Below are positions 1 through 64,000 of a stretch of 64,000 nucleotides of DNA, piece after piece; within the stretch, counting starts at the first letter, position 1; every line of letters begins with the position of its first letter. Origin of the DNA: a virus. The notes below the pieces were generated by a model. That model was not told the origin of the DNA. It searched no databases and worked only from the letters and a program-made list of their open reading frames with translations. Location: positions 1 to 64,000 of the IMG/VR virus record IMGVR_UViG_3300036770_007495; one strand, given 5' to 3'. The translations under genes were made by a program, and so were the position numbers.

Positions 1-62
1 GTACCAACTCGACCTTTTTGTTCGTCAAGGTAGATGCTAATTACATGAGTCCAGTCTTGCAT
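1..62 (-). CDS. N-terminus of an unknown protein, cut by the window edge
   Basis: An ATG lies directly after the thyX stop on the minus strand (TAATATG junction, typical of this genome) and opens a frame reading M-Q-D-W-T-H-V-I-S-I-Y-L-D-E-Q that stays open to the window edge. Only about 20 residues are visible, so no function can be given. The junction suggests co-transcription with thyX. Confidence 0.5.
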   Translation of the reverse strand, partial: MQDWTHVISIYLDEQKGRVG

Positions 63-63
63 A

Positions 64-726
64 TTAATGTCCAAAAGCTTCAATGGTATACTTGAAAGGA
101 TTGCCTTCAATGTTTTTGACAAGATCAAGCATAGTTGCAGCAATGTCACGAATTTCTTTCTGTGCATCTGGCTTGTTGCGAAGCTCCAAGAAATGATGAA
201 AAGAGCGCCAGTTGAACATCACATCTGCCTGAATCTGAGAATTGTAGGTCTTGAAGAAACGAGCAGATTCTTTTGCGCGTTTGCGACCTAATACAGGTTC
301 AAGGTCTTTGAGACATTTGTGGTAAAGATTGTTGCCTAGTTCTGTATATTTTTTCAGAATATCACGCCAATATTCACAATCCCCTTCTTCCCAAATAGAA
401 GTTGAACTCTCTATACCTTCCCAATCATCAGGAATATAAAACTTATCTTCTTTCAGTTCTTTGTACCTAGCACTTTCGCCATTGATTGAAACGCCAATCC
501 GATGCTTAAGAAGGTGAATGTGAGAAGCAATGTCGCAATCCACAAGGAAATGCAGGCTGCTTTTTTCGAAAGGGGTATGGTGTCCATGTTGTGCTAGCAT
601 TTTGAGCAGCGCAGGAATGCGACTGCGTTTTTCTTCCGTGATGTCTCTGCTGGTGGATGTCCATGCAGAGCATGCATGCACTTCATCATTTCCGTAAAAT
701 CCAATGAGTTCAACTTTGTTTGTCAT
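64..726 (-). CDS. thyX: FAD-dependent thymidylate synthase ThyX
   Basis: The 220-residue protein converts dUMP to dTMP using methylene-tetrahydrofolate and FAD, supplying thymidylate for phage replication. The ThyX signature is visible as K-H-R-I-G-V-S-I-N-G-E-S-A-R-Y at about residues 74-88 (family form R-H-R-x7-S-x-R-Y), and H-H-T-P-F-E near residue 50 is the usual upstream motif. The first Arg of the RHR motif is Lys here. Length is normal for the family. It belongs to a minus-strand run with 3-nt gaps to its neighbours, so it is probably one operon member. Confidence 0.93.
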   Translation of the reverse strand: MTNKVELIGFYGNDEVHACSAWTSTSRDITEEKRSRIPALLKMLAQHGHHTPFEKSSLHFLVDCDIASHIHLLKHRIGVSINGESARYKELKEDKFYIPDDWEGIESSTSIWEEGDCEYWRDILKKYTELGNNLYHKCLKDLEPVLGRKRAKESARFFKTYNSQIQADVMFNWRSFHHFLELRNKPDAQKEIRDIAATMLDLVKNIEGNPFKYTIEAFGH

Positions 727-729
727 AAA

Positions 730-1326
730 TTAGGTCCACATGTATTCGCGATAGTCAATCATCTGCTTGATGATGTTTGTATCAGTTGCATCAATGAGAG
801 CTTCAATTCGATTGACCTCGCTGTACAATTCATCATAACTTTTGCCGCGAAGGCGTTCAGGAAGAGGATGAGGTGGATAAGCATTCATCATCAGTTCTAC
901 CAAATTGGGACGACCCTCTTTGATCCAAATTGCACTTGTGTCAAGCCAATTTTTGAACTTGCGATGATTATCAGTACCATCCCAATCAACACAAGATTCA
1001 TCAGCTTCTCTCTTAAAAGAAAGAATCATAGCAAAATTGACATCAATGATGAGATTGCTTACATCAGCCCATTGACGAGGAACAGCCTTGCGAATATCAG
1101 AATGATATGGCTTGAAGAAACACTTGATAGCATACTTGGTGTCACGATACATGTGACGGCAAGAGTATTGAAAATCACCAATTAGTTCACGCAAAAAATA
1201 TTGAACAGGGTAGTCCTTCTTTACTTGCTCACGCCAATCATGCCATGCATCCAGAGATGCAACACGAGGAATTTTGTACCAGAGAGGTTTCTTCATAGAA
1301 TCTTTACTATACAGTCTGTTGCTCAT
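730..1326 (-). CDS. hypothetical protein, 198 aa
   Basis: I do not recognise this protein. It is rich in Trp, Tyr, Arg and Lys, has no membrane segment or signal peptide, and carries a central region (residues about 85-135) with S-N-L-I-I-D-V-N-F-A-M followed by C-V-D-W-D-G. It sits 3 nt from both thyX and the HNH gene, so it is probably translated from the same transcript. A soluble protein is the most that can be said. Confidence 0.7.
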   Translation of the reverse strand: MSNRLYSKDSMKKPLWYKIPRVASLDAWHDWREQVKKDYPVQYFLRELIGDFQYSCRHMYRDTKYAIKCFFKPYHSDIRKAVPRQWADVSNLIIDVNFAMILSFKREADESCVDWDGTDNHRKFKNWLDTSAIWIKEGRPNLVELMMNAYPPHPLPERLRGKSYDELYSEVNRIEALIDATDTNIIKQMIDYREYMWT

Positions 1327-1329
1327 AAA

Positions 1330-1929
1330 TCAACCATGAAGAAACATTCCCCAGTCAGAACGCAAGGCTTCAAACACCATGCCATTGTTTGGCTTTTCAG
1401 GCTTCCACAACAGCCTCAACCCACATTCTTCAGGAGTCTTGTTGTCCTTGAAAGTGTTGACCTTCTTGTCACAAGTAATGAGATTTTCCCAAGTGTTTTT
1501 GCCACCACGGCTTTGCGGAAGAATATGATCAACAGACAGCTCATGCTTCTGAAGCTTTCTTCCAGTATAACCACAAGTGAATTTATCACGCTTGAAGATG
1601 TTTTGCTTGGTGGGAAAGACCACGTTCTTGTAGATGACCTTGTTGAACCGAGCACACACAACCACGCTGGGCAGACGTGCTGGTCCGCTGGTGGTATGAA
1701 CATAGTCATCACAAGTGCGGATTGGCAGTTTGCTCCATTCCTTCCAGTTTTTAACTACAGTGAATCCTTCAACAACATCTTCATTGTGGGTACCATCTTC
1801 ATTCTCTGCATAATAGATGTCCAGAGGATGTGCAGCACCTGAGAAAATGTTGACTACAGTATCTTCCCAGGTGCTAGTGCCAAGAGGGAAGAAGTTAGCG
1901 TTAAGTTTGAGAATGGGTCTCTTGTTCAT
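1330..1929 (-). CDS. HNH endonuclease
   Basis: An HNH nuclease core is visible in the C-terminal half: S-V-D-H-I-L-P-Q-S-R-G-G, then N-T-W-E-N-L, then C-D-K-K-V-N-T-F-K-D-N. The preceding F-K-R-D-K-F-T-C-G-Y-T-G keeps only one of the two usual zinc cysteines. The N-terminus (R-P-I-L-K-L-N-A-N-F-F-P-L) matches the common phage HNH type. I start at the Met that gives this N-terminus; an in-frame Met 11 codons upstream (1962) would overlap the previous gene by 62 nt. It could be a free-standing homing nuclease or a repair or packaging nuclease. Confidence 0.82.
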   Translation of the reverse strand: MNKRPILKLNANFFPLGTSTWEDTVVNIFSGAAHPLDIYYAENEDGTHNEDVVEGFTVVKNWKEWSKLPIRTCDDYVHTTSGPARLPSVVVCARFNKVIYKNVVFPTKQNIFKRDKFTCGYTGRKLQKHELSVDHILPQSRGGKNTWENLITCDKKVNTFKDNKTPEECGLRLLWKPEKPNNGMVFEALRSDWGMFLHG

Positions 1930-2458
1930 TCTGCACAATAGAGGTTTCCTGCGTTTGATCAACTACTTTGGGAAAGAATGTTCTTGCATCAGCAAGCCAC
2001 AGCATTTTTGCCTGATACACTTCAGGTGAGTTGTCTTTGTGGCGCAGTGCAATGTCTCTAAACCATCCCATTTGATAATCGTGTTTGCGCATTTTCAGCT
2101 TGGGGCGACTGGCATCATCAAACTTGATGTTGTCTTCTTTGTCGCGAGCAATGATGAGATGATGCAACTCATGATCAATGAGCGCAACGCGCTGCAATTC
2201 GTTCATTGCATTGTAAGCATCTCTGTCAATGGTGATTTCAGCATCCATTGCACCTTTGATGCGATTCTTCAATGAATTGATTTTGATGACAGCAAGTGCT
2301 GGGTAGCCACCAAACTTCACAGGATGATCTCCATTTTCATTGAAAGCAAATACTGCATCCACAGTGACGCCTGCTTCATGCAATTCATCATGGTAATCTT
2401 CCATGGTTTGCTTGATGAGATCCAAAACTTGTTGAGGTACGATGTCGTATGTTGTCAT
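1901..2458 (-). CDS. putative phage metallopeptidase-like protein
   Basis: The motif A-L-I-D-H-E-L-H-H-L contains an HExxH zinc site, followed by K-L-K-M-R-K-H-D-Y-Q-M-G-W-F-R-D-I, an arrangement known from phage-encoded putative metallopeptidases that often sit in early regions. The start is placed at M-T-T-Y-D-I-V; an upstream Met (2530) would overlap the preceding gene and adds residues that look like translated intergenic DNA. The tail is Gln/Thr/Glu-rich. The gene overlaps the HNH gene start by about 29 nt. The substrate is unknown. Confidence 0.7.
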   Translation of the reverse strand: MTTYDIVPQQVLDLIKQTMEDYHDELHEAGVTVDAVFAFNENGDHPVKFGGYPALAVIKINSLKNRIKGAMDAEITIDRDAYNAMNELQRVALIDHELHHLIIARDKEDNIKFDDASRPKLKMRKHDYQMGWFRDIALRHKDNSPEVYQAKMLWLADARTFFPKVVDQTQETSIVQNEQETHSQT

Positions 2459-2499
2459 AAAATAATGTATATTGAGTTGTTGCTTTTGCAATGCTTCGT

Positions 2500-2904
2500 T
2501 TAAAACAAACCACAATCTGTTGAGATGCATTCAATTTCACCATCAAGATTTTTGATGTGTGCATACAGTTCAGCCTCTCTTTTGTTTGCGCCTACAAAGT
2601 AAGCATCACCAATTTTAAAGAGTTTGTTTGTATGCGTCTCTGGCAGCATAATGGTGTAATAGATGCCTTCTTGCATGAAGCTGTTGGCACAAAAAATGAA
2701 CACAGCAAGCGCCAAGGACATAAAGAAGTATTCTTGTTTGTTGAAATGTCCTACAGCACTAATTCCTGCACACAGCACTCCAATGAAGTTGAATGCAGTT
2801 GCATAACCGTTTATGCGCTTGTATAGCCACAACTCATTGTTGTTTTGCATGTCTGAAACTTGCTTGGCAAGCTCGTTGGAGTCTTCTGCTGGGTTTGTTT
2901 TCAT
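2500..2904 (-). CDS. small membrane protein with two TM segments
   Basis: The 134-residue protein has two clear hydrophobic stretches (about residues 36-55 and 60-80) separated by a short N-K-Q-E-Y turn, so it is an inner-membrane hairpin with a charged N-terminus and a soluble C-terminal tail of about 45 residues ending C-I-S-T-D-C-G-L-F. Its start overlaps the end of the upstream gene by 4 nt (ATGA type), implying translational coupling. No family is recognised. Confidence 0.65.
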   Translation of the reverse strand: MKTNPAEDSNELAKQVSDMQNNNELWLYKRINGYATAFNFIGVLCAGISAVGHFNKQEYFFMSLALAVFIFCANSFMQEGIYYTIMLPETHTNKLFKIGDAYFVGANKREAELYAHIKNLDGEIECISTDCGLF

Positions 2905-3701
2905 AGAGGATAATTCTTTCTATACCAATGGACGCTTTCTACAAACTTTGCAATGGCTTCTTCTCTGCTATTTGCCGGGCTGGTTTGACTCTGCAATGCA
3001 CTCTCATCACAATTGTAGCATGTAGTACCTTTGCCTGGATGAGGCACACCGTCTTTGTCTTGAGTAGATACTTCGTAGCGCTTCAATGAATAAGGCTTCT
3101 TGAATCGCTTCCACGTCCAGGTGGAGATGAATTCTTTGCAATTGAGAACATACTCTTTGTCTGCATACTCTTTATTGCCTTTGATTGTTACAGTGTGTTG
3201 AGTAGTTCCATTGTCTTGTTCAGAGTAAGTGGCTCTACCACACAACACAACACGAGGATAGATGCTTGTGCTCAACCATTTTGGATCACTGGATTTCCAA
3301 CAATTGTCATATCGACCCAAATGAATGTTGAGATAACCACCATCAATGCAATCTGTATCTTTAACATATTTGATGCCCCAATCTCGTCCATCATATTTGC
3401 GATCTTCACTCAACCGCAAAATTTTGCGCCATGTATTGGAGTATCCCCATTTGGCTAAGTCAGCATGAACATACAGAGAGAAGAGGAACGGAACATTGAT
3501 GCTGAAGCCGATGGTGTGTTCATCATTAGCCTTGCCATATACATTAAAGCCTGGCATGTCTACATCAGTCCATGGATAGAATTCAATGCCAACATTAACT
3601 CGGTCATGGTGTGAGCCCAAGATGTTGGCGAAGGGATAAATCCAACAACGCCAGCCTTTGTGCTTGCCATAATTTGATTCAATGCAATGAAAGTGTCTCA
3701 T
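2901..3701 (-). CDS. hypothetical protein, 266 aa, Trp/Tyr-rich
   Basis: This soluble protein is rich in Trp, Tyr, His and Cys, with F-Y-P-W-T-D-V-D-M-P-G near residue 42 and a C-terminal region containing C-Y-N-C-D-E. It lies between the kinase-phosphatase gene (1-nt gap) and the membrane gene it overlaps. I cannot assign a function; an all-beta fold is plausible from the alternating polar/hydrophobic pattern, which is inference only. Confidence 0.7.
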   Translation of the reverse strand: MRHFHCIESNYGKHKGWRCWIYPFANILGSHHDRVNVGIEFYPWTDVDMPGFNVYGKANDEHTIGFSINVPFLFSLYVHADLAKWGYSNTWRKILRLSEDRKYDGRDWGIKYVKDTDCIDGGYLNIHLGRYDNCWKSSDPKWLSTSIYPRVVLCGRATYSEQDNGTTQHTVTIKGNKEYADKEYVLNCKEFISTWTWKRFKKPYSLKRYEVSTQDKDGVPHPGKGTTCYNCDESALQSQTSPANSREEAIAKFVESVHWYRKNYPL

Positions 3702-3702
3702 A

Positions 3703-4610
3703 TCAGAAATTTCCAGGAGCTACTTGAAGGCACTTGAGGCCGATTTCACGCCACATATCCACAACCTGCTGCCTATCGTCCAGAACAAATTCCACATCGA
3801 ATTTATCCTTGATGAGAGTATCATAGATTTCCTTCTTAACAATGGAGTCTCGACGATGATCACCTTCTTTGCGCATCATGAGATCGTAATAAGGAACCTT
3901 GTGTTTGTCAAGCCATGCAAGAGTCTTTTGACGGCAGACTTCGGTGCCTTCACGACCAGATACAATGAGAATAATATAACCTTTCTTTTGAAAAGCTTCA
4001 ACAATGCCATATACAGCAACATCCAAATGGTCTTGATCAACTTTGTCGTACTCAAACCAGTTGCGATCGCAACGATGCGCAAGAGTACCATCAATGTCTA
4101 CAATGATGGTGTTGCCTTTCTTGTTGACAAGTGGTACATCTTGCAGAGTTGGAAGAATATACCGCTGGTGCATGCCCTTGATGACCTTTTCACCAACAGG
4201 CTTGGCACGCAAAGAGTCGCGATGCAAACACTCGTCAAGAGACACATCCAAGAAGTCCTTGTACTCAACAGAGATGTTGGTGGTAAGATACTTGCACTCA
4301 TGCTTGTATCGCTGATCATCAGCAATCTGCTTCATGCGTTCAAAGTGCTTGTCTTCAAAGTTGGTGTCATCAACAATGATGGTTTCAATGCCACGAGCAA
4401 GCCACATGTCAACAAGAGCATAGCATCACGTGCATCAAGGATTAGCTGCTCATTGATCTTGGACCAAATGCCTGCATCAATCATGTCACGCAAGTCATCC
4501 TTGTTGACACGCTTCACCTTGCCATTGCTCTTGGCAACCTGCTCCTTGCTCCAAGTCGACTTGCCGCTCGCAGGCAGCCCGCGAGTCAAAATGATTTTCT
4601 GCTTCTTCAT
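3703..4610 (-). CDS. pnk: T4-type polynucleotide kinase / 3'-phosphatase, split by a frameshift
   Basis: The N-terminal kinase domain has the Walker A motif G-L-P-A-S-G-K-S-T (residues 11-19) and V-N-K-D-D-L-R-D as in T4 Pnk. The C-terminal domain is a HAD phosphatase with I-I-V-D-I-D-G-T-L-A, V-S-G-R-E and F-V-L-D-D-R-Q-Q-V-V-D-M-W. The two halves are in different frames: the kinase frame (4332-4610) and the phosphatase frame (3703 to about 4415) join if reading slips by -1 near 4410-4420, giving R-D-A-Y-A-L-V-D-M-W-L-A-R-G. No standard slippery heptamer is seen. With the RNA ligases in this window it would heal and seal cleaved RNA. A sequencing indel is an alternative. Confidence 0.85.
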
Positions 4611-4640
4611 GCACTCAGTTTAAGAGCGCATTGCAACAAA

Positions 4641-5417
4641 TCAACTCTTTTTTACAATTTGTTGCAGTTCAGACAAAGGTGCAATTGTTGCTTCTTGTGT
4701 TGCATCATACTTTGCACCTTCAAGCCAATCATTGCCAAAATAATAAAAGCCATCTGAACCTCGCTTGAGCAATGCATAAGCTTCAGAATCAGAATAACCC
4801 TTGTATGTAGTTACATATTTGATGACTGGCTGCATGCTGTTGCTTGCAACTGTTGAGCCGCATGTTGGACATTTGCATTCATTTGGTGCGGGTGTCTCGG
4901 CATTGATGAGTGACAACACCCAATCTTTGGTCACTTTGGTACCAGGGCATGTTTTGCTTGTCTGTGGATCATCTCTGTGAAACAACAAGTTGGAAGCATT
5001 GATGGGAACATTGAGCCATGTGAAAAGAGATTTTGTTACTTTTGCTGCCATCTGCCAGCACTGCAATCCTCTGCCTGTAGCATTGTTTTCACTATCATAA
5101 TCACCCAACACTTCAATGCCTATGGCTGTTGAATTGAAAGATACAGCATGTACACCTCGTTCATTCAAGGGAGTCATGCCCCAAACCTGATCTTCATCAA
5201 TGAACAGGTGCGGACCAGAACTCCAGCCCAAAGACTTGTAATAGTCTCTCATGTTGATGATGTGTTGAACAGTGAAGCCGCTGGGGCGCTGCGCCAGAGA
5301 AGGTGAAGATGTATGATGCAAGCACACTTTGGTGCACCAGCTTGGGCGCTGAAGTGTTTTTAAATATGCATCAAAAGAATCCGAAGTCCAGACTTGACCA
5401 ACATTGTTGTATGACAT
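4641..5417 (-). CDS. N-acetylmuramoyl-L-alanine amidase (endolysin)
   Basis: This is an amidase-2 (T7 lysozyme/PGRP-type) zinc enzyme that cuts the stem peptide from peptidoglycan during lysis. Zinc ligands are visible in C-L-H-H-T-S-S-P (residues about 32-39) and in F-H-R-D-D-P-Q-T-S-K-T-C-P-G, and G-I-E-V-L-G-D-Y is a typical core strand. After residue about 180 comes a C-K-C-P-T-C linker and a small C-terminal domain that may bind cell wall. There is no signal peptide, fitting a holin-released enzyme. It is the last gene of the minus-strand lysis cassette and has its own late-type promoter. Confidence 0.92.
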   Translation of the reverse strand: MSYNNVGQVWTSDSFDAYLKTLQRPSWCTKVCLHHTSSPSLAQRPSGFTVQHIINMRDYYKSLGWSSGPHLFIDEDQVWGMTPLNERGVHAVSFNSTAIGIEVLGDYDSENNATGRGLQCWQMAAKVTKSLFTWLNVPINASNLLFHRDDPQTSKTCPGTKVTKDWVLSLINAETPAPNECKCPTCGSTVASNSMQPVIKYVTTYKGYSDSEAYALLKRGSDGFYYFGNDWLEGAKYDATQEATIAPLSELQQIVKKS

Positions 5418-5422
5418 GCAAA

Positions 5423-5428
5423 TATTTA
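5423..5428 (-). promoter_or_regulatory. late-type promoter of the amidase gene
   Basis: TAAATA on the minus strand ends 5 nt before the amidase ATG. The same spacing recurs before other lysis and putative virion genes. Confidence 0.55.
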
Positions 5429-5456
5429 TGCATGAATCATAGACGCTGCAGGTCTA

Positions 5457-5768
5457 TCAGATCTTTTTGTTTCTCAGCTTTGCGTTGTTCTGAGATTTGC
5501 GTGTGGTTTTTTTAGAGCTTGTTTTCTTCTTTGGCTCTTGTGGAGCTTCTTCGTGCTTCACTACTCTTTTGACACATGCATCAGCTGTATCCACTACATC
5601 AACTTCAACGGGAGCATCTGCACCTTCGTCAATGATAGCTTGCTCAGTTGCTTTGAATTCAGGTGGTCTGCAAGATTCAATTTGATCAACAACCTTGTGG
5701 TTGAGATAATGGCTAGCAGCAGCAATTAATGCAAGTGATACAACGGTGATAGCAATGATGGTGTACAT
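5457..5768 (-). CDS. single-pass membrane protein with basic tail, lysis region
   Basis: Residues 3-20 form one N-terminal membrane segment (Y-T-I-I-A-I-T-V-V-S-L-A-L-I-A-A). The rest is an acidic middle and a Lys/Arg/Ser/Thr-rich tail (P-K-K-K-T-S-S-K-K-T-T-R). It lies between the spanin pair and the amidase, so a role in lysis or envelope binding is plausible but not shown. It has a TAAATA late motif before its ATG. Confidence 0.65.
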   Translation of the reverse strand: MYTIIAITVVSLALIAAASHYLNHKVVDQIESCRPPEFKATEQAIIDEGADAPVEVDVVDTADACVKRVVKHEEAPQEPKKKTSSKKTTRKSQNNAKLRNKKI

Positions 5769-5773
5769 GCCAT

Positions 5774-5779
5774 TATTTA
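5774..5779 (-). promoter_or_regulatory. late-type promoter
   Basis: TAAATA on the minus strand ends 5 nt before the ATG of the gene that starts at 5768. Confidence 0.55.
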
Positions 5780-6028
5780 TTTGCCATACACTTGTCTCTC
5801 CAGTTCTCTGAACCTTCTGTCAGAGTGCCACACCTCTTCACCACATTTGTTTTGCGGCACTTTGTAAATGCCATCGCAGGTTTTAATTTCCTGAGAGGGA
5901 AGTAATCGAAGAATAGGTGGTTGCGATATGCTTATAGAATCGCTTTTCTTCGAGCAATTGCATTCGCACGAGGTCAGCATCATCAGTAGCATCAGGGCTG
6001 CGGATAGCGCGAAGCCTTTCAATTTCAT
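5777..6028 (-). CDS. o-spanin-like lipoprotein (Rz1 type)
   Basis: The start M-K-L-K-G-F gives an 83-residue protein with a lipoprotein signal: a hydrophobic run ending L-M-M-L-T-S-C, with Cys as the likely lipidation site, so it would sit on the outer membrane. The mature part is short, with P-P-I-L-R-L-L-P early on and a charged C-terminus. It lies mostly inside the i-spanin-like gene in another frame, the classical Rz/Rz1 arrangement. Together they would bridge the envelope and fuse the membranes at the last step of lysis, which implies a Gram-negative host. Upstream in-frame Mets exist but would spoil the signal peptide. Confidence 0.72.
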   Translation of the reverse strand: MKLKGFALSAALMLLMMLTSCECNCSKKSDSISISQPPILRLLPSQEIKTCDGIYKVPQNKCGEEVWHSDRRFRELERQVYGK

Positions 6029-6152
6029 CAATGTATTGTTTTTGTTGTTGCCTTGATTTGTTGAGTACATCATAGTAGAAGCTTCTGTTTTTGAGTGCAA
6101 AATACAAGCCAATGGCCTTGAACAAGTTGGCTAATACTGCTGCCCAGTTCAT
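5883..6152 (-). CDS. i-spanin-like protein (Rz type)
   Basis: An N-terminal hydrophobic segment (residues about 3-20, W-A-A-V-L-A-N-L-F-K-A-I-G-L) anchors the 89-residue protein in the inner membrane. The rest is a charged helical region (Q-Q-Q-K-Q-Y-I-D-E-I-E-R-L-R), probably a coiled coil in the periplasm. It overlaps the o-spanin-like lipoprotein gene out of frame and starts within the last codons of the holin gene, so both fit a compact lysis cassette. Confidence 0.68.
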   Translation of the reverse strand: MNWAAVLANLFKAIGLYFALKNRSFYYDVLNKSRQQQKQYIDEIERLRAIRSPDATDDADLVRMQLLEEKRFYKHIATTYSSITSLSGN

Positions 6153-6373
6153 TGTGCAGCAATCTTAGATGCAAGTTTAGAAAGCAACAATTCCAAACCA
6201 CCAGAAATGCCTGCTGTCAAACCTGCTGCCAATGCAGCTGCACTATCAGGATCATATCCCTTGGCAACAAGCCATGTAGTCAATGCAGCAGATCCCATGG
6301 CAACATACTTGAGAACCTGGCGAACAACCCAACCTCTTTGAGTTGAAATGAGAGAGAATAACAATGATTTCAT
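6149..6373 (-). CDS. putative holin
   Basis: The 74-residue protein has a basic N-terminus and two hydrophobic segments (about residues 21-38 and 43-62, rich in Ala/Gly/Leu), the size and topology of a small holin. It would form the membrane lesion that releases the amidase. The ATG at 6373 is preferred over an upstream TTG. It lies directly upstream of the spanin pair and carries a late-type promoter. Confidence 0.68.
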   Translation of the reverse strand: MKSLLFSLISTQRGWVVRQVLKYVAMGSAALTTWLVAKGYDPDSAAALAAGLTAGISGGLELLLSKLASKIAAQ

Positions 6374-6380
6374 ACACAAT

Positions 6381-6386
6381 TATTTA
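6381..6386 (-). promoter_or_regulatory. late-type promoter of the holin gene
   Basis: TAAATA (minus strand) lies 7 nt before the holin ATG and probably starts the holin-spanin transcript. Confidence 0.55.
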
Positions 6387-6653
6387 TTCATCTGATGATG
6401 ATAACCATGAAATGATCCAAAATGGACCACGATCTTCATCAAAACGTTGATACACAACACTATACCCTTGTGTAATGAGCAAATGCACAATCTCTGGCGT
6501 AACATCAGCATTCACAACAATGGAATTGAGTCCTTTTTTGCATGCTTTGTGAATCTTTTTGTTGATGTAACTGATGATGGTGTCATGCGCTGTATCTGAC
6601 AATGCAGCAGCATCACTAGCATTCATGATGGAGATAAAAGAAGGAGCAGGCAT
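6384..6653 (-). CDS. small alpha/beta protein of unknown function
   Basis: The 89-residue protein resembles the plus-strand gene at 9780-10022: both have a helix with K-K-I-x-x-A, then x-V-V-x-x-D/L-T and L-I-x-x-G-Y-x-V, ending I-S-W. This pattern is common in small phage proteins of unknown role. The start M-P-A-P-S-F aligns with the paralogue; a TTG 13 codons upstream is possible but less likely. Confidence 0.6.
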   Translation of the reverse strand: MPAPSFISIMNASDAAALSDTAHDTIISYINKKIHKACKKGLNSIVVNADVTPEIVHLLITQGYSVVYQRFDEDRGPFWIISWLSSSDE

Positions 6654-6695
6654 ACAACGATTTATGCCTGCTCTTTCAAATGCAATGCACAACGC

Positions 6696-7442
6696 TTATT
6701 GTGCCATCTCTTGCTCGTTGGGTTCAGGATTCTCTATTGGCATAGGTGCACCTGATGCTTCCCAAATGGCTTTGCGCATTGGATCCAAATCTGTAATCAC
6801 ATAATCTTTGCCATTGATGTTGATTGCAGCAATGCTTGCAAGACTAATTTTACGAATTTGTCTGCCTTCTTGAACTCCCTGGTACAGACCCGGATCAACA
6901 TGCTTGATGTACTGCTGAACCTGCTGCCTATCAAGCACCTCAAAGTTTGTGTCACCACCTGTATTTTTCAGCAGCACTGGCTTGAAAGACTTTGCTACTG
7001 CACGAGGCTTGTAGCGAAGATACATCTGTCCATCCAGCATCACAAAAGCATTTGTGCCTTCCACAGGCTCATAATTGGTCTGCTTTGCAACAAAATCTGC
7101 AACACCGCCTTCGCGCTCACGCTGACGATTTACATCTTCTTCATAATTGTGACCATACATGCCATTCACCTGCGATACTTTGGCAATGTATGATTTGCCG
7201 TGCTTCAATCCAGTCAGTACAAATGGATTAAAGCCTGGAATTTTGTTGGTGTTCTCTTTGGTAATCTGTGTGACACTAAAGAAATTAGTGCCTGGTCCAC
7301 GACGCGCTTGCAGCTGCCTGGTGAGATCAACGAGCTCCTGTTGAGTGATGCGATGTTGACCTTGTGCATCTTTTGCGATTCCGAATGCCATCTCAGTGTA
7401 TAGGTTATAGATGTTGGTGTTGTCTAACAATAACGAGCTCAT
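6696..7442 (-). CDS. putative head protein with protease-type N-terminus
   Basis: The 248-residue protein begins M-S-S-L-L-L-D-N-T-N-I-Y-N-L-Y-T-E-M, which looks like the capsid-targeting/cleavage signal shared by late proteins in this window (predicted cut after Glu17). The body is soluble, with a Gln/Arg-rich helix early and an acidic Pro/Glu tail ending N-P-E-P-N-E-Q-E-M-A-Q. A late-type TAAATA lies 7 nt upstream. I cannot name the family; virion location is inferred from the N-terminus and promoter. Confidence 0.65.
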   Translation of the reverse strand: MSSLLLDNTNIYNLYTEMAFGIAKDAQGQHRITQQELVDLTRQLQARRGPGTNFFSVTQITKENTNKIPGFNPFVLTGLKHGKSYIAKVSQVNGMYGHNYEEDVNRQREREGGVADFVAKQTNYEPVEGTNAFVMLDGQMYLRYKPRAVAKSFKPVLLKNTGGDTNFEVLDRQQVQQYIKHVDPGLYQGVQEGRQIRKISLASIAAININGKDYVITDLDPMRKAIWEASGAPMPIENPEPNEQEMAQ

Positions 7443-7449
7443 ATGCTCT

Positions 7450-7455
7450 TATTTA
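7450..7455 (-). promoter_or_regulatory. late-type promoter at the strand switch
   Basis: TAAATA on the minus strand lies 7 nt before the ATG at 7442, in the short divergent gap before the RadA-like gene. Confidence 0.5.
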
Positions 7456-7546
7456 ATAATGCAAGCTGTTGAATGCAAAATCAACTATATTTTTATCTAA
7501 AAAAACATGTTGCACAAAACCAAAAACCAATGCATTGTGTGGTCTT

Positions 7547-8506
7547 ATGAATCTGCTCGCTGAATTCACTCAACTGTCCCGCGTCTCTGAAATTGATATT
7601 CCTGCTGAATATTACAATCGCATTCGCACCAATCATGCAAATGTTGATGCCATCTTTGGTGATGGTATTCTGCCAGGTAGTGTGTTTACCATTGCTGCTC
7701 CTGGCGGCACTGGCAAGTCTGTGTTCTTGCTGCAATTATGCGAAATGCTTGCCAATGATTATCGCATTGGCTACATGAGCGGCGAAGAAAACATTTACAT
7801 GGTGGCTCTTGCTGCTCGTCGTCTGCAGTGCCGAGATGTGCGCATTGCATCTGAAAGTCGCTTGTCCAAAATTCTTGAAGCCATTCAGGATCACGACTTG
7901 CTGATTCTGGATAGCTTTCCTTGCATTGTGTATGACTTGCCGGATGCTGATGAATACAGCAAACAAAAGCAGAGCACTCGCAATCTTGAGCTCATCATCA
8001 AAGCTGCCAAACAAAGCAAATGCTCCATTGGTTTTGTGCTGCACATGACCAAAGATGGCAAGTTCAAAGGCAGCACTGATCTCAATCATGCTGTGGAGTG
8101 CAATGTGTTCATCAACAAAGATCCAGAAGATGAAAGCATTCGCATCATTGAGACTCGCAAAAATCGACTGGGCCCGTGTGGCGAATGGCGCTTTGCATTT
8201 GGCTTTGCTGGCTACAACTTCAACAATGTGCTCATTAGTGAAGCTGATGCTGCTGCAGATGCTCATCAGACCACTCGCGGCAAAGCTCGCAACAAGCAAC
8301 TGCAGCAGATTATGGAACTGCGCGAGCCTCCGCACATCACTGTGGAGCGAGTGTGTGAGACTCTTGATGTTGATGCACAGCGTGCCAAGTATCTGCTGTG
8401 GCTGCTCACCAGCGAGAACAAGCTTGTCAAGTTTGGCCGCGGCAATGAATGTGTGTGGAAGCACAAAGATGTTGTAAAAAGTAGTTGCGAAACACAACCA
8501 GTCTAA
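7547..8506 (+). CDS. RadA/Sms-like RecA-fold ATPase
   Basis: The ATPase core shows Walker A A-P-G-G-T-G-K-S-V, a segment Y-M-S-G-E-E-N-I-Y-M-V-A-L-A-A-R-R-L like the RadA E-x-x-x-Q-V-x-x-R-A-x-R-L region, Walker B L-L-I-L-D-S-F, and T-R-K-N-R-L-G, equivalent to the RadA K-N-R-F-G motif. No N-terminal zinc finger and no C-terminal Lon-like domain are seen; a winged-helix-like tail follows instead. It probably acts in recombination or branch migration during replication. I start at the Met giving M-N-L-L-A-E-F; an upstream ATG (7469) would add 26 low-quality residues. Confidence 0.8.
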   Translation: MNLLAEFTQLSRVSEIDIPAEYYNRIRTNHANVDAIFGDGILPGSVFTIAAPGGTGKSVFLLQLCEMLANDYRIGYMSGEENIYMVALAARRLQCRDVRIASESRLSKILEAIQDHDLLILDSFPCIVYDLPDADEYSKQKQSTRNLELIIKAAKQSKCSIGFVLHMTKDGKFKGSTDLNHAVECNVFINKDPEDESIRIIETRKNRLGPCGEWRFAFGFAGYNFNNVLISEADAAADAHQTTRGKARNKQLQQIMELREPPHITVERVCETLDVDAQRAKYLLWLLTSENKLVKFGRGNECVWKHKDVVKSSCETQPV

Positions 8507-8530
8507 TACATACCAACATAAATTCACTAT

Positions 8531-8773
8531 ATGAGACTCAGCAAATTGTACACCATTGAGCTTACTGATGGCACATCTGTGGATGTAGAGGTCAATGTGG
8601 ATGTGGATGATAAGTTTTGTGAAAACAATGAACACTCTTACATGTTTGATGATGCAGGTTTGACAGATGAACAAATCTGTGAAGCAGAGAGCATTGTTGA
8701 TAACAGCATTGAAGAGTGGGCTGAAGCAATGTTGTTGGGTGAAGATGATGAAGACAACTTCGATGAAGATTAA
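8531..8773 (+). CDS. very acidic small protein
   Basis: Eighty residues with about one third Asp/Glu, ending G-E-D-D-E-D-N-F-D-E-D, no Pro and no membrane segment. Such proteins can act as DNA mimics or inhibitors, but nothing here proves that. It ends inside the first bases of a structured RNA element. Confidence 0.65.
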   Translation: MRLSKLYTIELTDGTSVDVEVNVDVDDKFCENNEHSYMFDDAGLTDEQICEAESIVDNSIEEWAEAMLLGEDDEDNFDED

Positions 8774-8851
8774 AAGGGTGCGATGCGGTTAGTGACGCAT
8801 ATGAGGCAACTCTGGCTTAGGCAAATTGGTGCAATTCCAATCACCCTTTTT
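8772..8851 (+). ncRNA. three-hairpin structured RNA with T-tail, tRNA-like outline
   Basis: The ends pair (AAGGGTG with CACCCTT) and enclose a hairpin ATGCG/CGCAT with loop GTTAGTGA, a small GAG-GCAA-CTC hairpin, and ATTGG/CCAAT with loop TGCAATT. The outline is tRNA-like (acceptor, D-like and T-like arms) but there is no normal anticodon arm and no CCA. Both arm loops resemble those of the RNA at 29425-29566. The T-run suggests it also works as a terminator. It could be a small functional RNA or a decorated terminator. Confidence 0.5.
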
Positions 8852-8853
8852 AG

Positions 8854-8882
8854 TTGATTTTGCCAATGTTCTAAGCTAATAT
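8854..8882 (+). promoter_or_regulatory. early-type promoter
   Basis: TTGATT, 17-nt spacer, TAATAT, then 5 nt to the ATG at 8888. The -35 box overlaps the T-tail of the preceding structured RNA. Confidence 0.6.
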
Positions 8883-8887
8883 GTGTC

Positions 8888-9445
8888 ATGAGCAAAACTC
8901 TCTTCATCCACATCAAAGATCCAACAACTGATTTCTTGGAGCGCATCTACAAAGATGCAAAGAGGTGCACCATTGTGCGCACCATACTTCCCAAAGATGT
9001 GATGAATGATCTCATCAGGAATCATGATCAAGTTGTGATGATGGGACATGGTTGTTCCAATGGTTTGTTTGGCGATTCAACTGCATACATCATTGATGAA
9101 CGCAATGTTGAAGCATTGTCAAGGAAAGACAACAATGTGTTCATTTGGTGTTATGCCAACAAGTTTGTAGAGAATCATCAGCTCAAAGGCTTTTCAACTG
9201 GAATGTTCATCTCTGAAGATGCAGAAGCTCAATGGGCTTTGGGCTCTGCACTCTATAGCAAGAGTGACGAGCACAGCATCATTGAGTCCAATTATTTGTT
9301 TGCTGGGCTTGTGCGCCGAAACTTGAACAAACCCATTGCTGAGTTTGCGCATTGCATCAAAGAAAACTATGCGCCAGAGAATCTGGTTGCAGCAAACAAG
9401 AACGCTCTCATTTACAACAGCGAAAAACTCAAACTCTTTATTTGA
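8888..9445 (+). CDS. unknown protein with a possible caspase/CHAT-like His-Cys pair
   Basis: The 185-residue soluble protein has V-V-M-M-G-H-G-C-S-N-G-L-F-G (about residues 49-62) followed 30 residues later by V-F-I-W-C-Y-A-N-K-F. A strand ending in x-G-H-G and a second ending in x-C-x-A/S is the catalytic layout of caspase-like (CHAT/gingipain) peptidases. The overall length is short for that fold, so it may be only fold-related. If real, it would be a phage cysteine peptidase or an inactive relative. Confidence 0.6.
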   Translation: MSKTLFIHIKDPTTDFLERIYKDAKRCTIVRTILPKDVMNDLIRNHDQVVMMGHGCSNGLFGDSTAYIIDERNVEALSRKDNNVFIWCYANKFVENHQLKGFSTGMFISEDAEAQWALGSALYSKSDEHSIIESNYLFAGLVRRNLNKPIAEFAHCIKENYAPENLVAANKNALIYNSEKLKLFI

Positions 9446-9446
9446 T

Positions 9447-9623
9447 ATGTCAGCAGGCAAAGGAGACAAACTACGCAAAGGTGCAGACTTACAGGCATAC
9501 TGGAACAATTATGACGAAATCTTTCGCAAGAAAACAGTTGAACAAAGTGCAATTGCCATGCATGATGAGCAACAATCCAACCCTACACCCAATGAAAAAC
9601 CATCCGAAGAATCTAGCCAATGA
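9447..9623 (+). CDS. conserved small phage protein, M-S-x-G-K-G-D-K-x-R type
   Basis: The 58-residue basic-then-polar protein starts M-S-A-G-K-G-D-K-L-R-K-G and continues Y-W-N-N-Y-D-E-I-F-R-K-K, the pattern of a small family seen in many phages and bacteria whose function is unknown. The start follows the previous stop by one base (TGATATG). Confidence 0.72.
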   Translation: MSAGKGDKLRKGADLQAYWNNYDEIFRKKTVEQSAIAMHDEQQSNPTPNEKPSEESSQ

Positions 9624-9780
9624 TGTGACCATGTGGCTTGTCAAGTACATGACGTGCTTGTATGGCTTGCTGTTTGCATTGCATTTCTTTGCAATCACTC
9701 AGCAGCAGGAGCCTGTGCCTCTTGTGATGCCATTTGAGTATGGCAACATCTACATGCTCAACATTACTCGCGTTGCTTGA
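9592..9780 (+). CDS. short single-pass membrane protein
   Basis: About 62 residues with one hydrophobic segment (Y-M-T-C-L-Y-G-L-L-F-A-L-H-F-F-A). It overlaps the end of the previous gene in another frame and its TGA overlaps the next ATG (TGATG). A start at 9562 is also possible. Confidence 0.5.
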   Translation: MKNHPKNLANDVTMWLVKYMTCLYGLLFALHFFAITQQQEPVPLVMPFEYGNIYMLNITRVA

Positions 9781-10022
9781 TGATGCTTTACCAACTCATT
9801 ACAGCTGCAGGTTGCAGACACATCTTAAAGAGCAATGATGTTGTTCGCAACAAAGTAGCCAAAGCCATCAATGAAGCAGTTGCAATGGGGCATTACAGTG
9901 TATGCCTCAAGATGACTCTGACTCATGATCTCATCAATGAATTGATCCACATGGGATACGATGTATCCACAGATCATGATGAACGAACTCAAACACTGAC
10001 TCACATTTCCTGGAAAGAATAA
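9780..10022 (+). CDS. small alpha/beta protein, paralogue of the gene at 6384
   Basis: Eighty residues with K-V-A-K-A-I-N-E-A then L-I-N-E-L-I-H-M-G-Y-D-V and a C-terminal H-I-S-W. This matches the layout of the minus-strand gene at 6384-6653. It is translationally coupled to the gene before it by a TGATG overlap. Function unknown. Confidence 0.65.
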   Translation: MMLYQLITAAGCRHILKSNDVVRNKVAKAINEAVAMGHYSVCLKMTLTHDLINELIHMGYDVSTDHDERTQTLTHISWKE

Positions 10023-10023
10023 C

Positions 10024-11094
10024 ATGGGCGGCAATCTTCTCAAAACCTGGAATCTACCAGAAAAGCGTATTCCTACTTCGGAATACAATCAAATCAAAGA
10101 CGAGCTCTGCAACAAGTTTCAAACAGACTTCTCTTGCAATCGTCCTGTGTGGGGCACGCGTGCGTATGTTGCTCCCAGCATTCGTGACAAAGAGACACAT
10201 GGCGACCTTGACATCATCATGGGTCGTTTCACTGATGTTGATGTTCACATGATGTGGAAAGGTGAGCAGGACTTTGGCAAATATCTTGAACAGGAATTTG
10301 GATACAAGCCATTCAAGAACAGCAATGTATATTCCTTCCCTTATCAAGGCTTTCAAGTGGATGTAACGTTTCATCCAATTGAGCATGTTAAGATGGCCAT
10401 TGATTACTCTTCTTGGGGAGATCTCGGCAACATCATGGGCCGAGTGTTTCACAAAATGGGTCTACATTTTGGTCATACAGGTCTTTCCTTTTGGATTCGT
10501 CAAGGATTGTTTGATGCCAATGTTCAGTGGAGTGATTCTGATCACATCTATCACAAAACTGTGTTGACTACCAACATGGAAGACATTTGTGAAGTTGGTG
10601 GATTTGATTACAAGCGCTGGAGCCAAGGCTTTGATACTGAAAAAGATGCTTTTGATTTTGTCATCAACTCCAAGCATTTCAACAAAGAGTTGTTTGCTTT
10701 GGAGAATCTCAATCACACCAACCGCACGCGCAATCGCAAGCGCGGCATGTACATGCGTTTTGTTGAGTATGTTGCCAATTGTGATAAAGTAGGCATTCCA
10801 TTTCGCAGCAAACATGAATACTCTTTGCTTATGCAATGCAGGTATTCTCAACTGCAGCGCGACATCAACAACTTTAGACTTGTTTATGAAATTGACAAAG
10901 TGGTCAAAGAAAAAGTCAATGGCAAGCTTGTCGCTGAATGGTGCAACTTGTCTGAAAATGATGGACCACTGATTGGCAAAATCATGAGCGAAGTTCGTGA
11001 CGTTGCCAAGTACATTCTTCTTGAAATGAGCCAAGAAGAAATTAAACAGTTTGTTGTTGATATGCATGCAAAATGTGTTAAAGTGAATAACTGA
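10024..11094 (+). CDS. nucleotidyltransferase-fold protein
   Basis: The 356-residue protein has T-H-G-D-L-D-I-I-M (residues about 59-67), the G-x-D-x-D metal site of Pol beta-type nucleotidyltransferases, preceded by V-A-P-S-I-R-D-K-E. The C-terminal part is helical and basic in the middle (R-T-R-N-R-K-R-G-M-Y). It could transfer nucleotides to RNA or a small molecule. It sits upstream of DNA ligase with no terminator between. Confidence 0.72.
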   Translation: MGGNLLKTWNLPEKRIPTSEYNQIKDELCNKFQTDFSCNRPVWGTRAYVAPSIRDKETHGDLDIIMGRFTDVDVHMMWKGEQDFGKYLEQEFGYKPFKNSNVYSFPYQGFQVDVTFHPIEHVKMAIDYSSWGDLGNIMGRVFHKMGLHFGHTGLSFWIRQGLFDANVQWSDSDHIYHKTVLTTNMEDICEVGGFDYKRWSQGFDTEKDAFDFVINSKHFNKELFALENLNHTNRTRNRKRGMYMRFVEYVANCDKVGIPFRSKHEYSLLMQCRYSQLQRDINNFRLVYEIDKVVKEKVNGKLVAEWCNLSENDGPLIGKIMSEVRDVAKYILLEMSQEEIKQFVVDMHAKCVKVNN

Positions 11095-11140
11095 AGACAA
11101 AATATTAAATCTGGCATTTATGCAGCATAATTCACCTAGC

Positions 11141-12238
11141 ATGACACTACCAACACTCTATTCTCGCACCAGCACAGGTGCCATTCAAAAATGGTTCATT
11201 GAAATCTGTGATGATGCATATCGCACCATTTATGGTCAAGTTGATGGCAAGTTGCAGTCAACAGAGTTCACCATTTGCAAGCCCAAGAACGAAGGCAAGG
11301 CAAATGCTACAACTGGTGCAGAGCAGGCTCTCAAAGAAGCCAAGGCTTTGTGGAAGAAAAAGAAAGACAGCGGATGTTTTGAAGACATCAACGACATTGA
11401 CAAAATGTTGTTTACAGAGCCCATGCTTGCCAAGAAGTATGAGGATTATGCAGATGAAATCGAATTTCCTGTCTATTCTCAGCCCAAGCTGGATGGCATT
11501 CGTTGCATTGCTCGCAAGGATGGTCTTTGGAGTCGCAATGGCAAGAAGTTTGTTAGTGTGCCTCACATTGAACAAGCACTCAAGCCAGTGTTTGAATTAC
11601 ATCCCAATCTAGTTTTGGATGGTGAATTGTATTGCGACAAGTTCAGCAATGACTTCAATGCCATTTGTTCTCTGGTCAAAAAGACCAAGCCAACGGAGCA
11701 AGATTTGAAAGACTCTGCAGCAAGCATTCAGTATTGGGTGTATGACTCTGATGTCAAAAACAAATTCCGTCTGCGGTTTTATGATGTTGTGCAAAGCACA
11801 ATTGACATGGTTGCAAGTGACTTTATTCGTGAAGTACCAACCGAGTTTGTGCAGAACAAACCTTATCTTGATTCATTATACGAGAAGTACATCAATGAAG
11901 GCTATGAGGGTCAGATGGTGCGCCTTGACAAGCCATATGAAAACAAACGCAGCAAAAGCCTGCTCAAGCGCAAAGAATTTCAGGACAAGGAATACACTAT
12001 CCTGGATGTCATTGAAGGTGAAGGCAACCGCTCTGGTGGCGCTGGTGCAATGACATTTGAGAACGAGCAAGGCACACGATTCAACAGCAACATCAAAGGC
12101 TCTCGTGAGTATTGTGCACAACTGCTGCGCGAAAAAGATCAGCTCATTGGCAAGCAGGCCACTGTCAAGTTTTTCAATCTGACACCTGACAATGTGCCCC
12201 GCTTCCCGTTTGTAACAGCAATCCGTGACTATGAGTGA
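11141..12238 (+). CDS. ATP-dependent DNA ligase
   Basis: Nucleotidyltransferase motifs are all visible: motif I Q-P-K-L-D-G-I-R (adenylated Lys about 116), motif III L-V-L-D-G-E-L-Y, motif IV E-G-Y-E-G-Q-M-V-R, motif V S-K-S-L-L-K-R-K. The N-terminal about 80 residues look like a WGR-type DNA-binding domain and the C-terminus is an OB fold. It seals nicks during replication. The start is M-T-L-P-T-L-Y; an ATG at 11120 would add seven residues. Confidence 0.92.
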   Translation: MTLPTLYSRTSTGAIQKWFIEICDDAYRTIYGQVDGKLQSTEFTICKPKNEGKANATTGAEQALKEAKALWKKKKDSGCFEDINDIDKMLFTEPMLAKKYEDYADEIEFPVYSQPKLDGIRCIARKDGLWSRNGKKFVSVPHIEQALKPVFELHPNLVLDGELYCDKFSNDFNAICSLVKKTKPTEQDLKDSAASIQYWVYDSDVKNKFRLRFYDVVQSTIDMVASDFIREVPTEFVQNKPYLDSLYEKYINEGYEGQMVRLDKPYENKRSKSLLKRKEFQDKEYTILDVIEGEGNRSGGAGAMTFENEQGTRFNSNIKGSREYCAQLLREKDQLIGKQATVKFFNLTPDNVPRFPFVTAIRDYE

Positions 12239-12563
12239 TAACAAAAATATGCAAGACCTCAAACTCGAATACACTGAACCTGACAAGGTCTATGAAACTG
12301 TGGAAACTAAACCACAAGAGCCTCAATATCGTTATTATGAAATTGAGGTGAGTCGCAGACAGACTGCTTTTGTGAATGTGCGAGTGCCACACAATGTGGA
12401 GCTCACTCACCGCAATGCTCTCGGCATTGCTGAAAAAGCAGTTGCTGATCTTATTCGCGGATATGATTGGGAGGAAGACTTCCCCATGGACATTGATGTG
12501 GAGCACTTCAAAGAGGTGACTGAATCAGAAGCAACAGCATACGACGTTTATGAGCACAACTGA
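12231..12563 (+). CDS. hypothetical acidic protein
   Basis: 110 residues, Glu-rich at the N-terminus, then Y-R-Y-Y-E-I-E-V-S-R-R-Q-T-A-F-V-N-V-R-V-P, suggesting a small beta domain. The ATG overlaps the last codons of the ligase gene (translational coupling). No family recognised. Confidence 0.65.
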   Translation: MSDNKNMQDLKLEYTEPDKVYETVETKPQEPQYRYYEIEVSRRQTAFVNVRVPHNVELTHRNALGIAEKAVADLIRGYDWEEDFPMDIDVEHFKEVTESEATAYDVYEHN

Positions 12564-12858
12564 AACTGATACTCGCTTCTCAACCATTGCGCTCAGCATG
12601 CTTGGTGGTGTTGCATTGTTTATCATCACTGCCTTTTTAAGTTCAGATGCAAAGCCAAAACACAATGCACTGACACCTGAAACAATGGCAGATTATGTCA
12701 TCAATGAAATGCCTGATAGTGTTTTGCGACGCAATCTTCTCATTGTGTTTGGTGCTGAATATGGTGAAGACTCACAAGAGCTCAATGATTTGCTCAGCAT
12801 GTTCTCTCAAATGAAGATTGATCAACTGCAAAAGCAACGTAGCAAAGATTCTCTGTAA
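12550..12858 (+). CDS. single-pass membrane protein
   Basis: 102 residues with one TM segment near the N-terminus (I-A-L-S-M-L-G-G-V-A-L-F-I-I-T-A-F-L) and a helical polar C-terminus. It overlaps the previous gene by 14 nt. Function unknown. Confidence 0.65.
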   Translation: MSTTETDTRFSTIALSMLGGVALFIITAFLSSDAKPKHNALTPETMADYVINEMPDSVLRRNLLIVFGAEYGEDSQELNDLLSMFSQMKIDQLQKQRSKDSL

Positions 12859-12863
12859 AACAG

Positions 12864-12891
12864 TTGACTGTCTGCAGATTTGCATTATAAT
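12864..12891 (+). promoter_or_regulatory. early-type promoter of the RNA ligase 1 gene
   Basis: TTGACT, 16-nt spacer, TATAAT, then exactly 6 nt to the ATG at 12898. This rules out the upstream in-frame ATG at 12880, which lies before the -10 box. Confidence 0.75.
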
Positions 12892-12897
12892 GAATGC

Positions 12898-14082
12898 ATG
12901 AACAATTATCTTGCTCAACACTTTTGGAACTACGAAACCAATTGCATTGATGGTCTGAAGCTGTGGAGTGCTCTGCAGCCGCACATTGCAAAAGGTGAAC
13001 TCATTGTCAACGAAGGCAAAGGTGATCGCGAAGGCCTCAAGCTTGTAACCTATTCCAAGACCTATCAGTACGAACACAATTCTGTTGCATGGGATCCTCT
13101 TGTGCAGCATTGCCGCGGCATCATCTTTGATGCAACTGATGACTACAAGATCGTAGCTCTTCCCTTCTCCAAGTTCTTCAACTATGGTGAAGGCGGCATT
13201 CATTATCCTTCCGCTGGTGCTGAGATTGAACAGGTTTGGACCAAATATGACGGTTCACTGTTCATCATCTTTCATTGGAAAGATAAGTGGCATGGAACTA
13301 CCCGCGGATCACTCAATTCAGATATTGGACAGGTGGGTCAGCAGATTCTGGATAGCTATGTGCACAATGGATTGGTTATGCATCGAGATTACACTTATCT
13401 TGCAGAGTTGATTTACAAGGAAAATCAAATTGTTGTAAATTATGGTGATGATCGCAAGCTTGTGCTGCTTGGTGTGCGTAATCGTTATGCAGGCCATGTT
13501 TATATGCCTGATTGGATCATTGATCGCTTTCATGGTGGATTGACAATTAAGCCGTTTGAAGTTGCTCGTCGTTGGAAATTTGCAAACAAAGAAGAAATGC
13601 TTGCATGGCTCAACCAAACCAAAGGTACTGAGTTTGAAGGCTTTGTGGTGCACTTCTCTGATGAAACTGTTTTCAAGTTCAAGTCTGAAGACTACATGCG
13701 TCTGCATCGCATCATTGCTCAGTTCACGTTCAAGCGTGTGCTGGAAGCTGTGCAGCTGCATCAAGAAGAAGAAATTCGCAAGGCATTGCCAGAAGAGCTC
13801 ATCCCTGAATTCGATCGTTACAAGTGGATGATTGAAGACAAAGTGGACAGCATCATTGCATATGTTGACAAGATTGTGCACAATGCTCCAAAAAGCTCTC
13901 GCAAAGAGTTTGCACTTTATTTGCAACAGTATTACAAAGGTACAGATGCAATGAAGTATGCATTCAAGTACATTGACTTTGAAATGAACGTTGACAAGCT
14001 TGGCGAGCACATTTTGCAAAGCTTGCGCCGCGATGACTTTGAAGTTGCAGAGGACAAAAACAAAGATGATATTGATTCATGA
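12898..14082 (+). CDS. rnlA: T4 RnlA-type RNA ligase 1
   Basis: The 394-residue protein has the ligase motif W-T-K-Y-D-G-S-L-F (Lys about 116) and the P-F-S-K-F-F-N-Y-G-E segment characteristic of T4 Rnl1, upstream of motif I. It joins 5'-phosphate to 3'-OH RNA ends; in T4 it repairs the anticodon loop cut by PrrC together with Pnk, which is also in this window. Length matches T4 Rnl1. It has its own early promoter and its TGA overlaps the next ATG. Confidence 0.92.
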   Translation: MNNYLAQHFWNYETNCIDGLKLWSALQPHIAKGELIVNEGKGDREGLKLVTYSKTYQYEHNSVAWDPLVQHCRGIIFDATDDYKIVALPFSKFFNYGEGGIHYPSAGAEIEQVWTKYDGSLFIIFHWKDKWHGTTRGSLNSDIGQVGQQILDSYVHNGLVMHRDYTYLAELIYKENQIVVNYGDDRKLVLLGVRNRYAGHVYMPDWIIDRFHGGLTIKPFEVARRWKFANKEEMLAWLNQTKGTEFEGFVVHFSDETVFKFKSEDYMRLHRIIAQFTFKRVLEAVQLHQEEEIRKALPEELIPEFDRYKWMIEDKVDSIIAYVDKIVHNAPKSSRKEFALYLQQYYKGTDAMKYAFKYIDFEMNVDKLGEHILQSLRRDDFEVAEDKNKDDIDS

Positions 14083-14432
14083 GAAACAACAGACCAGAAG
14101 TGTATCGGCTTCCAGCTAACAAAGAAGACTTCTTGCGCAAGTCCATGTCACTTGCATATGATGTTCGTGTCGATGAATTGGATTGCAGCAAAAGCATGTG
14201 CAGGACACAAACAGACCAAACCATTGAGCAGGTGCTGCAACATTGTCTTGCAGACAGCAAAACACATTACACCATGATTTTGCGTGATCGTAGAGATTAT
14301 GGCGGCAATTTGTATTTTGAAGTGGGAGCATCCACAATGATGAATACACCAGATTATTTTCTGTGGATTGACTTGACAGTAGAAAATGGTCGCAAGCTCA
14401 TTGAAGATTTTAATTTGGAACGTCTGCAGTAA
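14079..14432 (+). CDS. hypothetical protein
   Basis: 117 residues, soluble, with R-D-R-R-D-Y-G-G-N-L-Y-F-E-V in the centre. It is coupled to the RNA ligase gene by an ATGA overlap. No family recognised. Confidence 0.62.
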   Translation: MRNNRPEVYRLPANKEDFLRKSMSLAYDVRVDELDCSKSMCRTQTDQTIEQVLQHCLADSKTHYTMILRDRRDYGGNLYFEVGASTMMNTPDYFLWIDLTVENGRKLIEDFNLERLQ

Positions 14433-14436
14433 CTAG

Positions 14437-14465
14437 TTGCACAACACAAACTTATACACTATAAT
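14437..14465 (+). promoter_or_regulatory. early-type promoter of the PRPP-synthetase-like gene
   Basis: TTGCAC, 17-nt spacer, TATAAT, 5 nt to the ATG at 14471. Confidence 0.68.
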
Positions 14466-14470
14466 ACAAC

Positions 14471-15331
14471 ATGATCGAAATCATTGCACACAGTACAAAC
14501 AAGCCCATTGCTTACGAACATTTCTTCTTCGGTGGTGGTGAGCAACACATCAAGCTCAATCAGAAGGATCTTGCAGATGCTTATAGTGCAACCATTTGGC
14601 TTCATTATAGCCAGGATTCAGACATTTGGAAGTTGGCATTGATTGTTGATGCGCTGCGTCGTGCTGGTATTCACATTCTGCACCTCAATATTCCTTACTT
14701 CCCTGCTGCTCGTCAGGATCGTGTTTGTGTTGCTGGTGAGCCTCTGTCTGTCAAAGTGTTTGCAGACTTCATCAATGCCATGAAATTCAGCCGTGTGACC
14801 ATTTTTGATCCTCACAGCGAAGTCACTCCTGCTCTGCTTGAAAATGTCAAAGTCGTTGACAATGCGCAGTTTGTGGGTGCAGTCTTGGGTGAGCTCAATG
14901 CACTTGATGGCACTGGCAAAACTGTGCTGGTGTCTCCTGATGCAGGCAGCAACAAGAAAGTCGCCAATGTTGCCAAATACTTGTACAACATCAGCGGCAA
15001 AGAAGTTGCTGTTGTGCGTGCTGACAAGCTGCGCAATGTTGCTACAGGTCAAATCATTGAGACCACAGTTTATGCAGATGATTTGACTGGCAAGAATTGC
15101 TTCATCATTGATGACATTTGCAGCAAGGGCGGAACGTTCTGTGCATTGGCCAAAGTGCTCAAAGCCAAAGGTGCTGCACAAGTGACTCTTGTGGTGTCTC
15201 ACTTTGAAGGTACTGCTGATATGCGCATTCTCAAGGAGTCTGGCATTGATGAAGTCATTACCACTGACAGCAAGCCCTTTGTGACTCGCAACAACAACCT
15301 CATCATCAAGAGCATCAAAGCATTCATGTAA
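14471..15331 (+). CDS. prs: ribose-phosphate pyrophosphokinase-like protein (possible ADPR-PP synthetase)
   Basis: The 286-residue protein is a phosphoribosyltransferase-fold kinase: an R-Q-D-R-V motif (P-Y-F-P-A-A-R-Q-D-R-V), V-T-I-F-D-P-H-S, and the PRPP loop F-I-I-D-D-I-C-S-K-G-G-T. Canonical Prs makes PRPP from ribose-5-phosphate and ATP. It is followed directly by a NAMPT-like gene. Adjacent Prs-like and NAMPT-like genes are the layout of the phage NARP1 pathway, in which the first enzyme pyrophosphorylates ADP-ribose. Which substrate is used cannot be told from sequence. Confidence 0.88.
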   Translation: MIEIIAHSTNKPIAYEHFFFGGGEQHIKLNQKDLADAYSATIWLHYSQDSDIWKLALIVDALRRAGIHILHLNIPYFPAARQDRVCVAGEPLSVKVFADFINAMKFSRVTIFDPHSEVTPALLENVKVVDNAQFVGAVLGELNALDGTGKTVLVSPDAGSNKKVANVAKYLYNISGKEVAVVRADKLRNVATGQIIETTVYADDLTGKNCFIIDDICSKGGTFCALAKVLKAKGAAQVTLVVSHFEGTADMRILKESGIDEVITTDSKPFVTRNNNLIIKSIKAFM

Positions 15332-15336
15332 ATAAG

Positions 15337-15365
15337 TTGACTTCAATTGGGAAATACTGTATAAT
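15337..15365 (+). promoter_or_regulatory. early-type promoter of the NAMPT-like gene
   Basis: TTGACT, 17-nt spacer, TATAAT. Unlike most promoters here it leaves an A-rich leader of about 20 nt before the ATG at 15389. Confidence 0.7.
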
Positions 15366-15388
15366 AACAACGTAACAGAAAAACAAAC

Positions 15389-16855
15389 ATGAACATCAAT
15401 CCTGCATCTCTCATTGACGGCTACAAAGTCGGCCACATTCATCAGTATCCCAAGAATACTGAAATCATCTTCAGCAATTTGACAGCACGTTCCACCCGCC
15501 GTCTCAACACTGACAAGGTGGTTTTCGCAGGCCTGCAGTACTTCGTCAAAGAGTACCTCATCAAGCAGTGGAATGAAAACTTCTTCCACAAGCCCATTGA
15601 AGAAGTCGTTCACAAGTTCAATCGTCGCATCAACAATTACATTGTACCTAACAATGTTGGTGATCAGCACATTCGCGACCTGCACGAGCTTGGCTATCTG
15701 CCAATTGTAATTCTTGCTCTGCCAGAAGGCACTGAACATCCCATCAAGGTGCCAAGCCTTGTCATCTGGAATACAGATGAGCGCTTTGGTTGGCTCACCA
15801 ATTATCTGGAGACCATTCTGTCCACCAGCATCTGGGGCCCTTGCACCAGCGCCACTACTGCTCACCAGTACAAAAAGTTGCTCATGAAGTATGCTGCAGA
15901 GACTGTTGGTGATACCAGCTTTGTTCAGTGGCAGGGTCATGACTTCAGCTTCCGTGGCATGTATGGTCTTGAAGCTGCTTGCATGAGTGGCGCTACTCAC
16001 CTCTTCAGCTTCACGGGCACTGACACTGTTCCTGCTATCGACTTCCTTGAACAGTACTACAATGCTGACAGCGAGAAGGAACTTGTTGGTGGCAGCGTTG
16101 CTGCAACTGAACACAGCGTCATGTGCGCTGGTGGTGCTGACAATGAGATTGGCACTTTCCGTCGTCTGATTCATGATGTGTATCCGACTGGCATTGTGTC
16201 CATTGTGAGTGACACTTGGGACTACTGGAACACCATCACCAACATTGCTCGCGAGCTCAAGGATGAAATCATGCATCGTGATGGCAAGGTTGTCTTCCGC
16301 CCCGATACTGGGGATCCAGTCAGGGTTGTCATTGGTGATGAAGATGCTGCAAAAGATTCACCTGAATATAAAGGCTCCATTGAATGTCTTTGGGAGGTCT
16401 TTGGCGGCAAGGTGAACGCCAAGGGCTACAAGGAGCTTGATCCGCATGTGGGTCTCATCTATGGTGACAGCATCACGCTGGAACGTGCTCAGCAGATCTG
16501 TGAAGGTCTCAAGCGCAAGGGCTTTGCCAGCACCAACATTGTGTTTGGCGTTGGTAGCTACACTTACCAGTATGTGACTCGTGACACTGATGGCTATGCA
16601 GTCAAGGCAACCTATGCCAAGATTGATGGTCAGGATAAGGAAATCTTCAAGTCTCCCAAGGGTGCTGCATTCAAGAAGAGTGCCAAGGGTCTGACTGCTG
16701 TCTTCAAGGATGCTGATGGTGAGTTCTACCTCAAGGATCAGGCCACTTGGGATGAAGTTCACAACTGCGAATTCGTTGAAGTGTTTGCTGATGGTCATGT
16801 CGTCAAGGATTATACTCTGCAGGAAGTTCGCAACAACCTGGCTCAATACGTCTAA
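15389..16855 (+). CDS. nadV: nicotinamide phosphoribosyltransferase (NadV/NAMPT family)
   Basis: The 488-residue protein matches NAMPT in length and motifs: N-P-A-S-L-I-D-G-Y-K at the start, H-D-F-S-F-R-G-M, L-F-S-F-T-G-T-D-T, A-T-E-H-S-V-M, and the R-P-D-T-G-D-P loop. NAMPT joins nicotinamide and PRPP to NMN, feeding NAD synthesis. Many large phages carry it. Together with the PRPP-synthetase-like gene it would rebuild NAD, either as metabolism or against NAD-depleting defence. Codon use is more GC-rich than its neighbours, as for a well-expressed gene. Confidence 0.95.
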   Translation: MNINPASLIDGYKVGHIHQYPKNTEIIFSNLTARSTRRLNTDKVVFAGLQYFVKEYLIKQWNENFFHKPIEEVVHKFNRRINNYIVPNNVGDQHIRDLHELGYLPIVILALPEGTEHPIKVPSLVIWNTDERFGWLTNYLETILSTSIWGPCTSATTAHQYKKLLMKYAAETVGDTSFVQWQGHDFSFRGMYGLEAACMSGATHLFSFTGTDTVPAIDFLEQYYNADSEKELVGGSVAATEHSVMCAGGADNEIGTFRRLIHDVYPTGIVSIVSDTWDYWNTITNIARELKDEIMHRDGKVVFRPDTGDPVRVVIGDEDAAKDSPEYKGSIECLWEVFGGKVNAKGYKELDPHVGLIYGDSITLERAQQICEGLKRKGFASTNIVFGVGSYTYQYVTRDTDGYAVKATYAKIDGQDKEIFKSPKGAAFKKSAKGLTAVFKDADGEFYLKDQATWDEVHNCEFVEVFADGHVVKDYTLQEVRNNLAQYV

Positions 16856-16864
16856 TCAAAACAA

Positions 16865-17113
16865 ATGAAAAACAAAATCCTCAAAACTCTGTTTGTGTTC
16901 GGCTTGTGGAGCATTCCATTTGCATTCATCGAACGCACTGAACAAATCACTCGCAAGTATCTTGCACTGGGTCAAATGGAAAACTCTGAAGTCAATTATC
17001 AGATGTTCCAAATGGCCAGCAACATCAACTACGTCAATTCCTTTGTTGCTGTGTGTGCCATTGTAGCTCTTGTTGCAATCTGGAAACCCAAAAAAGCAGT
17101 TGAAACCAAGTAA
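16865..17113 (+). CDS. small membrane protein with two TM segments
   Basis: 82 residues with hydrophobic stretches at about 7-22 and 57-75 and a loop containing E-R-T-E-Q-I-T-R-K. It lies between the NAMPT-like and SPFH genes. Function unknown. Confidence 0.65.
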   Translation: MKNKILKTLFVFGLWSIPFAFIERTEQITRKYLALGQMENSEVNYQMFQMASNINYVNSFVAVCAIVALVAIWKPKKAVETK

Positions 17114-17155
17114 AAATCATCTACAATTAACTCGTTAAAGAAAGAAACAAACAAA

Positions 17156-18217
17156 ATGAAATACACCAAACTCGTTACTCTACTCGCTGTTGCCATCACC
17201 ATGCTGATGAGCTCTTGCCGTCCATACAATGTGCCTGACATTCAGCAGATTGCACCCAATGAAACTGCTTTCCTGGTGCCTCTGGAGGGTGAGCGCGACA
17301 AACAGGTCAAGTTTGACTCTGAAGAATTCCTGGAGAAGAACAAGATCAGCGTGGGCCGAATTGAGATCCCCAAGAAGTGGCGCCAGACTGGCCGACTTTG
17401 GATGGATGGTGAATACATTCCAGAACTGATCCTCATCAAAGTTGATCGTGCTCCTGTGACTGTTCAGTGGCAGAGTTCAGTTGATGCCAATGGCAGGCCC
17501 ATTCGACGTCAAGGTGATGATTCCATCTGGATTGAGAGTCAGGACTCTGTGGGCTTCAGCATTGGATTCAATGTGAGTGCATACATCGAAGCGCAGAATG
17601 CCAGCAAGTTCCTTTACATGTATGCTGGTCGAGCACTCAAGGATGTCATGGATACTGAAGTGCATGGTCGAGTCATGGAAGTGGCACAGACGTTTGCAGC
17701 CAAGCAGAAGATGGACAAGCTGCGTGAAATGAAGGGTGAGATGTCAGAATCCATTCAGACTGATGTCAAGAAGTTCTTCCTGGAGCGAGGCATCACCATC
17801 ACCAACATTGGTATGTTTGGAGGCTTTGTCTACGAGAACGAAGAAATTCAGAAGGCCATTGATGGTGTGTTTGTTGCACAGCAGGAGAAGAACAAGAACC
17901 AGGCTACGTTTGAAGCGCAGGATGCCATCAACCAGAAGATGCTGTCTGAAGCAGAAGCCAAGGCATCTGCCTTCCAGAAAGAAGCTGAAGGCAAGGCTGC
18001 TGCATACAAGCTGGAAGCTGCAGGCAAGGCTGAAGCCATTACACTAGAAGCCAAGGCTCTTCAGGAAGCACAGAGCAATCCACTCTACATTGAGATGCAG
18101 CGCCTGAATGTGACCAAGGAGTTCAATACTCGCTGGGATGGCAAGCTGCCGCAGAGCTACATTGGCACTGACAATGTGACGACTCTCATGGGCATTCCCG
18201 GACTCAAGGTTCAGTAA
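17156..18217 (+). CDS. SPFH/Band-7 domain lipoprotein
   Basis: The N-terminus is a lipoprotein signal (hydrophobic run ending I-T-M-L-M-S-S-C, lipid on Cys about 21). Residues about 60-240 form a prohibitin/stomatin-like Band-7 domain, followed by a long Ala/Glu/Lys coiled coil (A-E-A-K-A-S-A-F-Q-K-E-A-E-G-K). Such proteins form large membrane rings that protect or organise membrane proteins. A phage copy might shield the envelope or block superinfection, which is inference. The leader before the ATG is A-rich with AAAGAAAG, the closest thing to a Shine-Dalgarno in this stretch. Confidence 0.85.
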   Translation: MKYTKLVTLLAVAITMLMSSCRPYNVPDIQQIAPNETAFLVPLEGERDKQVKFDSEEFLEKNKISVGRIEIPKKWRQTGRLWMDGEYIPELILIKVDRAPVTVQWQSSVDANGRPIRRQGDDSIWIESQDSVGFSIGFNVSAYIEAQNASKFLYMYAGRALKDVMDTEVHGRVMEVAQTFAAKQKMDKLREMKGEMSESIQTDVKKFFLERGITITNIGMFGGFVYENEEIQKAIDGVFVAQQEKNKNQATFEAQDAINQKMLSEAEAKASAFQKEAEGKAAAYKLEAAGKAEAITLEAKALQEAQSNPLYIEMQRLNVTKEFNTRWDGKLPQSYIGTDNVTTLMGIPGLKVQ

Positions 18218-18308
18218 TCAACAATGCAACAAGAATAGCAAAATGCAGAGAAGGGGAAACTCTTCTCTGCAGTTGCATTTGCGTCAACAGGTATTATATT
18301 GTTTTGAT

Positions 18309-18527
18309 ATGTACTGCGTAGGAATTCAAGCTGATCATTTTACACACAAACAGATGCATGAACTTGGGCTGAAGACCAATCAGACCATTGTTTATGCAGC
18401 ATGGCACTCTTCACCAGAGTATCGCGTATTTCCAACAGGCAGCCTGTTGAGCCGCAATGAAGAATATCCTTGCGGTCTTGTCATTGTAGACGAAAAAGGA
18501 AAACCAACACCCTGGAAAGACAACTAA
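18309..18527 (+). CDS. hypothetical protein
   Basis: 72 residues, M-Y-C-V-G-I-Q-A-D-H-F start, with Y-A-A-W-H-S-S-P-E-Y-R-V-F-P. The start is placed at 18309; upstream in-frame codons are untypical. Its TAA overlaps the next ATG (TAATG). Confidence 0.6.
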   Translation: MYCVGIQADHFTHKQMHELGLKTNQTIVYAAWHSSPEYRVFPTGSLLSRNEEYPCGLVIVDEKGKPTPWKDN

Positions 18528-19087
18528 TGCATACAGATCCATTCACTAGCATCAGCAAATGCGTGCAGCGTTTGCATAAAGAATACAACAAACATCCTCG
18601 TCTCATCATTGCTGTAGACTTTGATGACACCGTTTATGACTTTCACAGCCAAGGTGCAGAGCATAAAAGAGTCATCAACGTTCTCAAGCAGTGCAAAGCA
18701 TTGAACTTCTATGTGGTGCTGTGGACAGCCAGCAAGCCAGAGCGATTTGAGTTCATGCGTGGATACATGCAAGCTCTAGGCATCACTGTAGATGCAATCA
18801 ATGAGAATCCCATTGTTCTCCCCTTTGGCAATCACAACAAGATCTATTACAATATTCTGCTAGACGACAGGGCAGGCTTGGGGCATTCATTGGAGACACT
18901 GGAGATTTTCATCAACGACATTGAACGCAGACAGACGCCGGAGACTAGTGCAGAAAGTGCTGATGTTGTTAATCCCATTGCTGCAAGTGAGCTGATGAAT
19001 TGTTGTGAAGCACTGCGAGTTCAAGGACTTGCATATCCACGCACCTGCCCAACATGCAAATTGGGTCCGTGCAAATATCAACTTTGA
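18527..19087 (+). CDS. HAD-superfamily hydrolase
   Basis: 186 residues. I-I-A-V-D-F-D-D-T-V is the HAD motif I (nucleophile Asp, D-x-D-x-T), V-V-L-W-T-A-S is motif II, and I-L-L-D-D-R-A-G-L-G is motif IV. Phage proteins of this kind are often 5'-nucleotidases or small phosphatases. The C-terminal tail has C-P-T-C-K-L-G-P-C, a possible zinc knuckle. It is coupled to the gene before it. Confidence 0.78.
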   Translation: MHTDPFTSISKCVQRLHKEYNKHPRLIIAVDFDDTVYDFHSQGAEHKRVINVLKQCKALNFYVVLWTASKPERFEFMRGYMQALGITVDAINENPIVLPFGNHNKIYYNILLDDRAGLGHSLETLEIFINDIERRQTPETSAESADVVNPIAASELMNCCEALRVQGLAYPRTCPTCKLGPCKYQL

Positions 19088-19097
19088 TAAAAAACAG

Positions 19098-19125
19098 TTG
19101 ACTGAAACGGGAACTGCACTATAAT
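19098..19125 (+). promoter_or_regulatory. early-type promoter
   Basis: TTGACT, 16-nt spacer containing GGGAAC, TATAAT, 7 nt to the ATG at 19133. Confidence 0.72.
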
Positions 19126-19132
19126 GTCTGCA

Positions 19133-19540
19133 ATGAGCAAGCCATTGATTCACGCACAATCGTCAGCACGCAAGTTTGGTGGAACTTGGGAGGACTACAT
19201 TGACATTCACGAGCTGATGGATTCATCCAAGGCTGTGACTTCTCTTCCCACTCACCGAGCACTCACTCACAACACTTGGTTCGTTGCAAGCATTTTGACT
19301 CGCATCTTTGGTGAAGTGTTTCACCGCAAGAGCGATGGCAAGCCTGTTTCGACCCGAGACATTGGCGAGCAGCACATTGCAGAAGATTATCGAGGATTCA
19401 TTCCAAGTGCTTCTGACTTCATTGACTGCCTCAATGTGGAAGATTGGATGATGAATGGCAAAGGCAAGCCACCTTCTCATGCTCTCATCATCAAGCAACA
19501 GCAAAAAAATCTCAAAGAAAAAACCGCAACTGTAGACTAA
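19133..19540 (+). CDS. DUF6915-like conserved protein
   Basis: 135 residues with H-A-Q-S-S-A-R-K-F-G-G, Y-I-D-I-H-E-L-M-D-S-S-K, T-H-R-A-L-T-H-N and I-G-E-Q-H-I-A-E-D-Y-R-G-F-I-P, a set of motifs I associate with DUF6915-type phage and bacterial proteins. The function is unknown. The promoter position excludes the ATG at 19124 and supports 19133. Confidence 0.75.
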   Translation: MSKPLIHAQSSARKFGGTWEDYIDIHELMDSSKAVTSLPTHRALTHNTWFVASILTRIFGEVFHRKSDGKPVSTRDIGEQHIAEDYRGFIPSASDFIDCLNVEDWMMNGKGKPPSHALIIKQQQKNLKEKTATVD

Positions 19541-19541
19541 C

Positions 19542-19724
19542 ATGCAAACAGAAACTACATTTACGTTCACCAGACAAGAAGTCATTGACATGCTGCGTGA
19601 TGCGCTCATGCACAAAGAAATTTATGGAGCTACAATTCGTTTCAACATTGGCAATGACCCAACATGGGACGGTCCAGGCACCCTCCCTGTGCTCAGTGGA
19701 ATGACTGTGACTGTCAAAGAATAA
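19542..19724 (+). CDS. small hypothetical protein
   Basis: 60 residues, F-T-F-T-R-Q-E-V-I-D-M-L-R-D-A-L then a short beta-rich end (M-T-V-T-V-K-E). Starts one base after the previous stop. No family recognised. Confidence 0.6.
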   Translation: MQTETTFTFTRQEVIDMLRDALMHKEIYGATIRFNIGNDPTWDGPGTLPVLSGMTVTVKE

Positions 19725-19745
19725 ATCTAAAAAAAAAACAAACAC

Positions 19746-20270
19746 ATGAAAATCGAACAACTCAAGAACCAAATTCAAGAACACACCAGCAAGATTGCTG
19801 CGCTCAAACAACAAATGATGGAAGAACTGCGCAAGGACTTTCATGGAGCTCTTGTGGAGCTCTTTGATACCTATCCATTTGTGCATGCAGTTCACTTCAC
19901 TGCATACACTCCATACTTCAATGATGGTGATGAATGCACCTTCAGCAGCCACCATGATGATTGCGGCTTCAATGGTTACGATGGTTATGGTGATGACAAA
20001 GACAAAAGTGTGAAGAATGCTTTTGGCAACATTGAAGGTGAAGACATCCTCCACACTTCTCGTGAAACCATTTATGTTAAAGGAGAAAACGGCAAGTGGG
20101 GAAGTGCCATCAACCCCAACTTCAATGCACTGAACAAAAAAGCAGTTGAAGACTTCCGCTCTGCTCTCAATGCAGTGAGTGATGAAGCATGGCAGGAACT
20201 GGTGGGTGATCATTGCATTGTGATGATTGACCGCAAAGGCATTCACGTCGAAGAATACAGCCACGATTGA
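19746..20270 (+). CDS. hypothetical protein, first of a paralogous pair
   Basis: 174 residues: an N-terminal coiled coil (I-E-Q-L-K-N-Q-I-Q-E-H), then H-F-T-A-Y-T-P-Y-F-N-D-G-D-E-C and a C-terminal V-G-D-H-C-I-V-M-I. The same order of motifs is in the next gene (20295-20693), with an extra acidic Gly/Tyr insert here. The pair probably arose by tandem duplication. Function unknown. Confidence 0.68.
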   Translation: MKIEQLKNQIQEHTSKIAALKQQMMEELRKDFHGALVELFDTYPFVHAVHFTAYTPYFNDGDECTFSSHHDDCGFNGYDGYGDDKDKSVKNAFGNIEGEDILHTSRETIYVKGENGKWGSAINPNFNALNKKAVEDFRSALNAVSDEAWQELVGDHCIVMIDRKGIHVEEYSHD

Positions 20271-20294
20271 TTCAAACCATCTACACAACAACAC

Positions 20295-20693
20295 ATGACT
20301 CCAAACGATAAACTCAAATTGCTTGTTGAAGAAATTCACAAGCTCAAACAAGAACTGACTCAAAAGGCTCGAGATGGGCTGATGCAATGCCTCAAGGAAT
20401 TGTTTGAGATGCATCCAGAAGTCAAAAAGCTTCAGTTCACTGCCTACACGCCTTACTGGAATGATGGTGAAGAGTGCACTTACTGGTGCAATGCTTCATG
20501 TCCAGACATCAACGTCAGTGATGATGAAGATGAGGATGAAGAATATCCCAAAGTCTCACGAAAGGTTGCCGATGTCTTCAGCAAAGCATTGAGCACGATT
20601 GATGATGATACTTGGTATGACATTGTTGGTGACCATGCATTGGTCATCATCACCCCGCAAGGCATTGATGTGCAGGAATACGAACACGAATAA
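20295..20693 (+). CDS. hypothetical protein, second of a paralogous pair
   Basis: 132 residues with the same order of motifs as the previous gene: coiled-coil start, Q-F-T-A-Y-T-P-Y-W-N-D-G-E-E-C, a run of acidic residues, then V-G-D-H-A-L-V-I-I and E-Y-E-H-E. The insert of the first copy is missing. Confidence 0.68.
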   Translation: MTPNDKLKLLVEEIHKLKQELTQKARDGLMQCLKELFEMHPEVKKLQFTAYTPYWNDGEECTYWCNASCPDINVSDDEDEDEEYPKVSRKVADVFSKALSTIDDDTWYDIVGDHALVIITPQGIDVQEYEHE

Positions 20694-20694
20694 T

Positions 20695-21087
20695 ATGAAA
20701 TTTGAACGTAAAATCATTGAAACTGTAGATGTCAAATACCTTGGCATCAATCTGCCAGTTCGCTATGGTGATGAGGACATTCCTTATGATGCTCCTCGGC
20801 GCATTGGAGATACATGGGAAGCTTTCATTGACATTGATGCTGGTGCAGTTCTAGACTGGCCTCAAGGCAAGACTCTTGACATGTACATGAAAGTGGTTGA
20901 TTCTGGCATCTATACACTCTACACAGAGCTGATGCAAGAAGTTGCTTGCCTTGAAGGTGAGTATGTACCACATGGATTGGTGCCTGGTGAATGGGGTGAT
21001 TATGTGCATCTCAAAATTGATGAGAACGGCAAGATCACCAATTGGCCTGCAAAAATTAGTCTTGAAGACTTTGAAGAAGAAGATTAA
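20695..21087 (+). CDS. hypothetical protein
   Basis: 130 residues, ATG in a TAATATG junction. Contains L-G-I-N-L-P-V-R-Y-G-D-E-D-I-P and an acidic C-terminus. Soluble, probably beta-rich. No family recognised. Confidence 0.65.
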   Translation: MKFERKIIETVDVKYLGINLPVRYGDEDIPYDAPRRIGDTWEAFIDIDAGAVLDWPQGKTLDMYMKVVDSGIYTLYTELMQEVACLEGEYVPHGLVPGEWGDYVHLKIDENGKITNWPAKISLEDFEEED

Positions 21088-21091
21088 CCAG

Positions 21092-21120
21092 TTGCAAGTT
21101 TTGACGTCTTCATGTATATT
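21092..21120 (+). promoter_or_regulatory. early-type promoter
   Basis: TTGCAA, 17-nt spacer, TATATT, 6 nt to the ATG at 21127. Confidence 0.6.
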
Positions 21121-21126
21121 GTGTGC

Positions 21127-21405
21127 ATGAAGACGTTCAAACGAACCAATTGGACAACCGAACAAGTAATTGAACTCATCAAAGGACAAAAAATCATCCG
21201 CGGCGATGGCGTTGAATGCGACATCTGCAAACAACACAATGCAGTCATTGACGAAATCACCGATTACTTCTACGATTTCATTCGCCCACTCACTGAACAT
21301 GGGGCGCTGGGCATGCGCAACCAAGACAAAGAGATCTGCCACATTGGCGGCATCCCCGAAGAACATGTAGAGCAGTGGACCAAACAACACATCAACAATG
21401 AATAA
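21127..21405 (+). CDS. hypothetical protein with C-x2-C motif
   Basis: 92 residues; R-G-D-G-V-E-C-D-I-C-K-Q-H-N suggests a partial zinc site. The promoter fixes the start at 21127 rather than the upstream ATG at 21112. It overlaps the next gene by 8 nt. Confidence 0.65.
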   Translation: MKTFKRTNWTTEQVIELIKGQKIIRGDGVECDICKQHNAVIDEITDYFYDFIRPLTEHGALGMRNQDKEICHIGGIPEEHVEQWTKQHINNE

Positions 21406-21679
21406 AATCAAAGCCTTCCTATTTCATTCAGCAGTGATGCTCATTGCAATTCCAATTGCAAGCATCATTGCAGCTGTACCTGCATCACTCGTCATTTGTT
21501 TTCTCAAAGAGTGGGTGTATGACATCATCCTTTTCAATGATGGTGAATTCACATTTGAGATTCAATCATTTCATTTGATGTTGTCTCGAGTGCTCATGGC
21601 GACGCTCGCCTTTGCATACTTGATGCTCACTACCAAATACAACAAGCAATTCCGCCAATGGCTAATCAAAGGCTTATGA
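21398..21679 (+). CDS. membrane protein with two TM segments
   Basis: 93 residues, hydrophobic segments at about 10-35 and 62-78, basic C-terminus (K-Y-N-K-Q-F-R-Q-W). Function unknown. Confidence 0.65.
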   Translation: MNKIKAFLFHSAVMLIAIPIASIIAAVPASLVICFLKEWVYDIILFNDGEFTFEIQSFHLMLSRVLMATLAFAYLMLTTKYNKQFRQWLIKGL

Positions 21680-21756
21680 ACATTCACCCTCTTTGTTACT
21701 TTGACATGACAGAAGAAGAACTGCAAGAGTTCTTGAAAAATAAAAACGGAAACTAG
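21676..21756 (+). CDS. 26-residue small protein
   Basis: A short frame, M-N-I-H-P-L-C-Y-F-D-M-T-E-E-E-L-Q-E-F-L, starts inside the stop of the previous gene (TTATGA) and ends at a TAG that overlaps the next promoter. The coupling and codon use match the genome, but its size keeps confidence low. Confidence 0.4.
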   Translation: MNIHPLCYFDMTEEELQEFLKNKNGN

Positions 21757-21784
21757 TTGACTGTTTCAAAAAATCCTATACAAT
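21757..21784 (+). promoter_or_regulatory. early-type promoter
   Basis: TTGACT, 16-nt spacer, TACAAT, 6 nt to the ATG at 21791. Confidence 0.7.
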
Positions 21785-21790
21785 ATCAAC

Positions 21791-22069
21791 ATGAACGAAC
21801 AAATTGTCTATTGTGGGTGCGGCAAGTGCGTTGAGAGTGAGCGTGTGACGCTACTCAATAGCCGCATTTGTGCTGCATGTGCTGCAGAGACGCAGAAGAA
21901 TTGGCAGAAGCCGCGCGGCGTCATGGTGTGGGAAGGCAAGACTGCTCCTACCATTCAAGTGCTGTCTGCTGATCAATTCAACAATCATCGCAAGTATAAT
22001 CCTTACGGACGTCATACTGGCCGTGGCTCTGGCTTGCATCGTGTGACCAAGACAACCTCCTGCATGTAA
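21791..22069 (+). CDS. small zinc-binding protein
   Basis: 92 residues. C-G-C-G-K-C and I-C-A-A-C-A give four cysteines in two pairs, a zinc-ribbon or treble-clef layout. The C-terminal half is basic and Gly/Arg-rich, suggesting nucleic-acid binding. More GC-rich than its neighbours. Confidence 0.65.
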   Translation: MNEQIVYCGCGKCVESERVTLLNSRICAACAAETQKNWQKPRGVMVWEGKTAPTIQVLSADQFNNHRKYNPYGRHTGRGSGLHRVTKTTSCM

Positions 22070-22073
22070 TTTT

Positions 22074-22469
22074 ATGAAACTACCATTTGAACTCAATCGC
22101 ACATATGCATATGATGAATTGCAAGAGCTTGTTGCAAGCATGTGCACCAGGGAGCCAATTCTCAGCTTCAGCATGTTTAAGACCAAGGAGTGCACCACTA
22201 GTGATGGTGCTTGGATGGTGAATGCACCTGACATTGAATCTTACCACCCAGTCATTGATGGTAAGGTGCAGTTCATGACTGATTACTGGCGTGTGTCCGA
22301 TGAGCCGCTCTACTCTCGTGTTGTTGAAAATCCTACTTGGCGAGTTATCATTGACATCTTCAATACCATGCTGCAAAACGGAGACAGGCAAGGCATTTAC
22401 CTAGAAGGATTGAACGTTGATGAGGTAAAAGATGATGTCAAAATTGTTCGATTCCAAATTGGAAGTTAA
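22074..22469 (+). CDS. hypothetical protein
   Basis: 131 residues, M-K-L-P-F-E-L-N start, with E-L-V-A-S-M-C-T-R-E-P and a mixed alpha/beta pattern. Followed within 3 nt by the next gene. No family recognised. Confidence 0.62.
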   Translation: MKLPFELNRTYAYDELQELVASMCTREPILSFSMFKTKECTTSDGAWMVNAPDIESYHPVIDGKVQFMTDYWRVSDEPLYSRVVENPTWRVIIDIFNTMLQNGDRQGIYLEGLNVDEVKDDVKIVRFQIGS

Positions 22470-22472
22470 TTT

Positions 22473-22727
22473 ATGAAACAATACAAACTAGAAATGAGAG
22501 TGATGGGCGGTGAAGATGATATTCGCCAATTCTTAAAGTTTTGCGGTATGCTTCAGTACTGTTGCAACATTGGAGCAAGCCGTGATTTGGTTTGCTCTGT
22601 TGATGGTGATGGTAGTGCAAGACTTGGTTTTGATGTCAAGTGGGGTGATAAAGATGAATATGAGCAATTGAAGTCTACCAAATTTGATACTGGAAAAAAG
22701 CCACCTACCATTTATATTGGAGAGTAG
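22473..22727 (+). CDS. hypothetical protein
   Basis: 84 residues with R-Q-F-L-K-F-C-G-M-L-Q-Y-C-C-N-I-G-A, then a charged C-terminal half. It ends with TAG just before the next ATG (TAGTATG). Function unknown. Confidence 0.6.
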   Translation: MKQYKLEMRVMGGEDDIRQFLKFCGMLQYCCNIGASRDLVCSVDGDGSARLGFDVKWGDKDEYEQLKSTKFDTGKKPPTIYIGE

Positions 22728-22728
22728 T

Positions 22729-22929
22729 ATGAAAAACCTCACAATCTTTATCGACATGGAGCATGTGCCTCTTGAAAAGGCGCTCAAAATCATGACTGAC
22801 GAATGGGTGGATGATGGCAACTATTGCGCTCAAACTGTCATTGATTTGAGAGATGCATTGAAGAAGTGCTTGAAAGAAATCAAAAACCTCAACAAGCAAA
22901 TTGACGCCGACTATTACCCAAACGCATAA
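22729..22929 (+). CDS. hypothetical protein, coiled-coil tail
   Basis: 66 residues, M-K-N-L-T-I-F-I-D-M-E-H start; the C-terminal half (L-K-K-C-L-K-E-I-K-N-L-N-K-Q) is predicted coiled coil. The start follows the previous stop by one base. Confidence 0.58.
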   Translation: MKNLTIFIDMEHVPLEKALKIMTDEWVDDGNYCAQTVIDLRDALKKCLKEIKNLNKQIDADYYPNA

Positions 22930-22933
22930 CACT

Positions 22934-23218
22934 ATGAACCCAATTAGCACTGAAACAAAATTCGCATATCGTCACAAGCCAACAAATCAGTGGTGTTGTT
23001 TTGAAACTCTCGGCTTTAATGTGGAAATGTACTTGCTTGATGAATTTGAATCAGAAATTCTCTACAGTGCTCGAAACATCATTGAAGAAGATTTGCTGCG
23101 TAGCACTATGAATGGCGAACGCTATGCTGCCCAAAACTTTCATGAATTTGAGCTTGTGGAAATTGAAATCGAGTATAAAGTCAAAGAAGACTCAAAGAAT
23201 TTGAGACATGGAATTTAA
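22934..23218 (+). CDS. hypothetical protein
   Basis: 94 residues, start M-N-P-I-S-T-E-T, Glu-rich second half ending D-S-K-N-L-R-H-G-I. Soluble; no family recognised. Confidence 0.6.
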   Translation: MNPISTETKFAYRHKPTNQWCCFETLGFNVEMYLLDEFESEILYSARNIIEEDLLRSTMNGERYAAQNFHEFELVEIEIEYKVKEDSKNLRHGI

Positions 23219-23233
23219 TTCACCTCAAACAGG

Positions 23234-23261
23234 TTGACAAGTAAAGGAAACTCTCTATAAT
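23234..23261 (+). promoter_or_regulatory. early-type promoter of the repeat protein gene
   Basis: TTGACA, 16-nt spacer with GGAAAC, TATAAT, 6 nt to the ATG at 23268. Confidence 0.74.
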
Positions 23262-23267
23262 AAAGAT

Positions 23268-23990
23268 ATGAAATACAAACTTACCGACAATACTAAAACC
23301 ATCGGTAGCACCACTCTTTATCAAATCCAAGCTCTCAAAGACTTCGGAAATGTCAAAAAAGGTGATCTTGGTGGTTGGATTGAAAAAGAAAACAATTTGA
23401 ACCAATATGGCCGTGCATGGGTGAGTGGCAATGCACAAGTGAGTGGTGATGCATGGGTGAGTGGTGATGCACAAGTGAGTGGCAATGCACGGGTGTTAGG
23501 CGCTGCACAAGTGAGTGGCAATGCACGGGTGGGTGATGATGCATGGGTGATTGGCAATGCATGGGTGTTAGGTGATGCACAAGTGAGTGGCAATGCACGG
23601 GTGAGTGATGATGCATGGGTGATTGGCAATGCACAGGTGAGTGGCGATGCACAGTTGAGTGATGACGCACAGGTGAGTGATGATGCACAGGTGAGTGGCA
23701 ATGCACAAGTGTTTGGCTGTGCATGGGTGAGTGATGATGCACAGGTGAGTGGCAATGCACGGGTGTTAGGCGCTGCACAAGTGGGTGGCAATGCACGGGT
23801 GAGTGGTAATTCTCAGGTGCGTGGCAATACACGGGTGGGTGGCAATACACGGGGGTCTGGTGATGTATACACAACCCCCAAAGAAGAAATCTTGCCTGAA
23901 ATCCTCTCCTCTCTTCCGAAAGAAGTTACTGCAATTACCATCGACGGTAAGAATTATAAATTGGAAACAAAGTGGGTGCTGGAAGAGTAA
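23268..23990 (+). CDS. hexapeptide-repeat (left-handed beta-helix) protein
   Basis: A conserved N-terminal cap (residues 1-45, K-K-G-D-L-G-G-W-I-E-K-E) leads into about 25 six-residue repeats of the type A-x-V-S-G-N/D, then a C-terminal domain (I-L-P-E-I-L-S-S-L-P-K-E-V) of about 40 residues. The repeats should stack as a left-handed beta-helix, as in bacterial polymer-forming and acyltransferase-type proteins. No catalytic residue is evident. Function in the phage is unknown; a surface or scaffold role is possible. Confidence 0.8.
   Translation: MKYKLTDNTKTIGSTTLYQIQALKDFGNVKKGDLGGWIEKENNLNQYGRAWVSGNAQVSGDAWVSGDAQVSGNARVLGAAQVSGNARVGDDAWVIGNAWVLGDAQVSGNARVSDDAWVIGNAQVSGDAQLSDDAQVSDDAQVSGNAQVFGCAWVSDDAQVSGNARVLGAAQVGGNARVSGNSQVRGNTRVGGNTRGSGDVYTTPKEEILPEILSSLPKEVTAITIDGKNYKLETKWVLEE
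23416..23855 (+). repeat. 18-bp tandem repeat array inside the beta-helix gene
   Basis: Units resemble GTGAGTGGCAATGCACAA, each coding six residues. Neighbouring units differ at a few fixed sites (GTGAGT/GTGTTA/GTGATT and AATGCA/GATGCA), and blocks of two to four units recur, so copy number probably changes by recombination or slippage. Confidence 0.8.
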
Positions 23991-23995
23991 ACAAG

Positions 23996-24023
23996 TTGGC
24001 TGCATCTGAAAATTCGCTATAGT
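23996..24023 (+). promoter_or_regulatory. early-type promoter
   Basis: TTGGCT, 16-nt spacer, TATAGT, 6 nt to the ATG at 24030. Confidence 0.65.
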
Positions 24024-24029
24024 AACAAC

Positions 24030-24209
24030 ATGAATCCAAAACTAATTTTCTTTCAAGATTTTTACATCAACATGAACCATGTGGTTTCTATTCTTTTGAA
24101 ACCCAGCAAGGTGACTCTTGTTTTTGCGGATGGTAGTTCTATGAAATTTGTAGATTTTGATGAGAGTGAATACAAAGACCTTCAAGAAAACCTTCAATCT
24201 CTAATGTAA
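24030..24209 (+). CDS. small hypothetical protein
   Basis: 59 residues: M-N-P-K-L-I-F-F-Q-D-F-Y start, then L-L-K-P-S-K-V-T-L-V-F-A-D-G, a likely small beta domain. A well-placed promoter lies 6 nt upstream and the next ATG follows its stop by one base, so it is probably real despite its size. Confidence 0.6.
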   Translation: MNPKLIFFQDFYINMNHVVSILLKPSKVTLVFADGSSMKFVDFDESEYKDLQENLQSLM

Positions 24210-24210
24210 T

Positions 24211-24396
24211 ATGAACGCTGCACAAAAACTTGCATACGAAACTTTTCGAGAGGTTTTAAATCCATATTTTAATCAAAATCCTGGCGCAATGTTTCCAATC
24301 TTTTTCGCCTTTGGAGACGCTATCAAGAAAGCGGGATTTTCGGAAGAGGAAATTCAAGCAGCGCGAAAAATGTACGACGAGAATAAAACTGTATGA
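24211..24396 (+). CDS. small hypothetical protein
   Basis: 61 residues, mostly helical (A-Q-K-L-A-Y-E-T-F-R-E-V-L-N, S-E-E-E-I-Q-A-A-R-K-M). It overlaps the following ATG (GTATGA). No family recognised. Confidence 0.58.
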   Translation: MNAAQKLAYETFREVLNPYFNQNPGAMFPIFFAFGDAIKKAGFSEEEIQAARKMYDENKTV

Positions 24397-24602
24397 TTAC
24401 AGGACTACCAGAACATCTTCGCAACTACTCCTTAGCAGTATTTGATTACTTTGCTACTGGTGAAGGAGTTACAGTTGAAGCACAGATTCTAAACGATAAA
24501 GATCATTTGCCAATGGATATTGGTTGGTGGGATAGAAATCTGATTCCTCGATACCCTTGCGTCATTGAGAAAGAATCTCATGGTGAGAAATATCTGGATT
24601 AG
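24393..24602 (+). CDS. hypothetical protein ending at TAG
   Basis: 69 residues, M-I-T-G-L-P-E-H-L-R-N-Y-S start, with D-I-G-W-W-D-R-N-L-I-P-R. It ends at an amber codon; the same frame then stays open for 42 more codons, into the next promoter. Coupled to the gene before it. Confidence 0.58.
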   Translation: MITGLPEHLRNYSLAVFDYFATGEGVTVEAQILNDKDHLPMDIGWWDRNLIPRYPCVIEKESHGEKYLD

Positions 24603-24693
24603 AATCCAGAATTCAAAATGCATTTCTATGAGTGCTTTGGAGTGAAGATGTGGAATGCATTTGTGCATTGTTGTGAGAGACGCAAAAGTGTGC

Positions 24694-24747
24694 TTGACTT
24701 GAAAGTAAAGATGCACTATAATTTGTCGTAAGGAAAGTAGATATAAT
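24694..24747 (+). promoter_or_regulatory. tandem early-type promoters of the hydrolase gene
   Basis: First: TTGACT, 17-nt spacer, TATAAT (24717-24722). Second: TATAAT at 24742-24747, 6 nt before the ATG at 24754, with only a weak -35 (TTGTCG, short spacing) and an AGGAAA box between. Two start points are possible. Confidence 0.6.
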
Positions 24748-24753
24748 AATTGT

Positions 24754-25254
24754 ATGAGTGAAATTCTTAGAGCCGCAATGTATGCGCAACAAAAACACGC
24801 TGGCCAGAAGCGCAAAGATGGTAAACCTTACTTTACGCATGTTGAAGCAGTAGCCAACATTGTCAACAGGGAATGGTTCGTGCTCATTCCGCGTGAAGCA
24901 CAAGACAATTGGAACAAATGCAAAGACCAAGTGGTTGCTGCTGCTTACCTGCATGATGTCATTGAAGATTGCGGAGTTACCAAACAGGACCTCATTGATG
25001 CTGGCTTCTCTGTGATGACTGCGGAAATCGTTGATGCTCTTTCCAAGAAGCTTGGTGAAAACTACTTCGACTTCATCATGCGCATTCACAATGGTGATCG
25101 GCCTGTATACGACTCTTGCGGTGCATTTCGAGTTGGCATGGTTGCAGTCAAGCTTGCTGACTTGCAGCACAACATGAGTGATCTTCAAGAGGGTTCACAG
25201 AAAGACAAATATCGTTTGGCGCATTACATCCTCAGTTATTTCAATCCCAAATGA
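24754..25254 (+). CDS. SpoT/MESH1-like HD hydrolase (putative alarmone hydrolase)
   Basis: The 166-residue protein is a stand-alone HD domain of the SpoT/MESH1 type: A-M-Y-A-Q-Q-K-H-A-G-Q-K-R-K-D-G-K-P-Y near the N-terminus, A-A-Y-L-H-D-V-I-E-D (metal-binding HD), a V-T-K-Q-D-L helix, and V-K-L-A-D-L-Q-H-N near the C-terminus. MESH1-class enzymes remove the 3'-pyrophosphate of (p)ppGpp. No synthetase domain is present. It would lower the stringent response during infection; hydrolysis of another nucleotide is possible. Confidence 0.8.
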   Translation: MSEILRAAMYAQQKHAGQKRKDGKPYFTHVEAVANIVNREWFVLIPREAQDNWNKCKDQVVAAAYLHDVIEDCGVTKQDLIDAGFSVMTAEIVDALSKKLGENYFDFIMRIHNGDRPVYDSCGAFRVGMVAVKLADLQHNMSDLQEGSQKDKYRLAHYILSYFNPK

Positions 25255-25619
25255 AAGACTCTAAGCATAAAAACTACATTTGGAAAATTGGCGACCACTA
25301 CATTGATTGTGGTTATATTCCACGTGTAGTAGTTGAGGTTCATTATGAAATGAGATATGTTGGTAAGCCAACTCCTGACAATTATGAGAAGTGCCAGCGA
25401 AGGCTGGTGCAAGAAGGGCTTGCAGGACGATCGTTGATTGATGGCACCATTGGAAATTGTTCTATATGGTATTGCGGCGTCAAATGGATGCATCCTGCCA
25501 TGGCAAAGCGTTGGGCTAAATTTGGTCCGTTTGATGATGGCATGCGCAAATATCTGGCTGCATTCTATGCAGGTGAATGGGGCAATGGCAGAAACATTTG
25601 GTGGGAAACAGTTGAATAA
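25251..25619 (+). CDS. hypothetical protein
   Basis: 122 residues, Trp/Tyr/Gly-rich, with C-G-Y-I-P-R-V-V-V-E-V-H-Y and W-Y-C-G-V-K-W-M-H-P. It starts within the stop of the hydrolase gene (ATGA overlap), so the two are co-translated. No family recognised. Confidence 0.62.
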   Translation: MKDSKHKNYIWKIGDHYIDCGYIPRVVVEVHYEMRYVGKPTPDNYEKCQRRLVQEGLAGRSLIDGTIGNCSIWYCGVKWMHPAMAKRWAKFGPFDDGMRKYLAAFYAGEWGNGRNIWWETVE

Positions 25620-25644
25620 ACACAAAACGACATTACTATACAAA

Positions 25645-25905
25645 ATGAAACAAACAATCTTCGCAATCGTCTTTGCACTTGTTGGTGCTTCTTGCACTGA
25701 GAATCAGATGGCCAAACAGTTTGGTGGCACCATGCGAGTGGAGTTGCCAGCCAACACCAAGTTTGTCAATGCCACTTGGAAGAATGATGAACTGTGGTAC
25801 ATCTATCGCAATCGCCGTGCTGATGAGAGCGCAGAGACTGTGACCATGCAAGAAGACTCCAACTTTGGCCTTGTGGAAGGCAAGGTTCTTTTCATCGAAA
25901 AATAA
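25645..25905 (+). CDS. small lipoprotein
   Basis: 86 residues. A signal peptide (I-F-A-I-V-F-A-L-V-G-A-S-C) ends in a lipobox, so the mature 70-residue beta-rich protein should be lipid-anchored in the envelope. Such phage lipoproteins sometimes block superinfection; no direct evidence here. Confidence 0.68.
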   Translation: MKQTIFAIVFALVGASCTENQMAKQFGGTMRVELPANTKFVNATWKNDELWYIYRNRRADESAETVTMQEDSNFGLVEGKVLFIEK

Positions 25906-25906
25906 T

Positions 25907-25981
25907 ATGAGTGAATCTACCAAACTCATTGCTGTAATCGTCGTCGGCATCGTTGTCGGATACTTCATCAGCTACATGTGA
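25907..25981 (+). CDS. 24-residue membrane miniprotein
   Basis: M-S-E-S-T-K-L-I-A-V-I-V-V-G-I-V-V-G-Y-F then four more residues: almost entirely one TM helix. It follows the lipoprotein gene by one base (TAATATG) and its TGA is followed by the next ATG after one base. Confidence 0.5.
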   Translation: MSESTKLIAVIVVGIVVGYFISYM

Positions 25982-25982
25982 T

Positions 25983-26378
25983 ATGATGCAAAAACTCCTC
26001 GATTTCTTCTGCAGCCTGCAGTTCATCTTTCGTCCCAGTTATTGGATCATGCTGGGCAAGTACAACAAAGCATGGGACAAACAGCTGCAACAGCTGGCCA
26101 AAGAACATGATTTTATGCCTATTCATGTCTTTGAAGACAGAGCTGCGCGATGCATGCTGAGTGACCATCACTTGTGGCTTGGCAATTACCCATACAGCTT
26201 CCTGGTGGAGGAAAAAGCTGTCAATGCCACTACTATGAATAGTGGTTGCACATATTTTAATTTTGCAACTCGCGATCTTGATCATCAACCTCGGCCCAGC
26301 CGCCTCACCATCATGCGCCTGCGCAAAAAAATCGTTGATGACTTTGCCAAGCATAACGTCATTCTCGACGACAAATAA
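25983..26378 (+). CDS. hypothetical protein
   Basis: 131 residues, start M-M-Q-K-L-L-D-F-F-C-S-L, an early hydrophobic part that may be a membrane anchor, then a soluble domain with C-T-Y-F-N-F-A-T-R-D-L-D-H and a basic helix near the C-terminus. Confidence 0.62.
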   Translation: MMQKLLDFFCSLQFIFRPSYWIMLGKYNKAWDKQLQQLAKEHDFMPIHVFEDRAARCMLSDHHLWLGNYPYSFLVEEKAVNATTMNSGCTYFNFATRDLDHQPRPSRLTIMRLRKKIVDDFAKHNVILDDK

Positions 26379-26395
26379 TACAAACCAACTGAAAT

Positions 26396-26887
26396 ATGAA
26401 CAAGATGTATCTGGTGCTGGGTGATTGGTCTAATGATGGCCATGGAAAGTATGACAAAGTTCTTGTGGAGAGCAACAAGACTGTCAGAGAGATTCAAGAT
26501 GCCTACAAAGCATCCTGCAAGCTGACTGGTGTCTCATTCAATCACAACGATGATTTTACGGGACGCACAAGGGATTACAGGGAAGCGCACAAGTATCACA
26601 TTGCCACAGATTATGAACGGGGGTTTGATGTCACTGATGAAGCAAAACAAGCTCTCAAAGATGCTGGCTTTGATGTAGAAAAGCATTTTGCTTTTGGCAT
26701 GGATCAAGATGGTGAACAAATTGAAGACAATGATGTCATCTTTCTGTATCTGTGGACTGAGTTTGTAAAGCTCAGCTTGCCTGATCTCATCATCAATAAA
26801 ATTCCTGAAGATGAATCCATTCCTGTCATCAATGGTTATTGGAATGGTAACCTCAATGTGCAGTTTGGATATGGTCTTTACTTTTAA
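26396..26887 (+). CDS. hypothetical protein
   Basis: 163 residues, M-Y-L-V-L-G-D-W-S-N-D-G-H-G-K-Y-D-K at the start, Asp-rich, soluble. A typical phage protein of unknown role with a strand-helix pattern in its N-terminal half. Confidence 0.65.
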   Translation: MNKMYLVLGDWSNDGHGKYDKVLVESNKTVREIQDAYKASCKLTGVSFNHNDDFTGRTRDYREAHKYHIATDYERGFDVTDEAKQALKDAGFDVEKHFAFGMDQDGEQIEDNDVIFLYLWTEFVKLSLPDLIINKIPEDESIPVINGYWNGNLNVQFGYGLYF

Positions 26888-26895
26888 AAAAAACT

Positions 26896-27312
26896 ATGTA
26901 CTTTCACGATAAAACTCTTGAAAACAAAATTCATGGTGCCAAGTTCCTTGGCTTCACTCGCAAGGATGAAAGCAACATTCTCATCACTACTGATCGTGGC
27001 AACATTAATGTGAATGTTTGTGGTGATTGTTGCTCTCATTCCATCTTCTATGATGTGGTGGTGCCTGAAGAATGCTTTGGTGCTGAAATCACCGGCTTTG
27101 ACACATGGGATCGTGAAAGTCAGGTGCCAACAGAAGAGCAGGTGATTGCAAAAGCAAAAGAAGTTGCAGGCTGGGAAGTTGACACTGCATATGAATGTCT
27201 CAGCATCTGGGATGTCAAGTTTCAAACCACCAATGGCACCATCTACCTGCGCCATGTCAATAGCTCCAATGGCTATTATGATGGCATGGTGAGCATCGAT
27301 TGTGATTTTTGA
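26896..27312 (+). CDS. hypothetical protein
   Basis: 138 residues; beta-rich, with V-N-V-C-G-D-C-C-S-H-S near the centre and a C-terminal I-Y-L-R-H-V-N-S-S-N-G-Y-Y-D-G. Function unknown. Confidence 0.65.
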   Translation: MYFHDKTLENKIHGAKFLGFTRKDESNILITTDRGNINVNVCGDCCSHSIFYDVVVPEECFGAEITGFDTWDRESQVPTEEQVIAKAKEVAGWEVDTAYECLSIWDVKFQTTNGTIYLRHVNSSNGYYDGMVSIDCDF

Positions 27313-27315
27313 TAT

Positions 27316-27669
27316 ATGAAATCGTATAAAATTGAACTACTCATCAACGACCACGATGAGGTGGGTGCAGAAGAAATCAAAACCATTCTGGAGAATCAGA
27401 AGTATCCCAATTGGTGCATTGCTCCTCTTGTTGCTGATGTCAAAGAAGCAGACATTGGTGAATGGAGTGATGATCATCCGTTCAACAAGCGTGATCAATT
27501 CAAAGCACACATGGACAAAGTATTCCCAAATGAATACAAAGAAGAATATGAAAAGCTTCGATCCATTTGCATCGGCATTTATTATGCACGCATTGCAATG
27601 AGAGAAGATCTCATCATCAAAGGTCTTGAAGAGATTGATGCATACTTTCGCGAACCCAACATGAACTAA
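27316..27669 (+). CDS. hypothetical protein
   Basis: 117 residues, starts M-K-S-Y-K-I-E-L-L-I-N-D-H-D-E-V, Lys/Glu-rich, helical C-terminus. Sits 3 nt after the previous gene and just before a tRNA. Confidence 0.62.
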   Translation: MKSYKIELLINDHDEVGAEEIKTILENQKYPNWCIAPLVADVKEADIGEWSDDHPFNKRDQFKAHMDKVFPNEYKEEYEKLRSICIGIYYARIAMREDLIIKGLEEIDAYFREPNMN

Positions 27670-27675
27670 CTTTTT

Positions 27676-27751
27676 GGCTGCATAGACCAACGGCAGAGTC
27701 ATGGGACTTAAAATCCTTGTAGTATGGGTTCGAATCCCATTGCAGCTACCA
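27676..27751 (+). tRNA. tRNA-Leu(TAA) with short variable loop
   Basis: Cloverleaf: acceptor GGCTGCA/TGCAGCT, D-stem GAC/GTC, anticodon loop CTTAAAA (anticodon TAA), T-arm ATGGG-TTCGAAT-CCCAT, encoded ACCA end. It reads UUA. The variable region is only 5 nt, whereas bacterial tRNA-Leu normally has a long variable arm, so charging identity is uncertain. Confidence 0.85.
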
Positions 27752-27756
27752 CTTTT

Positions 27757-28020
27757 ATGCTTGAACTCATTGGATGGATTGGCTCAATGCTGTTTGCATT
27801 CTGTGCATTGCCACAGTGCATCATGGTGTGCAAACAGAAACATGCTCAAGGATTGTCTTGGGGCTTTTTGCTCATGTGGATGATGGGTGAGGTGCTGTGC
27901 TTTTTCTATGTTGCACTGCAGCCCATGATTCAGGTGCCATTGTTGGCCAATTATGTTCTCAATTTTATAATGCTCCTCATCATCATTGCATATAAAATCA
28001 CAGGAAACAAGTTGAACTAA
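27757..28020 (+). CDS. PQ-loop (SemiSWEET-like) membrane protein
   Basis: 87 residues, three TM helices, with F-C-A-L-P-Q-C-I-M-V-C-K-Q-K near the start of the domain: the PQ-loop motif. Size and topology match bacterial SemiSWEETs, which dimerise to move sugars. A phage copy is unusual. It could alter host sugar flux or be a lipid- or membrane-modifying relative. It starts 5 nt after a tRNA. Confidence 0.68.
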   Translation: MLELIGWIGSMLFAFCALPQCIMVCKQKHAQGLSWGFLLMWMMGEVLCFFYVALQPMIQVPLLANYVLNFIMLLIIIAYKITGNKLN

Positions 28021-28039
28021 CTGCAAATTACTTTACATT
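28012..28039 (+). promoter_or_regulatory. early-type promoter
   Basis: TTGAAC, 16-nt spacer, TACATT, 5 nt to the ATG at 28045; overlaps the end of the PQ-loop gene. Confidence 0.58.
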
Positions 28040-28044
28040 GCAAC

Positions 28045-28356
28045 ATGAACAAAGACCAAATTCAACTGCGCATCAAAAACATTGAAGCTGAAATTCTCAA
28101 GCTGCGAAAAGAGCTTGATGCAATTGAAAAGGCTGAAAATCTTTTTGAAGATCGAGGCGCCGACGCCGACTACACATTTGAAGAAGTTAATGACATTGTG
28201 ACTGACCGCTTTCACCCTGCAGAGTTTGCAGTGCGCACTGGCGGCAAATATGCTTACAATGGCATCTTTTTGGGCGGTGTCGGCGGTGAATGTCCTTGGA
28301 AAATCATCAGAGATGAAGAAGACGCATGGGTGCTTGTATTGACATGCAACAAATAA
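28045..28356 (+). CDS. hypothetical protein with N-terminal coiled coil
   Basis: 103 residues; residues 1-35 are a heptad-like helix (I-E-A-E-I-L-K-L-R-K-E-L), then a small domain with F-L-G-G-V-G-G-E-C-P-W-K. Function unknown. Confidence 0.62.
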   Translation: MNKDQIQLRIKNIEAEILKLRKELDAIEKAENLFEDRGADADYTFEEVNDIVTDRFHPAEFAVRTGGKYAYNGIFLGGVGGECPWKIIRDEEDAWVLVLTCNK

Positions 28357-28357
28357 G

Positions 28358-28385
28358 TTGCATTCATCTCAAACAACATTACATT
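28358..28385 (+). promoter_or_regulatory. early-type promoter
   Basis: TTGCAT, 16-nt spacer, TACATT, 7 nt to the ATG at 28393. Confidence 0.55.
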
Positions 28386-28392
28386 ACAACAT

Positions 28393-28596
28393 ATGGCAAA
28401 CAACAAAAACGAACTCGCAATTGATGCTGAATTGGAGCCTTATCATCGTCGCTGGAGCGGCAATGGCTTTCACATGCACAGCAACCGCATTGGTGGTGCA
28501 TTTGGCTTGTCCAAGAAAGAATGGCATCGCATGATTGAAACGCGCAATCGCATCAACAAGCAGCGCAAACTCAAACAGAAAAACAACAACCGATAA
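28393..28596 (+). CDS. small basic protein
   Basis: 67 residues, His/Arg/Asn-rich with a Lys/Asn/Gln tail (K-Q-R-K-L-K-Q-K-N-N-N-R). Possibly nucleic-acid binding. No family recognised. Confidence 0.58.
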   Translation: MANNKNELAIDAELEPYHRRWSGNGFHMHSNRIGGAFGLSKKEWHRMIETRNRINKQRKLKQKNNNR

Positions 28597-28601
28597 ACAA
28601 T

Positions 28602-28787
28602 ATGCACCGCATTGCTGTATTCATTGCTGCCCTAGCAACAGCCATCATTGGCCATGAGATTCATAACTCCATCTTCTGGAGCATCATTGACTTCTTCTTC
28701 TGGCCATTTGCATGGATCAAATGGGCAATCTTTCACGAAGTCAATGTGAGCATCATCAAGAGTGCTTTTGAATTCTTTCTGCAATAG
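28602..28787 (+). CDS. small membrane protein
   Basis: 61 residues, aromatic-rich: R-I-A-V-F-I-A-A-L-A-T-A-I-I-G as first TM, W-S-I-I-D-F-F-F-W-P-F-A-W-I as second. Adjacent to another membrane gene. Confidence 0.58.
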   Translation: MHRIAVFIAALATAIIGHEIHNSIFWSIIDFFFWPFAWIKWAIFHEVNVSIIKSAFEFFLQ

Positions 28788-28789
28788 TC

Positions 28790-29005
28790 ATGGACATTCC
28801 TTTTTGGTTTTGGACCAGCATCATCACCAGCATCATTGTTCTTATTGTTGCTGTTGTAAATCTTGTGACATCACTTGATGGCATTGGCAGGCTCCAACTG
28901 TGGCGCGTCTGGGTGCACATTGCATGCTGCATTGCATGGTTGCTTTCAGTTTGGAGTACCATTGGCTTTGGCATTGCATGGATTGTGACAGTACTTAAAT
29001 CTTAA
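28790..29005 (+). CDS. small membrane protein with two TM segments
   Basis: 71 residues, TM segments at about 6-28 and 41-67. It follows the previous membrane gene by 2 nt, so the pair may work together. Ends just before the intron-containing tRNA. Confidence 0.58.
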   Translation: MDIPFWFWTSIITSIIVLIVAVVNLVTSLDGIGRLQLWRVWVHIACCIAWLLSVWSTIGFGIAWIVTVLKS

Positions 29006-29011
29006 ACATTT

Positions 29012-29418
29012 GCGCGGTTAGCTCAATGGTCAGAGCAGGGAACTCGATAGGGTCGGTGCATTGGAAACGATGCATTTGTAAGGTGTAAATTCGGTGAACG
29101 GTTTAATCTCCCAACGCCGAGCGAAGCGGGCACTGTAAAGGAATGAGAATCGTCGGGTAAGCCAAACTCGAAAGAGTGGAACCCCTGACAGCCCGAACGT
29201 GTAGAGACTATAATCACCTGCCTAAGTTTTGCGGATAAGTCTCACCTAACTGTGAACGTAAAATAAGGCAAAGGCATAGTCCAGACCACAAACAGAGTGA
29301 GAGACGTTGAAACGGAACGGTGCGTATTCTCATAAGTTATTCCGTAACTCTGGTAGTGAAAACTATAGTGGTAAGCATAATTCCTTGGTTGGGGGTTCGA
29401 ATCCCTCACTGCGCACCA
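29012..29418 (+). tRNA. tRNA(CAT) (Met or Ile2) interrupted by a group I intron
   Basis: Exon 1 is 29012-29044 and exon 2 is 29376-29418. Joined, they give acceptor GCGCGGT/ACTGCGC, D-arm GCTC/GAGC, anticodon arm GGGAA-CTCATAA-TTCCT, T-arm GGGGG-TTCGAAT-CCCTC and ACCA, 76 nt in all. The anticodon CAT fits elongator Met, or Ile2 if the C is modified to lysidine. The insertion lies between positions 33 and 34. Confidence 0.88.
29045..29375 (+). other. group I self-splicing intron in the tRNA anticodon loop
   Basis: The 331-nt insertion follows a T (5' exon) and ends with G, as group I introns do. The R element (GTGTAGAGACTATAA near 29200) and S element (GGCATAGTCC near 29273) are recognisable, and GACTA (29206-29210) pairs with TAGTC (29277-29281) to form P7, the guanosine-binding helix. 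No open reading frame is inside. Introns in tRNA anticodon loops are known from cyanobacteria and proteobacteria. Confidence 0.82.
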
Positions 29419-29424
29419 ATTTTT

Positions 29425-29566
29425 GACTCAGCGGCGTGGACAGTGACACGCGATGAAATGACTGGCCTGAATAAGATCGCAACTTATAACAGGAAAGAGT
29501 CCCAGCCTGAAAAGGTAATAGTAGTCTAATCCTAGGCAGCTGGTGCAATTCCAGCCTGAGTCATCA
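29425..29566 (+). ncRNA. oversized tRNA-like RNA, 142 nt
   Basis: Acceptor GACTCAG/CTGAGTC, a D-like hairpin GCGTG-GACAGTGA-CACGC and a T-like arm GCTGG-TGCAATT-CCAGC are all in tRNA order, but 3' of the acceptor comes A-TCA instead of ACCA. Between the arms lie about 80 nt containing CCTG...CAGG, which encloses ATAAG-ATCGCAA-CTTAT, a perfect 5-bp/7-nt anticodon-like arm (loop T33, triplet CGC). It may be an expanded tRNA or another structured RNA. Its arm loops match the element at 8772. Confidence 0.5.
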
Positions 29567-29569
29567 AAC

Positions 29570-29662
29570 GGGAGGATAGTTTAACATGCGAAAAACCAGA
29601 GTTGTATTGGCAACCGCCTTGAGTGGCATCTGATGCAGGTTCAAGGTCTGCTCCTCCTTCCA
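29570..29662 (+). tRNA. tRNA-like gene with unclear anticodon
   Basis: Acceptor GGGAGGA/TCCTCCT, D-arm GTTT/AAAC, T-arm GCAGG-TTCAAGG-TCTGC and TCCA end are clear. The anticodon domain is odd: GTTG-TATTGG-CAAC (6-nt loop) and CGCC/GGCA-type hairpins lie inside a CAGA/TCTG stem. It could be a class II tRNA, a degenerate tRNA or one with a small insertion. Confidence 0.5.
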
Positions 29663-29667
29663 ATTTT

Positions 29668-29841
29668 ATGAACGTCAAAGAAAAACTTCAAAAGCTCATT
29701 GAACTATATGAGCAAGACATTGAGCATTTGCAGAAAGGTAGTTATTACTTTCAAGAATGTGAATATGAATGCGACTACGCCAAAGCCTACAAGCTTGAAG
29801 AAGTTGTATCAGACTTGAAGGCAATTGTGGAAACCATTTGA
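29668..29841 (+). CDS. small hypothetical protein, helical
   Basis: 57 residues, M-N-V-K-E-K-L-Q-K-L-I-E-L-Y-E-Q-D start, C-E-Y-E-C-D-Y-A-K-A-Y in the middle; looks like a helical hairpin. Directly after the tRNA group. Confidence 0.58.
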   Translation: MNVKEKLQKLIELYEQDIEHLQKGSYYFQECEYECDYAKAYKLEEVVSDLKAIVETI

Positions 29842-29865
29842 TTAAAGCTTATCTTGTTGTATAGT
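29838..29865 (+). promoter_or_regulatory. early-type promoter
   Basis: TTGATT, 16-nt spacer, TATAGT, 5 nt to the ATG at 29871. Confidence 0.6.
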
Positions 29866-29870
29866 GTTGT

Positions 29871-30080
29871 ATGAGTATTGAAAAAACCTACGAAGCCGTT
29901 GCACAGGCTCATGCCATTCACAAAATGCATTTGCAAGCCATTGGTACTCTGGTTGTAAGACAGCTAGTGAAAGACAATGCCATCAACATTGAAAAGCTTC
30001 AAGATGCATGCATGGACTTGCGCCTTGTTGATGTAGACGATGATGGCAAATTCACAGCACTCCCCATTACAATCAAATAA
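29871..30080 (+). CDS. small hypothetical protein
   Basis: 69 residues with an N-terminal helix (Y-E-A-V-A-Q-A-H-A-I-H-K-M-H) and a short C-terminal beta hairpin (D-D-D-G-K-F-T-A-L-P). No family recognised. Confidence 0.58.
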   Translation: MSIEKTYEAVAQAHAIHKMHLQAIGTLVVRQLVKDNAINIEKLQDACMDLRLVDVDDDGKFTALPITIK

Positions 30081-30081
30081 T

Positions 30082-30345
30082 ATGATCACAGCAAAAGAAG
30101 CAAGAGAACTAGCAGGTCCGACCATTGAAGAGATGGCGGAATTTTTTGACAAGCCAATCCGCGAAGCTGCTGCCAAGAAAGAAAGAAGCATTACTGTTTA
30201 TCATGGCGCTTTAGAGAGTGAAGCATATAGCAATACCAAACGCTGGAAAGAATTTGTCGCCTATATGGCTAAGCTCGGCTTTGGTGCTGAGCTTTACTAC
30301 TACGAAGGCCAGTTTGTTGACATGAGAATCACAATCAAGTGGTAA
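30082..30345 (+). CDS. small alpha/beta phage protein
   Basis: 87 residues: M-I-T-A-K-E-A-R-E-L-A, then R-S-I-T-V-Y-H-G-A-L and M-A-K-L-G-F-G-A-E-L-Y. This helix-strand-helix-strand layout is common in tiny phage proteins and echoes the genes at 6384 and 9780. Start in a TAATATG junction. Confidence 0.62.
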   Translation: MITAKEARELAGPTIEEMAEFFDKPIREAAAKKERSITVYHGALESEAYSNTKRWKEFVAYMAKLGFGAELYYYEGQFVDMRITIKW

Positions 30346-30351
30346 TTGTGT

Positions 30352-30675
30352 ATGTGGCAGCAAGGCAGACAACAAGCAACCAAGCAATTGAGTAAATTGC
30401 TGCTTGCACATGGTAGCAATTGGGATTGCTATCTCATTCACATGCCAAAAGATTGCAACATTGATTGGCATTTGGATCCTGTTGAGAATAAACAGCATCA
30501 TCGCATCAACATTACACTCTGGGGACTGTGGAGATTTTGGCGAAAGAATGATGCTGGCACTGAACATTTTCTTTGGCAGTTTCCTTTTCATTGGACAAAA
30601 TTTCGTCCAGATATTGAACTGCACAAAGCAGAAACCTTTAAAAATACATTGATTCTTTCTATAGGCTGGGTATAA
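30352..30675 (+). CDS. possible 2OG-Fe(II) oxygenase-like small protein
   Basis: 107 residues with I-D-W-H-L-D-P-V (H-x-D), H-H-R-I-N-I-T-L-W-G and F-R-P-D-I-E-L-H-K-A-E, where the last His could be the third iron ligand and F-R-P-D is typical of small phage proteins of this type. Very short for a complete dioxygenase, so activity is doubtful. ATG at 30352 preferred to TTG at 30346. Confidence 0.5.
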   Translation: MWQQGRQQATKQLSKLLLAHGSNWDCYLIHMPKDCNIDWHLDPVENKQHHRINITLWGLWRFWRKNDAGTEHFLWQFPFHWTKFRPDIELHKAETFKNTLILSIGWV

Positions 30676-30676
30676 T
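30649..30676 (+). promoter_or_regulatory. early-type promoter of the phosphoesterase gene
   Basis: TTGATT, 16-nt spacer, TATAAT, 6 nt to the ATG at 30683. Confidence 0.7.
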
Positions 30677-30682
30677 AACAAC

Positions 30683-31282
30683 ATGAAAATTTTCTTTACA
30701 TCCGACACCCATTTTGGGCATGCCAACATCATCAAGTATTGCGATAGGCCTTTTGCTGATGCCAATGACATGAATGAGCAGCTCATTGCCAATTGGAACA
30801 ATGTTGTCTCTCCTGATGATGTTGTTTACCATCTTGGTGACTTTGCATTTGGTAGCATCTCTGATGTCAATCGTGTGATGCATCGTCTCAACTTTGCTCA
30901 CATGCACTTCATCAAAGGCAATCATGACAAGCCTTTTCTCAATTGGTACAATGATTATAAGTGCGGCAATGATGCGACCGCGCGGAAAGTGACCATCTAT
31001 CCTCACTTCCTGGAGACCAACATCAACAAGCAGAAGTTTGTGCTGTGCCATTACGCCATGCGTGTTTGGGATCAGAGCCATCGCGGAGCACTGCACCTGT
31101 ATGGACATTCTCATGGCACTCTGCCAGATGACCCCAACTCCAAGAGCTTTGATGTTGGTGTGGATTGCCACAACTATCACCCCATCAGCCTGGAACGTGT
31201 GCTGAAGATCATGGACAAGAAGAAGGTGGAGACTAATTTTGAGAATCTGCCTGGCGTCAAAGCTGGCATCATTCGAGAATAA
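30683..31282 (+). CDS. calcineurin-type metallophosphoesterase
   Basis: 199 residues with the full motif set: F-T-S-D-T-H-F-G-H, H-L-G-D-F-A, K-G-N-H-D-K, C-H-Y-A-M and Y-G-H-S-H-G. These bind two metal ions and hydrolyse phosphomonoesters, diesters or nucleotides. The family member type is the small bacterial/phage phosphoesterase; substrate unknown. Has its own promoter. Confidence 0.88.
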   Translation: MKIFFTSDTHFGHANIIKYCDRPFADANDMNEQLIANWNNVVSPDDVVYHLGDFAFGSISDVNRVMHRLNFAHMHFIKGNHDKPFLNWYNDYKCGNDATARKVTIYPHFLETNINKQKFVLCHYAMRVWDQSHRGALHLYGHSHGTLPDDPNSKSFDVGVDCHNYHPISLERVLKIMDKKKVETNFENLPGVKAGIIRE

Positions 31283-31285
31283 CAG

Positions 31286-31313
31286 TTGACTGAATTAGAA
31301 ACCGCATTATAGT
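31286..31313 (+). promoter_or_regulatory. early-type promoter
   Basis: TTGACT, 16-nt spacer, TATAGT, 6 nt to the ATG at 31320. Confidence 0.72.
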
Positions 31314-31319
31314 GATTGC

Positions 31320-31577
31320 ATGTCACAGACAACCACTAACAAGTCAGAATATTACATCAAAGGCAATCCACAAGTCATCAAGCTGCTTGAGAAGATTGCC
31401 AAAGAGGAATGCAACGTTGAAACGCTGCAGACTCGTTTCAGTGATGGTTTGGATTTCCATGACATTGGCGTAGCAAGCTTGCTGTCTGCTTTGCACGCTG
31501 CTTATTATGCAGGACTCAACAAAGGAATGCAAATCAGCCACAATCATTATGATGCAAGTTTCAACGATGACAACTGA
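31320..31577 (+). CDS. DUF6900-like small protein
   Basis: 85 residues with L-E-K-I-A-K-E-E-C-N-V-E-T-L-Q-T-R, S-D-G-L-D-F-H-D-I-G-V and L-H-A-A-Y-Y-A-G, the pattern I associate with DUF6900 proteins in phages and plasmids. Function unknown. The next gene starts inside its 3' end. Confidence 0.7.
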   Translation: MSQTTTNKSEYYIKGNPQVIKLLEKIAKEECNVETLQTRFSDGLDFHDIGVASLLSALHAAYYAGLNKGMQISHNHYDASFNDDN

Positions 31578-31764
31578 ACAAGCAAACCCCAAATCTGGTT
31601 CTCTTTGGCTGGTTGTTGTTGAATGCCGCTACAATGTAATTGCAGTATGTGCTTCTGGTCAAGGATTTTATATTCCTGGTCAGGAGCCTTGCTGGCATTT
31701 TAGCCACGTTGATGAGTGGATCAAAGAGATTGTTCCAGAAGAATGGGACACAGAAAACAGTTGA
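31567..31764 (+). CDS. small hypothetical protein
   Basis: 65 residues, M-T-T-E-Q-A-N-P start, beta-rich centre (L-W-L-V-V-V-E-C-R-Y-N-V-I-A-V), W-containing C-terminus. Overlaps the previous gene by 11 nt. Confidence 0.58.
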   Translation: MTTEQANPKSGSLWLVVVECRYNVIAVCASGQGFYIPGQEPCWHFSHVDEWIKEIVPEEWDTENS

Positions 31765-31788
31765 CTAGATTAGGAACCTCGCTATAAT
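31761..31788 (+). promoter_or_regulatory. early-type promoter, best consensus example
   Basis: TTGACT, 16-nt spacer containing AGGAAC, TATAAT, 6 nt to the ATG at 31795. Confidence 0.76.
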
Positions 31789-31794
31789 AATTGC

Positions 31795-31983
31795 ATGAAC
31801 GATCTTTCTAATCCGCTCAATCCGTTGAGCCCTCTCAATCCAATCTGGAGAGATGTATATTTTCCACAGCAAGAGACTGTCAATCACGTTTCTATTCAAG
31901 GTGATGGGCGTGCGTTTATTGTCATCTTGTTCATCTTGTTTCTTTGCTTTTGTGGCATGGTTGTAAATTCACAGAACTCTTGA
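31795..31983 (+). CDS. small single-pass membrane protein
   Basis: 62 residues; Pro/Leu/Asn-rich N-terminus (N-P-L-N-P-L-S-P-L-N-P) and a C-terminal TM segment (F-I-V-I-L-F-I-L-F-L-C-F-C-G-M). Confidence 0.6.
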   Translation: MNDLSNPLNPLSPLNPIWRDVYFPQQETVNHVSIQGDGRAFIVILFILFLCFCGMVVNSQNS

Positions 31984-31987
31984 TCAA

Positions 31988-32230
31988 ATGAACAAAGTTT
32001 ATCTGCTGCAATTTTTCTGCTACAGCTATTACGATTTGATCGTCATTGGAGTGTATAGCAGCGTTGAAAACATTCTGCAAATTGATACAGAAAAAGAATT
32101 TGAATTCTCTGATGGTGAATATCGCATTGTGGAATTTGAGATCAACAGCATACAATCCAAAACATTGAAAAATAAAATTGTTTGGAGCACCGGAAAGACT
32201 GACGGTTGGCAAGATAAAGTTGTTGATTGA
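31988..32230 (+). CDS. small hypothetical protein
   Basis: 80 residues, beta-rich (V-Y-L-L-Q-F-F-C-Y-S-Y-Y-D-L-I-V-I), with I-V-W-S-T-G-K-T-D-G-W near the end. Its stop overlaps the next promoter. Confidence 0.6.
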   Translation: MNKVYLLQFFCYSYYDLIVIGVYSSVENILQIDTEKEFEFSDGEYRIVEFEINSIQSKTLKNKIVWSTGKTDGWQDKVVD

Positions 32231-32250
32231 GTTAGGAAACTCGCTATAAT
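32223..32250 (+). promoter_or_regulatory. early-type promoter of RNA ligase 2
   Basis: TTGATT, 16-nt spacer with AGGAAA, TATAAT, 6 nt to the ATG at 32257. Confidence 0.75.
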
Positions 32251-32256
32251 AATTGT

Positions 32257-33249
32257 ATGAAATTAGCTTCTATTGAACTCATCTCTGACATTCAGCCTCA
32301 TCCCAATGCTGACAAACTGGACCTAGCCAAAGTGCTGGGCTACACATGCATCATTGAAAAGGGTAAATACAAAGTTGGTGATGCTGTTGTGCTCATTCAG
32401 CCTGATACTGTGCTGCCTGATGAATCTTGGGCTGAAGTCTTTAAGAAGAAGTCCAATAGGGTGAAGGCAATTCGCTTGCGTGGTTGTTGGTCATTTGGTA
32501 TTGTTATGCCTGTAGCCACATTCTTTGATGATGTGAAGTCTGTAATGGATTTTGCACCAGGCACTGAAGTATCTCATCTCATTGGCGTTACCAAGTACGA
32601 AGCTCCTCAGCCTCAGCAGCTGGACGCCAAAGGTCACTTGCCTTTTGGTCTGGGCAAGACTGATGAAGAACGTTATCAGAACATTCTTGACTTGCCATTT
32701 GGTGAGGTGGTTGATGTGACTCTCAAGATTGATGGTCAGAGTGCCACCTACTACTGCCACAAAGACAGGCAGACTGGTGAATGGACTACTGGCATCTGTT
32801 CTCGTTCCCTTGAAATGAAGCCAGAGTGCAGCAACAACTATACTAACATTGATCGCAAGTATGGTATTCTCAACAACCTGCAAGACTACTGCAAGTTCCA
32901 TGATGTGAGTTTGGCTCTGCGTGGTGAAATCTACGGCAATGGCATTCAGGGTCATGGCAACAACCCTCATGCCAAGATGCCTCTGAACTTCGCAGCGTTC
33001 AGTGTTTACAACTTTGATACCTTCCAGTATGAAAATGCTGGCGATGAACATTATTATGCCAATGTGTGCCATCGAATTGGCATTCCTGTTGTGGACCATG
33101 TTGAAAAGGCAGTTCTAACTCCAGAGCTCATCAAGCACTATGCTGAAGACATCTCTGAAATCAATGGTCGTGCCTTTGAAGGTGTGGTCATCAAGCACAG
33201 CACAGGGTCGTTTAAAATTATCAATATGAGCTACGATGAACGCAAATAA
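32257..33249 (+). CDS. RNA ligase of the DRB0094 (Rnl5) type
   Basis: 330 residues. Residues 1-115 form an N-terminal OB-like module (P-H-P-N-A-D-K-L-D near the start), then the ligase core with motif I V-T-L-K-I-D-G-Q-S-A, L-A-L-R-G-E-I-Y-G, F-E-G-V-V-I-K and F-K-I-I-N. The order (OB first, ligase second) is the Deinococcus DRB0094 layout, known to seal nicked RNA. It is unrelated in architecture to the Rnl1 gene at 12898, so the phage carries two RNA ligase types. Confidence 0.86.
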   Translation: MKLASIELISDIQPHPNADKLDLAKVLGYTCIIEKGKYKVGDAVVLIQPDTVLPDESWAEVFKKKSNRVKAIRLRGCWSFGIVMPVATFFDDVKSVMDFAPGTEVSHLIGVTKYEAPQPQQLDAKGHLPFGLGKTDEERYQNILDLPFGEVVDVTLKIDGQSATYYCHKDRQTGEWTTGICSRSLEMKPECSNNYTNIDRKYGILNNLQDYCKFHDVSLALRGEIYGNGIQGHGNNPHAKMPLNFAAFSVYNFDTFQYENAGDEHYYANVCHRIGIPVVDHVEKAVLTPELIKHYAEDISEINGRAFEGVVIKHSTGSFKIINMSYDERK

Positions 33250-33424
33250 CAACAATACCACGACAAAAGAAAAAGCCATTGAAATGCTCAGGCAGGAGCA
33301 GCAGAACTTTGATACAGAAGTTGCACATGCTAATGCAGATGCCATTCTCTGCAAACTACTCATTTCACTTGGATATACAGATGTGGTGGATGAATACAAC
33401 AAGGTGAAAAAATGGTATGCATAA
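33236..33424 (+). CDS. small hypothetical protein
   Basis: 62 residues, Asn/Thr-rich start (N-A-N-N-N-N-T-T-T-K) then one long helix. It overlaps the end of the RNA ligase gene by 14 nt. Confidence 0.55.
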   Translation: MNANNNNTTTKEKAIEMLRQEQQNFDTEVAHANADAILCKLLISLGYTDVVDEYNKVKKWYA

Positions 33425-33450
33425 CATCCTTGAGCAAATAAAAGACAACA

Positions 33451-33852
33451 ATGTTTGACAAAACCTATCACACAGACAACAGCGTCAACTTCCCTGATGA
33501 AGTTCGCATTGTGCATGAACGCCCCACCACCACCAAGCAGATCAAACTGCTGCGTGAAATGGAAGAGGACTTGCGCAAAGACATTTTGAGTCATGTCAGA
33601 ATTGACAACAATGATGTCAAGTTCAACTGCTTTCTTCGTCACAAATGTTTTGATGATTATGAGCTGGTAGCAGTGCTCAAGCTCAACAACAAAGAGCTGA
33701 CTGTTAAGCACGACATATACAGATTCAAATCATTCAAAGAGCAAACTCAAATGTTCTTTCGCAAAATTGCTGATCAAATTGTGCATGAAGTTTTGATTGC
33801 AAACTATCAAGAAGTTGAAAAGGTGTTCAAGTCATTAAAATCAGTTGTCTAA
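33451..33852 (+). CDS. hypothetical protein
   Basis: 133 residues, Lys/Asp/His-rich, with F-N-C-F-L-R-H-K-C-F-D-D-Y-E-L-V-A-V-L in the middle and a long C-terminal helix. No family recognised. Confidence 0.62.
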   Translation: MFDKTYHTDNSVNFPDEVRIVHERPTTTKQIKLLREMEEDLRKDILSHVRIDNNDVKFNCFLRHKCFDDYELVAVLKLNNKELTVKHDIYRFKSFKEQTQMFFRKIADQIVHEVLIANYQEVEKVFKSLKSVV

Positions 33853-33872
33853 ATTAGGAACCACTACATAAT
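33845..33872 (+). promoter_or_regulatory. early-type promoter
   Basis: TTGTCT, 16-nt spacer with AGGAAC, CATAAT, 6 nt to the ATG at 33879. Confidence 0.65.
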
Positions 33873-33878
33873 ACCAGC

Positions 33879-34106
33879 ATGAACGTTCTTCTTGTAATCT
33901 TTTTTGCCTATCTCTCAGGTGTCATCATCATGGCAATCATCACCCGATATGCCAATGCCAAAGAAAAAAGCAAACATGCATGCTTGGAACCTAGCTTCAG
34001 CTTGCTGTCTTGGCTTGGTGTTGTTTTGTACTTTATTTGTTCTTTGGATGAATCTGCCAAAGATGGCTTCATTGCCAAGTTGCTCAACTACACCAACAAA
34101 GAGTAA
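33879..34106 (+). CDS. membrane protein with two TM segments
   Basis: 75 residues; TM segments at about 3-21 and 42-57, basic loop K-E-K-S-K-H-A between. Its TAA overlaps the next ATG (TAATG). Confidence 0.58.
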   Translation: MNVLLVIFFAYLSGVIIMAIITRYANAKEKSKHACLEPSFSLLSWLGVVLYFICSLDESAKDGFIAKLLNYTNKE

Positions 34107-34198
34107 TGCAGGTGTGCATCATCATTGCATGCTGGCTCATTTTGAGCATGCTTGCGCTTTGTTTGTTTAATACCAAACCAGACAAAGATAACAGTTGA
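34106..34198 (+). CDS. 30-residue membrane miniprotein
   Basis: M-Q-V-C-I-I-I-A-C-W-L-I-L-S-M-L-A-L-C-L and a short polar tail: a single TM helix. Coupled by TAATG to the previous membrane gene; its TGA lies inside the next -35 box. Confidence 0.45.
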   Translation: MQVCIIIACWLILSMLALCLFNTKPDKDNS

Positions 34199-34223
34199 TT
34201 TGATAGAAGATCTACTCTACAAT
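34195..34223 (+). promoter_or_regulatory. early-type promoter
   Basis: TTGATT, 17-nt spacer, TACAAT, 6 nt to the ATG at 34230. Confidence 0.66.
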
Positions 34224-34229
34224 GACAAC

Positions 34230-34457
34230 ATGAATGCGCCACAATACAGTCTGAAACCTGAATACAAAGTCTGGGACGAAGAAAACAAAGAACACATCAG
34301 CATCAGCATTGATGCTGGAGGTTATAGTTGTGTTTGTGTTACTCAAAAAAGTTGCAGCATCACTGATCAAATTAGCATGCCACCTCAAATGGCTCTGCTG
34401 GTTGCTGAAGCCATCAAGCATGTTGCTGAACATCTGATCAAGGAATCTAGCCAATGA
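34230..34457 (+). CDS. small hypothetical protein
   Basis: 75 residues, M-N-A-P-Q-Y-S-L-K-P-E-Y start, beta-rich centre (I-S-I-S-I-D-A-G-G-Y-S-C-V-C-V) and a C-terminal helix. ATGA overlap with the sigma-like gene, so probably co-translated with it. Confidence 0.6.
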   Translation: MNAPQYSLKPEYKVWDEENKEHISISIDAGGYSCVCVTQKSCSITDQISMPPQMALLVAEAIKHVAEHLIKESSQ

Positions 34458-35038
34458 AATCCTCTGCGTATCAACGGTTGGACGACATTGACACTGTCAA
34501 CATCAATTGGCAGGAGTTCTATGCAGTTGCTCATGAAGCTCTCATGAATCTCGCACGTGCACAGTTTAATCTGTCACTGCATGATGCACAAGATGTGGTG
34601 CAGGAAGTGATCATTGCAATGCACAATCACATCATCTCCAATAGGTTTGATGCAAGCAAAGGCAAACTCAAAAGCTGGATGATTCATTTTGGCAAATGGC
34701 GCATCATTGACATCATTCGCCGCAACAAAAATCGCAATGCCCGCTTTGATGCACTTGAAGATGCACATGTTGAGTGTTGTGCAAGCAAAGATGCAGGTGT
34801 TGTGCATCATCTCATTGAGCAAGAAGATCATCAGCATCGCATGCAAGTGATCAAGCTTGCTCTCAAAGCAGTTCCTTCCAAGAAGTATCAAGCAATTTTT
34901 CTGGATTGGATTACAACTGGTGACTCACCGCAACAGTTGGCAGCAAAACATAAAGTTCCAATTTCACAGATTTATCTTGCAAAACACCGAGCCAAAGCCA
35001 TTGTACAACATCAAATTCAACAAATGAATCATGGCTAA
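34454..35038 (+). CDS. ECF-like RNA polymerase sigma factor
   Basis: 194 residues with sigma-70 region 2 (A-Q-D-V-V-Q-E-V-I-I-A-M-H, then L-K-S-W-M-I-H-F-G-K-W-R-I-I-D-I-I-R-R) and region 4 helix-turn-helix (S-P-Q-Q-L-A-A-K-H-K-V-P-I-S-Q-I-Y). Regions 1 and 3 are missing, as in ECF sigmas. It may direct host RNA polymerase to one of the phage promoter classes. It is coupled to its neighbours on both sides. Confidence 0.78.
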   Translation: MKSSAYQRLDDIDTVNINWQEFYAVAHEALMNLARAQFNLSLHDAQDVVQEVIIAMHNHIISNRFDASKGKLKSWMIHFGKWRIIDIIRRNKNRNARFDALEDAHVECCASKDAGVVHHLIEQEDHQHRMQVIKLALKAVPSKKYQAIFLDWITTGDSPQQLAAKHKVPISQIYLAKHRAKAIVQHQIQQMNHG

Positions 35039-35369
35039 GATTACACCCATCACACGCAAAAGCAATTTTCGCATCACCATTGAACCCAAAGGTCTTGGCA
35101 ACTATGGCTTTGCAACCATTTCACCTCGACTCATCTATGGAGATGGACCAGAAGCAGAAAAGCGCATGGAACGCGACATCCGCGAGAGGTGCGAAGAAAT
35201 CATTGAACAAGCCAAACGCCATGTAGACAACATTGGCTGGATGGGCATTGAATGTGATGAAGAACAGTTGTGTCCATTCTGTGGATGGAACTGGGAAAAT
35301 GCCTGCGATGGGACTGGCGCACCAGGATGCTGCCAGGCTGCAATTGACGAATACGAAAAACCAGAATAA
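35031..35369 (+). CDS. hypothetical protein with C-P-F-C zinc knuckle
   Basis: 112 residues, an N-terminal beta part and C-P-F-C-G-W-N-W-E-N-A-C with further Cys (G-C-C) near the end, likely binding zinc. ATG overlaps the end of the sigma-like gene by 8 nt. Confidence 0.62.
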   Translation: MAKITPITRKSNFRITIEPKGLGNYGFATISPRLIYGDGPEAEKRMERDIRERCEEIIEQAKRHVDNIGWMGIECDEEQLCPFCGWNWENACDGTGAPGCCQAAIDEYEKPE

Positions 35370-35389
35370 ATTCTCAATCAAAAAAACAT

Positions 35390-35866
35390 ATGGGACTCGA
35401 CATGTACATCTTCCACACCAATCGCACCAGTCATAGCATTGATGCATTGAATAAAATTGATTCAATTCGAGAGCTGAGTGCTGAAACGCCAGAAGCACAG
35501 CCGTTTCTGCCGCTGCGTGAATACAAACACCTCAAAGGAGTGTTCTCCATTTTCCATGAAGGTGCTTATTGGCGCAAAGCCAATGCCATTCATGGCTGGT
35601 TTGTTGACAAGGTGCAGAAAGGTGTCGATGATTGCGGATACTATGAACTAACCCGCAAGCATCTTGAACGGCTTCGCAAGGCTTGTGCAACCTCTTTCAG
35701 AACCAAGAAAGCTGGTTCGCTCAAGCCTCGCGGCGGGTTCTTCTTTGGTTCTACTGTGATCGATGAATGGTATTGGCGTGACATGTGCGACACCATCAAA
35801 CAGCTCGATGATCTGCTTGCAATGGATTGGGATGCTCGCCGCTTCTTCTATCATTCTTCTTGGTGA
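35390..35866 (+). CDS. conserved phage protein of the M-G-L-D-M-Y family
   Basis: 158 residues, starts M-G-L-D-M-Y-I and contains A-Y-W-R-K-A-N-A-I-H-G-W-F-V-D and G-G-F-F-F-G-S-T-V-I-D-E-W-Y, the typical pattern of a widespread phage and bacterial family with no agreed function. Confidence 0.78.
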   Translation: MGLDMYIFHTNRTSHSIDALNKIDSIRELSAETPEAQPFLPLREYKHLKGVFSIFHEGAYWRKANAIHGWFVDKVQKGVDDCGYYELTRKHLERLRKACATSFRTKKAGSLKPRGGFFFGSTVIDEWYWRDMCDTIKQLDDLLAMDWDARRFFYHSSW

Positions 35867-35867
35867 T

Positions 35868-36074
35868 ATGAGACATTTGCTGCATCATATCGTTCGTGGC
35901 TGTGGTGAGTTGCCCACTTTTGGACACCACCCAGGCACACCCATTGTAATAATGTTCATCATTGCATTCACCATTGCAACGGGATGGCATGGCTTGTTGG
36001 TGAGTTGTTTGCTGTTCTTGCCCATTTATTTGTGGGGTGCCTATCATCGCTCCATTGACGATCCTGAAAAATAA
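35868..36074 (+). CDS. small membrane protein
   Basis: 68 residues; start M-R-H-L-L-H-H-I-V-R-G-C-G, then two TM-like stretches (I-V-I-M-F-I-I-A-F-T-I-A and L-L-V-S-C-L-L-F-L-P-I-Y-L-W). One base after the previous stop. Confidence 0.58.
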   Translation: MRHLLHHIVRGCGELPTFGHHPGTPIVIMFIIAFTIATGWHGLLVSCLLFLPIYLWGAYHRSIDDPEK

Positions 36075-36077
36075 TGG

Positions 36078-36105
36078 TTGATTGTTGATGGAAACACTGC
36101 ATATT
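36078..36105 (+). promoter_or_regulatory. early-type promoter
   Basis: TTGATT, 16-nt spacer with GGAAAC, CATATT, 5 nt to the ATG at 36111. Confidence 0.6.
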
Positions 36106-36110
36106 ACAAC

Positions 36111-36326
36111 ATGAACGACAAAAATGAATTCATTGATGATGCACATGCATTGCGATTGATTCTTGCAGGCTTCTCTCTCATGGGCATTCGCTGCAATTCT
36201 CCAAATGCAAATGCAGAAACGGCAGCATCCATTGCACTTGATGATGCAGATGCAATTCTGCGCATGAGCAAGCAAAAGAACAAAAAGATCAAACAAAAAA
36301 ACAATGAATCTAAAGCTGATCAATGA
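36111..36326 (+). CDS. small hypothetical protein
   Basis: 71 residues, helical, with N-A-E-T-A-A-S-I-A-L-D-D-A-D-A-I-L and a Lys-rich tail. Overlaps the next gene by 23 nt. Confidence 0.58.
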   Translation: MNDKNEFIDDAHALRLILAGFSLMGIRCNSPNANAETAASIALDDADAILRMSKQKNKKIKQKNNESKADQ

Positions 36327-36531
36327 AGTGGCAACACTTGCCAAACACATGCAAGTGAAATATCCGCATTTGCGTCAAGGGCAGGCTCTCATGAATGCAT
36401 TGCACGAAGTTGATGCCAACATGTACAAGCAAATTGATCAAACTGATGCAGACTGCTTCTATCAAGATGCACGCATTGAGAAGTTCTGGAACATCATTGC
36501 ACATGCTGAGACTCAAGCTTTGAATCAATAA
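36304..36531 (+). CDS. small hypothetical protein
   Basis: 75 residues, helical throughout (L-I-N-E-V-A-T-L-A-K-H-M-Q-V-K). No family recognised. Confidence 0.58.
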   Translation: MNLKLINEVATLAKHMQVKYPHLRQGQALMNALHEVDANMYKQIDQTDADCFYQDARIEKFWNIIAHAETQALNQ

Positions 36532-36567
36532 TTTGCTTCATCATCAATGCAGCATCCATGTGTACAA

Positions 36568-36573
36568 TAAATA
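36568..36573 (+). promoter_or_regulatory. late-type promoter
   Basis: TAAATA, 5 nt before the ATG at 36579; marks the change from early-type genes to a group of putative virion genes. Confidence 0.5.
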
Positions 36574-36578
36574 TCCAC

Positions 36579-37715
36579 ATGGATGTTGTTGTATTAAATG
36601 AAATGAGCCGCACAGGAGAAATCATCAAAATGTGGCAAAGCACTGGTGCATGGGACCGCCTCAAAGAGCCCAAGCGTCAAGCAATTTTGGCATCACTCAA
36701 AAAAGTGATGCAAGCCACCAACAACAACCACAACATTGTCATGTGGATGGCACGTTGTGTGCAGAGAGGATTGCTGTTTGCCACCAACAAGACCACCAAG
36801 GTGAAGCAAATGCTCAATGATGAAAATCCTGCCAACAGAGTTTACAGCGATTTCAACTTCTTTGTGGGCAATGAAGCAGGTGCATTTGCTCAAATGTATC
36901 AAGACATTTTGCAAACAGCCAAAGAGCTGCAAAATGATCCAGTGTTTGTGGAGGTTCCTGACATCAGAAATGGTGAACAGCAAATGAATGCTGATGGAAC
37001 CCCCAAAATGAGACGTGAAAAGGTGGACTTGATCAAGTTGCTCAACAATGTTCAGTACACCAAAGATGTCAAGACAATGCAAGGCAGCAGGCAAATTGAT
37101 CGTTCCACATCAGATGTGTATCATGACATCAACAATGTGATGAAAAGCATTGGCGATGCTACAAAATTGCCCAGAGGAGAGCGCATTGTAGACATGAGCA
37201 AAGATGAACACTGGACATATGTGAGTGCAGGCAAATGCAAGATTGAAGGATCCATGATGGGCCATTGCGGCAATGCCACTCCCAAGCCAGGTGATGCCAT
37301 TGTTTCCTTGCGCATCAAATCATCTGGAATGTTTTTTGAACCAGTGGCAACATTCATCTACAACAAAAACAGCAATGCATTTGGTGAAATGAAAGGCCGC
37401 CACAATCAGAAGCCATCTGATTATCATGAACAAATTGTTGCATTGCTGTCTGCTCCAATGTATAATACATCAGAAGGTGAATTCAAGTTGCAATTGCTGC
37501 AAGGTGGTGGTTATGCTCCTGCCAGAAACTTTGCACTCAATGACTTGTCTGAACCATTGTTCAAGCAATTGTGTGATGCAAATGGTGAATTGATTAAAAA
37601 TCAAATGAAAAATGCAAACAAGGTGAGTCAGGAACAAAAACTTGATGAGCAACATCTCAAATGGGCAAATGAAGTTCTAGATGGTGGCACCATTAAATAC
37701 ATGCAACATCAATGA
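36579..37715 (+). CDS. putative internal virion protein, PcfJ-like core
   Basis: 378 residues. N-terminus M-D-V-V-V-L-N-E-M fits a prohead-protease site (cut after Glu8). The C-terminal half has S-M-M-G-H-C-G-N, I-V-S-L-R, A-T-F-I-Y-N-K-N-S-N-A-F-G-E-M-K-G-R-H-N-Q-K-P, a pattern like PcfJ-type proteins and partly shared with the large proteins at 51391 and 54615. Start chosen at 36579 because TAAATA lies 5 nt upstream; 36558 is the alternative. Role unknown. Confidence 0.62.
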   Translation: MDVVVLNEMSRTGEIIKMWQSTGAWDRLKEPKRQAILASLKKVMQATNNNHNIVMWMARCVQRGLLFATNKTTKVKQMLNDENPANRVYSDFNFFVGNEAGAFAQMYQDILQTAKELQNDPVFVEVPDIRNGEQQMNADGTPKMRREKVDLIKLLNNVQYTKDVKTMQGSRQIDRSTSDVYHDINNVMKSIGDATKLPRGERIVDMSKDEHWTYVSAGKCKIEGSMMGHCGNATPKPGDAIVSLRIKSSGMFFEPVATFIYNKNSNAFGEMKGRHNQKPSDYHEQIVALLSAPMYNTSEGEFKLQLLQGGGYAPARNFALNDLSEPLFKQLCDANGELIKNQMKNANKVSQEQKLDEQHLKWANEVLDGGTIKYMQHQ

Positions 37716-37972
37716 AAACAAGTGACTTACAACAAATGATGCAGCAATATCAATTGATTGCAGAAAACAATGGCGAGCAGCAAGATGGTTTGAATCTTGA
37801 AGCAAGATATGATGAGATTACTGAAAGAGTAAATGAAGCATATGGCCAACTAGCTGCAGCAATTGAGCAAATGCGTCAATTTCTTGCATATGCAGAAAAC
37901 TTTGACTTTGAAATAGATTTTGTTGCCTGGGCTGAAAACATGGAGGATGCATGCAGAGATTTGTTGAGATGA
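37712..37972 (+). CDS. small putative internal head protein
   Basis: 86 residues, N-terminus reaching Q-Y-Q-L-I-A-E-N (predicted cleavage after Glu18), then a helical Gln/Glu-rich body. ATGA overlap with the gene before and ATGA with the one after. Confidence 0.58.
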   Translation: MKTSDLQQMMQQYQLIAENNGEQQDGLNLEARYDEITERVNEAYGQLAAAIEQMRQFLAYAENFDFEIDFVAWAENMEDACRDLLR

Positions 37973-38220
37973 ATGATGCAAAACACATTTACAAATTGTA
38001 TGCAGAGAATGCTGAACAAGCATCTCCCATTCAGCAAACTTATGACAAATTCATGGATTTGCACATGGATTTGATGAATGCACATGATGAAATGAAGCAA
38101 TTCATGGAGTCTGATGAATTCAAATTTGCCATCAACAATGATTGGATGGGCTTGGAAGATGAAGATGCTGAAATGATTCCAAGTGACTTTCAATCTTACA
38201 AACACAGTTTGTTTGGCTAA
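37969..38220 (+). CDS. small putative internal head protein
   Basis: 83 residues, M-N-D-A-K-H-I-Y-K-L-Y-A-E-N start (cut predicted after Glu13), acidic and Met-rich helical body. Coupled to the previous gene. Confidence 0.58.
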   Translation: MNDAKHIYKLYAENAEQASPIQQTYDKFMDLHMDLMNAHDEMKQFMESDEFKFAINNDWMGLEDEDAEMIPSDFQSYKHSLFG

Positions 38221-38224
38221 TTTC

Positions 38225-38683
38225 ATGGATTCCATTGACATCAACAACATTCAATGGTTGGTGGCAGAAAATGCCATCAAACAAAATGATGATGAGCAAG
38301 GTGTGGAACAACCTTCTCCCATTGCAGGTGCAAGAGCATAGAAAGATTCACAAGGGCGATACCATCGCATCGGAGGACCTGCTTTTGTTGCATCTGATGG
38401 TTCACAGCAGTGGATTGTTCATGGTGTGACGCACAGAGAAGATGGACCTGCTTTGATATATGATGATGGTTCAATATGGTACTTGAATGGACAACGCCAT
38501 CGCATCAATGGACCTGCTGTACAACAGAAAAATGGTGAACAACACTGGTACATCAAGGGCAATAGATACAGCAACATCAATGCATGGGCCAAGGCAGCAT
38601 TGGAATTTGAAGGCAAGGAACCTACTCATGAAATGATTGAGCAAAAGGTTCAGCAAGTGATGCAGCAAGATCTTTTTGATTAA
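38225..38683 (+). CDS. WY-x-NG/HRxxGPA repeat protein with in-frame amber codon
   Basis: The frame starts M-D-S-I-D-I-N-N-I-Q-W-L-V-A-E-N, meets TAG at 38339-38341 (codon 39), and continues open for 114 codons with Y-H-R-I-G-G-P-A, T-H-R-E-D-G-P-A-L and I-W-Y-L-N-G-Q-R-H, ending V-M-Q-Q-D-L-F-D. The part after the TAG matches the next gene along its whole length, so the amber codon interrupts a real protein. Readthrough, suppression or a recent nonsense mutation are possible; a GTG at 38426 could give a shorter product. Confidence 0.65.
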
Positions 38684-38686
38684 ATA
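38681..38686 (+). promoter_or_regulatory. late-type promoter
   Basis: TAAATA, 5 nt before the ATG at 38692, overlapping the stop of the previous gene. Confidence 0.5.
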
Positions 38687-38691
38687 CAAAG

Positions 38692-39144
38692 ATGAATGAT
38701 GATGTCAACATCTTTGAATTGTATAAAGAGAATACTTCAAAAACTGCTGATGGTGGCAAGGTTCGTGCCATAGTTGATGAACATGGCAATAAACGATGGT
38801 ATGATGAGTATAATAGAATACACCGCGAAGATGGACCTGCTGTGGAATATGCATGTGGCGAAAAATACTGGATGAAACATGGCAAACTGCATCGCATTGG
38901 TGCACCAGCCATTGAATATGCTGATGGCAGCACTGAGTGGTTTTATAATGGTAGAATACATCGTGTTGATGGACCTGCTGGTGAGTATAGTGATGGCAGC
39001 AAATCATGGTATGTTAGCGGTATAATTTATACAGACATCAACAAATGGGCTGCAGCAGCGTTAAAATATGAAGGCAAAGAGCCCACAAAAGAGATGATTG
39101 AGCAAAAGATTCAAAGTGTGATGCAACAAGATCTTTTCAGTTGA
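38692..39144 (+). CDS. WY-x-NG/HRxxGPA repeat protein, second copy
   Basis: 150 residues. N-terminus M-N-D-D-V-N-I-F-E-L-Y-K-E-N resembles the late-protein leader. The body has four repeats of about 20 residues of the form I-H-R-x-D-G-P-A-x-E-Y-x-D-G-S-x-x-W-Y, as found in many phage and giant-virus repeat proteins (MORN-like). Ends E-M-I-E-Q-K-I-Q-S-V-M-Q-Q-D-L-F. Likely a virion or surface-binding module. Confidence 0.7.
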   Translation: MNDDVNIFELYKENTSKTADGGKVRAIVDEHGNKRWYDEYNRIHREDGPAVEYACGEKYWMKHGKLHRIGAPAIEYADGSTEWFYNGRIHRVDGPAGEYSDGSKSWYVSGIIYTDINKWAAAALKYEGKEPTKEMIEQKIQSVMQQDLFS

Positions 39145-39178
39145 TTGTGTTGCAAAAGCATGCACATTGCATGCACAC

Positions 39179-39478
39179 ATGGATGCAAAAGATTTGATGC
39201 AACTGTCAACATTGTATGATGATGTGCACTTGCGAGAGCCTCAAGTGCATCGTGATGAAAATGGCAATGTAGTGCACAAATTGTGGGGCAAACGTCATTG
39301 CACCAATGGTGCTGCTGTGCAATGGAATGATGGTGCAAAAGAGTTCTGGGTTAATGGCCGTAGATTTCGTGATGTTGATGCATGGGCACGAGCAGCATTG
39401 GCATGGGAATTCAAATGCATAAATCAAGAGAGCATCAATGAAAAGATTCAATGTGCGATGCAATGTGATCTGTTTTGA
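39179..39478 (+). CDS. WY-x-NG/HRxxGPA repeat protein, third short copy
   Basis: 99 residues, with G-K-R-H-C-T-N-G-A-A-V-Q-W-N-D-G-A-K-E-F-W-V-N-G-R split by one repeat and ending C-A-M-Q-C-D-L-F, matching the C-termini of the two genes before it. It has fewer repeats and a different N-terminus. Confidence 0.62.
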   Translation: MDAKDLMQLSTLYDDVHLREPQVHRDENGNVVHKLWGKRHCTNGAAVQWNDGAKEFWVNGRRFRDVDAWARAALAWEFKCINQESINEKIQCAMQCDLF

Positions 39479-40014
39479 TGATGCACAATGATGTGGTGGA
39501 GATGTAGGATGAAAATGATGTAAAAACATGTGAAAATCATGAAAAAGCAGCAGAATATGCATTGGCAAGCAAGTGCTGATTGTTGATGAATGTGCATGCA
39601 TAATGCATTGAGAATCAATGAAGTATGTTATGCATTGAATGTGAACGAGTTACATTGAAATGTTGAAATGTACGCCTCAATGGGGGTGCGAGTGTAGAAG
39701 GGGTTGGCAATGTGGGTATGAGGGTGAATGAAGGTGAATGGTTTGGAAATGAGTTGTGTGTTGCGCGCTCCTTACTCGGCACTTGCTGCCTTTGCGCACA
39801 CAATTTAGACATCGCTTACTTCAGTGCGAACATCAGATCACCACATCGAGAATATCCCCTTGTGGATCTGAGATGCGCACATCAAAACGAGAAGCGCATT
39901 TGCTCAATGCATGTCCCCGCGCCGCCATGCATGCGTTTCCAATGCCATTCAACAATTTTAAAAAACATTCATTTTGTGCATTGCAATACACGTTGTAGAG
40001 TCCACATTGCATAT
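39479..40014. other. 536-bp intergenic region
   Basis: I see no convincing gene. The left half is rich in ATG, TGA and TGCAT words; the right half is more GC-balanced. Open frames here have untypical codon use. It may hold regulatory sequence before the gene at 40015. Confidence 0.5.
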
Positions 40015-40239
40015 ATGACAAAAAACAAACGACTCAATATCAATCGCAACTGGTACTCCAACAAGAATGTGCGCCCCAAGCTGTTCAATGTGACGCTGGC
40101 TCGCGATTCTGATGGCACTTACCGCATTGTGGAAGGTGTGGTGGAAGCAGTGGTGAACCAGCATGAAGCTCGCATTCAGCGCGTGGATGCTCGTGACCTT
40201 GCTCGCGATCTCAATCGCGGCCGAGTCAAGGCTCTGTAA
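40015..40239 (+). CDS. small basic protein
   Basis: 74 residues, Arg/Asn/Lys-rich at the start (T-K-N-K-R-L-N-I-N-R-N-W-Y) and R-D-L-A-R-D-L-N-R-G-R near the end. Probably nucleic-acid binding. Ends before a strong terminator. Confidence 0.62.
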   Translation: MTKNKRLNINRNWYSNKNVRPKLFNVTLARDSDGTYRIVEGVVEAVVNQHEARIQRVDARDLARDLNRGRVKAL

Positions 40240-40275
40240 TGCACAAGCACAGAGCATAAAGACTGAGCATACAGT

Positions 40276-40322
40276 GAACGGAACTCATGGCTAATGTGCT
40301 GTGAGTTCCGTTCTCATTTTTA
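40276..40322 (+). terminator. rho-independent terminator
   Basis: GAACGGAACTCA pairs with TGAGTTCCGTTC around a short loop, followed by TCATTTTTAT. The symmetry may let it stop transcription from both sides. Confidence 0.8.
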
Positions 40323-40486
40323 TAGCATTTATAAGATAAAATGGCGCTTTTTGCAATCAACTGTATAATTGTGAGAGTGCTAGCGCGGCACGGGTTCACT
40401 TAGAATTTGTCGGCTGCTGAAGCATTGCTCCTATTTGGATGCTCCCATCGATGCATGCACATTACCCCTCTTTTGCATTTGTGCCA

Positions 40487-40921
40487 CTATTCTTTGAGAC
40501 GTTGGTACCAATAAACTTTGGCATTGCGCCACATGTTGCAAAAGGGAATGCGGGTTCCGTGATTGTTGACATCATACAGTCGGCCATTGCAAATGATGAT
40601 GATGTGTTGCGGCACCATCACAATGGCCCATTCATTGCGCTTCAATCGATGGCTCAATTCAAGCACCGTTGTTTTGCGTTGAGGATAGATGCAGCGAGTT
40701 TTGCACAGCCATTTGCGCAGTTCAAATCGAATCTCACTATCCCACATCATTTGAGTCTCACGCTGGGCGCGGCATGGTTTCCATTTGTTGACTTCAATGC
40801 GACGGCGCATCACACGCAAAGTGATTTGTTCATCTGGCTCACCGGTGAGCATGCTGATGACGCGGCTGGCACAGCTATACATGTGAAAAGGGGCTTGGCA
40901 GGTGGTGAGATGCAGTTTCAT
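40487..40921 (-). CDS. isolated minus-strand gene, unknown protein
   Basis: 144 residues, Arg/Trp/Cys-rich, ending with V-M-V-P-Q-H-I-I-I-I-C-N-G-R-L-Y-D-V-N-N-H-G, which resembles small phage proteins with a G/Q-H-x-x-x-V-x-x-G strand pattern. A canonical early promoter on the minus strand lies 9 nt upstream, which supports this frame over the long plus-strand frame. It is the only minus-strand gene between 7.5 and 51 kb. Confidence 0.65.
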   Translation of the reverse strand: MKLHLTTCQAPFHMYSCASRVISMLTGEPDEQITLRVMRRRIEVNKWKPCRAQRETQMMWDSEIRFELRKWLCKTRCIYPQRKTTVLELSHRLKRNEWAIVMVPQHIIIICNGRLYDVNNHGTRIPFCNMWRNAKVYWYQRLKE

Positions 40922-40930
40922 TGCAACGCC

Positions 40931-40958
40931 ATTATAATGATCAATGCAAATGCATCAA
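40931..40958 (-). promoter_or_regulatory. early-type promoter, minus strand
   Basis: TTGATG, 16-nt spacer, TATAAT on the minus strand, 9 nt before the ATG at 40921. Confidence 0.65.
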
Positions 40959-41118
40959 CTAAAATGTGCACAAATGCATCTTGGTTCCCTTTGAAACAAA
41001 AAATTCAAAAAAAGCATGGTGCAGAGTTGCACTAATTCAAAATGCATATACAATGAGGGTGTAAGGCAATTACGCCTTGTTAATCAAACTCAACAAACAC
41101 ACAAAAAGGACCAAACAT

Positions 41119-41529
41119 ATGCCCAACGAAAAGAATACCAAGTTCACCGCCGCCATGACCTTCAACACCGACAAGGTGGTGATTCAGGACCTGCGCGACA
41201 AGTGCAACCTCGGCGAGAAGGAGATGATGCGCGTCATCCTCAGCGTCGTCAACAACCATGAAGCGGAACTCATCGAGGCCGCCGCCAAGTTCATCGCTGA
41301 TGAGAAGGCTGGCATCGAGGCCGCCAAGCAGGCCAAGAAGGCGGAACGCGAGGCTGAGAAGCTCGAAGCCAAGCAGAAGCGCGAGGCTGAGCGTCTGGCC
41401 AAGAAGGCAGAACGCGAGCAGGAGAAGGCGCAGAAGGCTGCTGCCAAGGCCGCTGCCAAGGCGGAGAAGGAAGCTGCCAAGGCTGCGGAACTGGCTGCCA
41501 AGGCCAATGCTGAACCGGTGGAAGCCTAA
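41119..41529 (+). CDS. Ala/Lys/Glu-rich helical protein
   Basis: 136 residues. Residues 1-55 form a small domain (F-N-T-D-K-V-V-I-Q-D-L-R-D-K-C); the rest is a continuous A-K-A-E-x-E-A helix, alternating charge, probably a coiled coil or single alpha-helix, histone-H1-like in composition. The gene is clearly more GC-rich than its surroundings and is followed by a strong terminator, which suggests high expression. Confidence 0.72.
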   Translation: MPNEKNTKFTAAMTFNTDKVVIQDLRDKCNLGEKEMMRVILSVVNNHEAELIEAAAKFIADEKAGIEAAKQAKKAEREAEKLEAKQKREAERLAKKAEREQEKAQKAAAKAAAKAEKEAAKAAELAAKANAEPVEA

Positions 41530-41552
41530 TCCACAACCAACACCAACCATTG

Positions 41553-41583
41553 AAGGCTCCAAGGCAACTTGGAGCTTTCTTTG
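41553..41583 (+). terminator. rho-independent terminator
   Basis: GGCTCCAAG-GCAA-CTTGGAGC followed by TTTCTTT, directly after the Ala/Lys/Glu-rich gene. Confidence 0.85.
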
Positions 41584-41592
41584 TGTTTCTAT

Positions 41593-41621
41593 TTGCATTC
41601 AAGTGCTTTTGCATGTATATT
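41593..41621 (+). promoter_or_regulatory. early-type promoter
   Basis: TTGCAT, 17-nt spacer, TATATT, 5 nt to the ATG at 41627. Confidence 0.58.
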
Positions 41622-41626
41622 GTGTT

Positions 41627-42109
41627 ATGAATAAACCACTTAAGACGGCTTCTTTGGCTCAAGCACTTGAAGCTTATGCATCTGGAACCTTTGTTTACAA
41701 CAATCCATGCAGCATCTGCGGCAAGCAATGTTCCACACCCACCATGGAAATTTGGCTGCGACGCATTCGCGAGTTTCATGGCATTGAGCAAATGTATCGT
41801 GAATACAAATGTCGCAACTGCCGCAAAACGGAACCTTTGAACATCAAAGCTGCAGAGCCCATGCACAATGTTGCAGTGGAACCTCTCAAGGATGCTTGTG
41901 TGCCGGTGTTGCAGATGCAGGCCAAAAAGAAGCCACAACAGCCAACACCAGTGCATCAGGAACCGCCGCAACCCATTAAACGCACTCCTCGCCCCGGTGA
42001 TGCAGTCAAGCACCCCCCTGGTTGTGTGGGCATTTCCGTTTGGGAAACCAACATCAATGGTGAATTGGAATATCGTGGCACTCAATGGACAAAAATTTTG
42101 AAAGATTGA
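41627..42109 (+). CDS. hypothetical protein with N-terminal zinc finger
   Basis: 160 residues; C-S-I-C-G-K-Q-C and C-R-N-C-R-K form a zinc-binding pair, followed by a Pro/Gln/Lys-rich linker (P-Q-Q-P-T-P-V-H-Q-E-P-P-Q-P) and a short C-terminal domain. Probably nucleic-acid binding. Confidence 0.65.
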   Translation: MNKPLKTASLAQALEAYASGTFVYNNPCSICGKQCSTPTMEIWLRRIREFHGIEQMYREYKCRNCRKTEPLNIKAAEPMHNVAVEPLKDACVPVLQMQAKKKPQQPTPVHQEPPQPIKRTPRPGDAVKHPPGCVGISVWETNINGELEYRGTQWTKILKD

Positions 42110-42110
42110 G

Positions 42111-42139
42111 TTGCACAAAACACAAAAAGCATCCATGAT
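42111..42139 (+). promoter_or_regulatory. early-type promoter
   Basis: TTGCAC, 17-nt spacer, CATGAT, 6 nt to the ATG at 42146. Confidence 0.52.
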
Positions 42140-42145
42140 ACACAC

Positions 42146-42463
42146 ATGAACGTCCAAGACATCATCACCGAAATTGAGGCTGGCCATCACGATTCCCACC
42201 TCAATGACATGCTGCAGTGCATCACTCAGCGCATGCGCAACAAAAATCGTGAAGCTCAAATGCCACGCACTGGCATGAACTTCAATGTTGGAACGCCTGT
42301 GCGCTTCAACAACATGGCCAGCACCAGCTACATTCGTGGCCAGCGCGGCATCATTGTGGAAAAGCGTCGCAGTCGTGTGACTGTGCAGATGGATGCTGGT
42401 CCCATGGGTCGCTTCCAGACTGGCCGCATCACCTGCCCCACCAGCATCCTGGAAATCATCTAA
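42146..42463 (+). CDS. conserved small protein with KOW/SH3-like C-terminus
   Basis: 105 residues: helical N-terminus (M-N-V-Q-D-I-I-T-E-I-E-A-G), then F-N-V-G-T-P-V-R-F-N, R-G-Q-R-G-I-I-V-E-K-R-R-S-R-V-T-V, a beta-barrel pattern like KOW domains that bind RNA or protein. Confidence 0.65.
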   Translation: MNVQDIITEIEAGHHDSHLNDMLQCITQRMRNKNREAQMPRTGMNFNVGTPVRFNNMASTSYIRGQRGIIVEKRRSRVTVQMDAGPMGRFQTGRITCPTSILEII

Positions 42464-42479
42464 CTGATTACACCGCTAC

Positions 42480-42504
42480 AGCAGGTGGCCCTGCAACCTT
42501 TTTA
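42480..42504 (+). terminator. short terminator hairpin running into a promoter
   Basis: GCAGG-TGGC-CCTGC followed by AACCTTTTT; the T-run is contiguous with AGTTGAAC, the next -35 box. Confidence 0.6.
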
Positions 42505-42505
42505 G

Positions 42506-42533
42506 TTGAACTCTTTGCAAAAACATCTAATAT
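42506..42533 (+). promoter_or_regulatory. early-type promoter
   Basis: TTGAAC, 16-nt spacer, TAATAT, 7 nt to the ATG at 42541. Confidence 0.58.
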
Positions 42534-42540
42534 GATGACA

Positions 42541-42723
42541 ATGAATCAATTCTTTGCCACAATGAAAGCAGGCTTCTATGATCTGCTCATGAAGCCCAGA
42601 ACAGCACAACAAGACAATGATCGTGCAGTTTCTCCAGCAACAACTCGTGCTCTGCGCGCCGTGGCCTACCATCGGTGCAATGGCTACAACCCTGTGGTAA
42701 CTTATCAACGTCGCTTTGGATGA
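42541..42723 (+). CDS. small hypothetical protein
   Basis: 60 residues, M-N-Q-F-F-A-T-M-K-A-G-F start and a basic C-terminus (Y-H-R-C-N-G-Y-N-P-V-V-T-Y-Q-R-R). Two ATGs 6-9 nt upstream lie inside the -10 region, so 42541 is preferred. TGGATGA overlap with the next gene. Confidence 0.58.
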   Translation: MNQFFATMKAGFYDLLMKPRTAQQDNDRAVSPATTRALRAVAYHRCNGYNPVVTYQRRFG

Positions 42724-42884
42724 ACAAGTGGTGGCGCATTTGGTGCCGCACCATGGGGCACAAAATATCTGATGACAATGCAGAAGCTGATGCTGCAGCC
42801 ATCATCAGAACCATTTTTTGGGTGGTGAACCTAATCACGTGCTTGTTCATCATTGCTGGCATCATTCGACACTGGAACGACTAA
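42720..42884 (+). CDS. small single-pass membrane protein
   Basis: 54 residues, Trp-rich basic N-terminus (N-K-W-W-R-I-W-C-R) and a C-terminal TM segment (F-W-V-V-N-L-I-T-C-L-F-I-I-A-G). Coupled to the gene before. Confidence 0.56.
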   Translation: MNKWWRIWCRTMGHKISDDNAEADAAAIIRTIFWVVNLITCLFIIAGIIRHWND

Positions 42885-42892
42885 ACAATTTT

Positions 42893-42996
42893 GAGTGCAT
42901 GGTGAAATGGTAAACACAGCCGTTGGCGAGGAGGTCGCCATTACGCGGGGCCGCTGATTTAATCACAGCTTGTGGGTTCAAATCCTGCTGCACTCA
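42893..42996 (+). tRNA. expanded tRNA-Leu-like gene
   Basis: Acceptor GAGTGCA/TGCACTC, Leu/Ser-type D-arm GTG-AAATGGTAAA-CAC and T-arm GTGGG-TTCAAAT-CCTGC are clear; CCA is not encoded. The central 50 nt do not fold as a normal anticodon plus variable arm: a TGGCG/CGCCA hairpin comes first, and GCTG-ATTTAATCA-CAGC, which contains the triplet TAA after a T, sits where the variable arm should be. Either a rearranged tRNA-Leu(TAA) or a related RNA. Confidence 0.5.
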
Positions 42997-43014
42997 ATCA
43001 CCTTTCTTTTAATC

Positions 43015-43212
43015 ATGAACATCTCATTCGAACAGTTTATGCGCATGTGGGACAAACACTGCGAGCGTGTGTTTGGCATTGACGCTAGTTCCTTGCCAGA
43101 CATTTTGTGCATTGATGACTATTGGTATGAAGACATGAGCCAGCAAGAGGCAAAAGATGCTTTGTTGGACATGGAACAGGAACTGCGTGAGGAGTTGCAT
43201 TTTGATGCATAA
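43015..43212 (+). CDS. small acidic protein
   Basis: 65 residues, N-I-S-F-E-Q-F-M-R-M-W-D-K-H-C start, acidic C-terminus (M-E-Q-E-L-R-E-E-L). Follows the tRNA-like gene. Confidence 0.58.
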   Translation: MNISFEQFMRMWDKHCERVFGIDASSLPDILCIDDYWYEDMSQQEAKDALLDMEQELREELHFDA

Positions 43213-43217
43213 AGTTG

Positions 43218-43246
43218 TTGCACCATCACCAAAATGCGCCTATAAT
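43218..43246 (+). promoter_or_regulatory. early-type promoter
   Basis: TTGCAC, 17-nt spacer, TATAAT, 8 nt to the ATG at 43255. Confidence 0.62.
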
Positions 43247-43254
43247 GACGTCCT

Positions 43255-43677
43255 ATGAGCAACCTGCTTAAATCAACCAATCGCGGCATCATTGCCCGCG
43301 GCCACAAGTCCCGCAACATCGGCCTTCGCGCCCAACTGCTTCATCTCAAAGTGGGTGAAGTGTTGGTGTCTCGCGACAAAGATGCCAAAGGGCTGGCCAA
43401 TTCATTGAGCCGAACCACCAAGCGCACCTCTGGCACCCGCTTTGCTGTGAGTGACTTGGGCAATGGCGAAGTGGAAATCCAACTCGTTCGCCACATTGAA
43501 CGCAAGCGCATGACGCAGATGACGTTGCCCATGCCTGAGGTCAAAGTGGAAATCCTGCCCCCACCTGCGGCTCCTGTGAGCATCAAGCTCGATGACTCTG
43601 ATGTTGTTGAGCTCAATGCTCTGCGCGAGCTGTTCAACGGGTTCATGCAGCGCCTGGAAATGAAGAACGGCAAGTAA
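43255..43677 (+). CDS. hypothetical basic protein
   Basis: 140 residues; basic N-terminal half (R-G-H-K-S-R-N-I-G-L-R, S-R-T-T-K-R-T-S-G-T-R) with a strand pattern, a Pro-rich hinge (L-P-P-P-A-A-P) and a C-terminal helix. May bind nucleic acid. GC-rich; followed by a strong terminator. Confidence 0.66.
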   Translation: MSNLLKSTNRGIIARGHKSRNIGLRAQLLHLKVGEVLVSRDKDAKGLANSLSRTTKRTSGTRFAVSDLGNGEVEIQLVRHIERKRMTQMTLPMPEVKVEILPPPAAPVSIKLDDSDVVELNALRELFNGFMQRLEMKNGK

Positions 43678-43696
43678 CATCTCCTGCATGCCATTG

Positions 43697-43731
43697 GCGG
43701 TGCCATTCTTTTGAGTGGCACCGCTTTTTTT
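43697..43731 (+). terminator. rho-independent terminator
   Basis: GCGGTGCCA pairs with TGGCACCGC, followed by TTTTTTT. Confidence 0.9.
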
Positions 43732-43732
43732 G

Positions 43733-43760
43733 TTGCTTTGATCGCAAATGCTGCCATAAT
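43733..43760 (+). promoter_or_regulatory. early-type promoter
   Basis: TTGCTT directly after the terminator T-run, 16-nt spacer, CATAAT, 5 nt to the ATG at 43766. Confidence 0.52.
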
Positions 43761-43765
43761 GCAAT

Positions 43766-44074
43766 ATGGACAAACAACAAATCAAAGCACTGCTTAGCAT
43801 CAAAAGCATTGATGACATCAAATCGCTCGACATCACCCATGAGTATACAGATGATCATCAGCCGTGTGCGGAAGTGCAAATCAATGGCATCGCCGTTGAA
43901 TTCCTTTGGTATGATGATTTGGGCTTTCTGCAGTATTACGATGAATCGCCCAAAGCTGCTGCAAAGCTTCTGCAGAGCATCAAATTCGTTGCTTTTGCAG
44001 CTTTGGAAGAGTTGAGCGATGAATGGGATGAAGAAATGAAGCAGATGCATTCGGAACTCAGCAAAGAGTTTTAA
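43766..44074 (+). CDS. hypothetical protein, paralogue of 45507
   Basis: 102 residues: I-K-S-I-D-D-I-K-S-L-D-I, E-Y-T-D-D-H-Q-P-C-A-E-V, W-Y-D-D-L-G-F-L-Q-Y-Y-D-E-S-P-K and H-S-E-L-S-K-E-F at the end. The same motifs in the same order are in the gene at 45507-45932. Acidic, soluble, function unknown. Confidence 0.7.
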   Translation: MDKQQIKALLSIKSIDDIKSLDITHEYTDDHQPCAEVQINGIAVEFLWYDDLGFLQYYDESPKAAAKLLQSIKFVAFAALEELSDEWDEEMKQMHSELSKEF

Positions 44075-44091
44075 TCGCACAACAATGCATG

Positions 44092-44119
44092 GGGGCAGCA
44101 GAAATGCTGCCCTTTTTTT
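44092..44119 (+). terminator. rho-independent terminator
   Basis: GGGCAGCA-GAAA-TGCTGCCC followed by TTTTTTT. Confidence 0.92.
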
Positions 44120-44204
44120 GTGCACATGTGGAACCAAATGCCGAAGCATATATGCAAAAATAGACTATAGACTGAGATAGACCGAGGTAGACTGACAAGT
44201 GCAT

Positions 44205-44441
44205 GGTTCCAATTCTAATGGAACCCATTGATAGTCAATGCATTATGCACATTACAAAATAAAGATCTATATACAGACCTCTCGTGTACCCAGGTGACAC
44301 GAGCCGGCATCGGTTCCTAATGCAGATGGAACCGTTGAGACTCAATGACTTATGTCAAAATGTACACTAAAAGATGTCTATTAGATGTCTTGTGTCACCT
44401 GGGTACACGAGCCGGTATCGGTTCCTAGTGCAGTTGGAACC
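44205..44441 (+). repeat. three GGTTCC/GGAACC hairpins and a flipped inverted repeat
   Basis: Hairpins GGTTCC-N8/10-GGAACC occur at 44205-44225, 44312-44333 and 44420-44441. Between them, a near-duplicate unit (44282-44310 and 44390-44418) has stems TCGTGT/ACACGA followed by GCCGG-ATCGG; its 9-nt loop is ACCCAGGTG in the first copy and the reverse complement CACCTGGGT in the second. The rest of the 44120-44520 gap has no gene. Possibly RNA hairpins or protein-binding sites. Confidence 0.6.
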
Positions 44442-44524
44442 ATGGTGATGAGATCATCGTGTGGTGATCATGAATGCATCATCTTGAGTTCCCCTTGTTG
44501 ATTTGAGAAGTTTGCAAAGAGATG

Positions 44525-44552
44525 TTGATGTTGCGCGCGGAGCATGTATTGT
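44525..44552 (+). promoter_or_regulatory. early-type promoter
   Basis: TTGATG, 16-nt spacer, TATTGT, 6 nt to the ATG at 44559. Confidence 0.55.
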
Positions 44553-44558
44553 ATCAAC

Positions 44559-44750
44559 ATGGATAAGATCAAACTCGCCGCTGCTCTCTTGAAGTTCTTT
44601 GCAACGCAAGAGTGTGAGGAACTCTCCGACTTGGTTGGCTACTGCAATGCCAATTTTGATCCTGCAAGTCTCGATTACAAGGAACAGATGCAGGACCTGC
44701 AGCATCGGTTTGAGTTTGTGGCACAAGACATCATCAAAGAAATCTCATGA
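44559..44750 (+). CDS. small helical protein
   Basis: 63 residues, M-D-K-I-K-L-A-A-A-L-L-K-F-F-A start, all helical. The promoter supports this start. ATGA overlap with the next gene. Confidence 0.6.
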   Translation: MDKIKLAAALLKFFATQECEELSDLVGYCNANFDPASLDYKEQMQDLQHRFEFVAQDIIKEIS

Positions 44751-45022
44751 GCGCTCCCATCATCAAGATCCCTGTGCATGGAATGCACATTCACGAGTTG
44801 CTGCAGCGGCTTGGCGACCCTGCAGAGGGGTTCAAGTTTACGCTCAAGATCAAACGCAACAAGCGCTACAAGCTGCGTTCGTTCCGCATGCTGTCGACGT
44901 CGCAGCGGCATTGCGAATGCTGCGGCAATTATGTGATGACCGGCTTCAGGAACTCTCGTCGAAGCTTTCACTTTGATACACATTTTGGCATTGGCTACGT
45001 GAACCCACAAAGCATTTGCTAA
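44747..45022 (+). CDS. small basic protein with Cys cluster
   Basis: 91 residues, basic (K-I-K-R-N-K-R-Y-K-L-R-S-F-R), with H-C-E-C-C-G, a likely zinc site. Probably nucleic-acid binding. Confidence 0.6.
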   Translation: MSAPIIKIPVHGMHIHELLQRLGDPAEGFKFTLKIKRNKRYKLRSFRMLSTSQRHCECCGNYVMTGFRNSRRSFHFDTHFGIGYVNPQSIC

Positions 45023-45043
45023 TTTGCAGGAACCTGTTACATT
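45016..45043 (+). promoter_or_regulatory. early-type promoter
   Basis: TTGCTA, 16-nt spacer with AGGAAC, TACATT, 6 nt to the ATG at 45050. Confidence 0.55.
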
Positions 45044-45049
45044 GATGCT

Positions 45050-45331
45050 ATGCCCCTTGACAACGAATATCTGCCGGTGAAGTTGGAATACAGATACATG
45101 CGTGATGGCTGGTATCAGCTGCCGCTGTTTGATTGGGTTCAATCTCATGCTATTTATGGTCTTACTGTGTATGACTTGGATAGCGTAAAGAAAGAACTCA
45201 AAAGCAAAGGAGCTACCCATTTCCGAGTGGTTGGCAAGGCCAAGCATGGCGATGGTCGCATTCTTTGCTATCGCGGAACTCCCAACCCTGAATTCAAACA
45301 TCCTCACCCCAAGAAAAAGAAAAAGAAATGA
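45050..45331 (+). CDS. hypothetical protein with poly-Lys tail
   Basis: 93 residues, Tyr-rich N-terminal half, V-V-G-K-A-K-H-G-D-G-R in the middle and a Lys-only C-terminus (P-K-K-K-K-K-K). ATGA overlap with the next small gene. Confidence 0.6.
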   Translation: MPLDNEYLPVKLEYRYMRDGWYQLPLFDWVQSHAIYGLTVYDLDSVKKELKSKGATHFRVVGKAKHGDGRILCYRGTPNPEFKHPHPKKKKKK

Positions 45332-45480
45332 GCACTCTGTTCACCATTCGTCTGAGCAATGCCGCAATCAATGCCAAGGTTCGCCGCGGCGCTTGCGGAA
45401 AAGGCCGCACTGGCTTTGCGATGCGCGATCGCACCAAGTATGTGCGGCACAACAAGCACAAGAACAAAATGGTTGACTGA
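45328..45480 (+). CDS. 50-residue basic protein
   Basis: M-S-T-L-F-T-I-R-L-S-N-A-A-I-N-A-K-V-R-R, then Gly/Arg/Lys-rich to the end. It starts inside the previous stop (ATGA) and its TGA lies in the next -35 box. Codon use fits the genome. Confidence 0.55.
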   Translation: MSTLFTIRLSNAAINAKVRRGACGKGRTGFAMRDRTKYVRHNKHKNKMVD

Positions 45481-45500
45481 TTCAGGAACTGCTGCACATT
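45473..45500 (+). promoter_or_regulatory. early-type promoter
   Basis: TTGACT, 16-nt spacer with AGGAAC, CACATT, 6 nt to the ATG at 45507. Confidence 0.58.
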
Positions 45501-45506
45501 GCTGCC

Positions 45507-45932
45507 ATGAGTGCTAATGCAAACTATCGCAAGCTCAACGATCGCAGCTGCAACAGCTCCACCTACCACAAAAAGGATGGAACTGCTGTGCGCGCCAAGC
45601 TCAAGCAGCAGATGAATGATGATGTTGATGCTTGCACCAAAGAGGAACTGCTGCAGATCAAAAGTGCTGAGGACATCAAATCGGTGGAAATCGAAAATGA
45701 ATACATCGACGACCACCAACAATGCGCTGATGTCAAAATCAATGGCATCAAAATGGAAATGCTGTGGTATGATGATTTGGGCTTCCTTCAATATTGGGAT
45801 GAATCACCCAAAGCACTCAAGCGCCTCATCAAAGCCATTCGCCATTGCTGCTTTGTGGCAATGGATGATAGGGAAGATGCTGCATTTGAAGAAGTGGCTG
45901 AAATGCATGCGGAACTTGCAAAAGAGTTCTAA
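45507..45932 (+). CDS. hypothetical protein, paralogue of 43766
   Basis: 141 residues. A basic N-terminal extension of about 35 residues precedes the shared domain: I-K-S-A-E-D-I-K-S-V-E-I, E-Y-I-D-D-H-Q-Q-C-A-D-V, W-Y-D-D-L-G-F-L-Q-Y-W-D-E-S-P-K and H-A-E-L-A-K-E-F. The two copies are separated by about 1.4 kb. Confidence 0.7.
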   Translation: MSANANYRKLNDRSCNSSTYHKKDGTAVRAKLKQQMNDDVDACTKEELLQIKSAEDIKSVEIENEYIDDHQQCADVKINGIKMEMLWYDDLGFLQYWDESPKALKRLIKAIRHCCFVAMDDREDAAFEEVAEMHAELAKEF

Positions 45933-45950
45933 GTCAAAATCTTCATAAGA

Positions 45951-45984
45951 AGGCTGCACTCAAAAGGTGCAGCTTTCTTTTTTA
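45951..45984 (+). terminator. rho-independent terminator
   Basis: AAGGCTGCAC pairs with GTGCAGCTTT (one G-T pair), followed by CTTTTTT. Confidence 0.85.
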
Positions 45985-46008
45985 ATTGATGGTTAACAGA
46001 TTTTCCTG

Positions 46009-46037
46009 TTGCACACTTGAGAGAATCATTGTATAAT
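46009..46037 (+). promoter_or_regulatory. early-type promoter
   Basis: TTGCAC, 17-nt spacer, TATAAT, 5 nt to the ATG at 46043. Confidence 0.64.
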
Positions 46038-46042
46038 CTACT

Positions 46043-46354
46043 ATGATCAACACCAAGGCGTTTTGGGAAATTGTCAGAGATGAATATGAGCACCACAGCT
46101 CATGGGGCATATACATGTGTCTTGCATCTGAAGCATTCAAGAGTGCATGGAACAATTCACGCACCACATTGCAGCAATTGGGTGCAGAATTTCTTGCCGC
46201 AGTGCCTGAGTTTAATTTCATGCACACCACCAATGATGAAGATGGTGCAAGCGTGCTGTTCAAGCCCTCAAAAGATACACTCTACATCACCGACGAACAG
46301 CGCATTGAGGTGCGCAAAGCTTTCATCAACTGGAACCTTGAACGCTGCAAATAA
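46043..46354 (+). CDS. hypothetical protein
   Basis: 103 residues, M-I-N-T-K-A-F-W-E-I-V-R-D-E-Y start, Ala-rich centre, mostly helical. No family recognised. Confidence 0.62.
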   Translation: MINTKAFWEIVRDEYEHHSSWGIYMCLASEAFKSAWNNSRTTLQQLGAEFLAAVPEFNFMHTTNDEDGASVLFKPSKDTLYITDEQRIEVRKAFINWNLERCK

Positions 46355-46358
46355 CATC

Positions 46359-46637
46359 ATGACTACTGCCATCATCCTCTGCATCTTGTGGGTTGTATCC
46401 ATGGGAACCATTCTCAACATCGCCCTGCAACCCGCCAACTATACGTTTCCTCAATGGCGCAAGCGCATGCGCACCTGCTTTGCCATGTGCCTCATCATCA
46501 CATTGTTGTATGCTTGGGTCATTGTGCGCCTGAGCTCATCACAAGAACATCCCCATGAGGAACTGATCTTGCCACCAGCTTCTGATGAGCTCATTGGCTC
46601 AACATGTTTCCTCAATCAAACAATTGTTGATGTTTGA
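46359..46637 (+). CDS. membrane protein with two TM segments
   Basis: 92 residues; TM segments at about 3-22 and 42-60, a basic loop (R-K-R-M-R) between and an acidic C-terminal tail. Function unknown. Confidence 0.6.
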   Translation: MTTAIILCILWVVSMGTILNIALQPANYTFPQWRKRMRTCFAMCLIITLLYAWVIVRLSSSQEHPHEELILPPASDELIGSTCFLNQTIVDV

Positions 46638-46654
46638 GCAAATGAATGCATAAT
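46627..46654 (+). promoter_or_regulatory. early-type promoter
   Basis: TTGATG, 16-nt spacer, CATAAT, 6 nt to the ATG at 46661. Confidence 0.56.
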
Positions 46655-46660
46655 AACGTC

Positions 46661-46927
46661 ATGAAAAAGAAATACGACCTTATCATCTATTCTCGTCAGC
46701 AATTTGAATGCACATCCATGCAAGTGGAAGCCGCCAACAAAGAGGAGGCTGCTAGCATGATGGATGATGCTCTCATGAGGTATCATCTGGAACTTCTCGA
46801 AGGAGAGGATCCTGCTGACTACGATGCCGACACCCTTGAAGAGGTTGCGGAAGAGCAAATCGAAAACGAAGAATACTACCTCGTTTGTGTGGTGGCTTCT
46901 GATTCCGACTACGACTTGGTTTGGTAA
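46661..46927 (+). CDS. small acidic protein
   Basis: 88 residues, M-K-K-K-Y-D-L-I-I-Y-S-R start, then strongly acidic (E-G-E-D-P-A-D-Y-D-A-D-T-L-E-E). Strand-helix-strand pattern. Function unknown. Confidence 0.6.
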   Translation: MKKKYDLIIYSRQQFECTSMQVEAANKEEAASMMDDALMRYHLELLEGEDPADYDADTLEEVAEEQIENEEYYLVCVVASDSDYDLVW

Positions 46928-46931
46928 CATC

Positions 46932-47105
46932 ATGCACCAATTGCAATACAAATGCCCTCTTTCACATCAATGGATGGTGTTCAAGCGATTCAAATGCAAT
47001 GCGGAAGCAAATGAATACTTTCGGACATATCCTAAAAGAGGGCATTTGTTGTCGCAACTGATGCGAGAGGGGAAATGCCGAATTGCACCAACGCGCGTTT
47101 CCTAA
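46932..47105 (+). CDS. small basic protein
   Basis: 57 residues, M-H-Q-L-Q-Y-K-C-P-L-S-H start, Arg/Lys/Phe-rich. Follows the acidic protein by 4 nt; the pair could interact, which is inference. Confidence 0.52.
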   Translation: MHQLQYKCPLSHQWMVFKRFKCNAEANEYFRTYPKRGHLLSQLMREGKCRIAPTRVS

Positions 47106-47138
47106 AAAGAAGGCCGCAAAAAATATTTTAAGTTCCAG

Positions 47139-47166
47139 TTGATGCATCCTAAAATCCGCCTATATT
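47139..47166 (+). promoter_or_regulatory. early-type promoter
   Basis: TTGATG, 16-nt spacer, TATATT, 9 nt to the ATG at 47176. Confidence 0.55.
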
Positions 47167-47175
47167 GAGTTCGTT

Positions 47176-47370
47176 ATGAGAAAGCCATATTTCAACAATA
47201 CCGAAATTAAAAAAGGCGACATTCTGGATTTCACCATTCATAAAGTGGCGGAAGATGGAGTGGTTGTCAACATCAATTACGAATCGGAAGAAATCGATTT
47301 GTATGATGATGGAGAGGGGTGGACGATTAGCGCCAAAACGGAAAGTTTGGGGCTTATCGAGTGGAAATAA
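47176..47370 (+). CDS. small hypothetical protein
   Basis: 64 residues, beta-rich with E-I-K-K-G-D-I-L-D-F-T and D-G-E-G-W-T-I-S-A-K, likely a small barrel. Bounded by its own promoter and terminator. Confidence 0.62.
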   Translation: MRKPYFNNTEIKKGDILDFTIHKVAEDGVVVNINYESEEIDLYDDGEGWTISAKTESLGLIEWK

Positions 47371-47373
47371 ATT

Positions 47374-47417
47374 GGGAGGGGCGGCCAAAAAAAGGCCGCC
47401 CTTTCCTTTCTTTTTAG
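47374..47417 (+). terminator. rho-independent terminator running into the next promoter region
   Basis: GGGCGGCC-AAAAAAA-GGCCGCCC, then CTTTCCTTTCTTTTT and directly AGTTGATG. Confidence 0.88.
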
Positions 47418-47451
47418 TTGATGATTTGTTGGAACCAGCCACAGTACTCAC

Positions 47452-47889
47452 ATGCCCCACTCACAATATTCTCTCAAAGACCAATTGGAAGCCTTCAGCA
47501 AAGGCGAATGGCTTGATCGCTGCTTCTACTTCTATGATTGGTTCTGCAAAGATGCTTCTCTGGAACGCAAGGCTCGAGCATTGATGAGCAAAGTCAAGAA
47601 GTTCATCAAAGTTATGAAGGTGGATGTGGAGACAACTTACGTCTTCTTCAAAAACAACTGCCCTCTGCATGGAAGCCTGTATGATGACTTTCGCATTTGT
47701 GATGTGGAAACTGGTGATGTGCTGTGGACAGTGACGCCTGCATGCGGCCACAATTGCACCAAAGGAACTGCAGATGCATGGAGCCCATTGAATCAATTCA
47801 AAGAGCCACTCTACTCAGCACGCAACTGGAAAGCATTGCTGCAACATCTTCAAGAGTTTGAGTTGCAAAAGTCGCAAAAGCAGCCATGA
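47452..47889 (+). CDS. hypothetical protein
   Basis: 145 residues, Cys/His-containing second half (N-N-C-P-L-H-G, A-C-G-H-N-C-T-K-G), aromatic first half. Soluble; possibly zinc-binding. No family recognised. Confidence 0.62.
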   Translation: MPHSQYSLKDQLEAFSKGEWLDRCFYFYDWFCKDASLERKARALMSKVKKFIKVMKVDVETTYVFFKNNCPLHGSLYDDFRICDVETGDVLWTVTPACGHNCTKGTADAWSPLNQFKEPLYSARNWKALLQHLQEFELQKSQKQP

Positions 47890-47895
47890 TGTTGC

Positions 47896-48033
47896 ATGAC
47901 TGACGAACAATGCCCCACATGCGGATGCACCATTGGTGGTGGGTGCCCACAAAGCACTCAAGAGGAAATTGAAGCATACAAGCAACGCCATCCTGAAGAG
48001 CAAGATGATGAGGAACTCATTCTCTCTCATTAA
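47896..48033 (+). CDS. 45-residue zinc-knuckle protein
   Basis: M-T-D-E-Q-C-P-T-C-G-C-T-I-G-G-G-C-P-Q-S start with four clustered Cys, then an acidic helical tail. Too short for many gene finders but codon use and Cys spacing support it. Confidence 0.5.
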   Translation: MTDEQCPTCGCTIGGGCPQSTQEEIEAYKQRHPEEQDDEELILSH

Positions 48034-48080
48034 TCTGAATGATGATTTGAGAGACACTACCAAACATATTGGAAGGTAGA

Positions 48081-48132
48081 AGAGGAGCTCAAAATGAGCA
48101 GATGAGGTTGTGCATCTCATCTGCTCACCTCT
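48081..48132 (+). terminator. strong hairpin, probable terminator
   Basis: GAGCAGATGAG pairs perfectly with CTCATCTGCTC around a 9-nt loop, and AGAGG/CCTCT extends the stem. The 3' side is C/T-rich without a clean T-run. Confidence 0.6.
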
Positions 48133-48210
48133 TCAACATCCCCTTCTGGAAATGAGGAATGCATTTTGAGATGATGGCGCAAAATGGCGAGCTGGTTCCT
48201 TCTTTTTTAG

Positions 48211-48238
48211 TTGAATACTTCAAAATTGATGCTATTAT
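48211..48238 (+). promoter_or_regulatory. early-type promoter fused to a T-run
   Basis: TTCTTTTTTAG leads directly into TTGAAT, 16-nt spacer, TATTAT, 6 nt to the ATG at 48245. Confidence 0.58.
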
Positions 48239-48244
48239 AAGAGC

Positions 48245-48481
48245 ATGAAAGAAAAGATTATTGCATTCATTTTTGGGGATGGTGAGGTTGAAAGCAAGAT
48301 TTTTGGGCAGGAAGATGTGGAAGTGTGGGAGAGGGGTATGGGATGGGGATGTGTGAGTTTGGATGATGTGGAATTTCGAATTGTGGATGATGTGGTGATG
48401 GTAATGGGAGAGAGTGTGGAGAAGGTGAAGGAAGGGGTGAAGAAGGTGAAAGTGTATGATGCGGAACAAGATTATGGATGA
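48245..48481 (+). CDS. small protein encoded with very few cytosines
   Basis: 78 residues, M-K-E-K-I-I-A-F-I-F-G-D-G-E start, Val/Glu/Gly/Lys-rich. The coding strand is purine-rich with few C (only 1-2 per 60 nt in most of the gene). Same N-terminal M-K-E-K as the C-free gene at 48940, but no clear homology. Function unknown. Confidence 0.62.
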   Translation: MKEKIIAFIFGDGEVESKIFGQEDVEVWERGMGWGCVSLDDVEFRIVDDVVMVMGESVEKVKEGVKKVKVYDAEQDYG

Positions 48482-48667
48482 TGTGGCAAAATAGGAGCAT
48501 TAATGTGATGCATTAAGTGCATGAATGGAGTGAGTTTCCCATTCATGGGAAATGCATAATGCAGGCACACTCATCTTCATCATCACCCTTCATACTTCAA
48601 GTGGAACCTTTTTTGTGATGCTGGCATCTTGCTCGTTTCCGGCAGCATAAAATATTTTATTTTTAAG

Positions 48668-48695
48668 TTGATGATTCTCTATCAGCATCTATAAT
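48668..48695 (+). promoter_or_regulatory. early-type promoter
   Basis: TTGATG, 16-nt spacer, TATAAT, 6 nt to the ATG at 48702. Confidence 0.68.
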
Positions 48696-48701
48696 GTTGG
48701 T

Positions 48702-48848
48702 ATGGAGAACGAACTCAAAAATAAATTGAAAGAAGTGGAGCAACAAATTCAAAATGTCCAAAATTTTGGATATTGCCGGGAATGTCTCGACATTTTGGTG
48801 CAACAAAAAGAGTGGCTGGAGGGTCTGATCGCCAATTTTTGCGAATAA
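48702..48848 (+). CDS. 48-residue coiled-coil protein
   Basis: M-E-N-E-L-K-N-K-L-K-E-V-E-Q-Q-I-Q-N-V-Q then Y-C-R-E-C-L-D-I-L-V: a helical peptide with a C-x2-C pair. Perfectly placed promoter and a strong terminator frame it, so it is probably a real monocistronic gene. Its base composition is normal, unlike its neighbours. Confidence 0.6.
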   Translation: MENELKNKLKEVEQQIQNVQNFGYCRECLDILVQQKEWLEGLIANFCE

Positions 48849-48854
48849 AACTTG

Positions 48855-48904
48855 AAAGGGAAAGGCAGCTAAAAGGCTGCCTTTCCCCCCCCCCCTTTTT
48901 TTTA
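48855..48904 (+). terminator. rho-independent terminator with C11-T9 tract
   Basis: GGGAAAGGCAGC pairs with GCTGCCTTTCCC, then a run of 11 C (48885-48895) and 9 T. The T-run leads into the next -35 box. Confidence 0.85.
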
Positions 48905-48905
48905 T

Positions 48906-48933
48906 TTGATTAATTAGTGGGGTGAGGTATAGT
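48906..48933 (+). promoter_or_regulatory. early-type promoter of the cytosine-free gene
   Basis: TTGATT, 16-nt spacer, TATAGT, 6 nt to the ATG at 48940. The whole promoter contains no C. Confidence 0.66.
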
Positions 48934-48939
48934 GTGAGT

Positions 48940-49269
48940 ATGAAAGAAAAATTTAATTTTGAAGAGGATATGGATTTGGTGAAAGTGGAATTGATGGATG
49001 ATGGTGATTGGGAGTATTTGAGAATGGGAATTGGAGAGTGTGAGGGTAGGGTGTTTGTGGTTGATTTGGATGATAGTGGAGAAGAAGAAAGGGAAATGAA
49101 ATATGTGAAAGAAGGATTGAGTGTTGAGGATGTTTGTAAGATTGGAATTGAAGTGGGAGTGTTTGTTGATAGTAGTGAGTGGGGGTATGATGAAAGAGAT
49201 AAGGTGAGGGTGAAGATGGAGTGTGAGGAGAAGGATTGGGAGGAATTTTTTAGGAGGTTGAAGGAGTGA
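48940..49269 (+). CDS. cytosine-free gene for an acidic protein
   Basis: The 330-nt reading frame contains no cytosine on the coding strand. The 109-residue product therefore has no Ala, His, Pro, Gln or Thr and uses TTG for Leu, AGR for Arg, AGT for Ser and TGT for Cys. It is acidic (E-E-D-M-D, D-D-S-G-E-E-E) with a regular strand/helix pattern, a well-placed promoter and a normal stop, so it looks like a real gene. I recognise no family. Confidence 0.68.
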   Translation: MKEKFNFEEDMDLVKVELMDDGDWEYLRMGIGECEGRVFVVDLDDSGEEEREMKYVKEGLSVEDVCKIGIEVGVFVDSSEWGYDERDKVRVKMECEEKDWEEFFRRLKE

Positions 49270-49387
49270 AGGTGTGGTGGAACCTTCAAAAGAAGATGAG
49301 GAGGTGGTGATGAGAGTGTGAGGTTGGGAGGATGAGTGTGTGGTGATGATGGGGTGGTGTGGAAATGATGGGGGGAAGTGGTGATGG

Positions 49388-49417
49388 TGGCTGCATTTGC
49401 AGTTCCGCCTTTTTTTA
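49388..49417 (+). terminator. terminator running into a promoter
   Basis: GGTGGCTGCA-TT-TGCAGTTCCGCC followed by TTTTTTT and directly AGTTGATT, the next -35 box. The preceding 49270-49387 is G-rich with no gene seen. Confidence 0.7.
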
Positions 49418-49418
49418 G

Positions 49419-49446
49419 TTGATTACATCTCAAAAGAAGTTATGAT
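49419..49446 (+). promoter_or_regulatory. early-type promoter
   Basis: TTGATT, 16-nt spacer, TATGAT, 5 nt to the ATG at 49452. Confidence 0.56.
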
Positions 49447-49451
49447 GTTGT

Positions 49452-49652
49452 ATGGACATTAAATCTTATGACATCAACAAACAAGAATGTATCATCAACT
49501 TTCTTAATGTGGACAGAAAGGTGAGTTTTAGTGATAATGGGGATATTGATGTGGAACCCATTAATGATTTGAATGAACAGGAAGAGAAAGATTTGTTTGA
49601 TGAGATTTTGAATAGTGAAGAAATCAACAAACTCTTTCCTTACGACTCTTAA
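49452..49652 (+). CDS. small acidic protein
   Basis: 66 residues, M-D-I-K-S-Y-D-I-N-K-Q-E-C start and an acidic helical C-terminus (E-Q-E-E-K-D-L-F-D-E-I-L). Base composition is less skewed than the gene before. Confidence 0.6.
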   Translation: MDIKSYDINKQECIINFLNVDRKVSFSDNGDIDVEPINDLNEQEEKDLFDEILNSEEINKLFPYDS

Positions 49653-49732
49653 AGAAGAGTAAGAGATGAGATGAGAGGACATCTTAATGATGTCCTTTCT
49701 TTTTGTTTGCAAATGGAACCAAATAGAATGAA

Positions 49733-50417
49733 TGAGTGAGTGATGGAGTGGTGAGGAGGAGTGATGTAGAGGTGAGGTGAATGTGGAACCAAAAATGGAG
49801 GAGTGAAGGAGTGAATAGAGTGAATAAATGAAGGAGTGAATGAAGATGTTTCCTTTTGCAATTGGAACCAAAAATGTATGAGTGAATGAATGAATGAATG
49901 AATGAATGAATGAAGGAGAGGTGAGGAGGAGTGATGGAGTGAATGAAGATGTTTCCTTTTGCAATTGGAACCAAAAATGTATGAGTGAAGCTTTATGCTC
50001 AAATTATGCATAATGCAGATTAGATGTTGATGAGGATATGAGAAGCATTTATATTCATTCATGCACTCATTTCTGGAACATCTTTATGCCATCTGCTCAT
50101 CACTCATTATGTTGATGATGATGCTGGTGGAACAAATGAAGAGCATTAAGGTGAGCATTATGCTCATCATTCTCTTTTGCATCTGGAACCTTTCTTATCC
50201 TCTCTTTATCTCAATTGATGGTGAGGTGTGGATGAATGTTGTGATGAATGATGTGATGAATGATGAAATGGAACTCATGAATGATGGAGTGGTGATGAGT
50301 GAATGTGGTGAGGTGTGGATGAGTGATGTGATGAATGATGAAATGGAACTCATGAATGATGATGAGGTGATGAGTGGGAGGGTGAGTGGGAGGGTGAGTG
50401 AATGGCGTTCCGGATGA
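49733..50417 (+). repeat. low-complexity GAATGA/GATGGT region with nested duplications
   Basis: Contains (TGAA)n at about 49886-49916, two near-identical copies of a segment with TTTCCTTTTGCAATTGGAACC (about 49847-49880 and 49950-49984), and a duplicated GATGAATGATGAAATGGAAC unit (about 50256 and 50331). Open frames here are simple-repeat translations on both strands, so I annotate no gene. The strand is C-poor. Confidence 0.65.
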
Positions 50418-50592
50418 AGAGGAATTGATTAGACCATTTCTGAATATGAGGTGTGATTTCTAGACTACATCATGTCTAGAAACATCATCATGTCTAGAAT
50501 TATTAACACATCTTAAATTTTGTATTGTTTTGGATTTTGAGTGGTTCCATAGAAACACAAGCGTGAAAAAACGGAACTAACAAAACTTTTTT

Positions 50593-50733
50593 GGTCTATC
50601 TTTTAGACCGCATGCCAAAATTTTTTTGCGCAATTCACCACAGTTCTGTATATGGGTTTTCTTCACCACAGTTCTATATATGGCTCATTTTCAAAAATTT
50701 TTTTTGCGCAAAATTTCACCATTTCATATATGG
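50593..50733 (+). repeat. iteron-like block before the late genes
   Basis: After a hairpin GGTCTA-TCTTT-TAGACC come three direct repeats: two units TTCACCACAGTTCTnTATATGG (50634 and 50662) and one shorter TTCACCATTTCATATATGG (50715). AAAATTTTTTTGCGCAA precedes the first and third units. AT-rich, no gene. Could be an origin, a replication-protein site or an operator cluster. TCTAGA words repeat just upstream (50461-50498). Confidence 0.6.
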
Positions 50734-50744
50734 CCCTGATGCAT

Positions 50745-50750
50745 TAAATA
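50745..50750 (+). promoter_or_regulatory. late-type promoter
   Basis: TAAATA, 9 nt before the ATG at 50760. Confidence 0.5.
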
Positions 50751-50759
50751 ATTGCACTT

Positions 50760-51386
50760 ATGTCTTATCTTAACAAAGATGCACAAAGCATTTCATTGTT
50801 GTATGAACAGCTTGCACAAGCCCCAGCTCCTGTTGCTGCACCTGTTGCTGCACCTCCATCCATGGTGCAACAGCAACAACCGGCTGCTCCGCAGCAACAA
50901 CAACCAGTTGCCAATGCTGCCAAAGTACCAGCATTTGCTTTGCGTACTTTTGGAGACATCAAAGCCATCATCAACAGAGTCAAAAACAAACAGAAAGTTG
51001 CCGGCGTTGCTGCTGCAGGTGCAGATGCTGCCATTGATGCTGCATTGAATATGATTCCTGGGCTTGGTGCAGCCAAGTCTGCATTTGCATTTTTTAAAGC
51101 AGCCACCTCTCGCCCTGATACTCAAAAGACCAACACCTTCATCGATCAATTGGATGTGGATGATTCCATGAGCAAAATTGTGGATGATACTGTGGAGAAT
51201 GAATTTTTGCAAAACATTGAATCCATCATCAGCAAATATCCTGACAAAGAACCATTGCCAGCCAATTGGAACATGACCAATGAACTGGTGAAGTTTTTGC
51301 GCAACAAGTACAAAAACTCACCTGCAGTGCTGCAGCATCTCACAGACATTACCGCTCGCATGCAGCCTGCAGCACCCATCAGATGA
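50760..51386 (+). CDS. putative internal virion protein with Pro/Ala/Gln linker
   Basis: 208 residues. N-terminal leader M-S-Y-L-N-K-D-A-Q-S-I-S-L-L-Y-E-Q (cut predicted after Glu16), then a low-complexity linker (P-V-A-A-P-V-A-A-P, Q-Q-Q-Q-P), an Ala/Gly-rich hydrophobic segment around residues 85-120 (A-A-G-A-D-A-A-I-D-A-A-L-N-M-I-P-G-L-G-A) that could insert into membrane, and a helical C-terminus. Fits an ejected internal protein; no family name. Confidence 0.66.
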   Translation: MSYLNKDAQSISLLYEQLAQAPAPVAAPVAAPPSMVQQQQPAAPQQQQPVANAAKVPAFALRTFGDIKAIINRVKNKQKVAGVAAAGADAAIDAALNMIPGLGAAKSAFAFFKAATSRPDTQKTNTFIDQLDVDDSMSKIVDDTVENEFLQNIESIISKYPDKEPLPANWNMTNELVKFLRNKYKNSPAVLQHLTDITARMQPAAPIR

Positions 51387-51390
51387 CTAT

Positions 51391-53799
51391 TCACTCATTA
51401 TGGTGAATGTGATACAATGCATCTGTTGTTGACTGCTGCACACCAGTTGTTGCATTTATCAAGAATGACTGACCTGCACCTTGCGCATTGAATTCTTTGC
51501 GGCAATAGTAGATGGTTTCATCATCATCATTTTTGCCTTCAATGAAAAAGCTAAATGCCACACGAGTCAGCAATGGCTGAATAAAAATTCTGCTCCATGC
51601 AACATCCCATGCTTGTGCTATCTGTGTCAAGTTGTTCAATGTGGGCGTGGACAATACAGCAGATGTATCTGCAAAATTGCCAATGAACACTGCATTGTTG
51701 TTGATGATGGTTTTTCTGCCCACTTTGATTTCATTCTGCACTCCATGCTCTTGAATGTATGCATGATATTCTTGTGGATCCACTTCATCATTTCTGCCCA
51801 AGGCTTTGAGATGCAAATAATGTTTGGCAGCATCGCTCAATTCAGATGCTTTCATCTTTTTGCGATCTGATACATTGAGGCGCTTTTGTCTCAAATTTTC
51901 CACCACATCTGCCGCATCAAAGATTTGTTGCTTGCGCACACCAGCCCAATGAATTCTGATGTATTCTGGCACTGCATCATCATCCTGCATGCGTTTAAAA
52001 ACTGGCACATGTGGACTAAAACCAAATACTTTGCTCATATGTTTGTATTCAGCCAATGCTTTACCATTTGCATCAAATGCATACATGCTTTGTTTGAATG
52101 TTTCATCATCATACAAAGTTACCAAGTATGTTTGCGGCACTTGCATGAATGGCTTCAACATCAAAGGTGCTTTGTCAGGACGTTGCAGCAATTGTTTGAA
52201 CAACTGTGACTGTTGCAATTTTTTGAGTGCAGCATCAAAAGATTGTTTTGGCAGACGCAAATCTCCTGCATTTGCTGCCATGCGTTTCATGAATTTTTTG
52301 AAATGAGCATTTTTAATTTCTACATCATCAATGATGCAACGAGCAAACAAATTTGGTGCATATTCTGTCATTGCATCTTCCGACAATGCTTTAAACAATT
52401 GCGGCAATTTTTTATTCAATTCAACAGCATCATATGTTCCAAGCAATTGCACCATCTTTTGCATCTCATCAATGTTGGTGCCAAAATGCATGTTTGCATT
52501 GTGCCCAATTGCAAATTTAATGCTGCAGTTTTTTAATTCATCACCATTGAAGTTAAAATTCAAAAACACAGCTTTGTATTTGAACTGCAACTTAAATTCT
52601 TGCAACATCATGGTTTGTGCATTATACATGGCAATGAGCTGCCCCACGTTCAGTGCTTGATCCAATGGCATTGACACCACATGATCAATGGCCTGTCGCA
52701 CTTGTTCAGACAATCCATCCACAAGGTTTCTGGCCACTTCACCCCAATACAAGTCAAATTCATACACCTCTATACCATCAGCTGTTCTAATTGTGTTCTT
52801 GCCTTGTTCTTGATAATTCTCAGCAGCTCTTTTGGCATATCTTGCGGCCTCTTGTGGCAGATGCTGTTGCAACACCCGCACTGGGTCCATGTACGGCATA
52901 TTGAACTGCGGAGGATAGGCAAAAAAGTGATACACCGTTCTTGGTGCAGCAACATCTGCATATGTCTTTTTAAGATCACGCGGCAAATCCAACCAACTGT
53001 CCATGTAAATTGTTTTGCCCATGGCAATGTATGCTACTTTTTTCTCGTAGCTCAGCTCATCAAAAGTTTCAGCATCTGCATGCGCCAAATCTGCTTGCAT
53101 TTTTTCTTTGGCACTAAATTCATGATACTCAAACAAATGCTGCAGTCCTTGCAACTTGGGCTGCATCTTTACAACTTGCTGCCAATTCATTTGCTTTTGA
53201 AAATCATTGGTGGCATTGGTAACAATGTAATCATCATTTTGTACACCTGCTTGAATCACAAGCAAGTGGCGGGTATTGCTCTGCGGCAATGATTCATCAT
53301 ACACAAAATAGAACGAACGTTTTTTGAATCTGTATGAATCATACATGTTGCCACCCATGGGTCTTGACACACAAAATGTGTATGATTTGCCAAACTGATG
53401 ATGCCCCAGATGAATGCATGCTTGCTTGCTGGGTGCATCATAAATCTTCAATTGATTTTCATCATAAATGAGTCGTGATTCTGGTGGTGGTTCATCCACA
53501 TGCTCTCTCTTTGGTCGTGTTTCTGGTGCAGGCAATTGATCCACTGTGGTCTCCAATTGACTCCATGAATAGTTGAAAATGTCTGTGGGCTGACTAATTT
53601 TGTAAATGCGGCGCACAAAATTGATGATGCGCGGTGAATCTTTGATGGCATTGAAGCGATTGATGTACCACTCCATGACTTCATCAGTCAATGCAGCATC
53701 TTGTTTTTTGAATTTTTGTTTGAGCTGTTCAACGACGTTGGGCGCATATGCCTCAGCATACATCATGTACATTTCATGAAAGAGAGATGATTTCATCAT
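51391..53799 (-). CDS. large putative internal virion protein, 802 aa
   Basis: N-terminus reaches M-Y-M-M-Y-A-E-A (cut predicted after Glu16). Residues about 115-175 contain C-I-H-L-G-H-H-Q-F-G-K-S-Y-T-F-C-V-S-R and F-Y-F-V-Y-D-E, shared in part with the protein at 54615. The remaining 600 residues are soluble, mixed alpha/beta and Gln-rich. Late promoter 5 nt upstream on the minus strand. It faces the previous gene tail to tail with 4 nt between. No enzymatic motif recognised. Confidence 0.72.
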   Translation of the reverse strand: MMKSSLFHEMYMMYAEAYAPNVVEQLKQKFKKQDAALTDEVMEWYINRFNAIKDSPRIINFVRRIYKISQPTDIFNYSWSQLETTVDQLPAPETRPKREHVDEPPPESRLIYDENQLKIYDAPSKQACIHLGHHQFGKSYTFCVSRPMGGNMYDSYRFKKRSFYFVYDESLPQSNTRHLLVIQAGVQNDDYIVTNATNDFQKQMNWQQVVKMQPKLQGLQHLFEYHEFSAKEKMQADLAHADAETFDELSYEKKVAYIAMGKTIYMDSWLDLPRDLKKTYADVAAPRTVYHFFAYPPQFNMPYMDPVRVLQQHLPQEAARYAKRAAENYQEQGKNTIRTADGIEVYEFDLYWGEVARNLVDGLSEQVRQAIDHVVSMPLDQALNVGQLIAMYNAQTMMLQEFKLQFKYKAVFLNFNFNGDELKNCSIKFAIGHNANMHFGTNIDEMQKMVQLLGTYDAVELNKKLPQLFKALSEDAMTEYAPNLFARCIIDDVEIKNAHFKKFMKRMAANAGDLRLPKQSFDAALKKLQQSQLFKQLLQRPDKAPLMLKPFMQVPQTYLVTLYDDETFKQSMYAFDANGKALAEYKHMSKVFGFSPHVPVFKRMQDDDAVPEYIRIHWAGVRKQQIFDAADVVENLRQKRLNVSDRKKMKASELSDAAKHYLHLKALGRNDEVDPQEYHAYIQEHGVQNEIKVGRKTIINNNAVFIGNFADTSAVLSTPTLNNLTQIAQAWDVAWSRIFIQPLLTRVAFSFFIEGKNDDDETIYYCRKEFNAQGAGQSFLINATTGVQQSTTDALYHIHHNE

Positions 53800-53804
53800 G
53801 GCTT

Positions 53805-53810
53805 TATTTA
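53805..53810 (-). promoter_or_regulatory. late-type promoter
   Basis: TAAATA on the minus strand, 5 nt before the ATG at 53799. Confidence 0.55.
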
Positions 53811-53811
53811 A

Positions 53812-54618
53812 TTACACTTCATACTCTGGCAGCTCTTTGCCACAAACTCGGCGCCAAAATGCACCCAAAGAATACATGTTTCGTTGCTCTGCTGGTGCAA
53901 CACCTTCACGTGGCCAAGAAATTCTTCTGAAAATTTTGAGTGCTATTTCTCTTGGAGCATTGCATATGATTTCATCAATCCATGCACATGGCTTGTGCAT
54001 GGTTCTAACATAGTATGTGTAATATGCATTCAGCAATTCTATTGATGCATCATCAATGCTTTCAATTGCGGGCATAGTTTTTTTGATCAGAGGTTCAAAC
54101 TGGCCATCAAATTCTTTTAAACTTGACAAATATTTGTTGATGGAGGCGCTGGCAGCATCCCACTTATCAATCTTTTTAAATGCTTCAACGTTGTTGCTCT
54201 GCAACAATTGCAAAACAAGATGTTCAATGATGACTGGTTTTTTGTTGAAGCGTTTGCAATACTGCAAGTACTTTTCAACTGTTCCACTGTAGCCCCACCA
54301 GCTGATGAACTTGTTGTCAGCGCCTTCCTTCAAGCTATCAAGAGCTTTTTGAAAAACATCTTGAGCAGCAACATCAATGTTTTTGTATACTCTGAGTGCA
54401 TAGTTGCATGCATATTCCACTGTTGTGGTTGACATGTATGTTGATTCTGGCAGAGGTTCATCAGACAGCAATGCCAAAATGTCTGATGAATATCTATAAA
54501 ATATCCTGTTGACATTGTCCAAATTATCAACCATGGCCTGTTTGACATCATCAGGAATGCTTGCAGCTTCATTCAGCACTTGTTGCTGATAAATTTGTGT
54601 GAGGTAATGTGAGATCAT
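53812..54618 (-). CDS. putative internal virion protein, 268 aa
   Basis: N-terminus M-I-S-H-Y-L-T-Q-I-Y-Q-Q-Q-V-L-N-E-A is a near-ideal prohead-protease leader (cut after Glu17). The rest is helical with W-W-G-Y-S-G-T-V-E-K-Y in the middle. ATGA overlap with the upstream gene. Function unknown. Confidence 0.66.
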   Translation of the reverse strand: MISHYLTQIYQQQVLNEAASIPDDVKQAMVDNLDNVNRIFYRYSSDILALLSDEPLPESTYMSTTTVEYACNYALRVYKNIDVAAQDVFQKALDSLKEGADNKFISWWGYSGTVEKYLQYCKRFNKKPVIIEHLVLQLLQSNNVEAFKKIDKWDAASASINKYLSSLKEFDGQFEPLIKKTMPAIESIDDASIELLNAYYTYYVRTMHKPCAWIDEIICNAPREIALKIFRRISWPREGVAPAEQRNMYSLGAFWRRVCGKELPEYEV

Positions 54619-55778
54619 TGTGCGTCGTAGAATAAAATGGATAAGATGAGATTGCCATTGTCTGCTTCATCGCGCAAATGCAAATGCGGCAATGCAGTTA
54701 TTTTGGCCAACTTCAGGCGATCAGCAGGCTGCATGATGCTCCACAAAGATGCATCTACATTTCTGATGCGCTTGAACAATTCATTGCGCAGTGCACCATT
54801 GAGGTGTGGATATGTCTCCAATTCAAAAGGAATGCTGCCATTGGTTTTGATGTACAGCTCTTTTTGTTCTTTTGTTGCAGCATTGAATGCTTCTGCACTT
54901 TGCTTCAAATCATTGAGTGTGCGGTGCACAAAAATCTCTCGTTCTGAAAATGAAGATGCAGCAATGCCTTTGAAGTTGCCGCTGCCATTGAACACAGGAG
55001 CAAACTCTGGAAACTGCTCAAGCACTTGCTGCTGAGTTACTGATTCAGTGCCATGTCCTTGTGCACCATTGTCTGCCCAAGTCCATTTGAGACCCCCATC
55101 TTTGTCAATGTGCAGAACAATGAGATGCTCTGGTTGCTCCCATTTGTCTCCCTGTTTGGCATTGGATACAATGTCACCATTAAGGCGCTTCTTCAAACGA
55201 ATGAACCACGTTCCTACTGCAACATCTCCCGGCTTGGTGTATGGGCCAACCCTGCCCTTGTAGTTGTAAAACATGTTGGATGAACCTCTGCGAGAAATGC
55301 AGAAGGTGTAATCTTTGCCAAGCTCACATGCTTCTGCTGGGGTTTTGGCTTCATAAATGGCAATGTAGTCGTTCTCAAAAACTGGATCCACATGATCCAA
55401 TGTTTCATCATCAGCAACAGATTTCTTTGCCTCTTGACGAGCATCCACTTCATTTTCAAATTGCTGAAATGTTGCAAATGCATTGATTTGTGGGTTGATG
55501 CGACCACGTGTGCGCAAATTAACAAATGATGTATAGTAGTGTTGCAATTGCTGCATTGCTTCTTGTTGCGGTGCATCAATCTCTTTGTAGAATTTTGCAA
55601 GCTGCAATGCATCAGATTTGGATGGCGTCTGATCCATTTGAATGATTGATCGTGCAACATCTTCAGTGATGTCACGGGTTTGCATCAACTGCTGCACAGA
55701 AATAGCCTCAGCAAGAACGATGCGCTTGCTGTATACATTTGCAAGCTCATTCATTGCATTGTTACAAGTGAATATCAT
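54615..55778 (-). CDS. putative internal virion protein with C-I-S-R domain
   Basis: About 387 residues. The leader region ends R-I-V-L-A-E-A-I-S (protease-type site). A central domain has A-C-E-L-G-K-D-Y-T-F-C-I-S-R-R-G-S-S-N-M-F, H-L-I-V-L-H-I-D-K-D-G-G-L and W-A-D-N-G-A-Q-G-H-G, PcfJ-like and partly shared with the 802-residue protein. Start chosen at 55778 from the late promoter; 55754 would give a leader of usual length. Confidence 0.66.
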   Translation of the reverse strand: MIFTCNNAMNELANVYSKRIVLAEAISVQQLMQTRDITEDVARSIIQMDQTPSKSDALQLAKFYKEIDAPQQEAMQQLQHYYTSFVNLRTRGRINPQINAFATFQQFENEVDARQEAKKSVADDETLDHVDPVFENDYIAIYEAKTPAEACELGKDYTFCISRRGSSNMFYNYKGRVGPYTKPGDVAVGTWFIRLKKRLNGDIVSNAKQGDKWEQPEHLIVLHIDKDGGLKWTWADNGAQGHGTESVTQQQVLEQFPEFAPVFNGSGNFKGIAASSFSEREIFVHRTLNDLKQSAEAFNAATKEQKELYIKTNGSIPFELETYPHLNGALRNELFKRIRNVDASLWSIMQPADRLKLAKITALPHLHLRDEADNGNLILSILFYDAQ

Positions 55779-55788
55779 ATGATGCATT

Positions 55789-55794
55789 TATTTA
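55789..55794 (-). promoter_or_regulatory. late-type promoter, divergent pair (minus)
   Basis: TAAATA on the minus strand, 10 nt before the ATG at 55778. With the plus-strand copy at 55822 it forms a near-palindromic divergent promoter. Confidence 0.5.
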
Positions 55795-55821
55795 TCAACA
55801 TCAATACGTTGCATCAATGCA

Positions 55822-55827
55822 TAAATA
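55822..55827 (+). promoter_or_regulatory. late-type promoter, divergent pair (plus)
   Basis: TAAATA, 8 nt before the ATG at 55836; TCATATGATGC flanks both start codons. Confidence 0.52.
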
Positions 55828-55835
55828 AAAATCAT

Positions 55836-56444
55836 ATGATGCATTTTGAAACAATGTTGCTTGCACTAGAGGCAAGATTGCAACACAATGAACAAACCAA
55901 AGGATTGGATGCATTCATGAGCCAATTGAATGATGCATTTCCAGACAAGTGGCAATCATTTGCTGCATTGAGAAACATCATTCTTCAATCCAAGTGTCCA
56001 GAGATTCGATTTGAAAGCATTCGTGCACTAGGAATATCCATGGGCGACAAATGCATCATCAGCAACAGTGTATTGCGATCTTCTTTTGCACATGCTGTGT
56101 ATGTGATTTTGCATGAGATTGCTCATCAGATGCAATATACAAAATATGGCGAGGATTTTGCTGCGGCCATTTTTATGCATGATATACCAGATGCACAAAT
56201 GGTTCAAATGCTCAGAAAAATTGAATTGACTGCTGATCGTTATGCCATTGCCAAAGGCAAGCAGGTTCTTCGCAATGCAGGTGCAACAGATGTACCAGTG
56301 ACGCGCAGCATGTACAAATCAATGAGCGATGCATCTTTGCTCAGTCACATTCACAATGTGCGTGCAAATGCAAAGAAGCACAATCTCAACACCGTCATGG
56401 ACATCAATGAATGGATTTACAACTCCATCAAAAACGCTTTGTAA
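55836..56444 (+). CDS. zincin-like metallopeptidase with virion leader
   Basis: 202 residues. Leader M-M-H-F-E-T-M-L-L-A-L-E-A (cut predicted after Glu12). The catalytic motif V-I-L-H-E-I-A-H-Q-M (HExxH) is followed by I-E-L-T-A-D-R-Y-A, the E-x-x-A-D third-ligand motif of ImmA/IrrE-like zincins. If packaged in the head it could be injected and cleave host regulators. Its 3' end overlaps the convergent gene at 56428. Confidence 0.74.
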   Translation: MMHFETMLLALEARLQHNEQTKGLDAFMSQLNDAFPDKWQSFAALRNIILQSKCPEIRFESIRALGISMGDKCIISNSVLRSSFAHAVYVILHEIAHQMQYTKYGEDFAAAIFMHDIPDAQMVQMLRKIELTADRYAIAKGKQVLRNAGATDVPVTRSMYKSMSDASLLSHIHNVRANAKKHNLNTVMDINEWIYNSIKNAL

Positions 56445-58146
56445 TTTTATATATTCTATTACTACTATCTTTATACACTTGTAGTGTAGATAAATTGATG
56501 TTTATTCCTTTGTCTCTCAACCTGTTTATTGCTGTATAGAGTGTTTGCACGTGATATGGACTGTTTGAAAAATCGCCCACATCACCTTCTTTTGCATTTA
56601 CAAGAAAATTAGTTAGCGACTTCCATGCAACTTTTAATTGATCATCGGTCTTTCTTGTGATTGATGACACAATGTAGCTGTTGCTTTTATCACGATTTAT
56701 AGTAAACTTTTTGATAAAATCATTCTCACCAGCAAGCTTCATTGCAATTTTTAAATTTGCCATATTCATTGGGGTACCGCGGCTTGTAATATAATTTGTT
56801 AAATCAATGCTTTCTCCTGGCTTTAAGCTACGGATGCGATCTGTTAGTGTTTTTCTCTCTTCACCTTGTTTCAACTTTCTAATAGAAGTTACAAGTGTTT
56901 TTTCTTTGTTTGCAAATTGTATGTCGTATGAATTGAGGGGCTGCTTCAATCTAAAAATATTAGCCTCAAGAGAGGATCTCTTTGTAGGTGGATTAAACAC
57001 ATAAGCATCTCCACCAGGTTCAAGATTTATAACTATATCGCGAAGTGTGTGCAATTTGCGTCTATTAATTACATGCTCTTGTTGACCGAGTCGCCTAATT
57101 GCTGATATATGCATTTTATCGCTATCAACATATTTAAAATCAAATTGATTGATGCTCGTGCCCAGTCTGCTTGTGAATTGTCGAATAGAACTACGTTTTA
57201 TCGGGGATTTAAAAACATGCCAATCATCTCCCGGCTGTAAATTTGCAATAACGTTATATAGGTTTTGTATATAGGGTGTCTTTTTAAAGATAATGCGCAT
57301 CATCTCCACCGCTTGCGACTTATCACCACCTTTATAGGGGTTGACGTATATTGGCACCAGACCAAGGCCCTTCCCGAAATCATTTGCAATATAATCTGCG
57401 ACATTTGCTGCATAAGCAACGTATTTTTGTCGTTTTCGCATATTTAAACCATAGCTAACTTTAGGTGTGCTGCTATCTTCAGCTGGAGCAAGCTCATTAT
57501 ATGCTGGATTATTGAACACCGCCTCGTCTTTAGGATTAAAAGGTGGTATTATTCGCTCATCTGTTTTATATCCTGTCTTCTGTGTTCTAAAAGCTACTGT
57601 TACAAACAGCAGACCCTCCGCGCTCAAGAGTTTACTTGCAAGGTAAATATCCGTGAGCTTACTTTCATCAAGAACACCAATATAATCAAGGTCAATTACA
57701 TTAACAGATGCATCTTTGATGTTCTTTAATTCATTTGTTTTTATATTTTTTAGAGCTTGCTTGCCGTCAAGAACTCTGCTTATTGTACTTGTAACATACC
57801 TTTTGAATTTTTTACTATATGGCATCCAAACATTTACTTGTTGTTCTTTGATGAGATCAAATGCAGCAGGTAGTACCTCTTGTTTCAAGACATCCAACTT
57901 AAACTCAGCGCCGTATATATCTGTAACAGCAAAATTACGCTCTAAGAGTAATTTTTCAAAAGAAAATATATGCGGAAGTGATAAAATTTTCAAACCACCA
58001 CTATTACTCAATCTATCAAGTGATTGCTTGACACGGCCAACTGATAAATATGTATGCCTGTCATGTATTTTGTTGGCAAACTTATTAAAGCTATATCTTG
58101 TACTAGCCTCTACTGTCAATTTGAAATATTCATCAAACGTAATCAT
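56428..58146 (-). CDS. putative virion protein: methyltransferase-like domain plus tandem repeats
   Basis: 572 residues. Leader M-I-T-F-D-E-Y-F-K-L-T-V-E-A (cut after Glu13). Residues about 45-200 look like a Rossmann methyltransferase (I-L-S-L-P-H-I-F-S-F-E-K, V-I-D-L-D-Y-I-G-V-L, A-E-G-L-L-F-V-T-V-A-F-R). Residues about 300-570 have at least three repeats of about 65 residues of the type L-x-P-G-x-x-x-x-V-F-x-x-P-x-K-R-S-S. The gene is distinctly more AT-rich than its neighbours, suggesting recent transfer. Confidence 0.66.
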   Translation of the reverse strand: MITFDEYFKLTVEASTRYSFNKFANKIHDRHTYLSVGRVKQSLDRLSNSGGLKILSLPHIFSFEKLLLERNFAVTDIYGAEFKLDVLKQEVLPAAFDLIKEQQVNVWMPYSKKFKRYVTSTISRVLDGKQALKNIKTNELKNIKDASVNVIDLDYIGVLDESKLTDIYLASKLLSAEGLLFVTVAFRTQKTGYKTDERIIPPFNPKDEAVFNNPAYNELAPAEDSSTPKVSYGLNMRKRQKYVAYAANVADYIANDFGKGLGLVPIYVNPYKGGDKSQAVEMMRIIFKKTPYIQNLYNVIANLQPGDDWHVFKSPIKRSSIRQFTSRLGTSINQFDFKYVDSDKMHISAIRRLGQQEHVINRRKLHTLRDIVINLEPGGDAYVFNPPTKRSSLEANIFRLKQPLNSYDIQFANKEKTLVTSIRKLKQGEERKTLTDRIRSLKPGESIDLTNYITSRGTPMNMANLKIAMKLAGENDFIKKFTINRDKSNSYIVSSITRKTDDQLKVAWKSLTNFLVNAKEGDVGDFSNSPYHVQTLYTAINRLRDKGININLSTLQVYKDSSNRIYKITKRF

Positions 58147-58151
58147 ATGAT

Positions 58152-58157
58152 TATTTA
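58152..58157 (-). promoter_or_regulatory. late-type promoter
   Basis: TAAATA on the minus strand, 5 nt before the ATG at 58146. Confidence 0.55.
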
Positions 58158-58508
58158 CTGCATTTTGATGATGAGCTCGCCCAGCACTTCAATGAGTCCC
58201 ACTTTCTTCTGAAACTCAATTTGCTGCATTTTTACAGAAGAATTGATGCTTGAATTCAACTCTTTGGTGAGTTGTTTGAGCTGTTTTTTTGCTGCATCAA
58301 CATCAAATTTACCATTTGCGGCCTTTTTGTAATGCGGCAATTTAACATTGAAGTGATGATATGTAAGCATTGCTGCACCACCTTTTTCTTTGGCTGCTTT
58401 GGCAATTTTTTCAGCACCAATGAGTCTTTTGTTTGCAAACTCCTCAAAAGAAGTTGATGATGTTGCTTGTTCATACAAGAGAAATATTTTTTCACTATCG
58501 TGCTGCAT
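58155..58508 (-). CDS. small putative internal head protein
   Basis: 117 residues, leader M-Q-H-D-S-E-K-I-F-L-L-Y-E-Q (cut after Glu13), then L-T-Y-H-H-F-N-V-K-L-P-H-Y-K-K-A and a long C-terminal helix. Late promoter 6 nt upstream. Function unknown. Confidence 0.66.
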   Translation of the reverse strand: MQHDSEKIFLLYEQATSSTSFEEFANKRLIGAEKIAKAAKEKGGAAMLTYHHFNVKLPHYKKAANGKFDVDAAKKQLKQLTKELNSSINSSVKMQQIEFQKKVGLIEVLGELIIKMQ

Positions 58509-58514
58509 ATCATT

Positions 58515-58520
58515 TATTTA
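58515..58520 (-). promoter_or_regulatory. late-type promoter
   Basis: TAAATA on the minus strand, 6 nt before the ATG at 58508. Confidence 0.55.
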
Positions 58521-58531
58521 CTTAAATTCAG

Positions 58532-58567
58532 TTGATTTGCATCTTTATGATGTTATTATTATAAATA
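58532..58567 (+). promoter_or_regulatory. overlapping early- and late-type promoters of the tmRNA
   Basis: TTGATT, 16-nt spacer, TATTAT gives an early-type promoter; TATAAATA at 58560-58567 is a perfect T4-type late box. Either would start transcription about 40 nt before the mature tmRNA. Confidence 0.58.
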
Positions 58568-58612
58568 AACAGCTGATGAATCAGCAAAATTTGATCTTTG
58601 ATATTTATAAAT

Positions 58613-59056
58613 GGGGGCGAACTGGCTTCGACTCAATTGGTTGATTCAGATTCGCATGCAGAGGTAGACTAGCTGGCCTCTATAAAAGCAAGTCAAAAAA
58701 CATAAACGCAGAAGACACTGAAGTCGATGCCCTCTTGGCGCAAGCTGAGTACATCTTCAACAATGCTGACGAATTCCTCGTCAACGAAGTTGAAATGGCA
58801 CTCGCTGCCTAAGCAAAAACAATGTTGGATCCTATTAAAAACATTGAGGCAAGCAATAGGTGGAGCTGAACAATGTATGCTCTTAAATCAAACATTGGGG
58901 TGATGTCAGACTCTTCACTGACATAGGTAGGCTCTAAAACTCAGGTTGATGCGCCATGCAAACCTTTTGCCAATGAAATTGCAAATGCATCCAAGCATGT
59001 AGACGGTTTGATGATGTTGATTGAACACAGGGGTTCGACTCCCCTCGCCTCCACCA
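58613..59056 (+). ncRNA. ssrA: tmRNA (transfer-messenger RNA)
   Basis: The ends fold as an alanyl tRNA-like domain: GGGGGCG pairs with CGCCTCC, T-arm AGGGG-TTCGACT-CCCCT, discriminator A and encoded CCA. Conserved tmRNA words are present (CTGGCTTCGAC, ATGCAGAGG, TGGCCTCTATAAAAGCAAGTC). The resume codon is probably GCA at 58708; the tag frame runs 58708-58809 and ends at TAA, giving about 34 residues that start A-E-D-T-E-V-D and end M-A-L-A-A. This rescues stalled ribosomes and tags the protein for proteolysis. Confidence 0.93.
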
Positions 59057-59062
59057 TAAATA
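59057..59062 (+). promoter_or_regulatory. late-type promoter
   Basis: TAAATA begins directly after the tmRNA CCA end and lies 5 nt before the ATG at 59068. Confidence 0.52.
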
Positions 59063-59067
59063 ACAAG

Positions 59068-60084
59068 ATGATTGCATTTGAAAAATTTTACAATATTCGC
59101 GTCGTAAATGAATCAACAAGACGCAGCTTTTTAAAACAGTTAATGGGTACTGTTGCTGCAGCAATAGGGTCACCAGCTACAGCAACAAAAGCATTGGCTG
59201 CGCAGCCTTCTAAATTTTCTTATGATTTGACTAATGCAATGAGCATTGACTCCATTGCAAATTACATTGTTGACTTCGGAAACGGTAGCAGGCTTTCTGA
59301 GGAAGCACTGCTTAAAAAAGCAAAAAAAATACATGATGAATTTGCTGCAGGTAAAATAAATGCTAAAACTATCAAACAACTGATTGCATATGATAATAGT
59401 TGGATTGATGTTTTACAAACAGTTGAGCGTGAAGCATTAGAAAACTTTATAGAACAGAACCAACAAAAGCTATCACCATACATGGGCGATGAGAACAATG
59501 GGCTGTTCTTGGATGCGTTGCATGGTGTGTTGGACGATTTATCTAACACAGACGCATTGGAGGAGTTGCGACAAGGATTTTTGGCAGGTGACAGCCACGA
59601 TGTTTTTAAATATATCGTACCCGGCGACATAAAAATAAATGGTAAAGTTATCATGACGCAGCAGCAAGCCATTGACAAGGGCATCTTTGAGACAATGAAT
59701 AATGTCATTTCAGCTACTGTTGAGTATGTTAACGAAACTGCTGATTATTTCATGGAAACAAATCTTGATAATAAATCTGTAGATGATGCAGATGAATATG
59801 CGGATGAATATGCAATCGATGATGCTGGTCATCAAGATATTGAGTACTCACCAGCAGATTACAAAGGTAGTTGGGAAAATGATCCTGATTATCAATCATT
59901 GTCCATGGGCGAGAGCATTGTTGCTGAAAAAAGCATTCACGATCCAGTGAGACCCGGCATTCTCAAACGTCAAGTCAAGGGCAAAATGACTTGCAGCAAA
60001 GCCCGCTCACTCAAATCCAAACAAAAGAACAAGGGCAACAACACAGCAAAAGCTGCACAGCGGTATCTAAATTATCACTGCTGA
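59068..60084 (+). CDS. putative internal virion protein with twin-arginine motif
   Basis: 338 residues. Leader M-I-A-F-E-K-F-Y-N-I-R-V-V-N-E-S (cut predicted after Glu15). Directly behind it comes S-T-R-R-S-F-L-K, a perfect Tat consensus, a hydrophobic run (L-M-G-T-V-A-A-A-I-G) and a possible A-x-A signal peptidase site (K-A-L-A-A). The mature part is acidic and ends with a basic Lys/Arg tail and Cys. The start at 59008 would lie inside the tmRNA and is rejected. Confidence 0.68.
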   Translation: MIAFEKFYNIRVVNESTRRSFLKQLMGTVAAAIGSPATATKALAAQPSKFSYDLTNAMSIDSIANYIVDFGNGSRLSEEALLKKAKKIHDEFAAGKINAKTIKQLIAYDNSWIDVLQTVEREALENFIEQNQQKLSPYMGDENNGLFLDALHGVLDDLSNTDALEELRQGFLAGDSHDVFKYIVPGDIKINGKVIMTQQQAIDKGIFETMNNVISATVEYVNETADYFMETNLDNKSVDDADEYADEYAIDDAGHQDIEYSPADYKGSWENDPDYQSLSMGESIVAEKSIHDPVRPGILKRQVKGKMTCSKARSLKSKQKNKGNNTAKAAQRYLNYHC

Positions 60085-60087
60085 ACA

Positions 60088-60093
60088 TAAATA
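60088..60093 (+). promoter_or_regulatory. late-type promoter
   Basis: TAAATA, 5 nt before the ATG at 60099. Confidence 0.55.
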
Positions 60094-60098
60094 AACAT

Positions 60099-60371
60099 AT
60101 GCAATTTGATGATTTGTTTCAAAAAATCTTGGAAGCTCCTGCTACAGCACCAGTGCGAACACCAGCACCTGTAAGAACACCAGCACCAGCCAGACCAACA
60201 CCTGCAAAACCAAGTCGTCCAAGTTGGTTGCCAGATCCAGGCACCAAAACTCGTCCCAAGGCAATGCGTGATGAAGAAAATGAGGATGTTGCAATTGATC
60301 CAAGCATTGAACAACATGATAAAAAGGTTCTTCAAAAGAGACTTGAACGCCGCCGCAACTTTTTAAAATAA
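60099..60371 (+). CDS. small putative internal virion protein, Pro/Ala/Arg/Thr repeats
   Basis: 90 residues: leader M-Q-F-D-D-L-F-Q-K-I-L-E-A (ideal site, cut after Glu12), then P-V-R-T-P-A-P-V-R-T-P-A-P-A-R-P basic low-complexity linker and a charged helical C-terminus. Its stop overlaps the next ATG (TAATG). Confidence 0.64.
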   Translation: MQFDDLFQKILEAPATAPVRTPAPVRTPAPARPTPAKPSRPSWLPDPGTKTRPKAMRDEENEDVAIDPSIEQHDKKVLQKRLERRRNFLK

Positions 60372-61585
60372 TGAATCCCATTGTACAACTCGCCCTGGAA
60401 GCACTCAACACTGGTGATGTGCCCAAGAAATATTTTGATGCATCCAAGCAACAACTTGCAACTGGAGAGCATCCTGTGGAAGAAATTTTACCATCATCTG
60501 GTGAGCAGGATCGATTCATTGAGCAAATCACAAGCGAAGGATACAAGCTGGTGGTCACAAAGCTTGCATCTTATCTCAACATGCCCATTGCAGACATGAT
60601 GCGCAGATATCCAAATGCATATTCATTTTCTGCTGTTGTAATGCAGACATTGACTGAAGTGATGCAGTTGGAAGCTAACAACAAGCAAATGCTTGAGCAA
60701 CTTGCACTTGATGCTGTTTTTAAATTGCCTGAATTTGCACAATTCAAGAAGCTTCATGAAAGAGGCATTCTCAAGCTTGACATCAAACTTGGTCCGCCTG
60801 AACTGGGTAATGCCAAAACCAAAGATGACATTGAAGAGGAAATTGAAGAAGATCAGGAAAACATCATTGAAGAAATTGAACCTCTCATTGAAGACAACAC
60901 TGATGCCAAGCTCAAGAGAGTTCTTCACAATTACATCACACAAGGCAATGCTGTTCACAAGAGCTTTTTGTTCAACATGGTGAATGAAGAATTGGAGACC
61001 ATTGATGAAAAATTGCCGGTCAAATATGGTTTGATCATGTCCATTGTACACATGCTGTATTATGGAACACCTTACATGAGTGGATCAATTCTCAAAAGTC
61101 CTCAAGCTGGGTTGGGAAGTGCAGAAGCAGGTGCAGATGATACCATCATTGTGCGCGGCTTGGTATTTCCTGTGCTTGTGCACGAACTTGTCAAGGGATT
61201 GTTTGAATATCTTGGCAAAGACATCTCACCAGAAGGTGCTGAAGGAGAAACTCTTGAAGATGAATACATGCAACTCATGGCTGGTCCAGAGTTGTACAAA
61301 AAGCTCAATTCAATGATTCCAAACAACAAAATTGAATTGCTGCCCATCATTTATAGACTTCTCATGAAGCGTGATGTTGAAGAAATCAAACAAGTAATTG
61401 CACGTACACCTCAAGGCAGACAAGTCATTGATGAACTTGCAATTGAAGCTCAGCGCTTGGCCGATGAAATGGATCAAGAACCAGAAGATGATTTTGGTGG
61501 TGAAGAAGACTTCGACTTTGGCGGAGAAGATGAAGGTGATGATGGCGAAGGTGCTGATCCATACAACCTCTACAGCGGCTTCTAA
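60371..61585 (+). CDS. putative virion protein with acidic tail, 404 aa
   Basis: Leader M-N-P-I-V-Q-L-A-L-E-A (possible cut after Glu10). Helical body with acidic segments (D-D-I-E-E-E-I-E-E-D-Q-E) and a very acidic Gly/Asp/Glu C-terminus (F-G-G-E-E-D-F-D-F-G-G-E-D-E). Acidic helical proteins are typical of phage head cores. Coupled to the gene before. Function is inferred from context only. Confidence 0.66.
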   Translation: MNPIVQLALEALNTGDVPKKYFDASKQQLATGEHPVEEILPSSGEQDRFIEQITSEGYKLVVTKLASYLNMPIADMMRRYPNAYSFSAVVMQTLTEVMQLEANNKQMLEQLALDAVFKLPEFAQFKKLHERGILKLDIKLGPPELGNAKTKDDIEEEIEEDQENIIEEIEPLIEDNTDAKLKRVLHNYITQGNAVHKSFLFNMVNEELETIDEKLPVKYGLIMSIVHMLYYGTPYMSGSILKSPQAGLGSAEAGADDTIIVRGLVFPVLVHELVKGLFEYLGKDISPEGAEGETLEDEYMQLMAGPELYKKLNSMIPNNKIELLPIIYRLLMKRDVEEIKQVIARTPQGRQVIDELAIEAQRLADEMDQEPEDDFGGEEDFDFGGEDEGDDGEGADPYNLYSGF

Positions 61586-61614
61586 AAAAGCAAAAAAAAG
61601 TTGTTGAATAACAG

Positions 61615-61642
61615 TTGAGTGTACATAAATAGACTGTACATT
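61615..61642 (+). promoter_or_regulatory. promoter of the tRNA array, early- and late-type overlapped
   Basis: TTGAGT, 16-nt spacer, TACATT is an early-type promoter; TAAATA at 61626-61631 is a late-type box in the same stretch. Confidence 0.52.
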
Positions 61643-61649
61643 CAAAAAA

Positions 61650-61983
61650 CATGAACGTTGATCTCACATGCAGCAAACCAATTAGCGAGGGGCACCAAGT
61701 GTCCGCGCTCGGTTGCATGTGGCCTGATTATCCGTCCTTGCAACGAAATCGATTTTCAAGATAATTGAAAAAAGAAGTTGAAGGAACAGAGATAGAGGGT
61801 ATTGTAGATACATAACAACAACGGTTCATGACGAGGGATGACCACAACAGCCCAAGAGTTCGCAGAATGCGACGTTCAGCCAAAAGCTGCCAGTGTAGTA
61901 AAGTATTGAAATGAAGCAAAGTGGGTTAGTAGTGCACAAGCACGAGGCTTCCCGGGTAGCCCCAAAAGCCACGATTTTCAAAA
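61650..61983 (+). ncRNA. structured RNA at the head of the tRNA array
   Basis: CACATGCA (61665) pairs with TGCATGTG (61714) and encloses a nested AGCG/CGCT, GCAC/GTGT stem, giving a long hairpin. Further short hairpins follow to 61975. No open frame is convincing. It may be a large phage ncRNA (GOLLD- or ROOL-like RNAs occur beside phage tRNAs) or the processed leader of the array; I cannot assign a family. Confidence 0.45.
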
Positions 61984-62058
61984 GGCTGCTTAGCTGAGAT
62001 AGATTAGCGTCTGCCTGAAGAGCAGAAAAGACTGGAGCGTTACCAGTAGCAGCCACCA
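61984..62058 (+). tRNA. tRNA-Phe(GAA), non-standard T-loop
   Basis: Acceptor GGCTGCT/AGCAGCC, D-stem GCT/AGC, anticodon arm TCTGC-CTGAAGA-GCAGA, T-arm ACTGG-AGCGTTA-CCAGT, ACCA. The T-loop lacks the usual TTC-R-A. Confidence 0.85.
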
Positions 62059-62062
62059 TTTC

Positions 62063-62151
62063 GGGACCTGCCCCCATCAGCGGACTGTAAATCCGTTGCC
62101 ATTAATAAGATGGGAAGTTGGCAAGTGGTGCGTTACCACCAGGGCCCACCA
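62063..62151 (+). tRNA. tRNA-Tyr(GTA)-like gene without a normal D-arm
   Basis: Acceptor GGGACCT/AGGGCCC (one A-G mismatch), anticodon arm GCGGA-CTGTAAA-TCCGT, T-arm AGTGG-TGCGTTA-CCACC, ACCA. Only about 10 nt lie between acceptor and anticodon stem, so no D-arm forms; CCCATC (62073) can instead pair with GATGGG (62109), enclosing the anticodon arm. TTGCCA/TGGCAA offers a competing variable arm. Confidence 0.6.
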
Positions 62152-62306
62152 TTTCAAGTTGGAGATGACGCGCTGTGTTGTCTTTAAAACGCTAACCAAC
62201 AAGAACAAACTAGTAATGCCGCTAGTATATACAAAGGCAGTCCTCATCACCTTATGGTGCTGATATGGCTTCTTTTTCCGTGAGCCCGTTAATCACGGAA
62301 TATTTT
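62152..62306 (+). other. 155-nt structured spacer in the tRNA array
   Basis: GTTGG...CCAAC encloses one domain, CTAG/CTAG a small hairpin, and TTCCGTGA-GCCCGTTAA-TCACGGAA is a strong 8-bp hairpin near the 3' end. No gene or recognisable tRNA. Possibly a small RNA or processing signals. Confidence 0.45.
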
Positions 62307-62397
62307 GGAGAGAGCCCGGCTAGACGAGGAGCAATCTTGGAAAGATTGTAACACTTCGAAAGAGGTGTTAAGGGTGCGAGTCCCTTTCTCTCCTCCA
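62307..62397 (+). tRNA. tRNA-Ser(GGA)
   Basis: Acceptor GGAGAGA/TCTCTCC, anticodon arm CAATC-TTGGAAA-GATTG, long variable arm AACAC/GTGTT, T-arm AAGGG-TGCGAGT-CCCTT, TCCA. T-loop has G at position 55. Confidence 0.87.
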
Positions 62398-62403
62398 TTT
62401 TAT

Positions 62404-62493
62404 GGGCAGTTAACTAGACAAGCGCGCTGGGACCGACTTGAAATCGGATCGAGGTCGAAAGGCCTTGGGGTGCAAGCCCTCAGCTGCCCGCCA
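62404..62493 (+). tRNA. tRNA-Ser(TGA)
   Basis: Acceptor GGGCAGT/GCTGCCC, anticodon loop CTTGAAA within CCGA/TCGG, long variable arm, T-arm TGGGG-TGCAAGC-CCTCA, GCCA. T-loop has G at position 55. Confidence 0.87.
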
Positions 62494-62499
62494 TTTTAT

Positions 62500-62574
62500 G
62501 CGGATATAATTCAGTGGTAGAATATCTCGTTGCCAACGAGAGTGTCGTCGGTTCAAATCCGACTATCCGCTCCA
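62500..62574 (+). tRNA. tRNA-Gly(GCC)
   Basis: Acceptor GCGGATA/TATCCGC, anticodon arm TCTCG-TTGCCAA-CGAGA, canonical T-arm GTCGG-TTCAAAT-CCGAC, TCCA. Confidence 0.92.
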
Positions 62575-62655
62575 ATTAACCGTAGTGGAGAATCTACGGC
62601 ATAACAAAATCTCTTAGATTGCAGAAACCTAACAAAACGCTGCGCCTATTTCAAA

Positions 62656-62732
62656 CGGGATGTAGCTCAGCCTGGTAGAGCGCTTGCTTTGGGAGCAAGA
62701 TGTCGTCGGTTCGAATCCGGCTATCCCGACCA
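62656..62732 (+). tRNA. tRNA-Pro(TGG)
   Basis: Acceptor CGGGATG/TATCCCG, D-arm GCTC/GAGC, anticodon arm CTTGC-TTTGGGA-GCAAG, T-arm GTCGG-TTCGAAT-CCGGC, ACCA. Fully canonical, unlike the second tRNA-Pro at 63809. A CCGTAG/CTACGG hairpin lies in the gap before it (62580-62601). Confidence 0.92.
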
Positions 62733-62934
62733 ATTTTGCGGAGCAGAAATGCTAGTGTGCGGCCGAAAGACTGATGATGCGGCGTTTCGGGTAAAACCTC
62801 GCGATCATCTCGCAAATTTAGATGTGGGTGAAAGTCCCAGAAGCATCACAGATGCTTGTTCCACGACGGGCTCTAAAGACTTGAACTGACAAGTGCAAGG
62901 GTGAGTGTAAAGGTACTCCCCACAAATTTCAAAT
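62733..62934 (+). other. 202-nt structured spacer in the tRNA array
   Basis: Several stems are visible: AGCA/TGCT, GCGA/TCGC, GGG-TGAAAGT-CCC and AAGCATC-ACA-GATGCTT. The short open frame across it shows no codon bias. Not recognised; may be another array-associated RNA. Confidence 0.45.
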
Positions 62935-63009
62935 GCGGTGTAGATGTTAATGGCTGCACACCTGACTTCCAATCAGAAGGAGGGGGTTCGATTCCCCCAC
63001 ACCGCACCA
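62935..63009 (+). tRNA. tRNA-Gly(TCC)
   Basis: Acceptor GCGGTGT/ACACCGC, anticodon loop CTTCCAA within CTGA/TCAG, T-arm GGGGG-TTCGATT-CCCCC, ACCA. Confidence 0.92.
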
Positions 63010-63013
63010 ATTT

Positions 63014-63234
63014 TATCAGAAGGAAGTTGGCTTAGAAGCAGCCATCTATAATGAGTGAAGCGAAGTACGAGTCTCCAACATCAACGGCCTAGTAAGGTGA
63101 CTGTGATAATGCATGATGTATCAGAGTCAGATATTGGCTCATGCGTTGGATATCGTCTGACTGCGGATAGTAAAAGAGCACCCCGTAAATGGTAAGGCTT
63201 AATTCTTCTTAGGCGTAACAGCACACCTCTGATA
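63014..63234 (+). ncRNA. RNA mimic of the 23S rRNA GTPase-associated centre
   Basis: TTGGCTTAGAAGCAGCCATC (63027-63046) is identical to the universal 23S helix-43 sequence (E. coli about 1060-1079, includes A1067). GCGTAACAGC (63213-63222) then ACAC matches helix 44 (about 1091-1104, includes A1095). The outer stem TATCAGA/TCTGATA replaces helix 42. Where 23S has about 11 nt between the two elements, this RNA has an insertion of about 165 nt. In the ribosome this region binds protein L11 and touches EF-G and RelA. It lies between two tRNA genes. Confidence 0.75.
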
Positions 63235-63242
63235 TATTTTAA

Positions 63243-63336
63243 GGATCCATGACAGAGCCTGGTATTGTACGTCCCTGCTAAGGACAGGTCAGCCCCTAAA
63301 AAGGCTGCGTAGGTTCAAATCCTACTGGATCCGCCA
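63243..63336 (+). tRNA. tRNA-Ser(GCT)
   Basis: Acceptor GGATCCA/TGGATCC, anticodon loop CTGCTAA within GTCC/GGAC, long variable arm CAGCC/GGCTG, canonical T-arm GTAGG-TTCAAAT-CCTAC, GCCA. Confidence 0.9.
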
Positions 63337-63374
63337 TTTTGTTGCTTTAAATCGTTCATGAGATAAATCACGTT

Positions 63375-63800
63375 ATGAATGAAATTGAACAACTTAAATC
63401 AGAGTTTGAAGAACTCAAAAATGCACAACAAGAAACAATCTTTGAAGACCACAACATTGTGGGTGATGCAGAATCATATGTTGGTTCATTGAACAGTGGT
63501 CTAAAAGAGCTAGTTAATCACTACGTGATGGATTATCTCATCATCATGAATGCGTTAAAGTTCATGACTGGCCCAGTTGCTTGCTATCAAGGCAAAGCAA
63601 TTGAGGCACAAACAATCAAGTTTGAAACAATGAAAGAGTTGAGAGACTTTCTCAAAGACAAACAATATTTGCTGTATGTAATTGTTGCACATGCAAGTGT
63701 TACATATGAAGAAGTGGAATGGACTAAAACAATGGCACCTAATGCTAAAACAATTGGTGCAAAAATTTCATACCTCTTTAGAGGTCATATTCTAGAGTAA
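63375..63800 (+). CDS. hypothetical protein
   Basis: 141 residues, N-terminal coiled coil (I-E-Q-L-K-S-E-F-E-E-L-K), central L-I-I-M-N-A-L-K-F-M-T and a C-terminal part ending F-R-G-H-I-L-E. It lies inside the tRNA region. No family recognised. Confidence 0.62.
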   Translation: MNEIEQLKSEFEELKNAQQETIFEDHNIVGDAESYVGSLNSGLKELVNHYVMDYLIIMNALKFMTGPVACYQGKAIEAQTIKFETMKELRDFLKDKQYLLYVIVAHASVTYEEVEWTKTMAPNAKTIGAKISYLFRGHILE

Positions 63801-63808
63801 TTTCAATT

Positions 63809-63885
63809 CGGGTGGTGTCTGGACAAGTAAACGAACTCGGTTTGGAGTCGAGTAAATGTGGGAGCGTTACCCACTCACCCGACCA
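63809..63885 (+). tRNA. tRNA-Pro(TGG), second copy with non-standard T-loop
   Basis: Acceptor CGGGTGG/TCACCCG, anticodon arm CTCGG-TTTGGAG-TCGAG, T-arm GTGGG-AGCGTTA-CCCAC, ACCA. The D-arm is weak and lacks the usual GG. It duplicates the anticodon of 62656 but shares the odd T-loop with tRNA-Phe. Confidence 0.78.
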
Positions 63886-63889
63886 ATTT

Positions 63890-64000
63890 ATGAGTACAAA
63901 GCATCAAGGGGATATCTCTGAAGCTTATGCAATAGCAAAATTCTTAGAGTTAGGATTTGTAGTAGCAAAGCCAGTAGGAGACAATCAGAGATATGATCTT
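63890..64000 (+). CDS. N-terminus of a PD-(D/E)XK endonuclease-like protein, cut by the window edge
   Basis: The visible 37 residues read M-S-T-K-H-Q-G-D-I-S-E-A-Y-A-I-A-K, then L-E-L-G-F-V-V-A-K-P-V-G-D-N-Q-R-Y-D-L, the start of group I intron-type PD-(D/E)XK endonucleases (first Glu in G-D-x-x-E, then P-x-G-D-N-x-x-Y-D-L). Such enzymes home introns into tRNA genes. Here it is free-standing, 4 nt after a tRNA, and may mobilise the tRNA intron or itself. Confidence 0.62.
   Translation, partial: MSTKHQGDISEAYAIAKFLELGFVVAKPVGDNQRYDL

Follow-up and report, generated by a model that had tools for sequence, protein, structure and literature searches.

The window, a stretch of 64,000 nucleotides, is part of a 224,703-base record of an uncultured phage of the T4 superfamily. 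About 13 of its proteins start with a leader of 8-26 residues that ends in hydrophobic-x-Glu (a slash marks the predicted cleavage site below), and a full-genome search finds about 13 more elsewhere in the record. The initial annotation had proposed leaders of this type on a dozen or more proteins; they are located as stated at all nine genes it listed (60099 to 7442), and the number in the window includes the unlisted 38692, 50760, 53799 (minus strand) and 36579. Leaders were scored with a held-out model trained on 12 hand-picked leaders, all from outside the window.

The minus-strand gene 6696..7442, which lies beyond the interval of the initial annotation, encodes a protein of 248 residues starting MSSLLLDNTNIYNLYTE/MAFG; its orthologue in the relative G016 (66% identity) keeps NIYNLYTE/MAFGIA, and TAAATA is found 7 nucleotides before the ATG. 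On the plus strand, 36579..37715 (378 residues, MDVVVLNE/MSR, with TAAATA at 36568-36573) is the first gene of an operon, and its orthologue in G016 starts MHKILLTE/MNRK. Its stop codon is overlapped by 37712..37972, with the leader ...MQQYQLIAE/N (score 8.8), which is followed on the same strand by 37969..38220 with MNDAKHIYKLYAE/N (6.9). The next frame, 38225..38341 (plus), may encode a weak leader peptide, MDSIDINNIQWLVAE/N, recognized by direct reading and below the model threshold. At 38692..39144 (plus), the leader MNDDVNIFELYKE/N (score 7.2; TAAATA 5 nucleotides before the ATG) precedes a DUF6745-type repeat protein (Pfam match 1.3e-6). Of the many paralogues in G016, some bear MNKDNKNIMMLYE/N and others lack a leader, and the homologues in G002 are without one. 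As to the peptidase initially named among the bodies, no significant Pfam family was obtained for the scanned proteins save this DUF6745 repeat.

A further group lies to the right. The plus-strand gene 50760..51386 encodes 208 residues with the leader MSYLNKDAQSISLLYE/Q (score 6.4), a hydrophobic stretch rich in Ala and Gly, and TAAATA 9 nucleotides before the ATG. Minus-strand genes follow. The 802-residue product of 51391..53799 has the leader MMKSSLFHEMYMMYAE/A, assigned by reading, and TAAATA 5 nucleotides before the ATG; 53812..54618 (268 residues) has MISHYLTQIYQQQVLNE/A (score 7.0); 54615..55778 has MIFTCNNAMNELANVYSKRIVLAE/A, ending ...NELANVYSKRIVLAE/A, with TAAATA immediately upstream and a G016 orthologue bearing ...NEIANVYGACPVLTE/A. 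An FC[IV]S domain is common to 51391..53799 and 54615..55778 (body match E 2.5e-5). Also on the minus strand, 56428..58146 encodes a repeat protein of 572 residues with the leader MITFDEYFKLTVE/A (score 8.6; TAAATA 5 nucleotides before the ATG). Its supposed likeness to methyltransferases was not borne out, the best Pfam match, Methyltransf_35 (E 0.03), falling short of the family cut-off. At the matching position G016 has a different leader protein, MITFEQVYKELLAE/A. The adjacent 58155..58508 (minus, 117 residues, MQHDSEKIFLLYE/Q, TAAATA 6 nucleotides before the ATG) has an orthologue there at 90%, with the leader MQHDNEKIFILYE/Q. Further on, 60099..60371 (plus) encodes a proline-rich protein of 90 residues with MQFDDLFQKILE/A (score 7.2; TAAATA 5 nucleotides before the ATG), which reads MQFDDLYQKLME/A in the G016 orthologue. 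The frame 60371-61585 was dropped as a leader protein, the residues past its Glu being equally conserved and a late promoter being absent.

This island is marked by a tmRNA gene at 58613..59056 (plus strand; Rfam RF00023, 98 bits), syntenic in the relatives G016 and L200, where it scores 105 and 104 bits. Abutting its end, TAAATA at 59057..59062 (plus) lies 5 nucleotides before the ATG of 59068..60084 (plus). The encoded protein starts with MIAFEKFYNIRVVNE/S, continues directly with a Tat-like STRRSFLK and a body, and has a second LxE-like site, SIVAE/K, ahead of a basic C-terminal HDPVRPG domain. Alignment with its homologue from L146 shows F4, F7, E15, R18, R19, F21 and K23 to be invariant. 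Beside the tmRNA gene of G016 the counterpart keeps MITFDKFYMLSE/S and the C-terminal domain; the twin arginine is gone and the body between differs. Leader and C-terminal domain thus appear fixed while the cargo is swapped. Structure prediction for the 59068 protein was poor (mean pLDDT 37), and a sequence search for a relative of solved structure found none. The HDPVRPG domain was modelled as three helices (pLDDT 71), for which there was no PDB match. This domain is also present in the Flavobacterium phage immuto group.

A candidate protease for these leaders is encoded 18 kb past the window. The gp21-like enzyme sought in the full genome was found at G000:82197-82661, as a match to the gp21-type (S77) prohead protease family (PF03420, E 6.6e-37) and to the PHROG head maturation protease (4e-61). 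Aligned with T4 gp21, it keeps the ELNHP and GxSSR motifs and also the N-terminal LLxE site. An S77 protease is present in 14 of the 15 relative records. Of 65 distinct N-termini of the major capsid protein, 62 fit the pattern hydrophobic(-x)-E at the predicted cleavage site, and the remaining three read LLME. Major capsid protein and protease thus share this cleavage grammar, and core proteins bear the hydrophobic-x-Glu leader motif too.

When the held-out model was applied to the 108 window genes, it found 8 leaders at threshold 6 (3.0 expected) and 6 at threshold 7 (1.4 expected). At threshold 4 the excess was small (14 observed, 9.5-12.3 expected); isolated weak leaders are therefore not significant alone, and those in the window scoring 4-5 are indistinguishable from chance. 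In the island at 50.7-61.6 kb, a region picked post hoc, seven of ten genes score at least 4 (binomial p about 4e-6). Among 13 relative records the model found 68 leaders, against 15-19 expected in unrelated genes; at threshold 7, two relatives of 200 kb gave 15 against 3.0 and 14 against 4.6 expected. In a control on T4, eight of ten known gp21 substrates (gp67, gp22, gp21, IPIII, IPII, gp68, gp24 and IPI) ranked in the top 10% (top 23 of 231 proteins, p 1e-7). The strict spacing of T4 IPIII (aromatic-x-x-aromatic-hydrophobic-x-E) was not enriched in the window, with none observed and about one expected, and unsupervised motif discovery on the N-termini was overfitted and gave no separation from controls. 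The high-scoring 139618, outside the window, was dropped as a mis-started amidotransferase-like gene, since its relatives begin upstream with a catalytic-type MCAI N-terminus; the model therefore yields false positives.

Most leader genes carry the late-promoter-like TAAATA, mostly 5-7 bases before the ATG. It is present on 7 of 12 leader genes and on 4 of 94 other genes in the window (p 9e-6), and on 11 of 13 leader genes outside it, the background being 0.8%. For G016 alone the association was not significant (p 0.11). The P1 Glu and the P3 hydrophobic residue are kept in all 17 orthologue families, while adjacent residues vary. These observations, with the model results in relatives and in T4, uphold the earlier assignment of the leaders as T4-type. 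That the bodies are unrelated, as also claimed initially, agrees with a comparison giving just three matches, weak or paralogous, and with leaders that are kept while bodies change. Only two of 12 window cargo proteins have homologues in the 13 relatives, so the cargo is variable and often orphan. Relatives of 51391, 54615 and 60371 sought in viral contigs gave none or one weak match, and a genome scan with 74073 for leaderless cellular homologues gave one weak archaeal match only. The relative G001 encodes eight proteins with a near-identical leader, MNDxxLIWE/xY, and no detectable body similarity, all eight with the TAAATA element.

We consider it highly probable that capsid targeting and protease cleavage of the T4 type operate here, with a cargo that is both enlarged and variable. 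What is visible in the sequence (leader and protease, late-promoter-like element, constant P1 and P3, body swapping) argues strongly that the leader proteins would be packaged and cleaved. Late in infection, TAAATA promoters would drive many small and large leader proteins, each to be docked on the prohead core by its short hydrophobic/aromatic leader. The S77 protease of the phage would then cut after the Glu, as it would the major capsid protein, the core proteins and itself, and the mature proteins would stay inside the head with the DNA. Since more than two dozen unrelated proteins would bear this short packaging tag, to be removed later, the head is probably loaded with a large, swappable protein cargo. 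Because the bodies are unrelated, appear to turn over fast and in some cases are exchanged while the leader before them and the C-terminal domain after them stay fixed, the loci look like variable cargo slots, comparable to those of the T4 internal proteins and Alt. Injection is plausible, and the cargo would probably reach the next host together with the DNA.

It is very improbable that the N-termini reflect chance, or a compositional trait of short amphipathic N-terminal helices. The motif is indeed short, and its excess in the window at the low threshold is small; however, such a trait would not account for the numbers in the relatives, the high rank of known gp21 substrates, the constancy of P1 and P3, the co-occurrence with the late-promoter-like element or the eight G001 leaders on unrelated bodies. 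A more serious alternative, which we still regard as unlikely, is that the leader targets the prohead core and its bearers are core or scaffold proteins, degraded or retained in the capsid, with few or none injected. The motif is shared by the core proteins and the protease itself, T4 gp22, gp67 and gp68 have it and are degraded (PMC9026906), and the basic HDPVRPG-domain proteins could be mere DNA-packing head proteins. Unlike a structural core, however, the window cargo is variable and often orphan, and a body has been swapped at a fixed locus; moreover, in T4 such leaders occur on the internal proteins and on Alt, which are injected (PMC3012670, PMC5512222).

For the 59068 protein in particular, the N-terminus might instead be an ordinary Tat signal peptide whose n-region is long, and both homologues do have S/G-T-R-R-x-F-[LI]-K, then a hydrophobic stretch and an alanine-rich end. 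We find this improbable: the G016 locus retains its leader without the twin arginine and with a different body, plain leaders precede the C-terminal domain in many phages (hydrophobic-x-E stands before the domain in 21 of 30 contexts), and F4 and F7 coincide with the targeting positions of T4 IPIII (PMC9026906). Rather than replacing one another, capsid leader and Tat signal might act in turn. Two residues separate the end of the leader from the twin arginines, so that cleavage would put the Tat signal at the new N-terminus; as a tentative and rather doubtful proposal, the 59068 and L146 proteins could first be packaged and, once injected, be exported through the inner membrane of the cell just infected.

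If the capsid-targeting reading is right, a tag familiar mainly from a handful of T4 proteins would serve as a general, readable address label in uncultured aquatic phages of a widespread group. Orphan phage proteins could then be predicted by the dozen as virion cargo, with probable roles in early host takeover or counter-defence, and be listed by a late promoter plus a hydrophobic-x-Glu leader; a fixed locus for cargo swapping would be at hand.

Several known systems are comparable. As for the ejection proteins of phiKZ and SPN3US, where an S77-related protease cuts many head proteins after Glu (PMC5694885, PMC9026906), cleavage here would follow Glu; their propeptides, however, often exceed 100 residues and have the motif S/A-x-E, whereas the present leaders are short and end in L/I/V/Y/F-x-E. 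The cyanophage structural protein T4-GC0119 (e.g., of Synechococcus phage S-E7) contains a KxDACYHKxKSxYxVxPSAYASG module that is also present on the leader protein 86879; the former is large and multi-modular (529 residues), while 86879 consists of a leader and a single module. Phage polyvalent proteins, too, are predicted effectors that would be packaged in the virion and delivered along with the DNA (PMC5512222), but they are defined by multi-domain bodies and not by a leader, and no such domains were found in the proteins scanned here. Closest are T4 IPI, IPII, IPIII and Alt, with their capsid targeting sequence and gp21 protease (PMC3012670, PMC9026906). Both systems have N-terminal leaders of 10-20 residues ending in hydrophobic-x-Glu, an S77 protease, and a conserved leader followed by variable, unrelated bodies; in both, the motif recurs on the protease and the core proteins. 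Expression, late in T4, is predicted from TAAATA to be late here too. In contrast to T4, with about ten established substrates, this phage has at least twice as many leader genes; its leaders are more diverse and the bodies different, a movable C-terminal domain can be preceded by a leader within the protein, and bodies are swapped beside a tmRNA gene. The system would thus extend a trick already known from phage T4.

Each leader site listed by the initial annotation, which had proposed T4-type capsid-targeting, prohead-protease leaders at 36579-61585, was found in its place. The leader is a short N-terminal stretch ending in hydrophobic-x-Glu, with cleavage predicted after the Glu (arrow). 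The window covers bases 1-64,000 of a virus record of 224,703 bases; the remainder of this record, 13 relative records and two further relatives of 204 and 217 kb were compared, with genes called by one simple coding model. To guard against circularity, a leader model was trained on 12 hand-picked leaders from outside the window and tested elsewhere. Six window genes score at least 7, against 1.4 expected from internal segments, and all but one lie inside the proposed interval; at low thresholds the excess in the window is small. Among 1163 genes of the relatives without homology to training genes, 68 leaders were found (15-19 expected); the two further relatives gave 15 (3.0 expected) and 14 (4.6 expected). 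As a positive control, eight of ten established gp21 substrates of phage T4 rank in the top 23 of its 231 proteins (p 1e-7). The fourth-highest T4 score belongs to gp61.1 (L197:18966-19130), whose N-terminus, MKTFKEFIKE↓D, is close to the IPIII leader; this could be a packaged protein that has so far escaped notice.

Across 17 orthologue families (leader proteins plus the protease, with families and sites chosen by us), the P1 Glu and a hydrophobic P3 are conserved in all 17; P2 and P5 vary. Orthologue pairs include FQKILE↓A and YQKLME↓A, KRIVLAE↓A and ACPVLTE↓A, VVVLNE↓M and KILLTE↓M, YKHFIAE↓D and FDRILAE↓D, and LFNDLLLE↓K and TFNSIISE↓K. T4 gp21 cleaves by an L/I-x-E rule (PMC9026906), which these sites follow slightly more loosely. 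The major capsid protein, a distant relative of T4 gp23 with about 33% identity to cyanophage proteins and 70-92% to those of many uncultured IMG/VR contigs, has the same kind of site, matched by pattern in 62 of 65 distinct N-termini, the remaining three reading LLME. The search of the full record for a gp21-like protease, suggested by the initial annotation, was positive: a gp21-family S77 gene lies at 82,197-82,661, and its product retains the N-terminal LLxE of gp21. Together, the predicted capsid protein and protease place the record among T4-superfamily phages, and the second of the two is the enzyme that the leaders require.

A TAAATA element lies within 32 bases upstream of the ATG in 7/12 leader genes of the window and 11/13 outside it, compared with 4/94 of the window's remaining genes and 0.8% of 32-base stretches drawn at random; several genes lacking their own directly follow genes that have one. 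The element resembles the late promoter of T4 and cyanophages (TATAAATA, NATAAATA; PMC2984593). Its usual distance to the ATG in leader genes is 5-7 bases. Dozens of this phage's genes have it at that spacing, which recurs in the 13 relatives examined. Transcription would thus begin at or near the ATG, and late mRNAs may be leaderless or nearly so.

The leaders precede unrelated bodies. Compared all-against-all within the genome, the bodies yielded the paralogous pair 51391/54615 and only two weak, short matches. The relative G001 encodes eight proteins with a near-identical leader, MNDxxLIWE↓xY, all with the promoter, among whose bodies comparison detects no similarity. The leader is present on some members of the DUF6745-repeat family of gene 38692 and missing from others; G016, another relative, holds a cluster of about 20 paralogues (181904-203357), only some with the leader MNKDNKNIMMLYE↓N. 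One domain, marked by the motif GKxYTFC[IV]SR...NM, is common to the leader proteins at 51391-53799 and 54615-55787; the former (802 aa) has a relative in LR756511, a 595-kb uncultured phage genome. An FMN-reductase-like protein (74073-74840 of the record; L002:11073-11840; Pfam FMN_red, E 5e-5, just under cut-off) bears a clear leader, MSFTSLFNDLLLE↓K, whose pattern is conserved in relatives; it is possibly a packaged redox enzyme. The surrounding region (72465-77873; L002:9465-14873) encodes one PSCyt2/PSD1 (DUF1549/DUF1553) protein and a pair of DUF1501 proteins whose N-termini are Tat-like, each gene preceded by TAAATA. Such proteins are characteristic of Planctomycetota and Verrucomicrobiota, which hints at a host from these groups.

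A phage-encoded, Rfam-confirmed tmRNA (58613-59056) lies between genes 58155 (minus strand) and 59068 (plus), followed by 60099 (plus). Its ARAGORN tag, GAEQCMLLNQTLG, appears wrong by eye; an upstream in-frame reading ends ...NEVEMALAA-stop. G016 keeps the order, with orthologues of 58155 (90%) and 60099, and its middle protein has a leader similar to that of 59068 (MITFDKFYMLSE↓S), a 90% identical C-terminal 52 residues and a different body. In the L200 fragment, the 58155 orthologue, the tmRNA and a 59068-type body occur with an unrelated gene in between. Judged from these arrangements, the locus looks like a cargo slot next to the tmRNA gene. Directly behind the tmRNA-flanking L200 homologue of 59068, an ORF (3476-4186) starting MYHIVYKTTNTVNGKYYIGVHST appears GIY-YIG homing-endonuclease-like by eye, fitting an insertion hotspot.

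The last 51 residues of 59068 (KSIHDPVRPGILKRQ...QRYLNYHC), a basic module without a match in a Pfam scan or fold search, turn up in 30 distinct contexts, 21 of which have the module straight after hydrophobic-x-E, often in small proteins of leader and module alone (MITFKEYITE↓KKSIHEPVRPG, MSFKQYFEE↓KKSIHDPVRPG) and at times internally (LTFEQYFYITE↓K in contig L165, WESFIAE↓K in L146), which argues that leader and site move together with the module. Proteins like 59068 may be cleaved twice. Both 59068 and its L146 homologue (46% identity overall; F4, F7, E15, R18, R19, F21 and K23 invariant) have S/G-T-R-R-x-F-[LI]-K directly after the leader Glu; a relay of two signals, capsid and then Tat export, is conceivable but rather unlikely.

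Packaging, cleavage and injection of the leader proteins are predictions from sequence. In T4, the injected protein IPI inhibits a host restriction enzyme, and host RNA polymerase is modified by Alt (PMC3012670, PMC5512222); by analogy, the likeliest roles of the cargo bodies would be early counter-defence and takeover.

Follow-up and report, generated by a model that had tools for sequence, protein, structure and literature searches.

A cytosine-free promoter and gene in a T4-like jumbo phage, the extreme member of a cluster of sense-strand-G tracts

The window, the whole 64,000-nucleotide stretch of viral DNA that was analysed, carries on its plus strand a small transcription unit almost devoid of cytosine. 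Immediately upstream lies the terminator hairpin that serves a 48-codon gene, with a run of C behind it (48854-48895 on the plus strand; the terminator scan lists the stem on the minus strand). The C-free stretch opens at the T run directly after this terminator and, by base count, extends over 387 nt (48896-49282). It includes a promoter (TTTTTTATTTGATT, 48898-48933), in which a 16-nt spacer separates the -35 hexamer TTGATT (48906-48911) from the -10 hexamer TATAGT (48928-48933). The p109 ORF, taken from the ORF list and its translation, spans positions 48940-49269 (109 aa) and is entirely C-free. Its ATG is placed only 6 nt past the -10 hexamer, an architecture also found at neighbouring genes. 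The 3'UTR (49270-49390) is C-poor and includes a further C-free run of 103 nt (49288-49390), which begins 6 nt past the end of the 387-nt run. Throughout the terminator-to-terminator unit of ~495 nt (48896-49390), C residues are found only at 49283, 49284 and 49287, all within one GGAACCTTC motif, and C otherwise reappears only at the intrinsic terminator of the unit (49386-49416, identified by the terminator scan as a stem at 49389-49404 plus a T run). From these signals, p109 is predicted to be a genuine single-gene early transcription unit, composed of a leaderless promoter, an ORFan and an intrinsic terminator.

The p109 message is predicted to be leaderless. The same layout, with a TTTTTAGTTGAT-like -35 region, occurs at the genes starting at 48245, 48702 and 49452, as well as at the orthologue of the last of these in the related genome G001 (IMGVR 3300023174_000047); given the short distance from -10 to ATG that they share, these messages are also predicted to be leaderless. 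More generally, the 48203-49450 interval is occupied by small genes with TTTTTAGTTGAT/-10 promoters and an ATG ~6 nt past the -10 hexamer, from which leaderless early mRNAs are predicted to be made. No RNA family scored over its gathering score in the 47.0-51.4 kb region. An ORF of 256 aa on the minus strand (48663-49433) was rejected as a gene, because only TAA can stop a G-free strand and a long open frame is therefore expected there. AGGAGG followed by ATG and by a stop within a few codons is found at 49299, 49754 and 49924, the only three such sites on the plus strand of the genome; these minigene-like sites with a strong SD may be by-products of repeats.

p109 is a real coding gene. Its codon positions differ in composition (chi2 p=2e-5), a difference observed neither in the 3'UTR nor in the non-coding tract at 49715-49965, and promoter and terminator are in register with the ORF. 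Under a C-free Markov null of 495 nt, stop-free runs of at least 109 codons arose in 0.08% of trials (p=0.0008). The gene encodes an acidic protein (pI 4.3, charge -18.5), built from 15 amino acids: as the earlier note had stated, translation reveals that A, H, P, Q and T are missing. Since the ORF contains no tandem repeats, C is not missing merely through fresh repeat expansion. No homologue of p109 was found in IMG/VR, annotated phages, GTDB genomes or 15 related records, and the protein matched neither PHROGs nor Pfam. The AlphaFold model obtained from the single sequence has a mixed alpha/beta fold of low confidence (pLDDT 57), and a PDB fold search with this model gave no match (E at least 0.2). 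A scan with the promoter pattern returned a single match, L121, which was rejected as a chance hit.

The C-free pattern is genuine and lies far outside what chance would give. In the whole genome (224,703 b), no other run free of a given base is as long as the 387-nt stretch; the C-free runs next in length measure 103 (49288-49390), 85, 84 and 72 nt, and all map to 48.3-50.4 kb. Runs lacking A or lacking T do not reach 60 nt anywhere in the genome, and one G-free run measures 72 nt. Given the genomic C frequency of 0.204, the longest expected C-free run is ~47 nt, and the probability of a run of 387 nt is, by our own arithmetic, of the order of 1e-34. The absence of C from a promoter and a 109-codon gene, and a bias well past ordinary GC skew, had been claimed from inspection of the sequence, and the counts bear out both. 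Among 45 viral records searched on either strand, a C-free run of 138 nt was found only in the window phage and in the unrelated contig L122 (IMGVR_UViG_3300025137_008346). No description of C-free phage genes turned up in literature searches.

The window is contained in a virus record of 224,703 b, corresponding to the 224.7-kb genome of a jumbo phage. The phage is classified as T4-like because its genes for portal, sheath, terminase, DNA polymerase, baseplate and recombination have matches among T4-like PHROGs. The ends of the record overlap by 127 b, which suggests a complete circular or permuted genome. Catalogued phages are only distantly related to this phage, which encodes a T4-type replication set (polymerase, replicative helicase, primase, UvsX-like protein, phrog_16 helicase and a FEN/RNase H-type exonuclease). 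No thymidylate-synthase-type gene was found in the phage, so that family gives no hint of a T4-style hydroxymethyl-C metabolism. The base composition of the genome is A.300, C.204, G.206 and T.290 (A+T 59%). A second G-rich skewed stretch (23438-23738, skew 0.52) is located within the ORF at 23268-23990, and a phage tmRNA whose tag (GAEQCMLLNQTLG) is unusual is predicted at 58613-59056.

Sense-strand-G tracts form a 2.2-kb cluster in a small-gene region, and the p109 unit is the most extreme of them. Within 48.2-50.4 kb, C-poor, G-rich skew recurs patchily, in one further gene and in non-coding repeats. The phenomenon had been described as a C-free gene, which holds in that the 387-nt run is the largest, but there are several skewed blocks and some are non-coding. 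The further gene is p78 (48245-48481, plus strand; 3.0% C, G 0.41), which has its own promoter (48203-48238) and is not homologous to p109. Between the two lies p48 (48702-48848, plus strand), the 48-codon gene, which has a weak homologue in G001 and an ordinary composition (14% C), in agreement with the earlier reading of both genes. Downstream of p109, the p66 gene (49452-49652, plus strand; terminator at 49673-49705) contains a C-poor patch at 49519-49625, recognised by comparison with two homologues: codons 23-58 contain 5 C residues vs 16 and 16 in the homologues, while the ends of the gene are ordinary. The patch was selected post hoc and is weakly significant (scan test p=0.036), and the ordinary C content of the homologues indicates that such a protein does not need low C. 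Beyond the p66 terminator, two plus-strand tracts composed of low-complexity and tandem repeats follow, one non-coding at 49715-49965 (4.8% C) and one at 50205-50400 (3.1% C), which features 75-nt tandem repeats. Only two canonical G4 motifs exist genome-wide, and both fall in the cluster, at 48327-48348 within p78 and at 50376-50394 within the last tract.

The region also contains other sequence elements. Nine GGAAC motifs, all on the plus strand and spaced ~54-108 nt apart, are present in the non-coding repeats at 49715-50410; a GGAAC/GTTCC cluster is found at the corresponding place in G001 (~10.9-11.7 kb), with other sequence between the motifs. A conserved non-coding block at 50395-50760, featuring CTAGA inverted repeats and ~28-nt tandem repeats (50634-50693), is 76% identical over 92 nt to G001 and gives short matches in a more distant relative, G005; it is a possible origin or regulatory site.

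Neither p109 nor p78 was found in G001, and no homologue of either was found even in relatives whose terminase is ~70-80% identical. Skew recurs in the relative at another place. A detached non-coding tract, C-poor and G-rich, is located at 39650-39775 on the plus strand, upstream of a conserved 74-aa gene (40015-40239). In G001, the most skewed locus of the genome (L082:3330-3590; C 4.2%, G 40.6%) is found just upstream of the orthologue of the same gene, the product of which is 88% identical. The two tracts thus occupy an orthologous site, yet are unrelated in sequence. Two more distant relatives, G005 and G003, have the orthologous site without strong skew. That skew is fixed in place while the sequence changes argues for a pressure on composition, mutational or selective, in this lineage.

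The nature of the bias is evident from the composition of the p109 ORF (A.318, C 0, G.394, T.288). A and T are at genome level, G is approximately doubled (from 0.21 to 0.39) and C falls from 0.20 to 0; C has been swapped for G, so that GC content is kept and each G-C pair has its G on the sense strand. At third codon positions, G reaches.42 vs.163 in the genome, while T is the same (.355 vs.351). For instance, valine is encoded by nine GTG, four GTT and no GTA codons, and arginine by five AGG and two AGA codons, the genomic frequencies being.06 and.35, respectively; among glycine and valine codons, GGA and GTG are used in excess and GGT is used too little. Silent and replacement sites have both been hit: the probability of having no C, given the p109 protein and the codon usage of the phage, is 10^-16.3, and that of lacking the five C-requiring amino acids is 10^-12.8. 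Because silent sites, non-coding tracts and the orthologous site of the relative, with its unrelated sequence, are all skewed, the bias probably reflects a strand-level pressure that acts on DNA or RNA and not on the p109 protein. What was originally proposed is thus upheld as to an action on the nucleic acid, seen at silent sites, promoter and 3'UTR, and needs amending in that C gives way to G, not to T.

An orientation pressure on the strands fits the data best, and we tentatively favour, at odds well short of even, a pressure on G-C orientation in which strand skew favours R-loops on strong early transcripts. According to this model, a pressure on the nucleic acid would turn every G-C pair so that G is placed on the sense strand; the G-rich, C-free transcript would remain paired to its C-rich template, and strong early transcription would open the DNA into R-loops or G-loops. 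Such loops might provide the T4-type replication machinery with primers or entry sites, or single out the region for recombination. Precedents exist for both steps: in T4, transcript R-loops are where early replication begins (PMC3016281), and R-loops are favoured by C-rich templates or GC skew, G-rich RNA being stable on a C-rich template (PMC4412123). The formation and use of R-loops at the p109 unit are what we infer from the following features. As in T4 R-loop origins, a predicted promoter is directly upstream of the putative hybrid-forming region, and the replisome is of T4 type, with a FEN/RNase H-type nuclease, a replicative helicase and UvsX. As in GC-skewed R-loop regions, G exceeds C on the non-template strand of the transcribed region, here with a skew of 1.0 over 387 nt. 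The location of the two canonical G4 motifs of the genome, both in the cluster, is a further feature. Nearest-neighbour estimates of RNA:DNA hybrid vs DNA duplex stability, made with published parameters, rank the p109 unit within the top 0.01% and p78 within the top 0.13% when equal windows from both strands are compared, while p48 and p66 are ordinary; high hybrid stability follows from G-rich composition and is hence not independent evidence for R-loops. The A+T-rich unwinding element of T4 origins is absent (~61% A+T in the unit vs 59% in the genome), and since this defining feature is lacking the unit is not classed as a T4 origin. Further points against R-loops are the ordinary genes lying between the C-poor blocks and the lack of strong skew at the orthologous site of G005. 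Cumulative GC skew shows a local jump at the p109 site but no global extremum.

Nothing in the data demands a function, and a functionless process of local mutation and slippage is nearly as likely as the R-loop model. Local strand-biased substitution and slippage may have filled a fast-turnover small-gene zone with sequence made only of G, A and T, in which case p78 and p109 would be orphan genes of recent origin that arose from such sequence or were overprinted by it. Consistent with this, tandem and low-complexity G/A/T repeats adjoin p109, the k-mers of the non-coding tracts are repeat-like, the equivalent tract in G001 is a GGTGTTGAGA repeat, and block boundaries ignore genes, as in the p66 patch. 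The orphan status of p78 and p109 points the same way. p109 itself, however, is free of repeats and has a strong codon structure. T-to-C transitions are normally common, so that a non-repetitive stretch of 387 nt with zero C would need continual purging of C, and we know of no mutational process giving C-to-G without a rise in T on such a scale. Moreover, the skew follows the transcribed strand.

Returning to orientation pressure, a stronger version of the favoured model, which we regard as rather doubtful, holds that the unit is a natural C-less cassette. Selection on G-C strand orientation would be continuing, promoter, gene and 3'UTR would together act as an R-loop or RNA device, and the protein would be forced to make do with 15 amino acids.

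It is unlikely that early leaderless mRNAs were selected to lack C, either to escape a C-requiring ribonuclease or to tolerate CTP shortage during host shutdown. MazF cuts at ACA and MqsR at GCU, and a C-less mRNA holds neither triplet; the C-free stretch also coincides with one transcription unit from terminator to terminator, and neighbouring messages are predicted to be leaderless. Yet the neighbouring early genes p48 and p66, which have the same promoter type, contain C, the non-coding DNA beyond the terminator (49715-49965) is also skewed, and avoiding ACA or GCU requires neither zero C nor doubled G. The nuclease escape suggested in the earlier note is therefore conceivable, but leaves unexplained the gain of G and the skewed non-coding tracts beyond obvious transcripts.

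Strand-specific hypermutation, in which a deaminase acting on the displaced sense strand removed C in a kataegis-like fashion, is quite improbable. The loss of C is indeed patchy and strand-coordinated, and within the p66 patch G is unchanged (30 vs 28) while C is reduced (5 vs 16), as C-to-T changes at silent Y sites would produce. In p109 and the tracts, however, T shows no increase while G is doubled, a gain for which C-to-T change cannot be the source; the under-use of GGT, the over-use of GGA and GTG and the more than doubled third-position G disagree with it as well. C-to-T changes at CAA, CAG and CGA would have made stops, yet the p109 ORF is open, and a search of the phage genome for the zinc deaminase family PF00383 gave no match. 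The proposed escape from a deaminase is likewise disfavoured by these observations. Selection for an unstructured mRNA, also proposed earlier, is very improbable: a message without C cannot form G-C pairs, but folding is no weaker than in dinucleotide shuffles (z=+0.27 and +0.55), and the doubled G adds G-U pairs and G4 potential. That the stretch is an artefact of assembly or sequencing, or else a slippage product that does not code, is barely credible, even though the contig comes from a metagenome and the C-free stretch is preceded by a homopolymer run of C/T, because the ORF is intact with codon periodicity and with promoter and terminator in register, the flanking genes are ordinary and have homologues, and the 127-b end overlap suggests a complete genome.

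An absolute strand rule within a protein gene separates selection on the nucleic acid from selection on the protein unusually cleanly, as p109 has lost five amino acids and all C-containing codons with GC content unchanged. If the rule is selected, the phage shapes a gene as a DNA or RNA structure, such as an R-loop segment, and the sequence rules of phage R-loop origins, a question posed for T4 (PMC3016281), become directly testable. If it is mutational, an unknown strand-specific C-to-G-like process is indicated. In both cases, further examples such as L122 come to light when coding strands are simply scanned for a missing base.

L122, the sole match in a search combining the promoter with the C-free pattern, is an unrelated element, and it shows that C-free coding strands are not unique to the p109 locus. 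This whole viral contig (L122:1-8409) contains 0.4% C (A.43, G.18, T.38). On its plus strand are seven intact ORFs of at least 100 aa, two of which have serine recombinase (Resolvase) domains (E 1e-18 and 9e-35). The recombinase has homologues in annotated phages, and no close relative was found among viral contigs; L122 is a C-free mobile element. Like the p109 unit, it combines a coding strand nearly without C, here over 8.4 kb, with intact ORFs and few codons for A, H, P, Q and T. In contrast, L122 is A+T-rich and lacks C without an excess of G, its genes are unrelated, and the scarcity of C involves a whole contig rather than one unit. As for the product, p109 resembles the small acidic early ORFan proteins of phages in its shortness, its acidity and its own early-type promoter, but differs in having no sequence or fold match.

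The T4 origins oriF and oriG (PMC3016281) and the p109 locus have in common T4-type replication genes and a promoter upstream of DNA in which an RNA:DNA hybrid is expected. T4, however, relies on MotA middle promoters together with an unwinding element rich in A+T, whereas the phage described here has sigma70-like promoters and a G-rich, C-free tract of ordinary A+T content. Eukaryotic GC-skewed R-loop regions, such as CpG-island promoters and immunoglobulin switch regions (PMC4412123, PMC4245955), likewise feature an excess of G on the non-template strand and have G-run motifs nearby. Those regions are largely repetitive or non-coding and are not wholly C-free, whereas in the p109 unit a skew of 1.0 is carried by a protein-coding gene.
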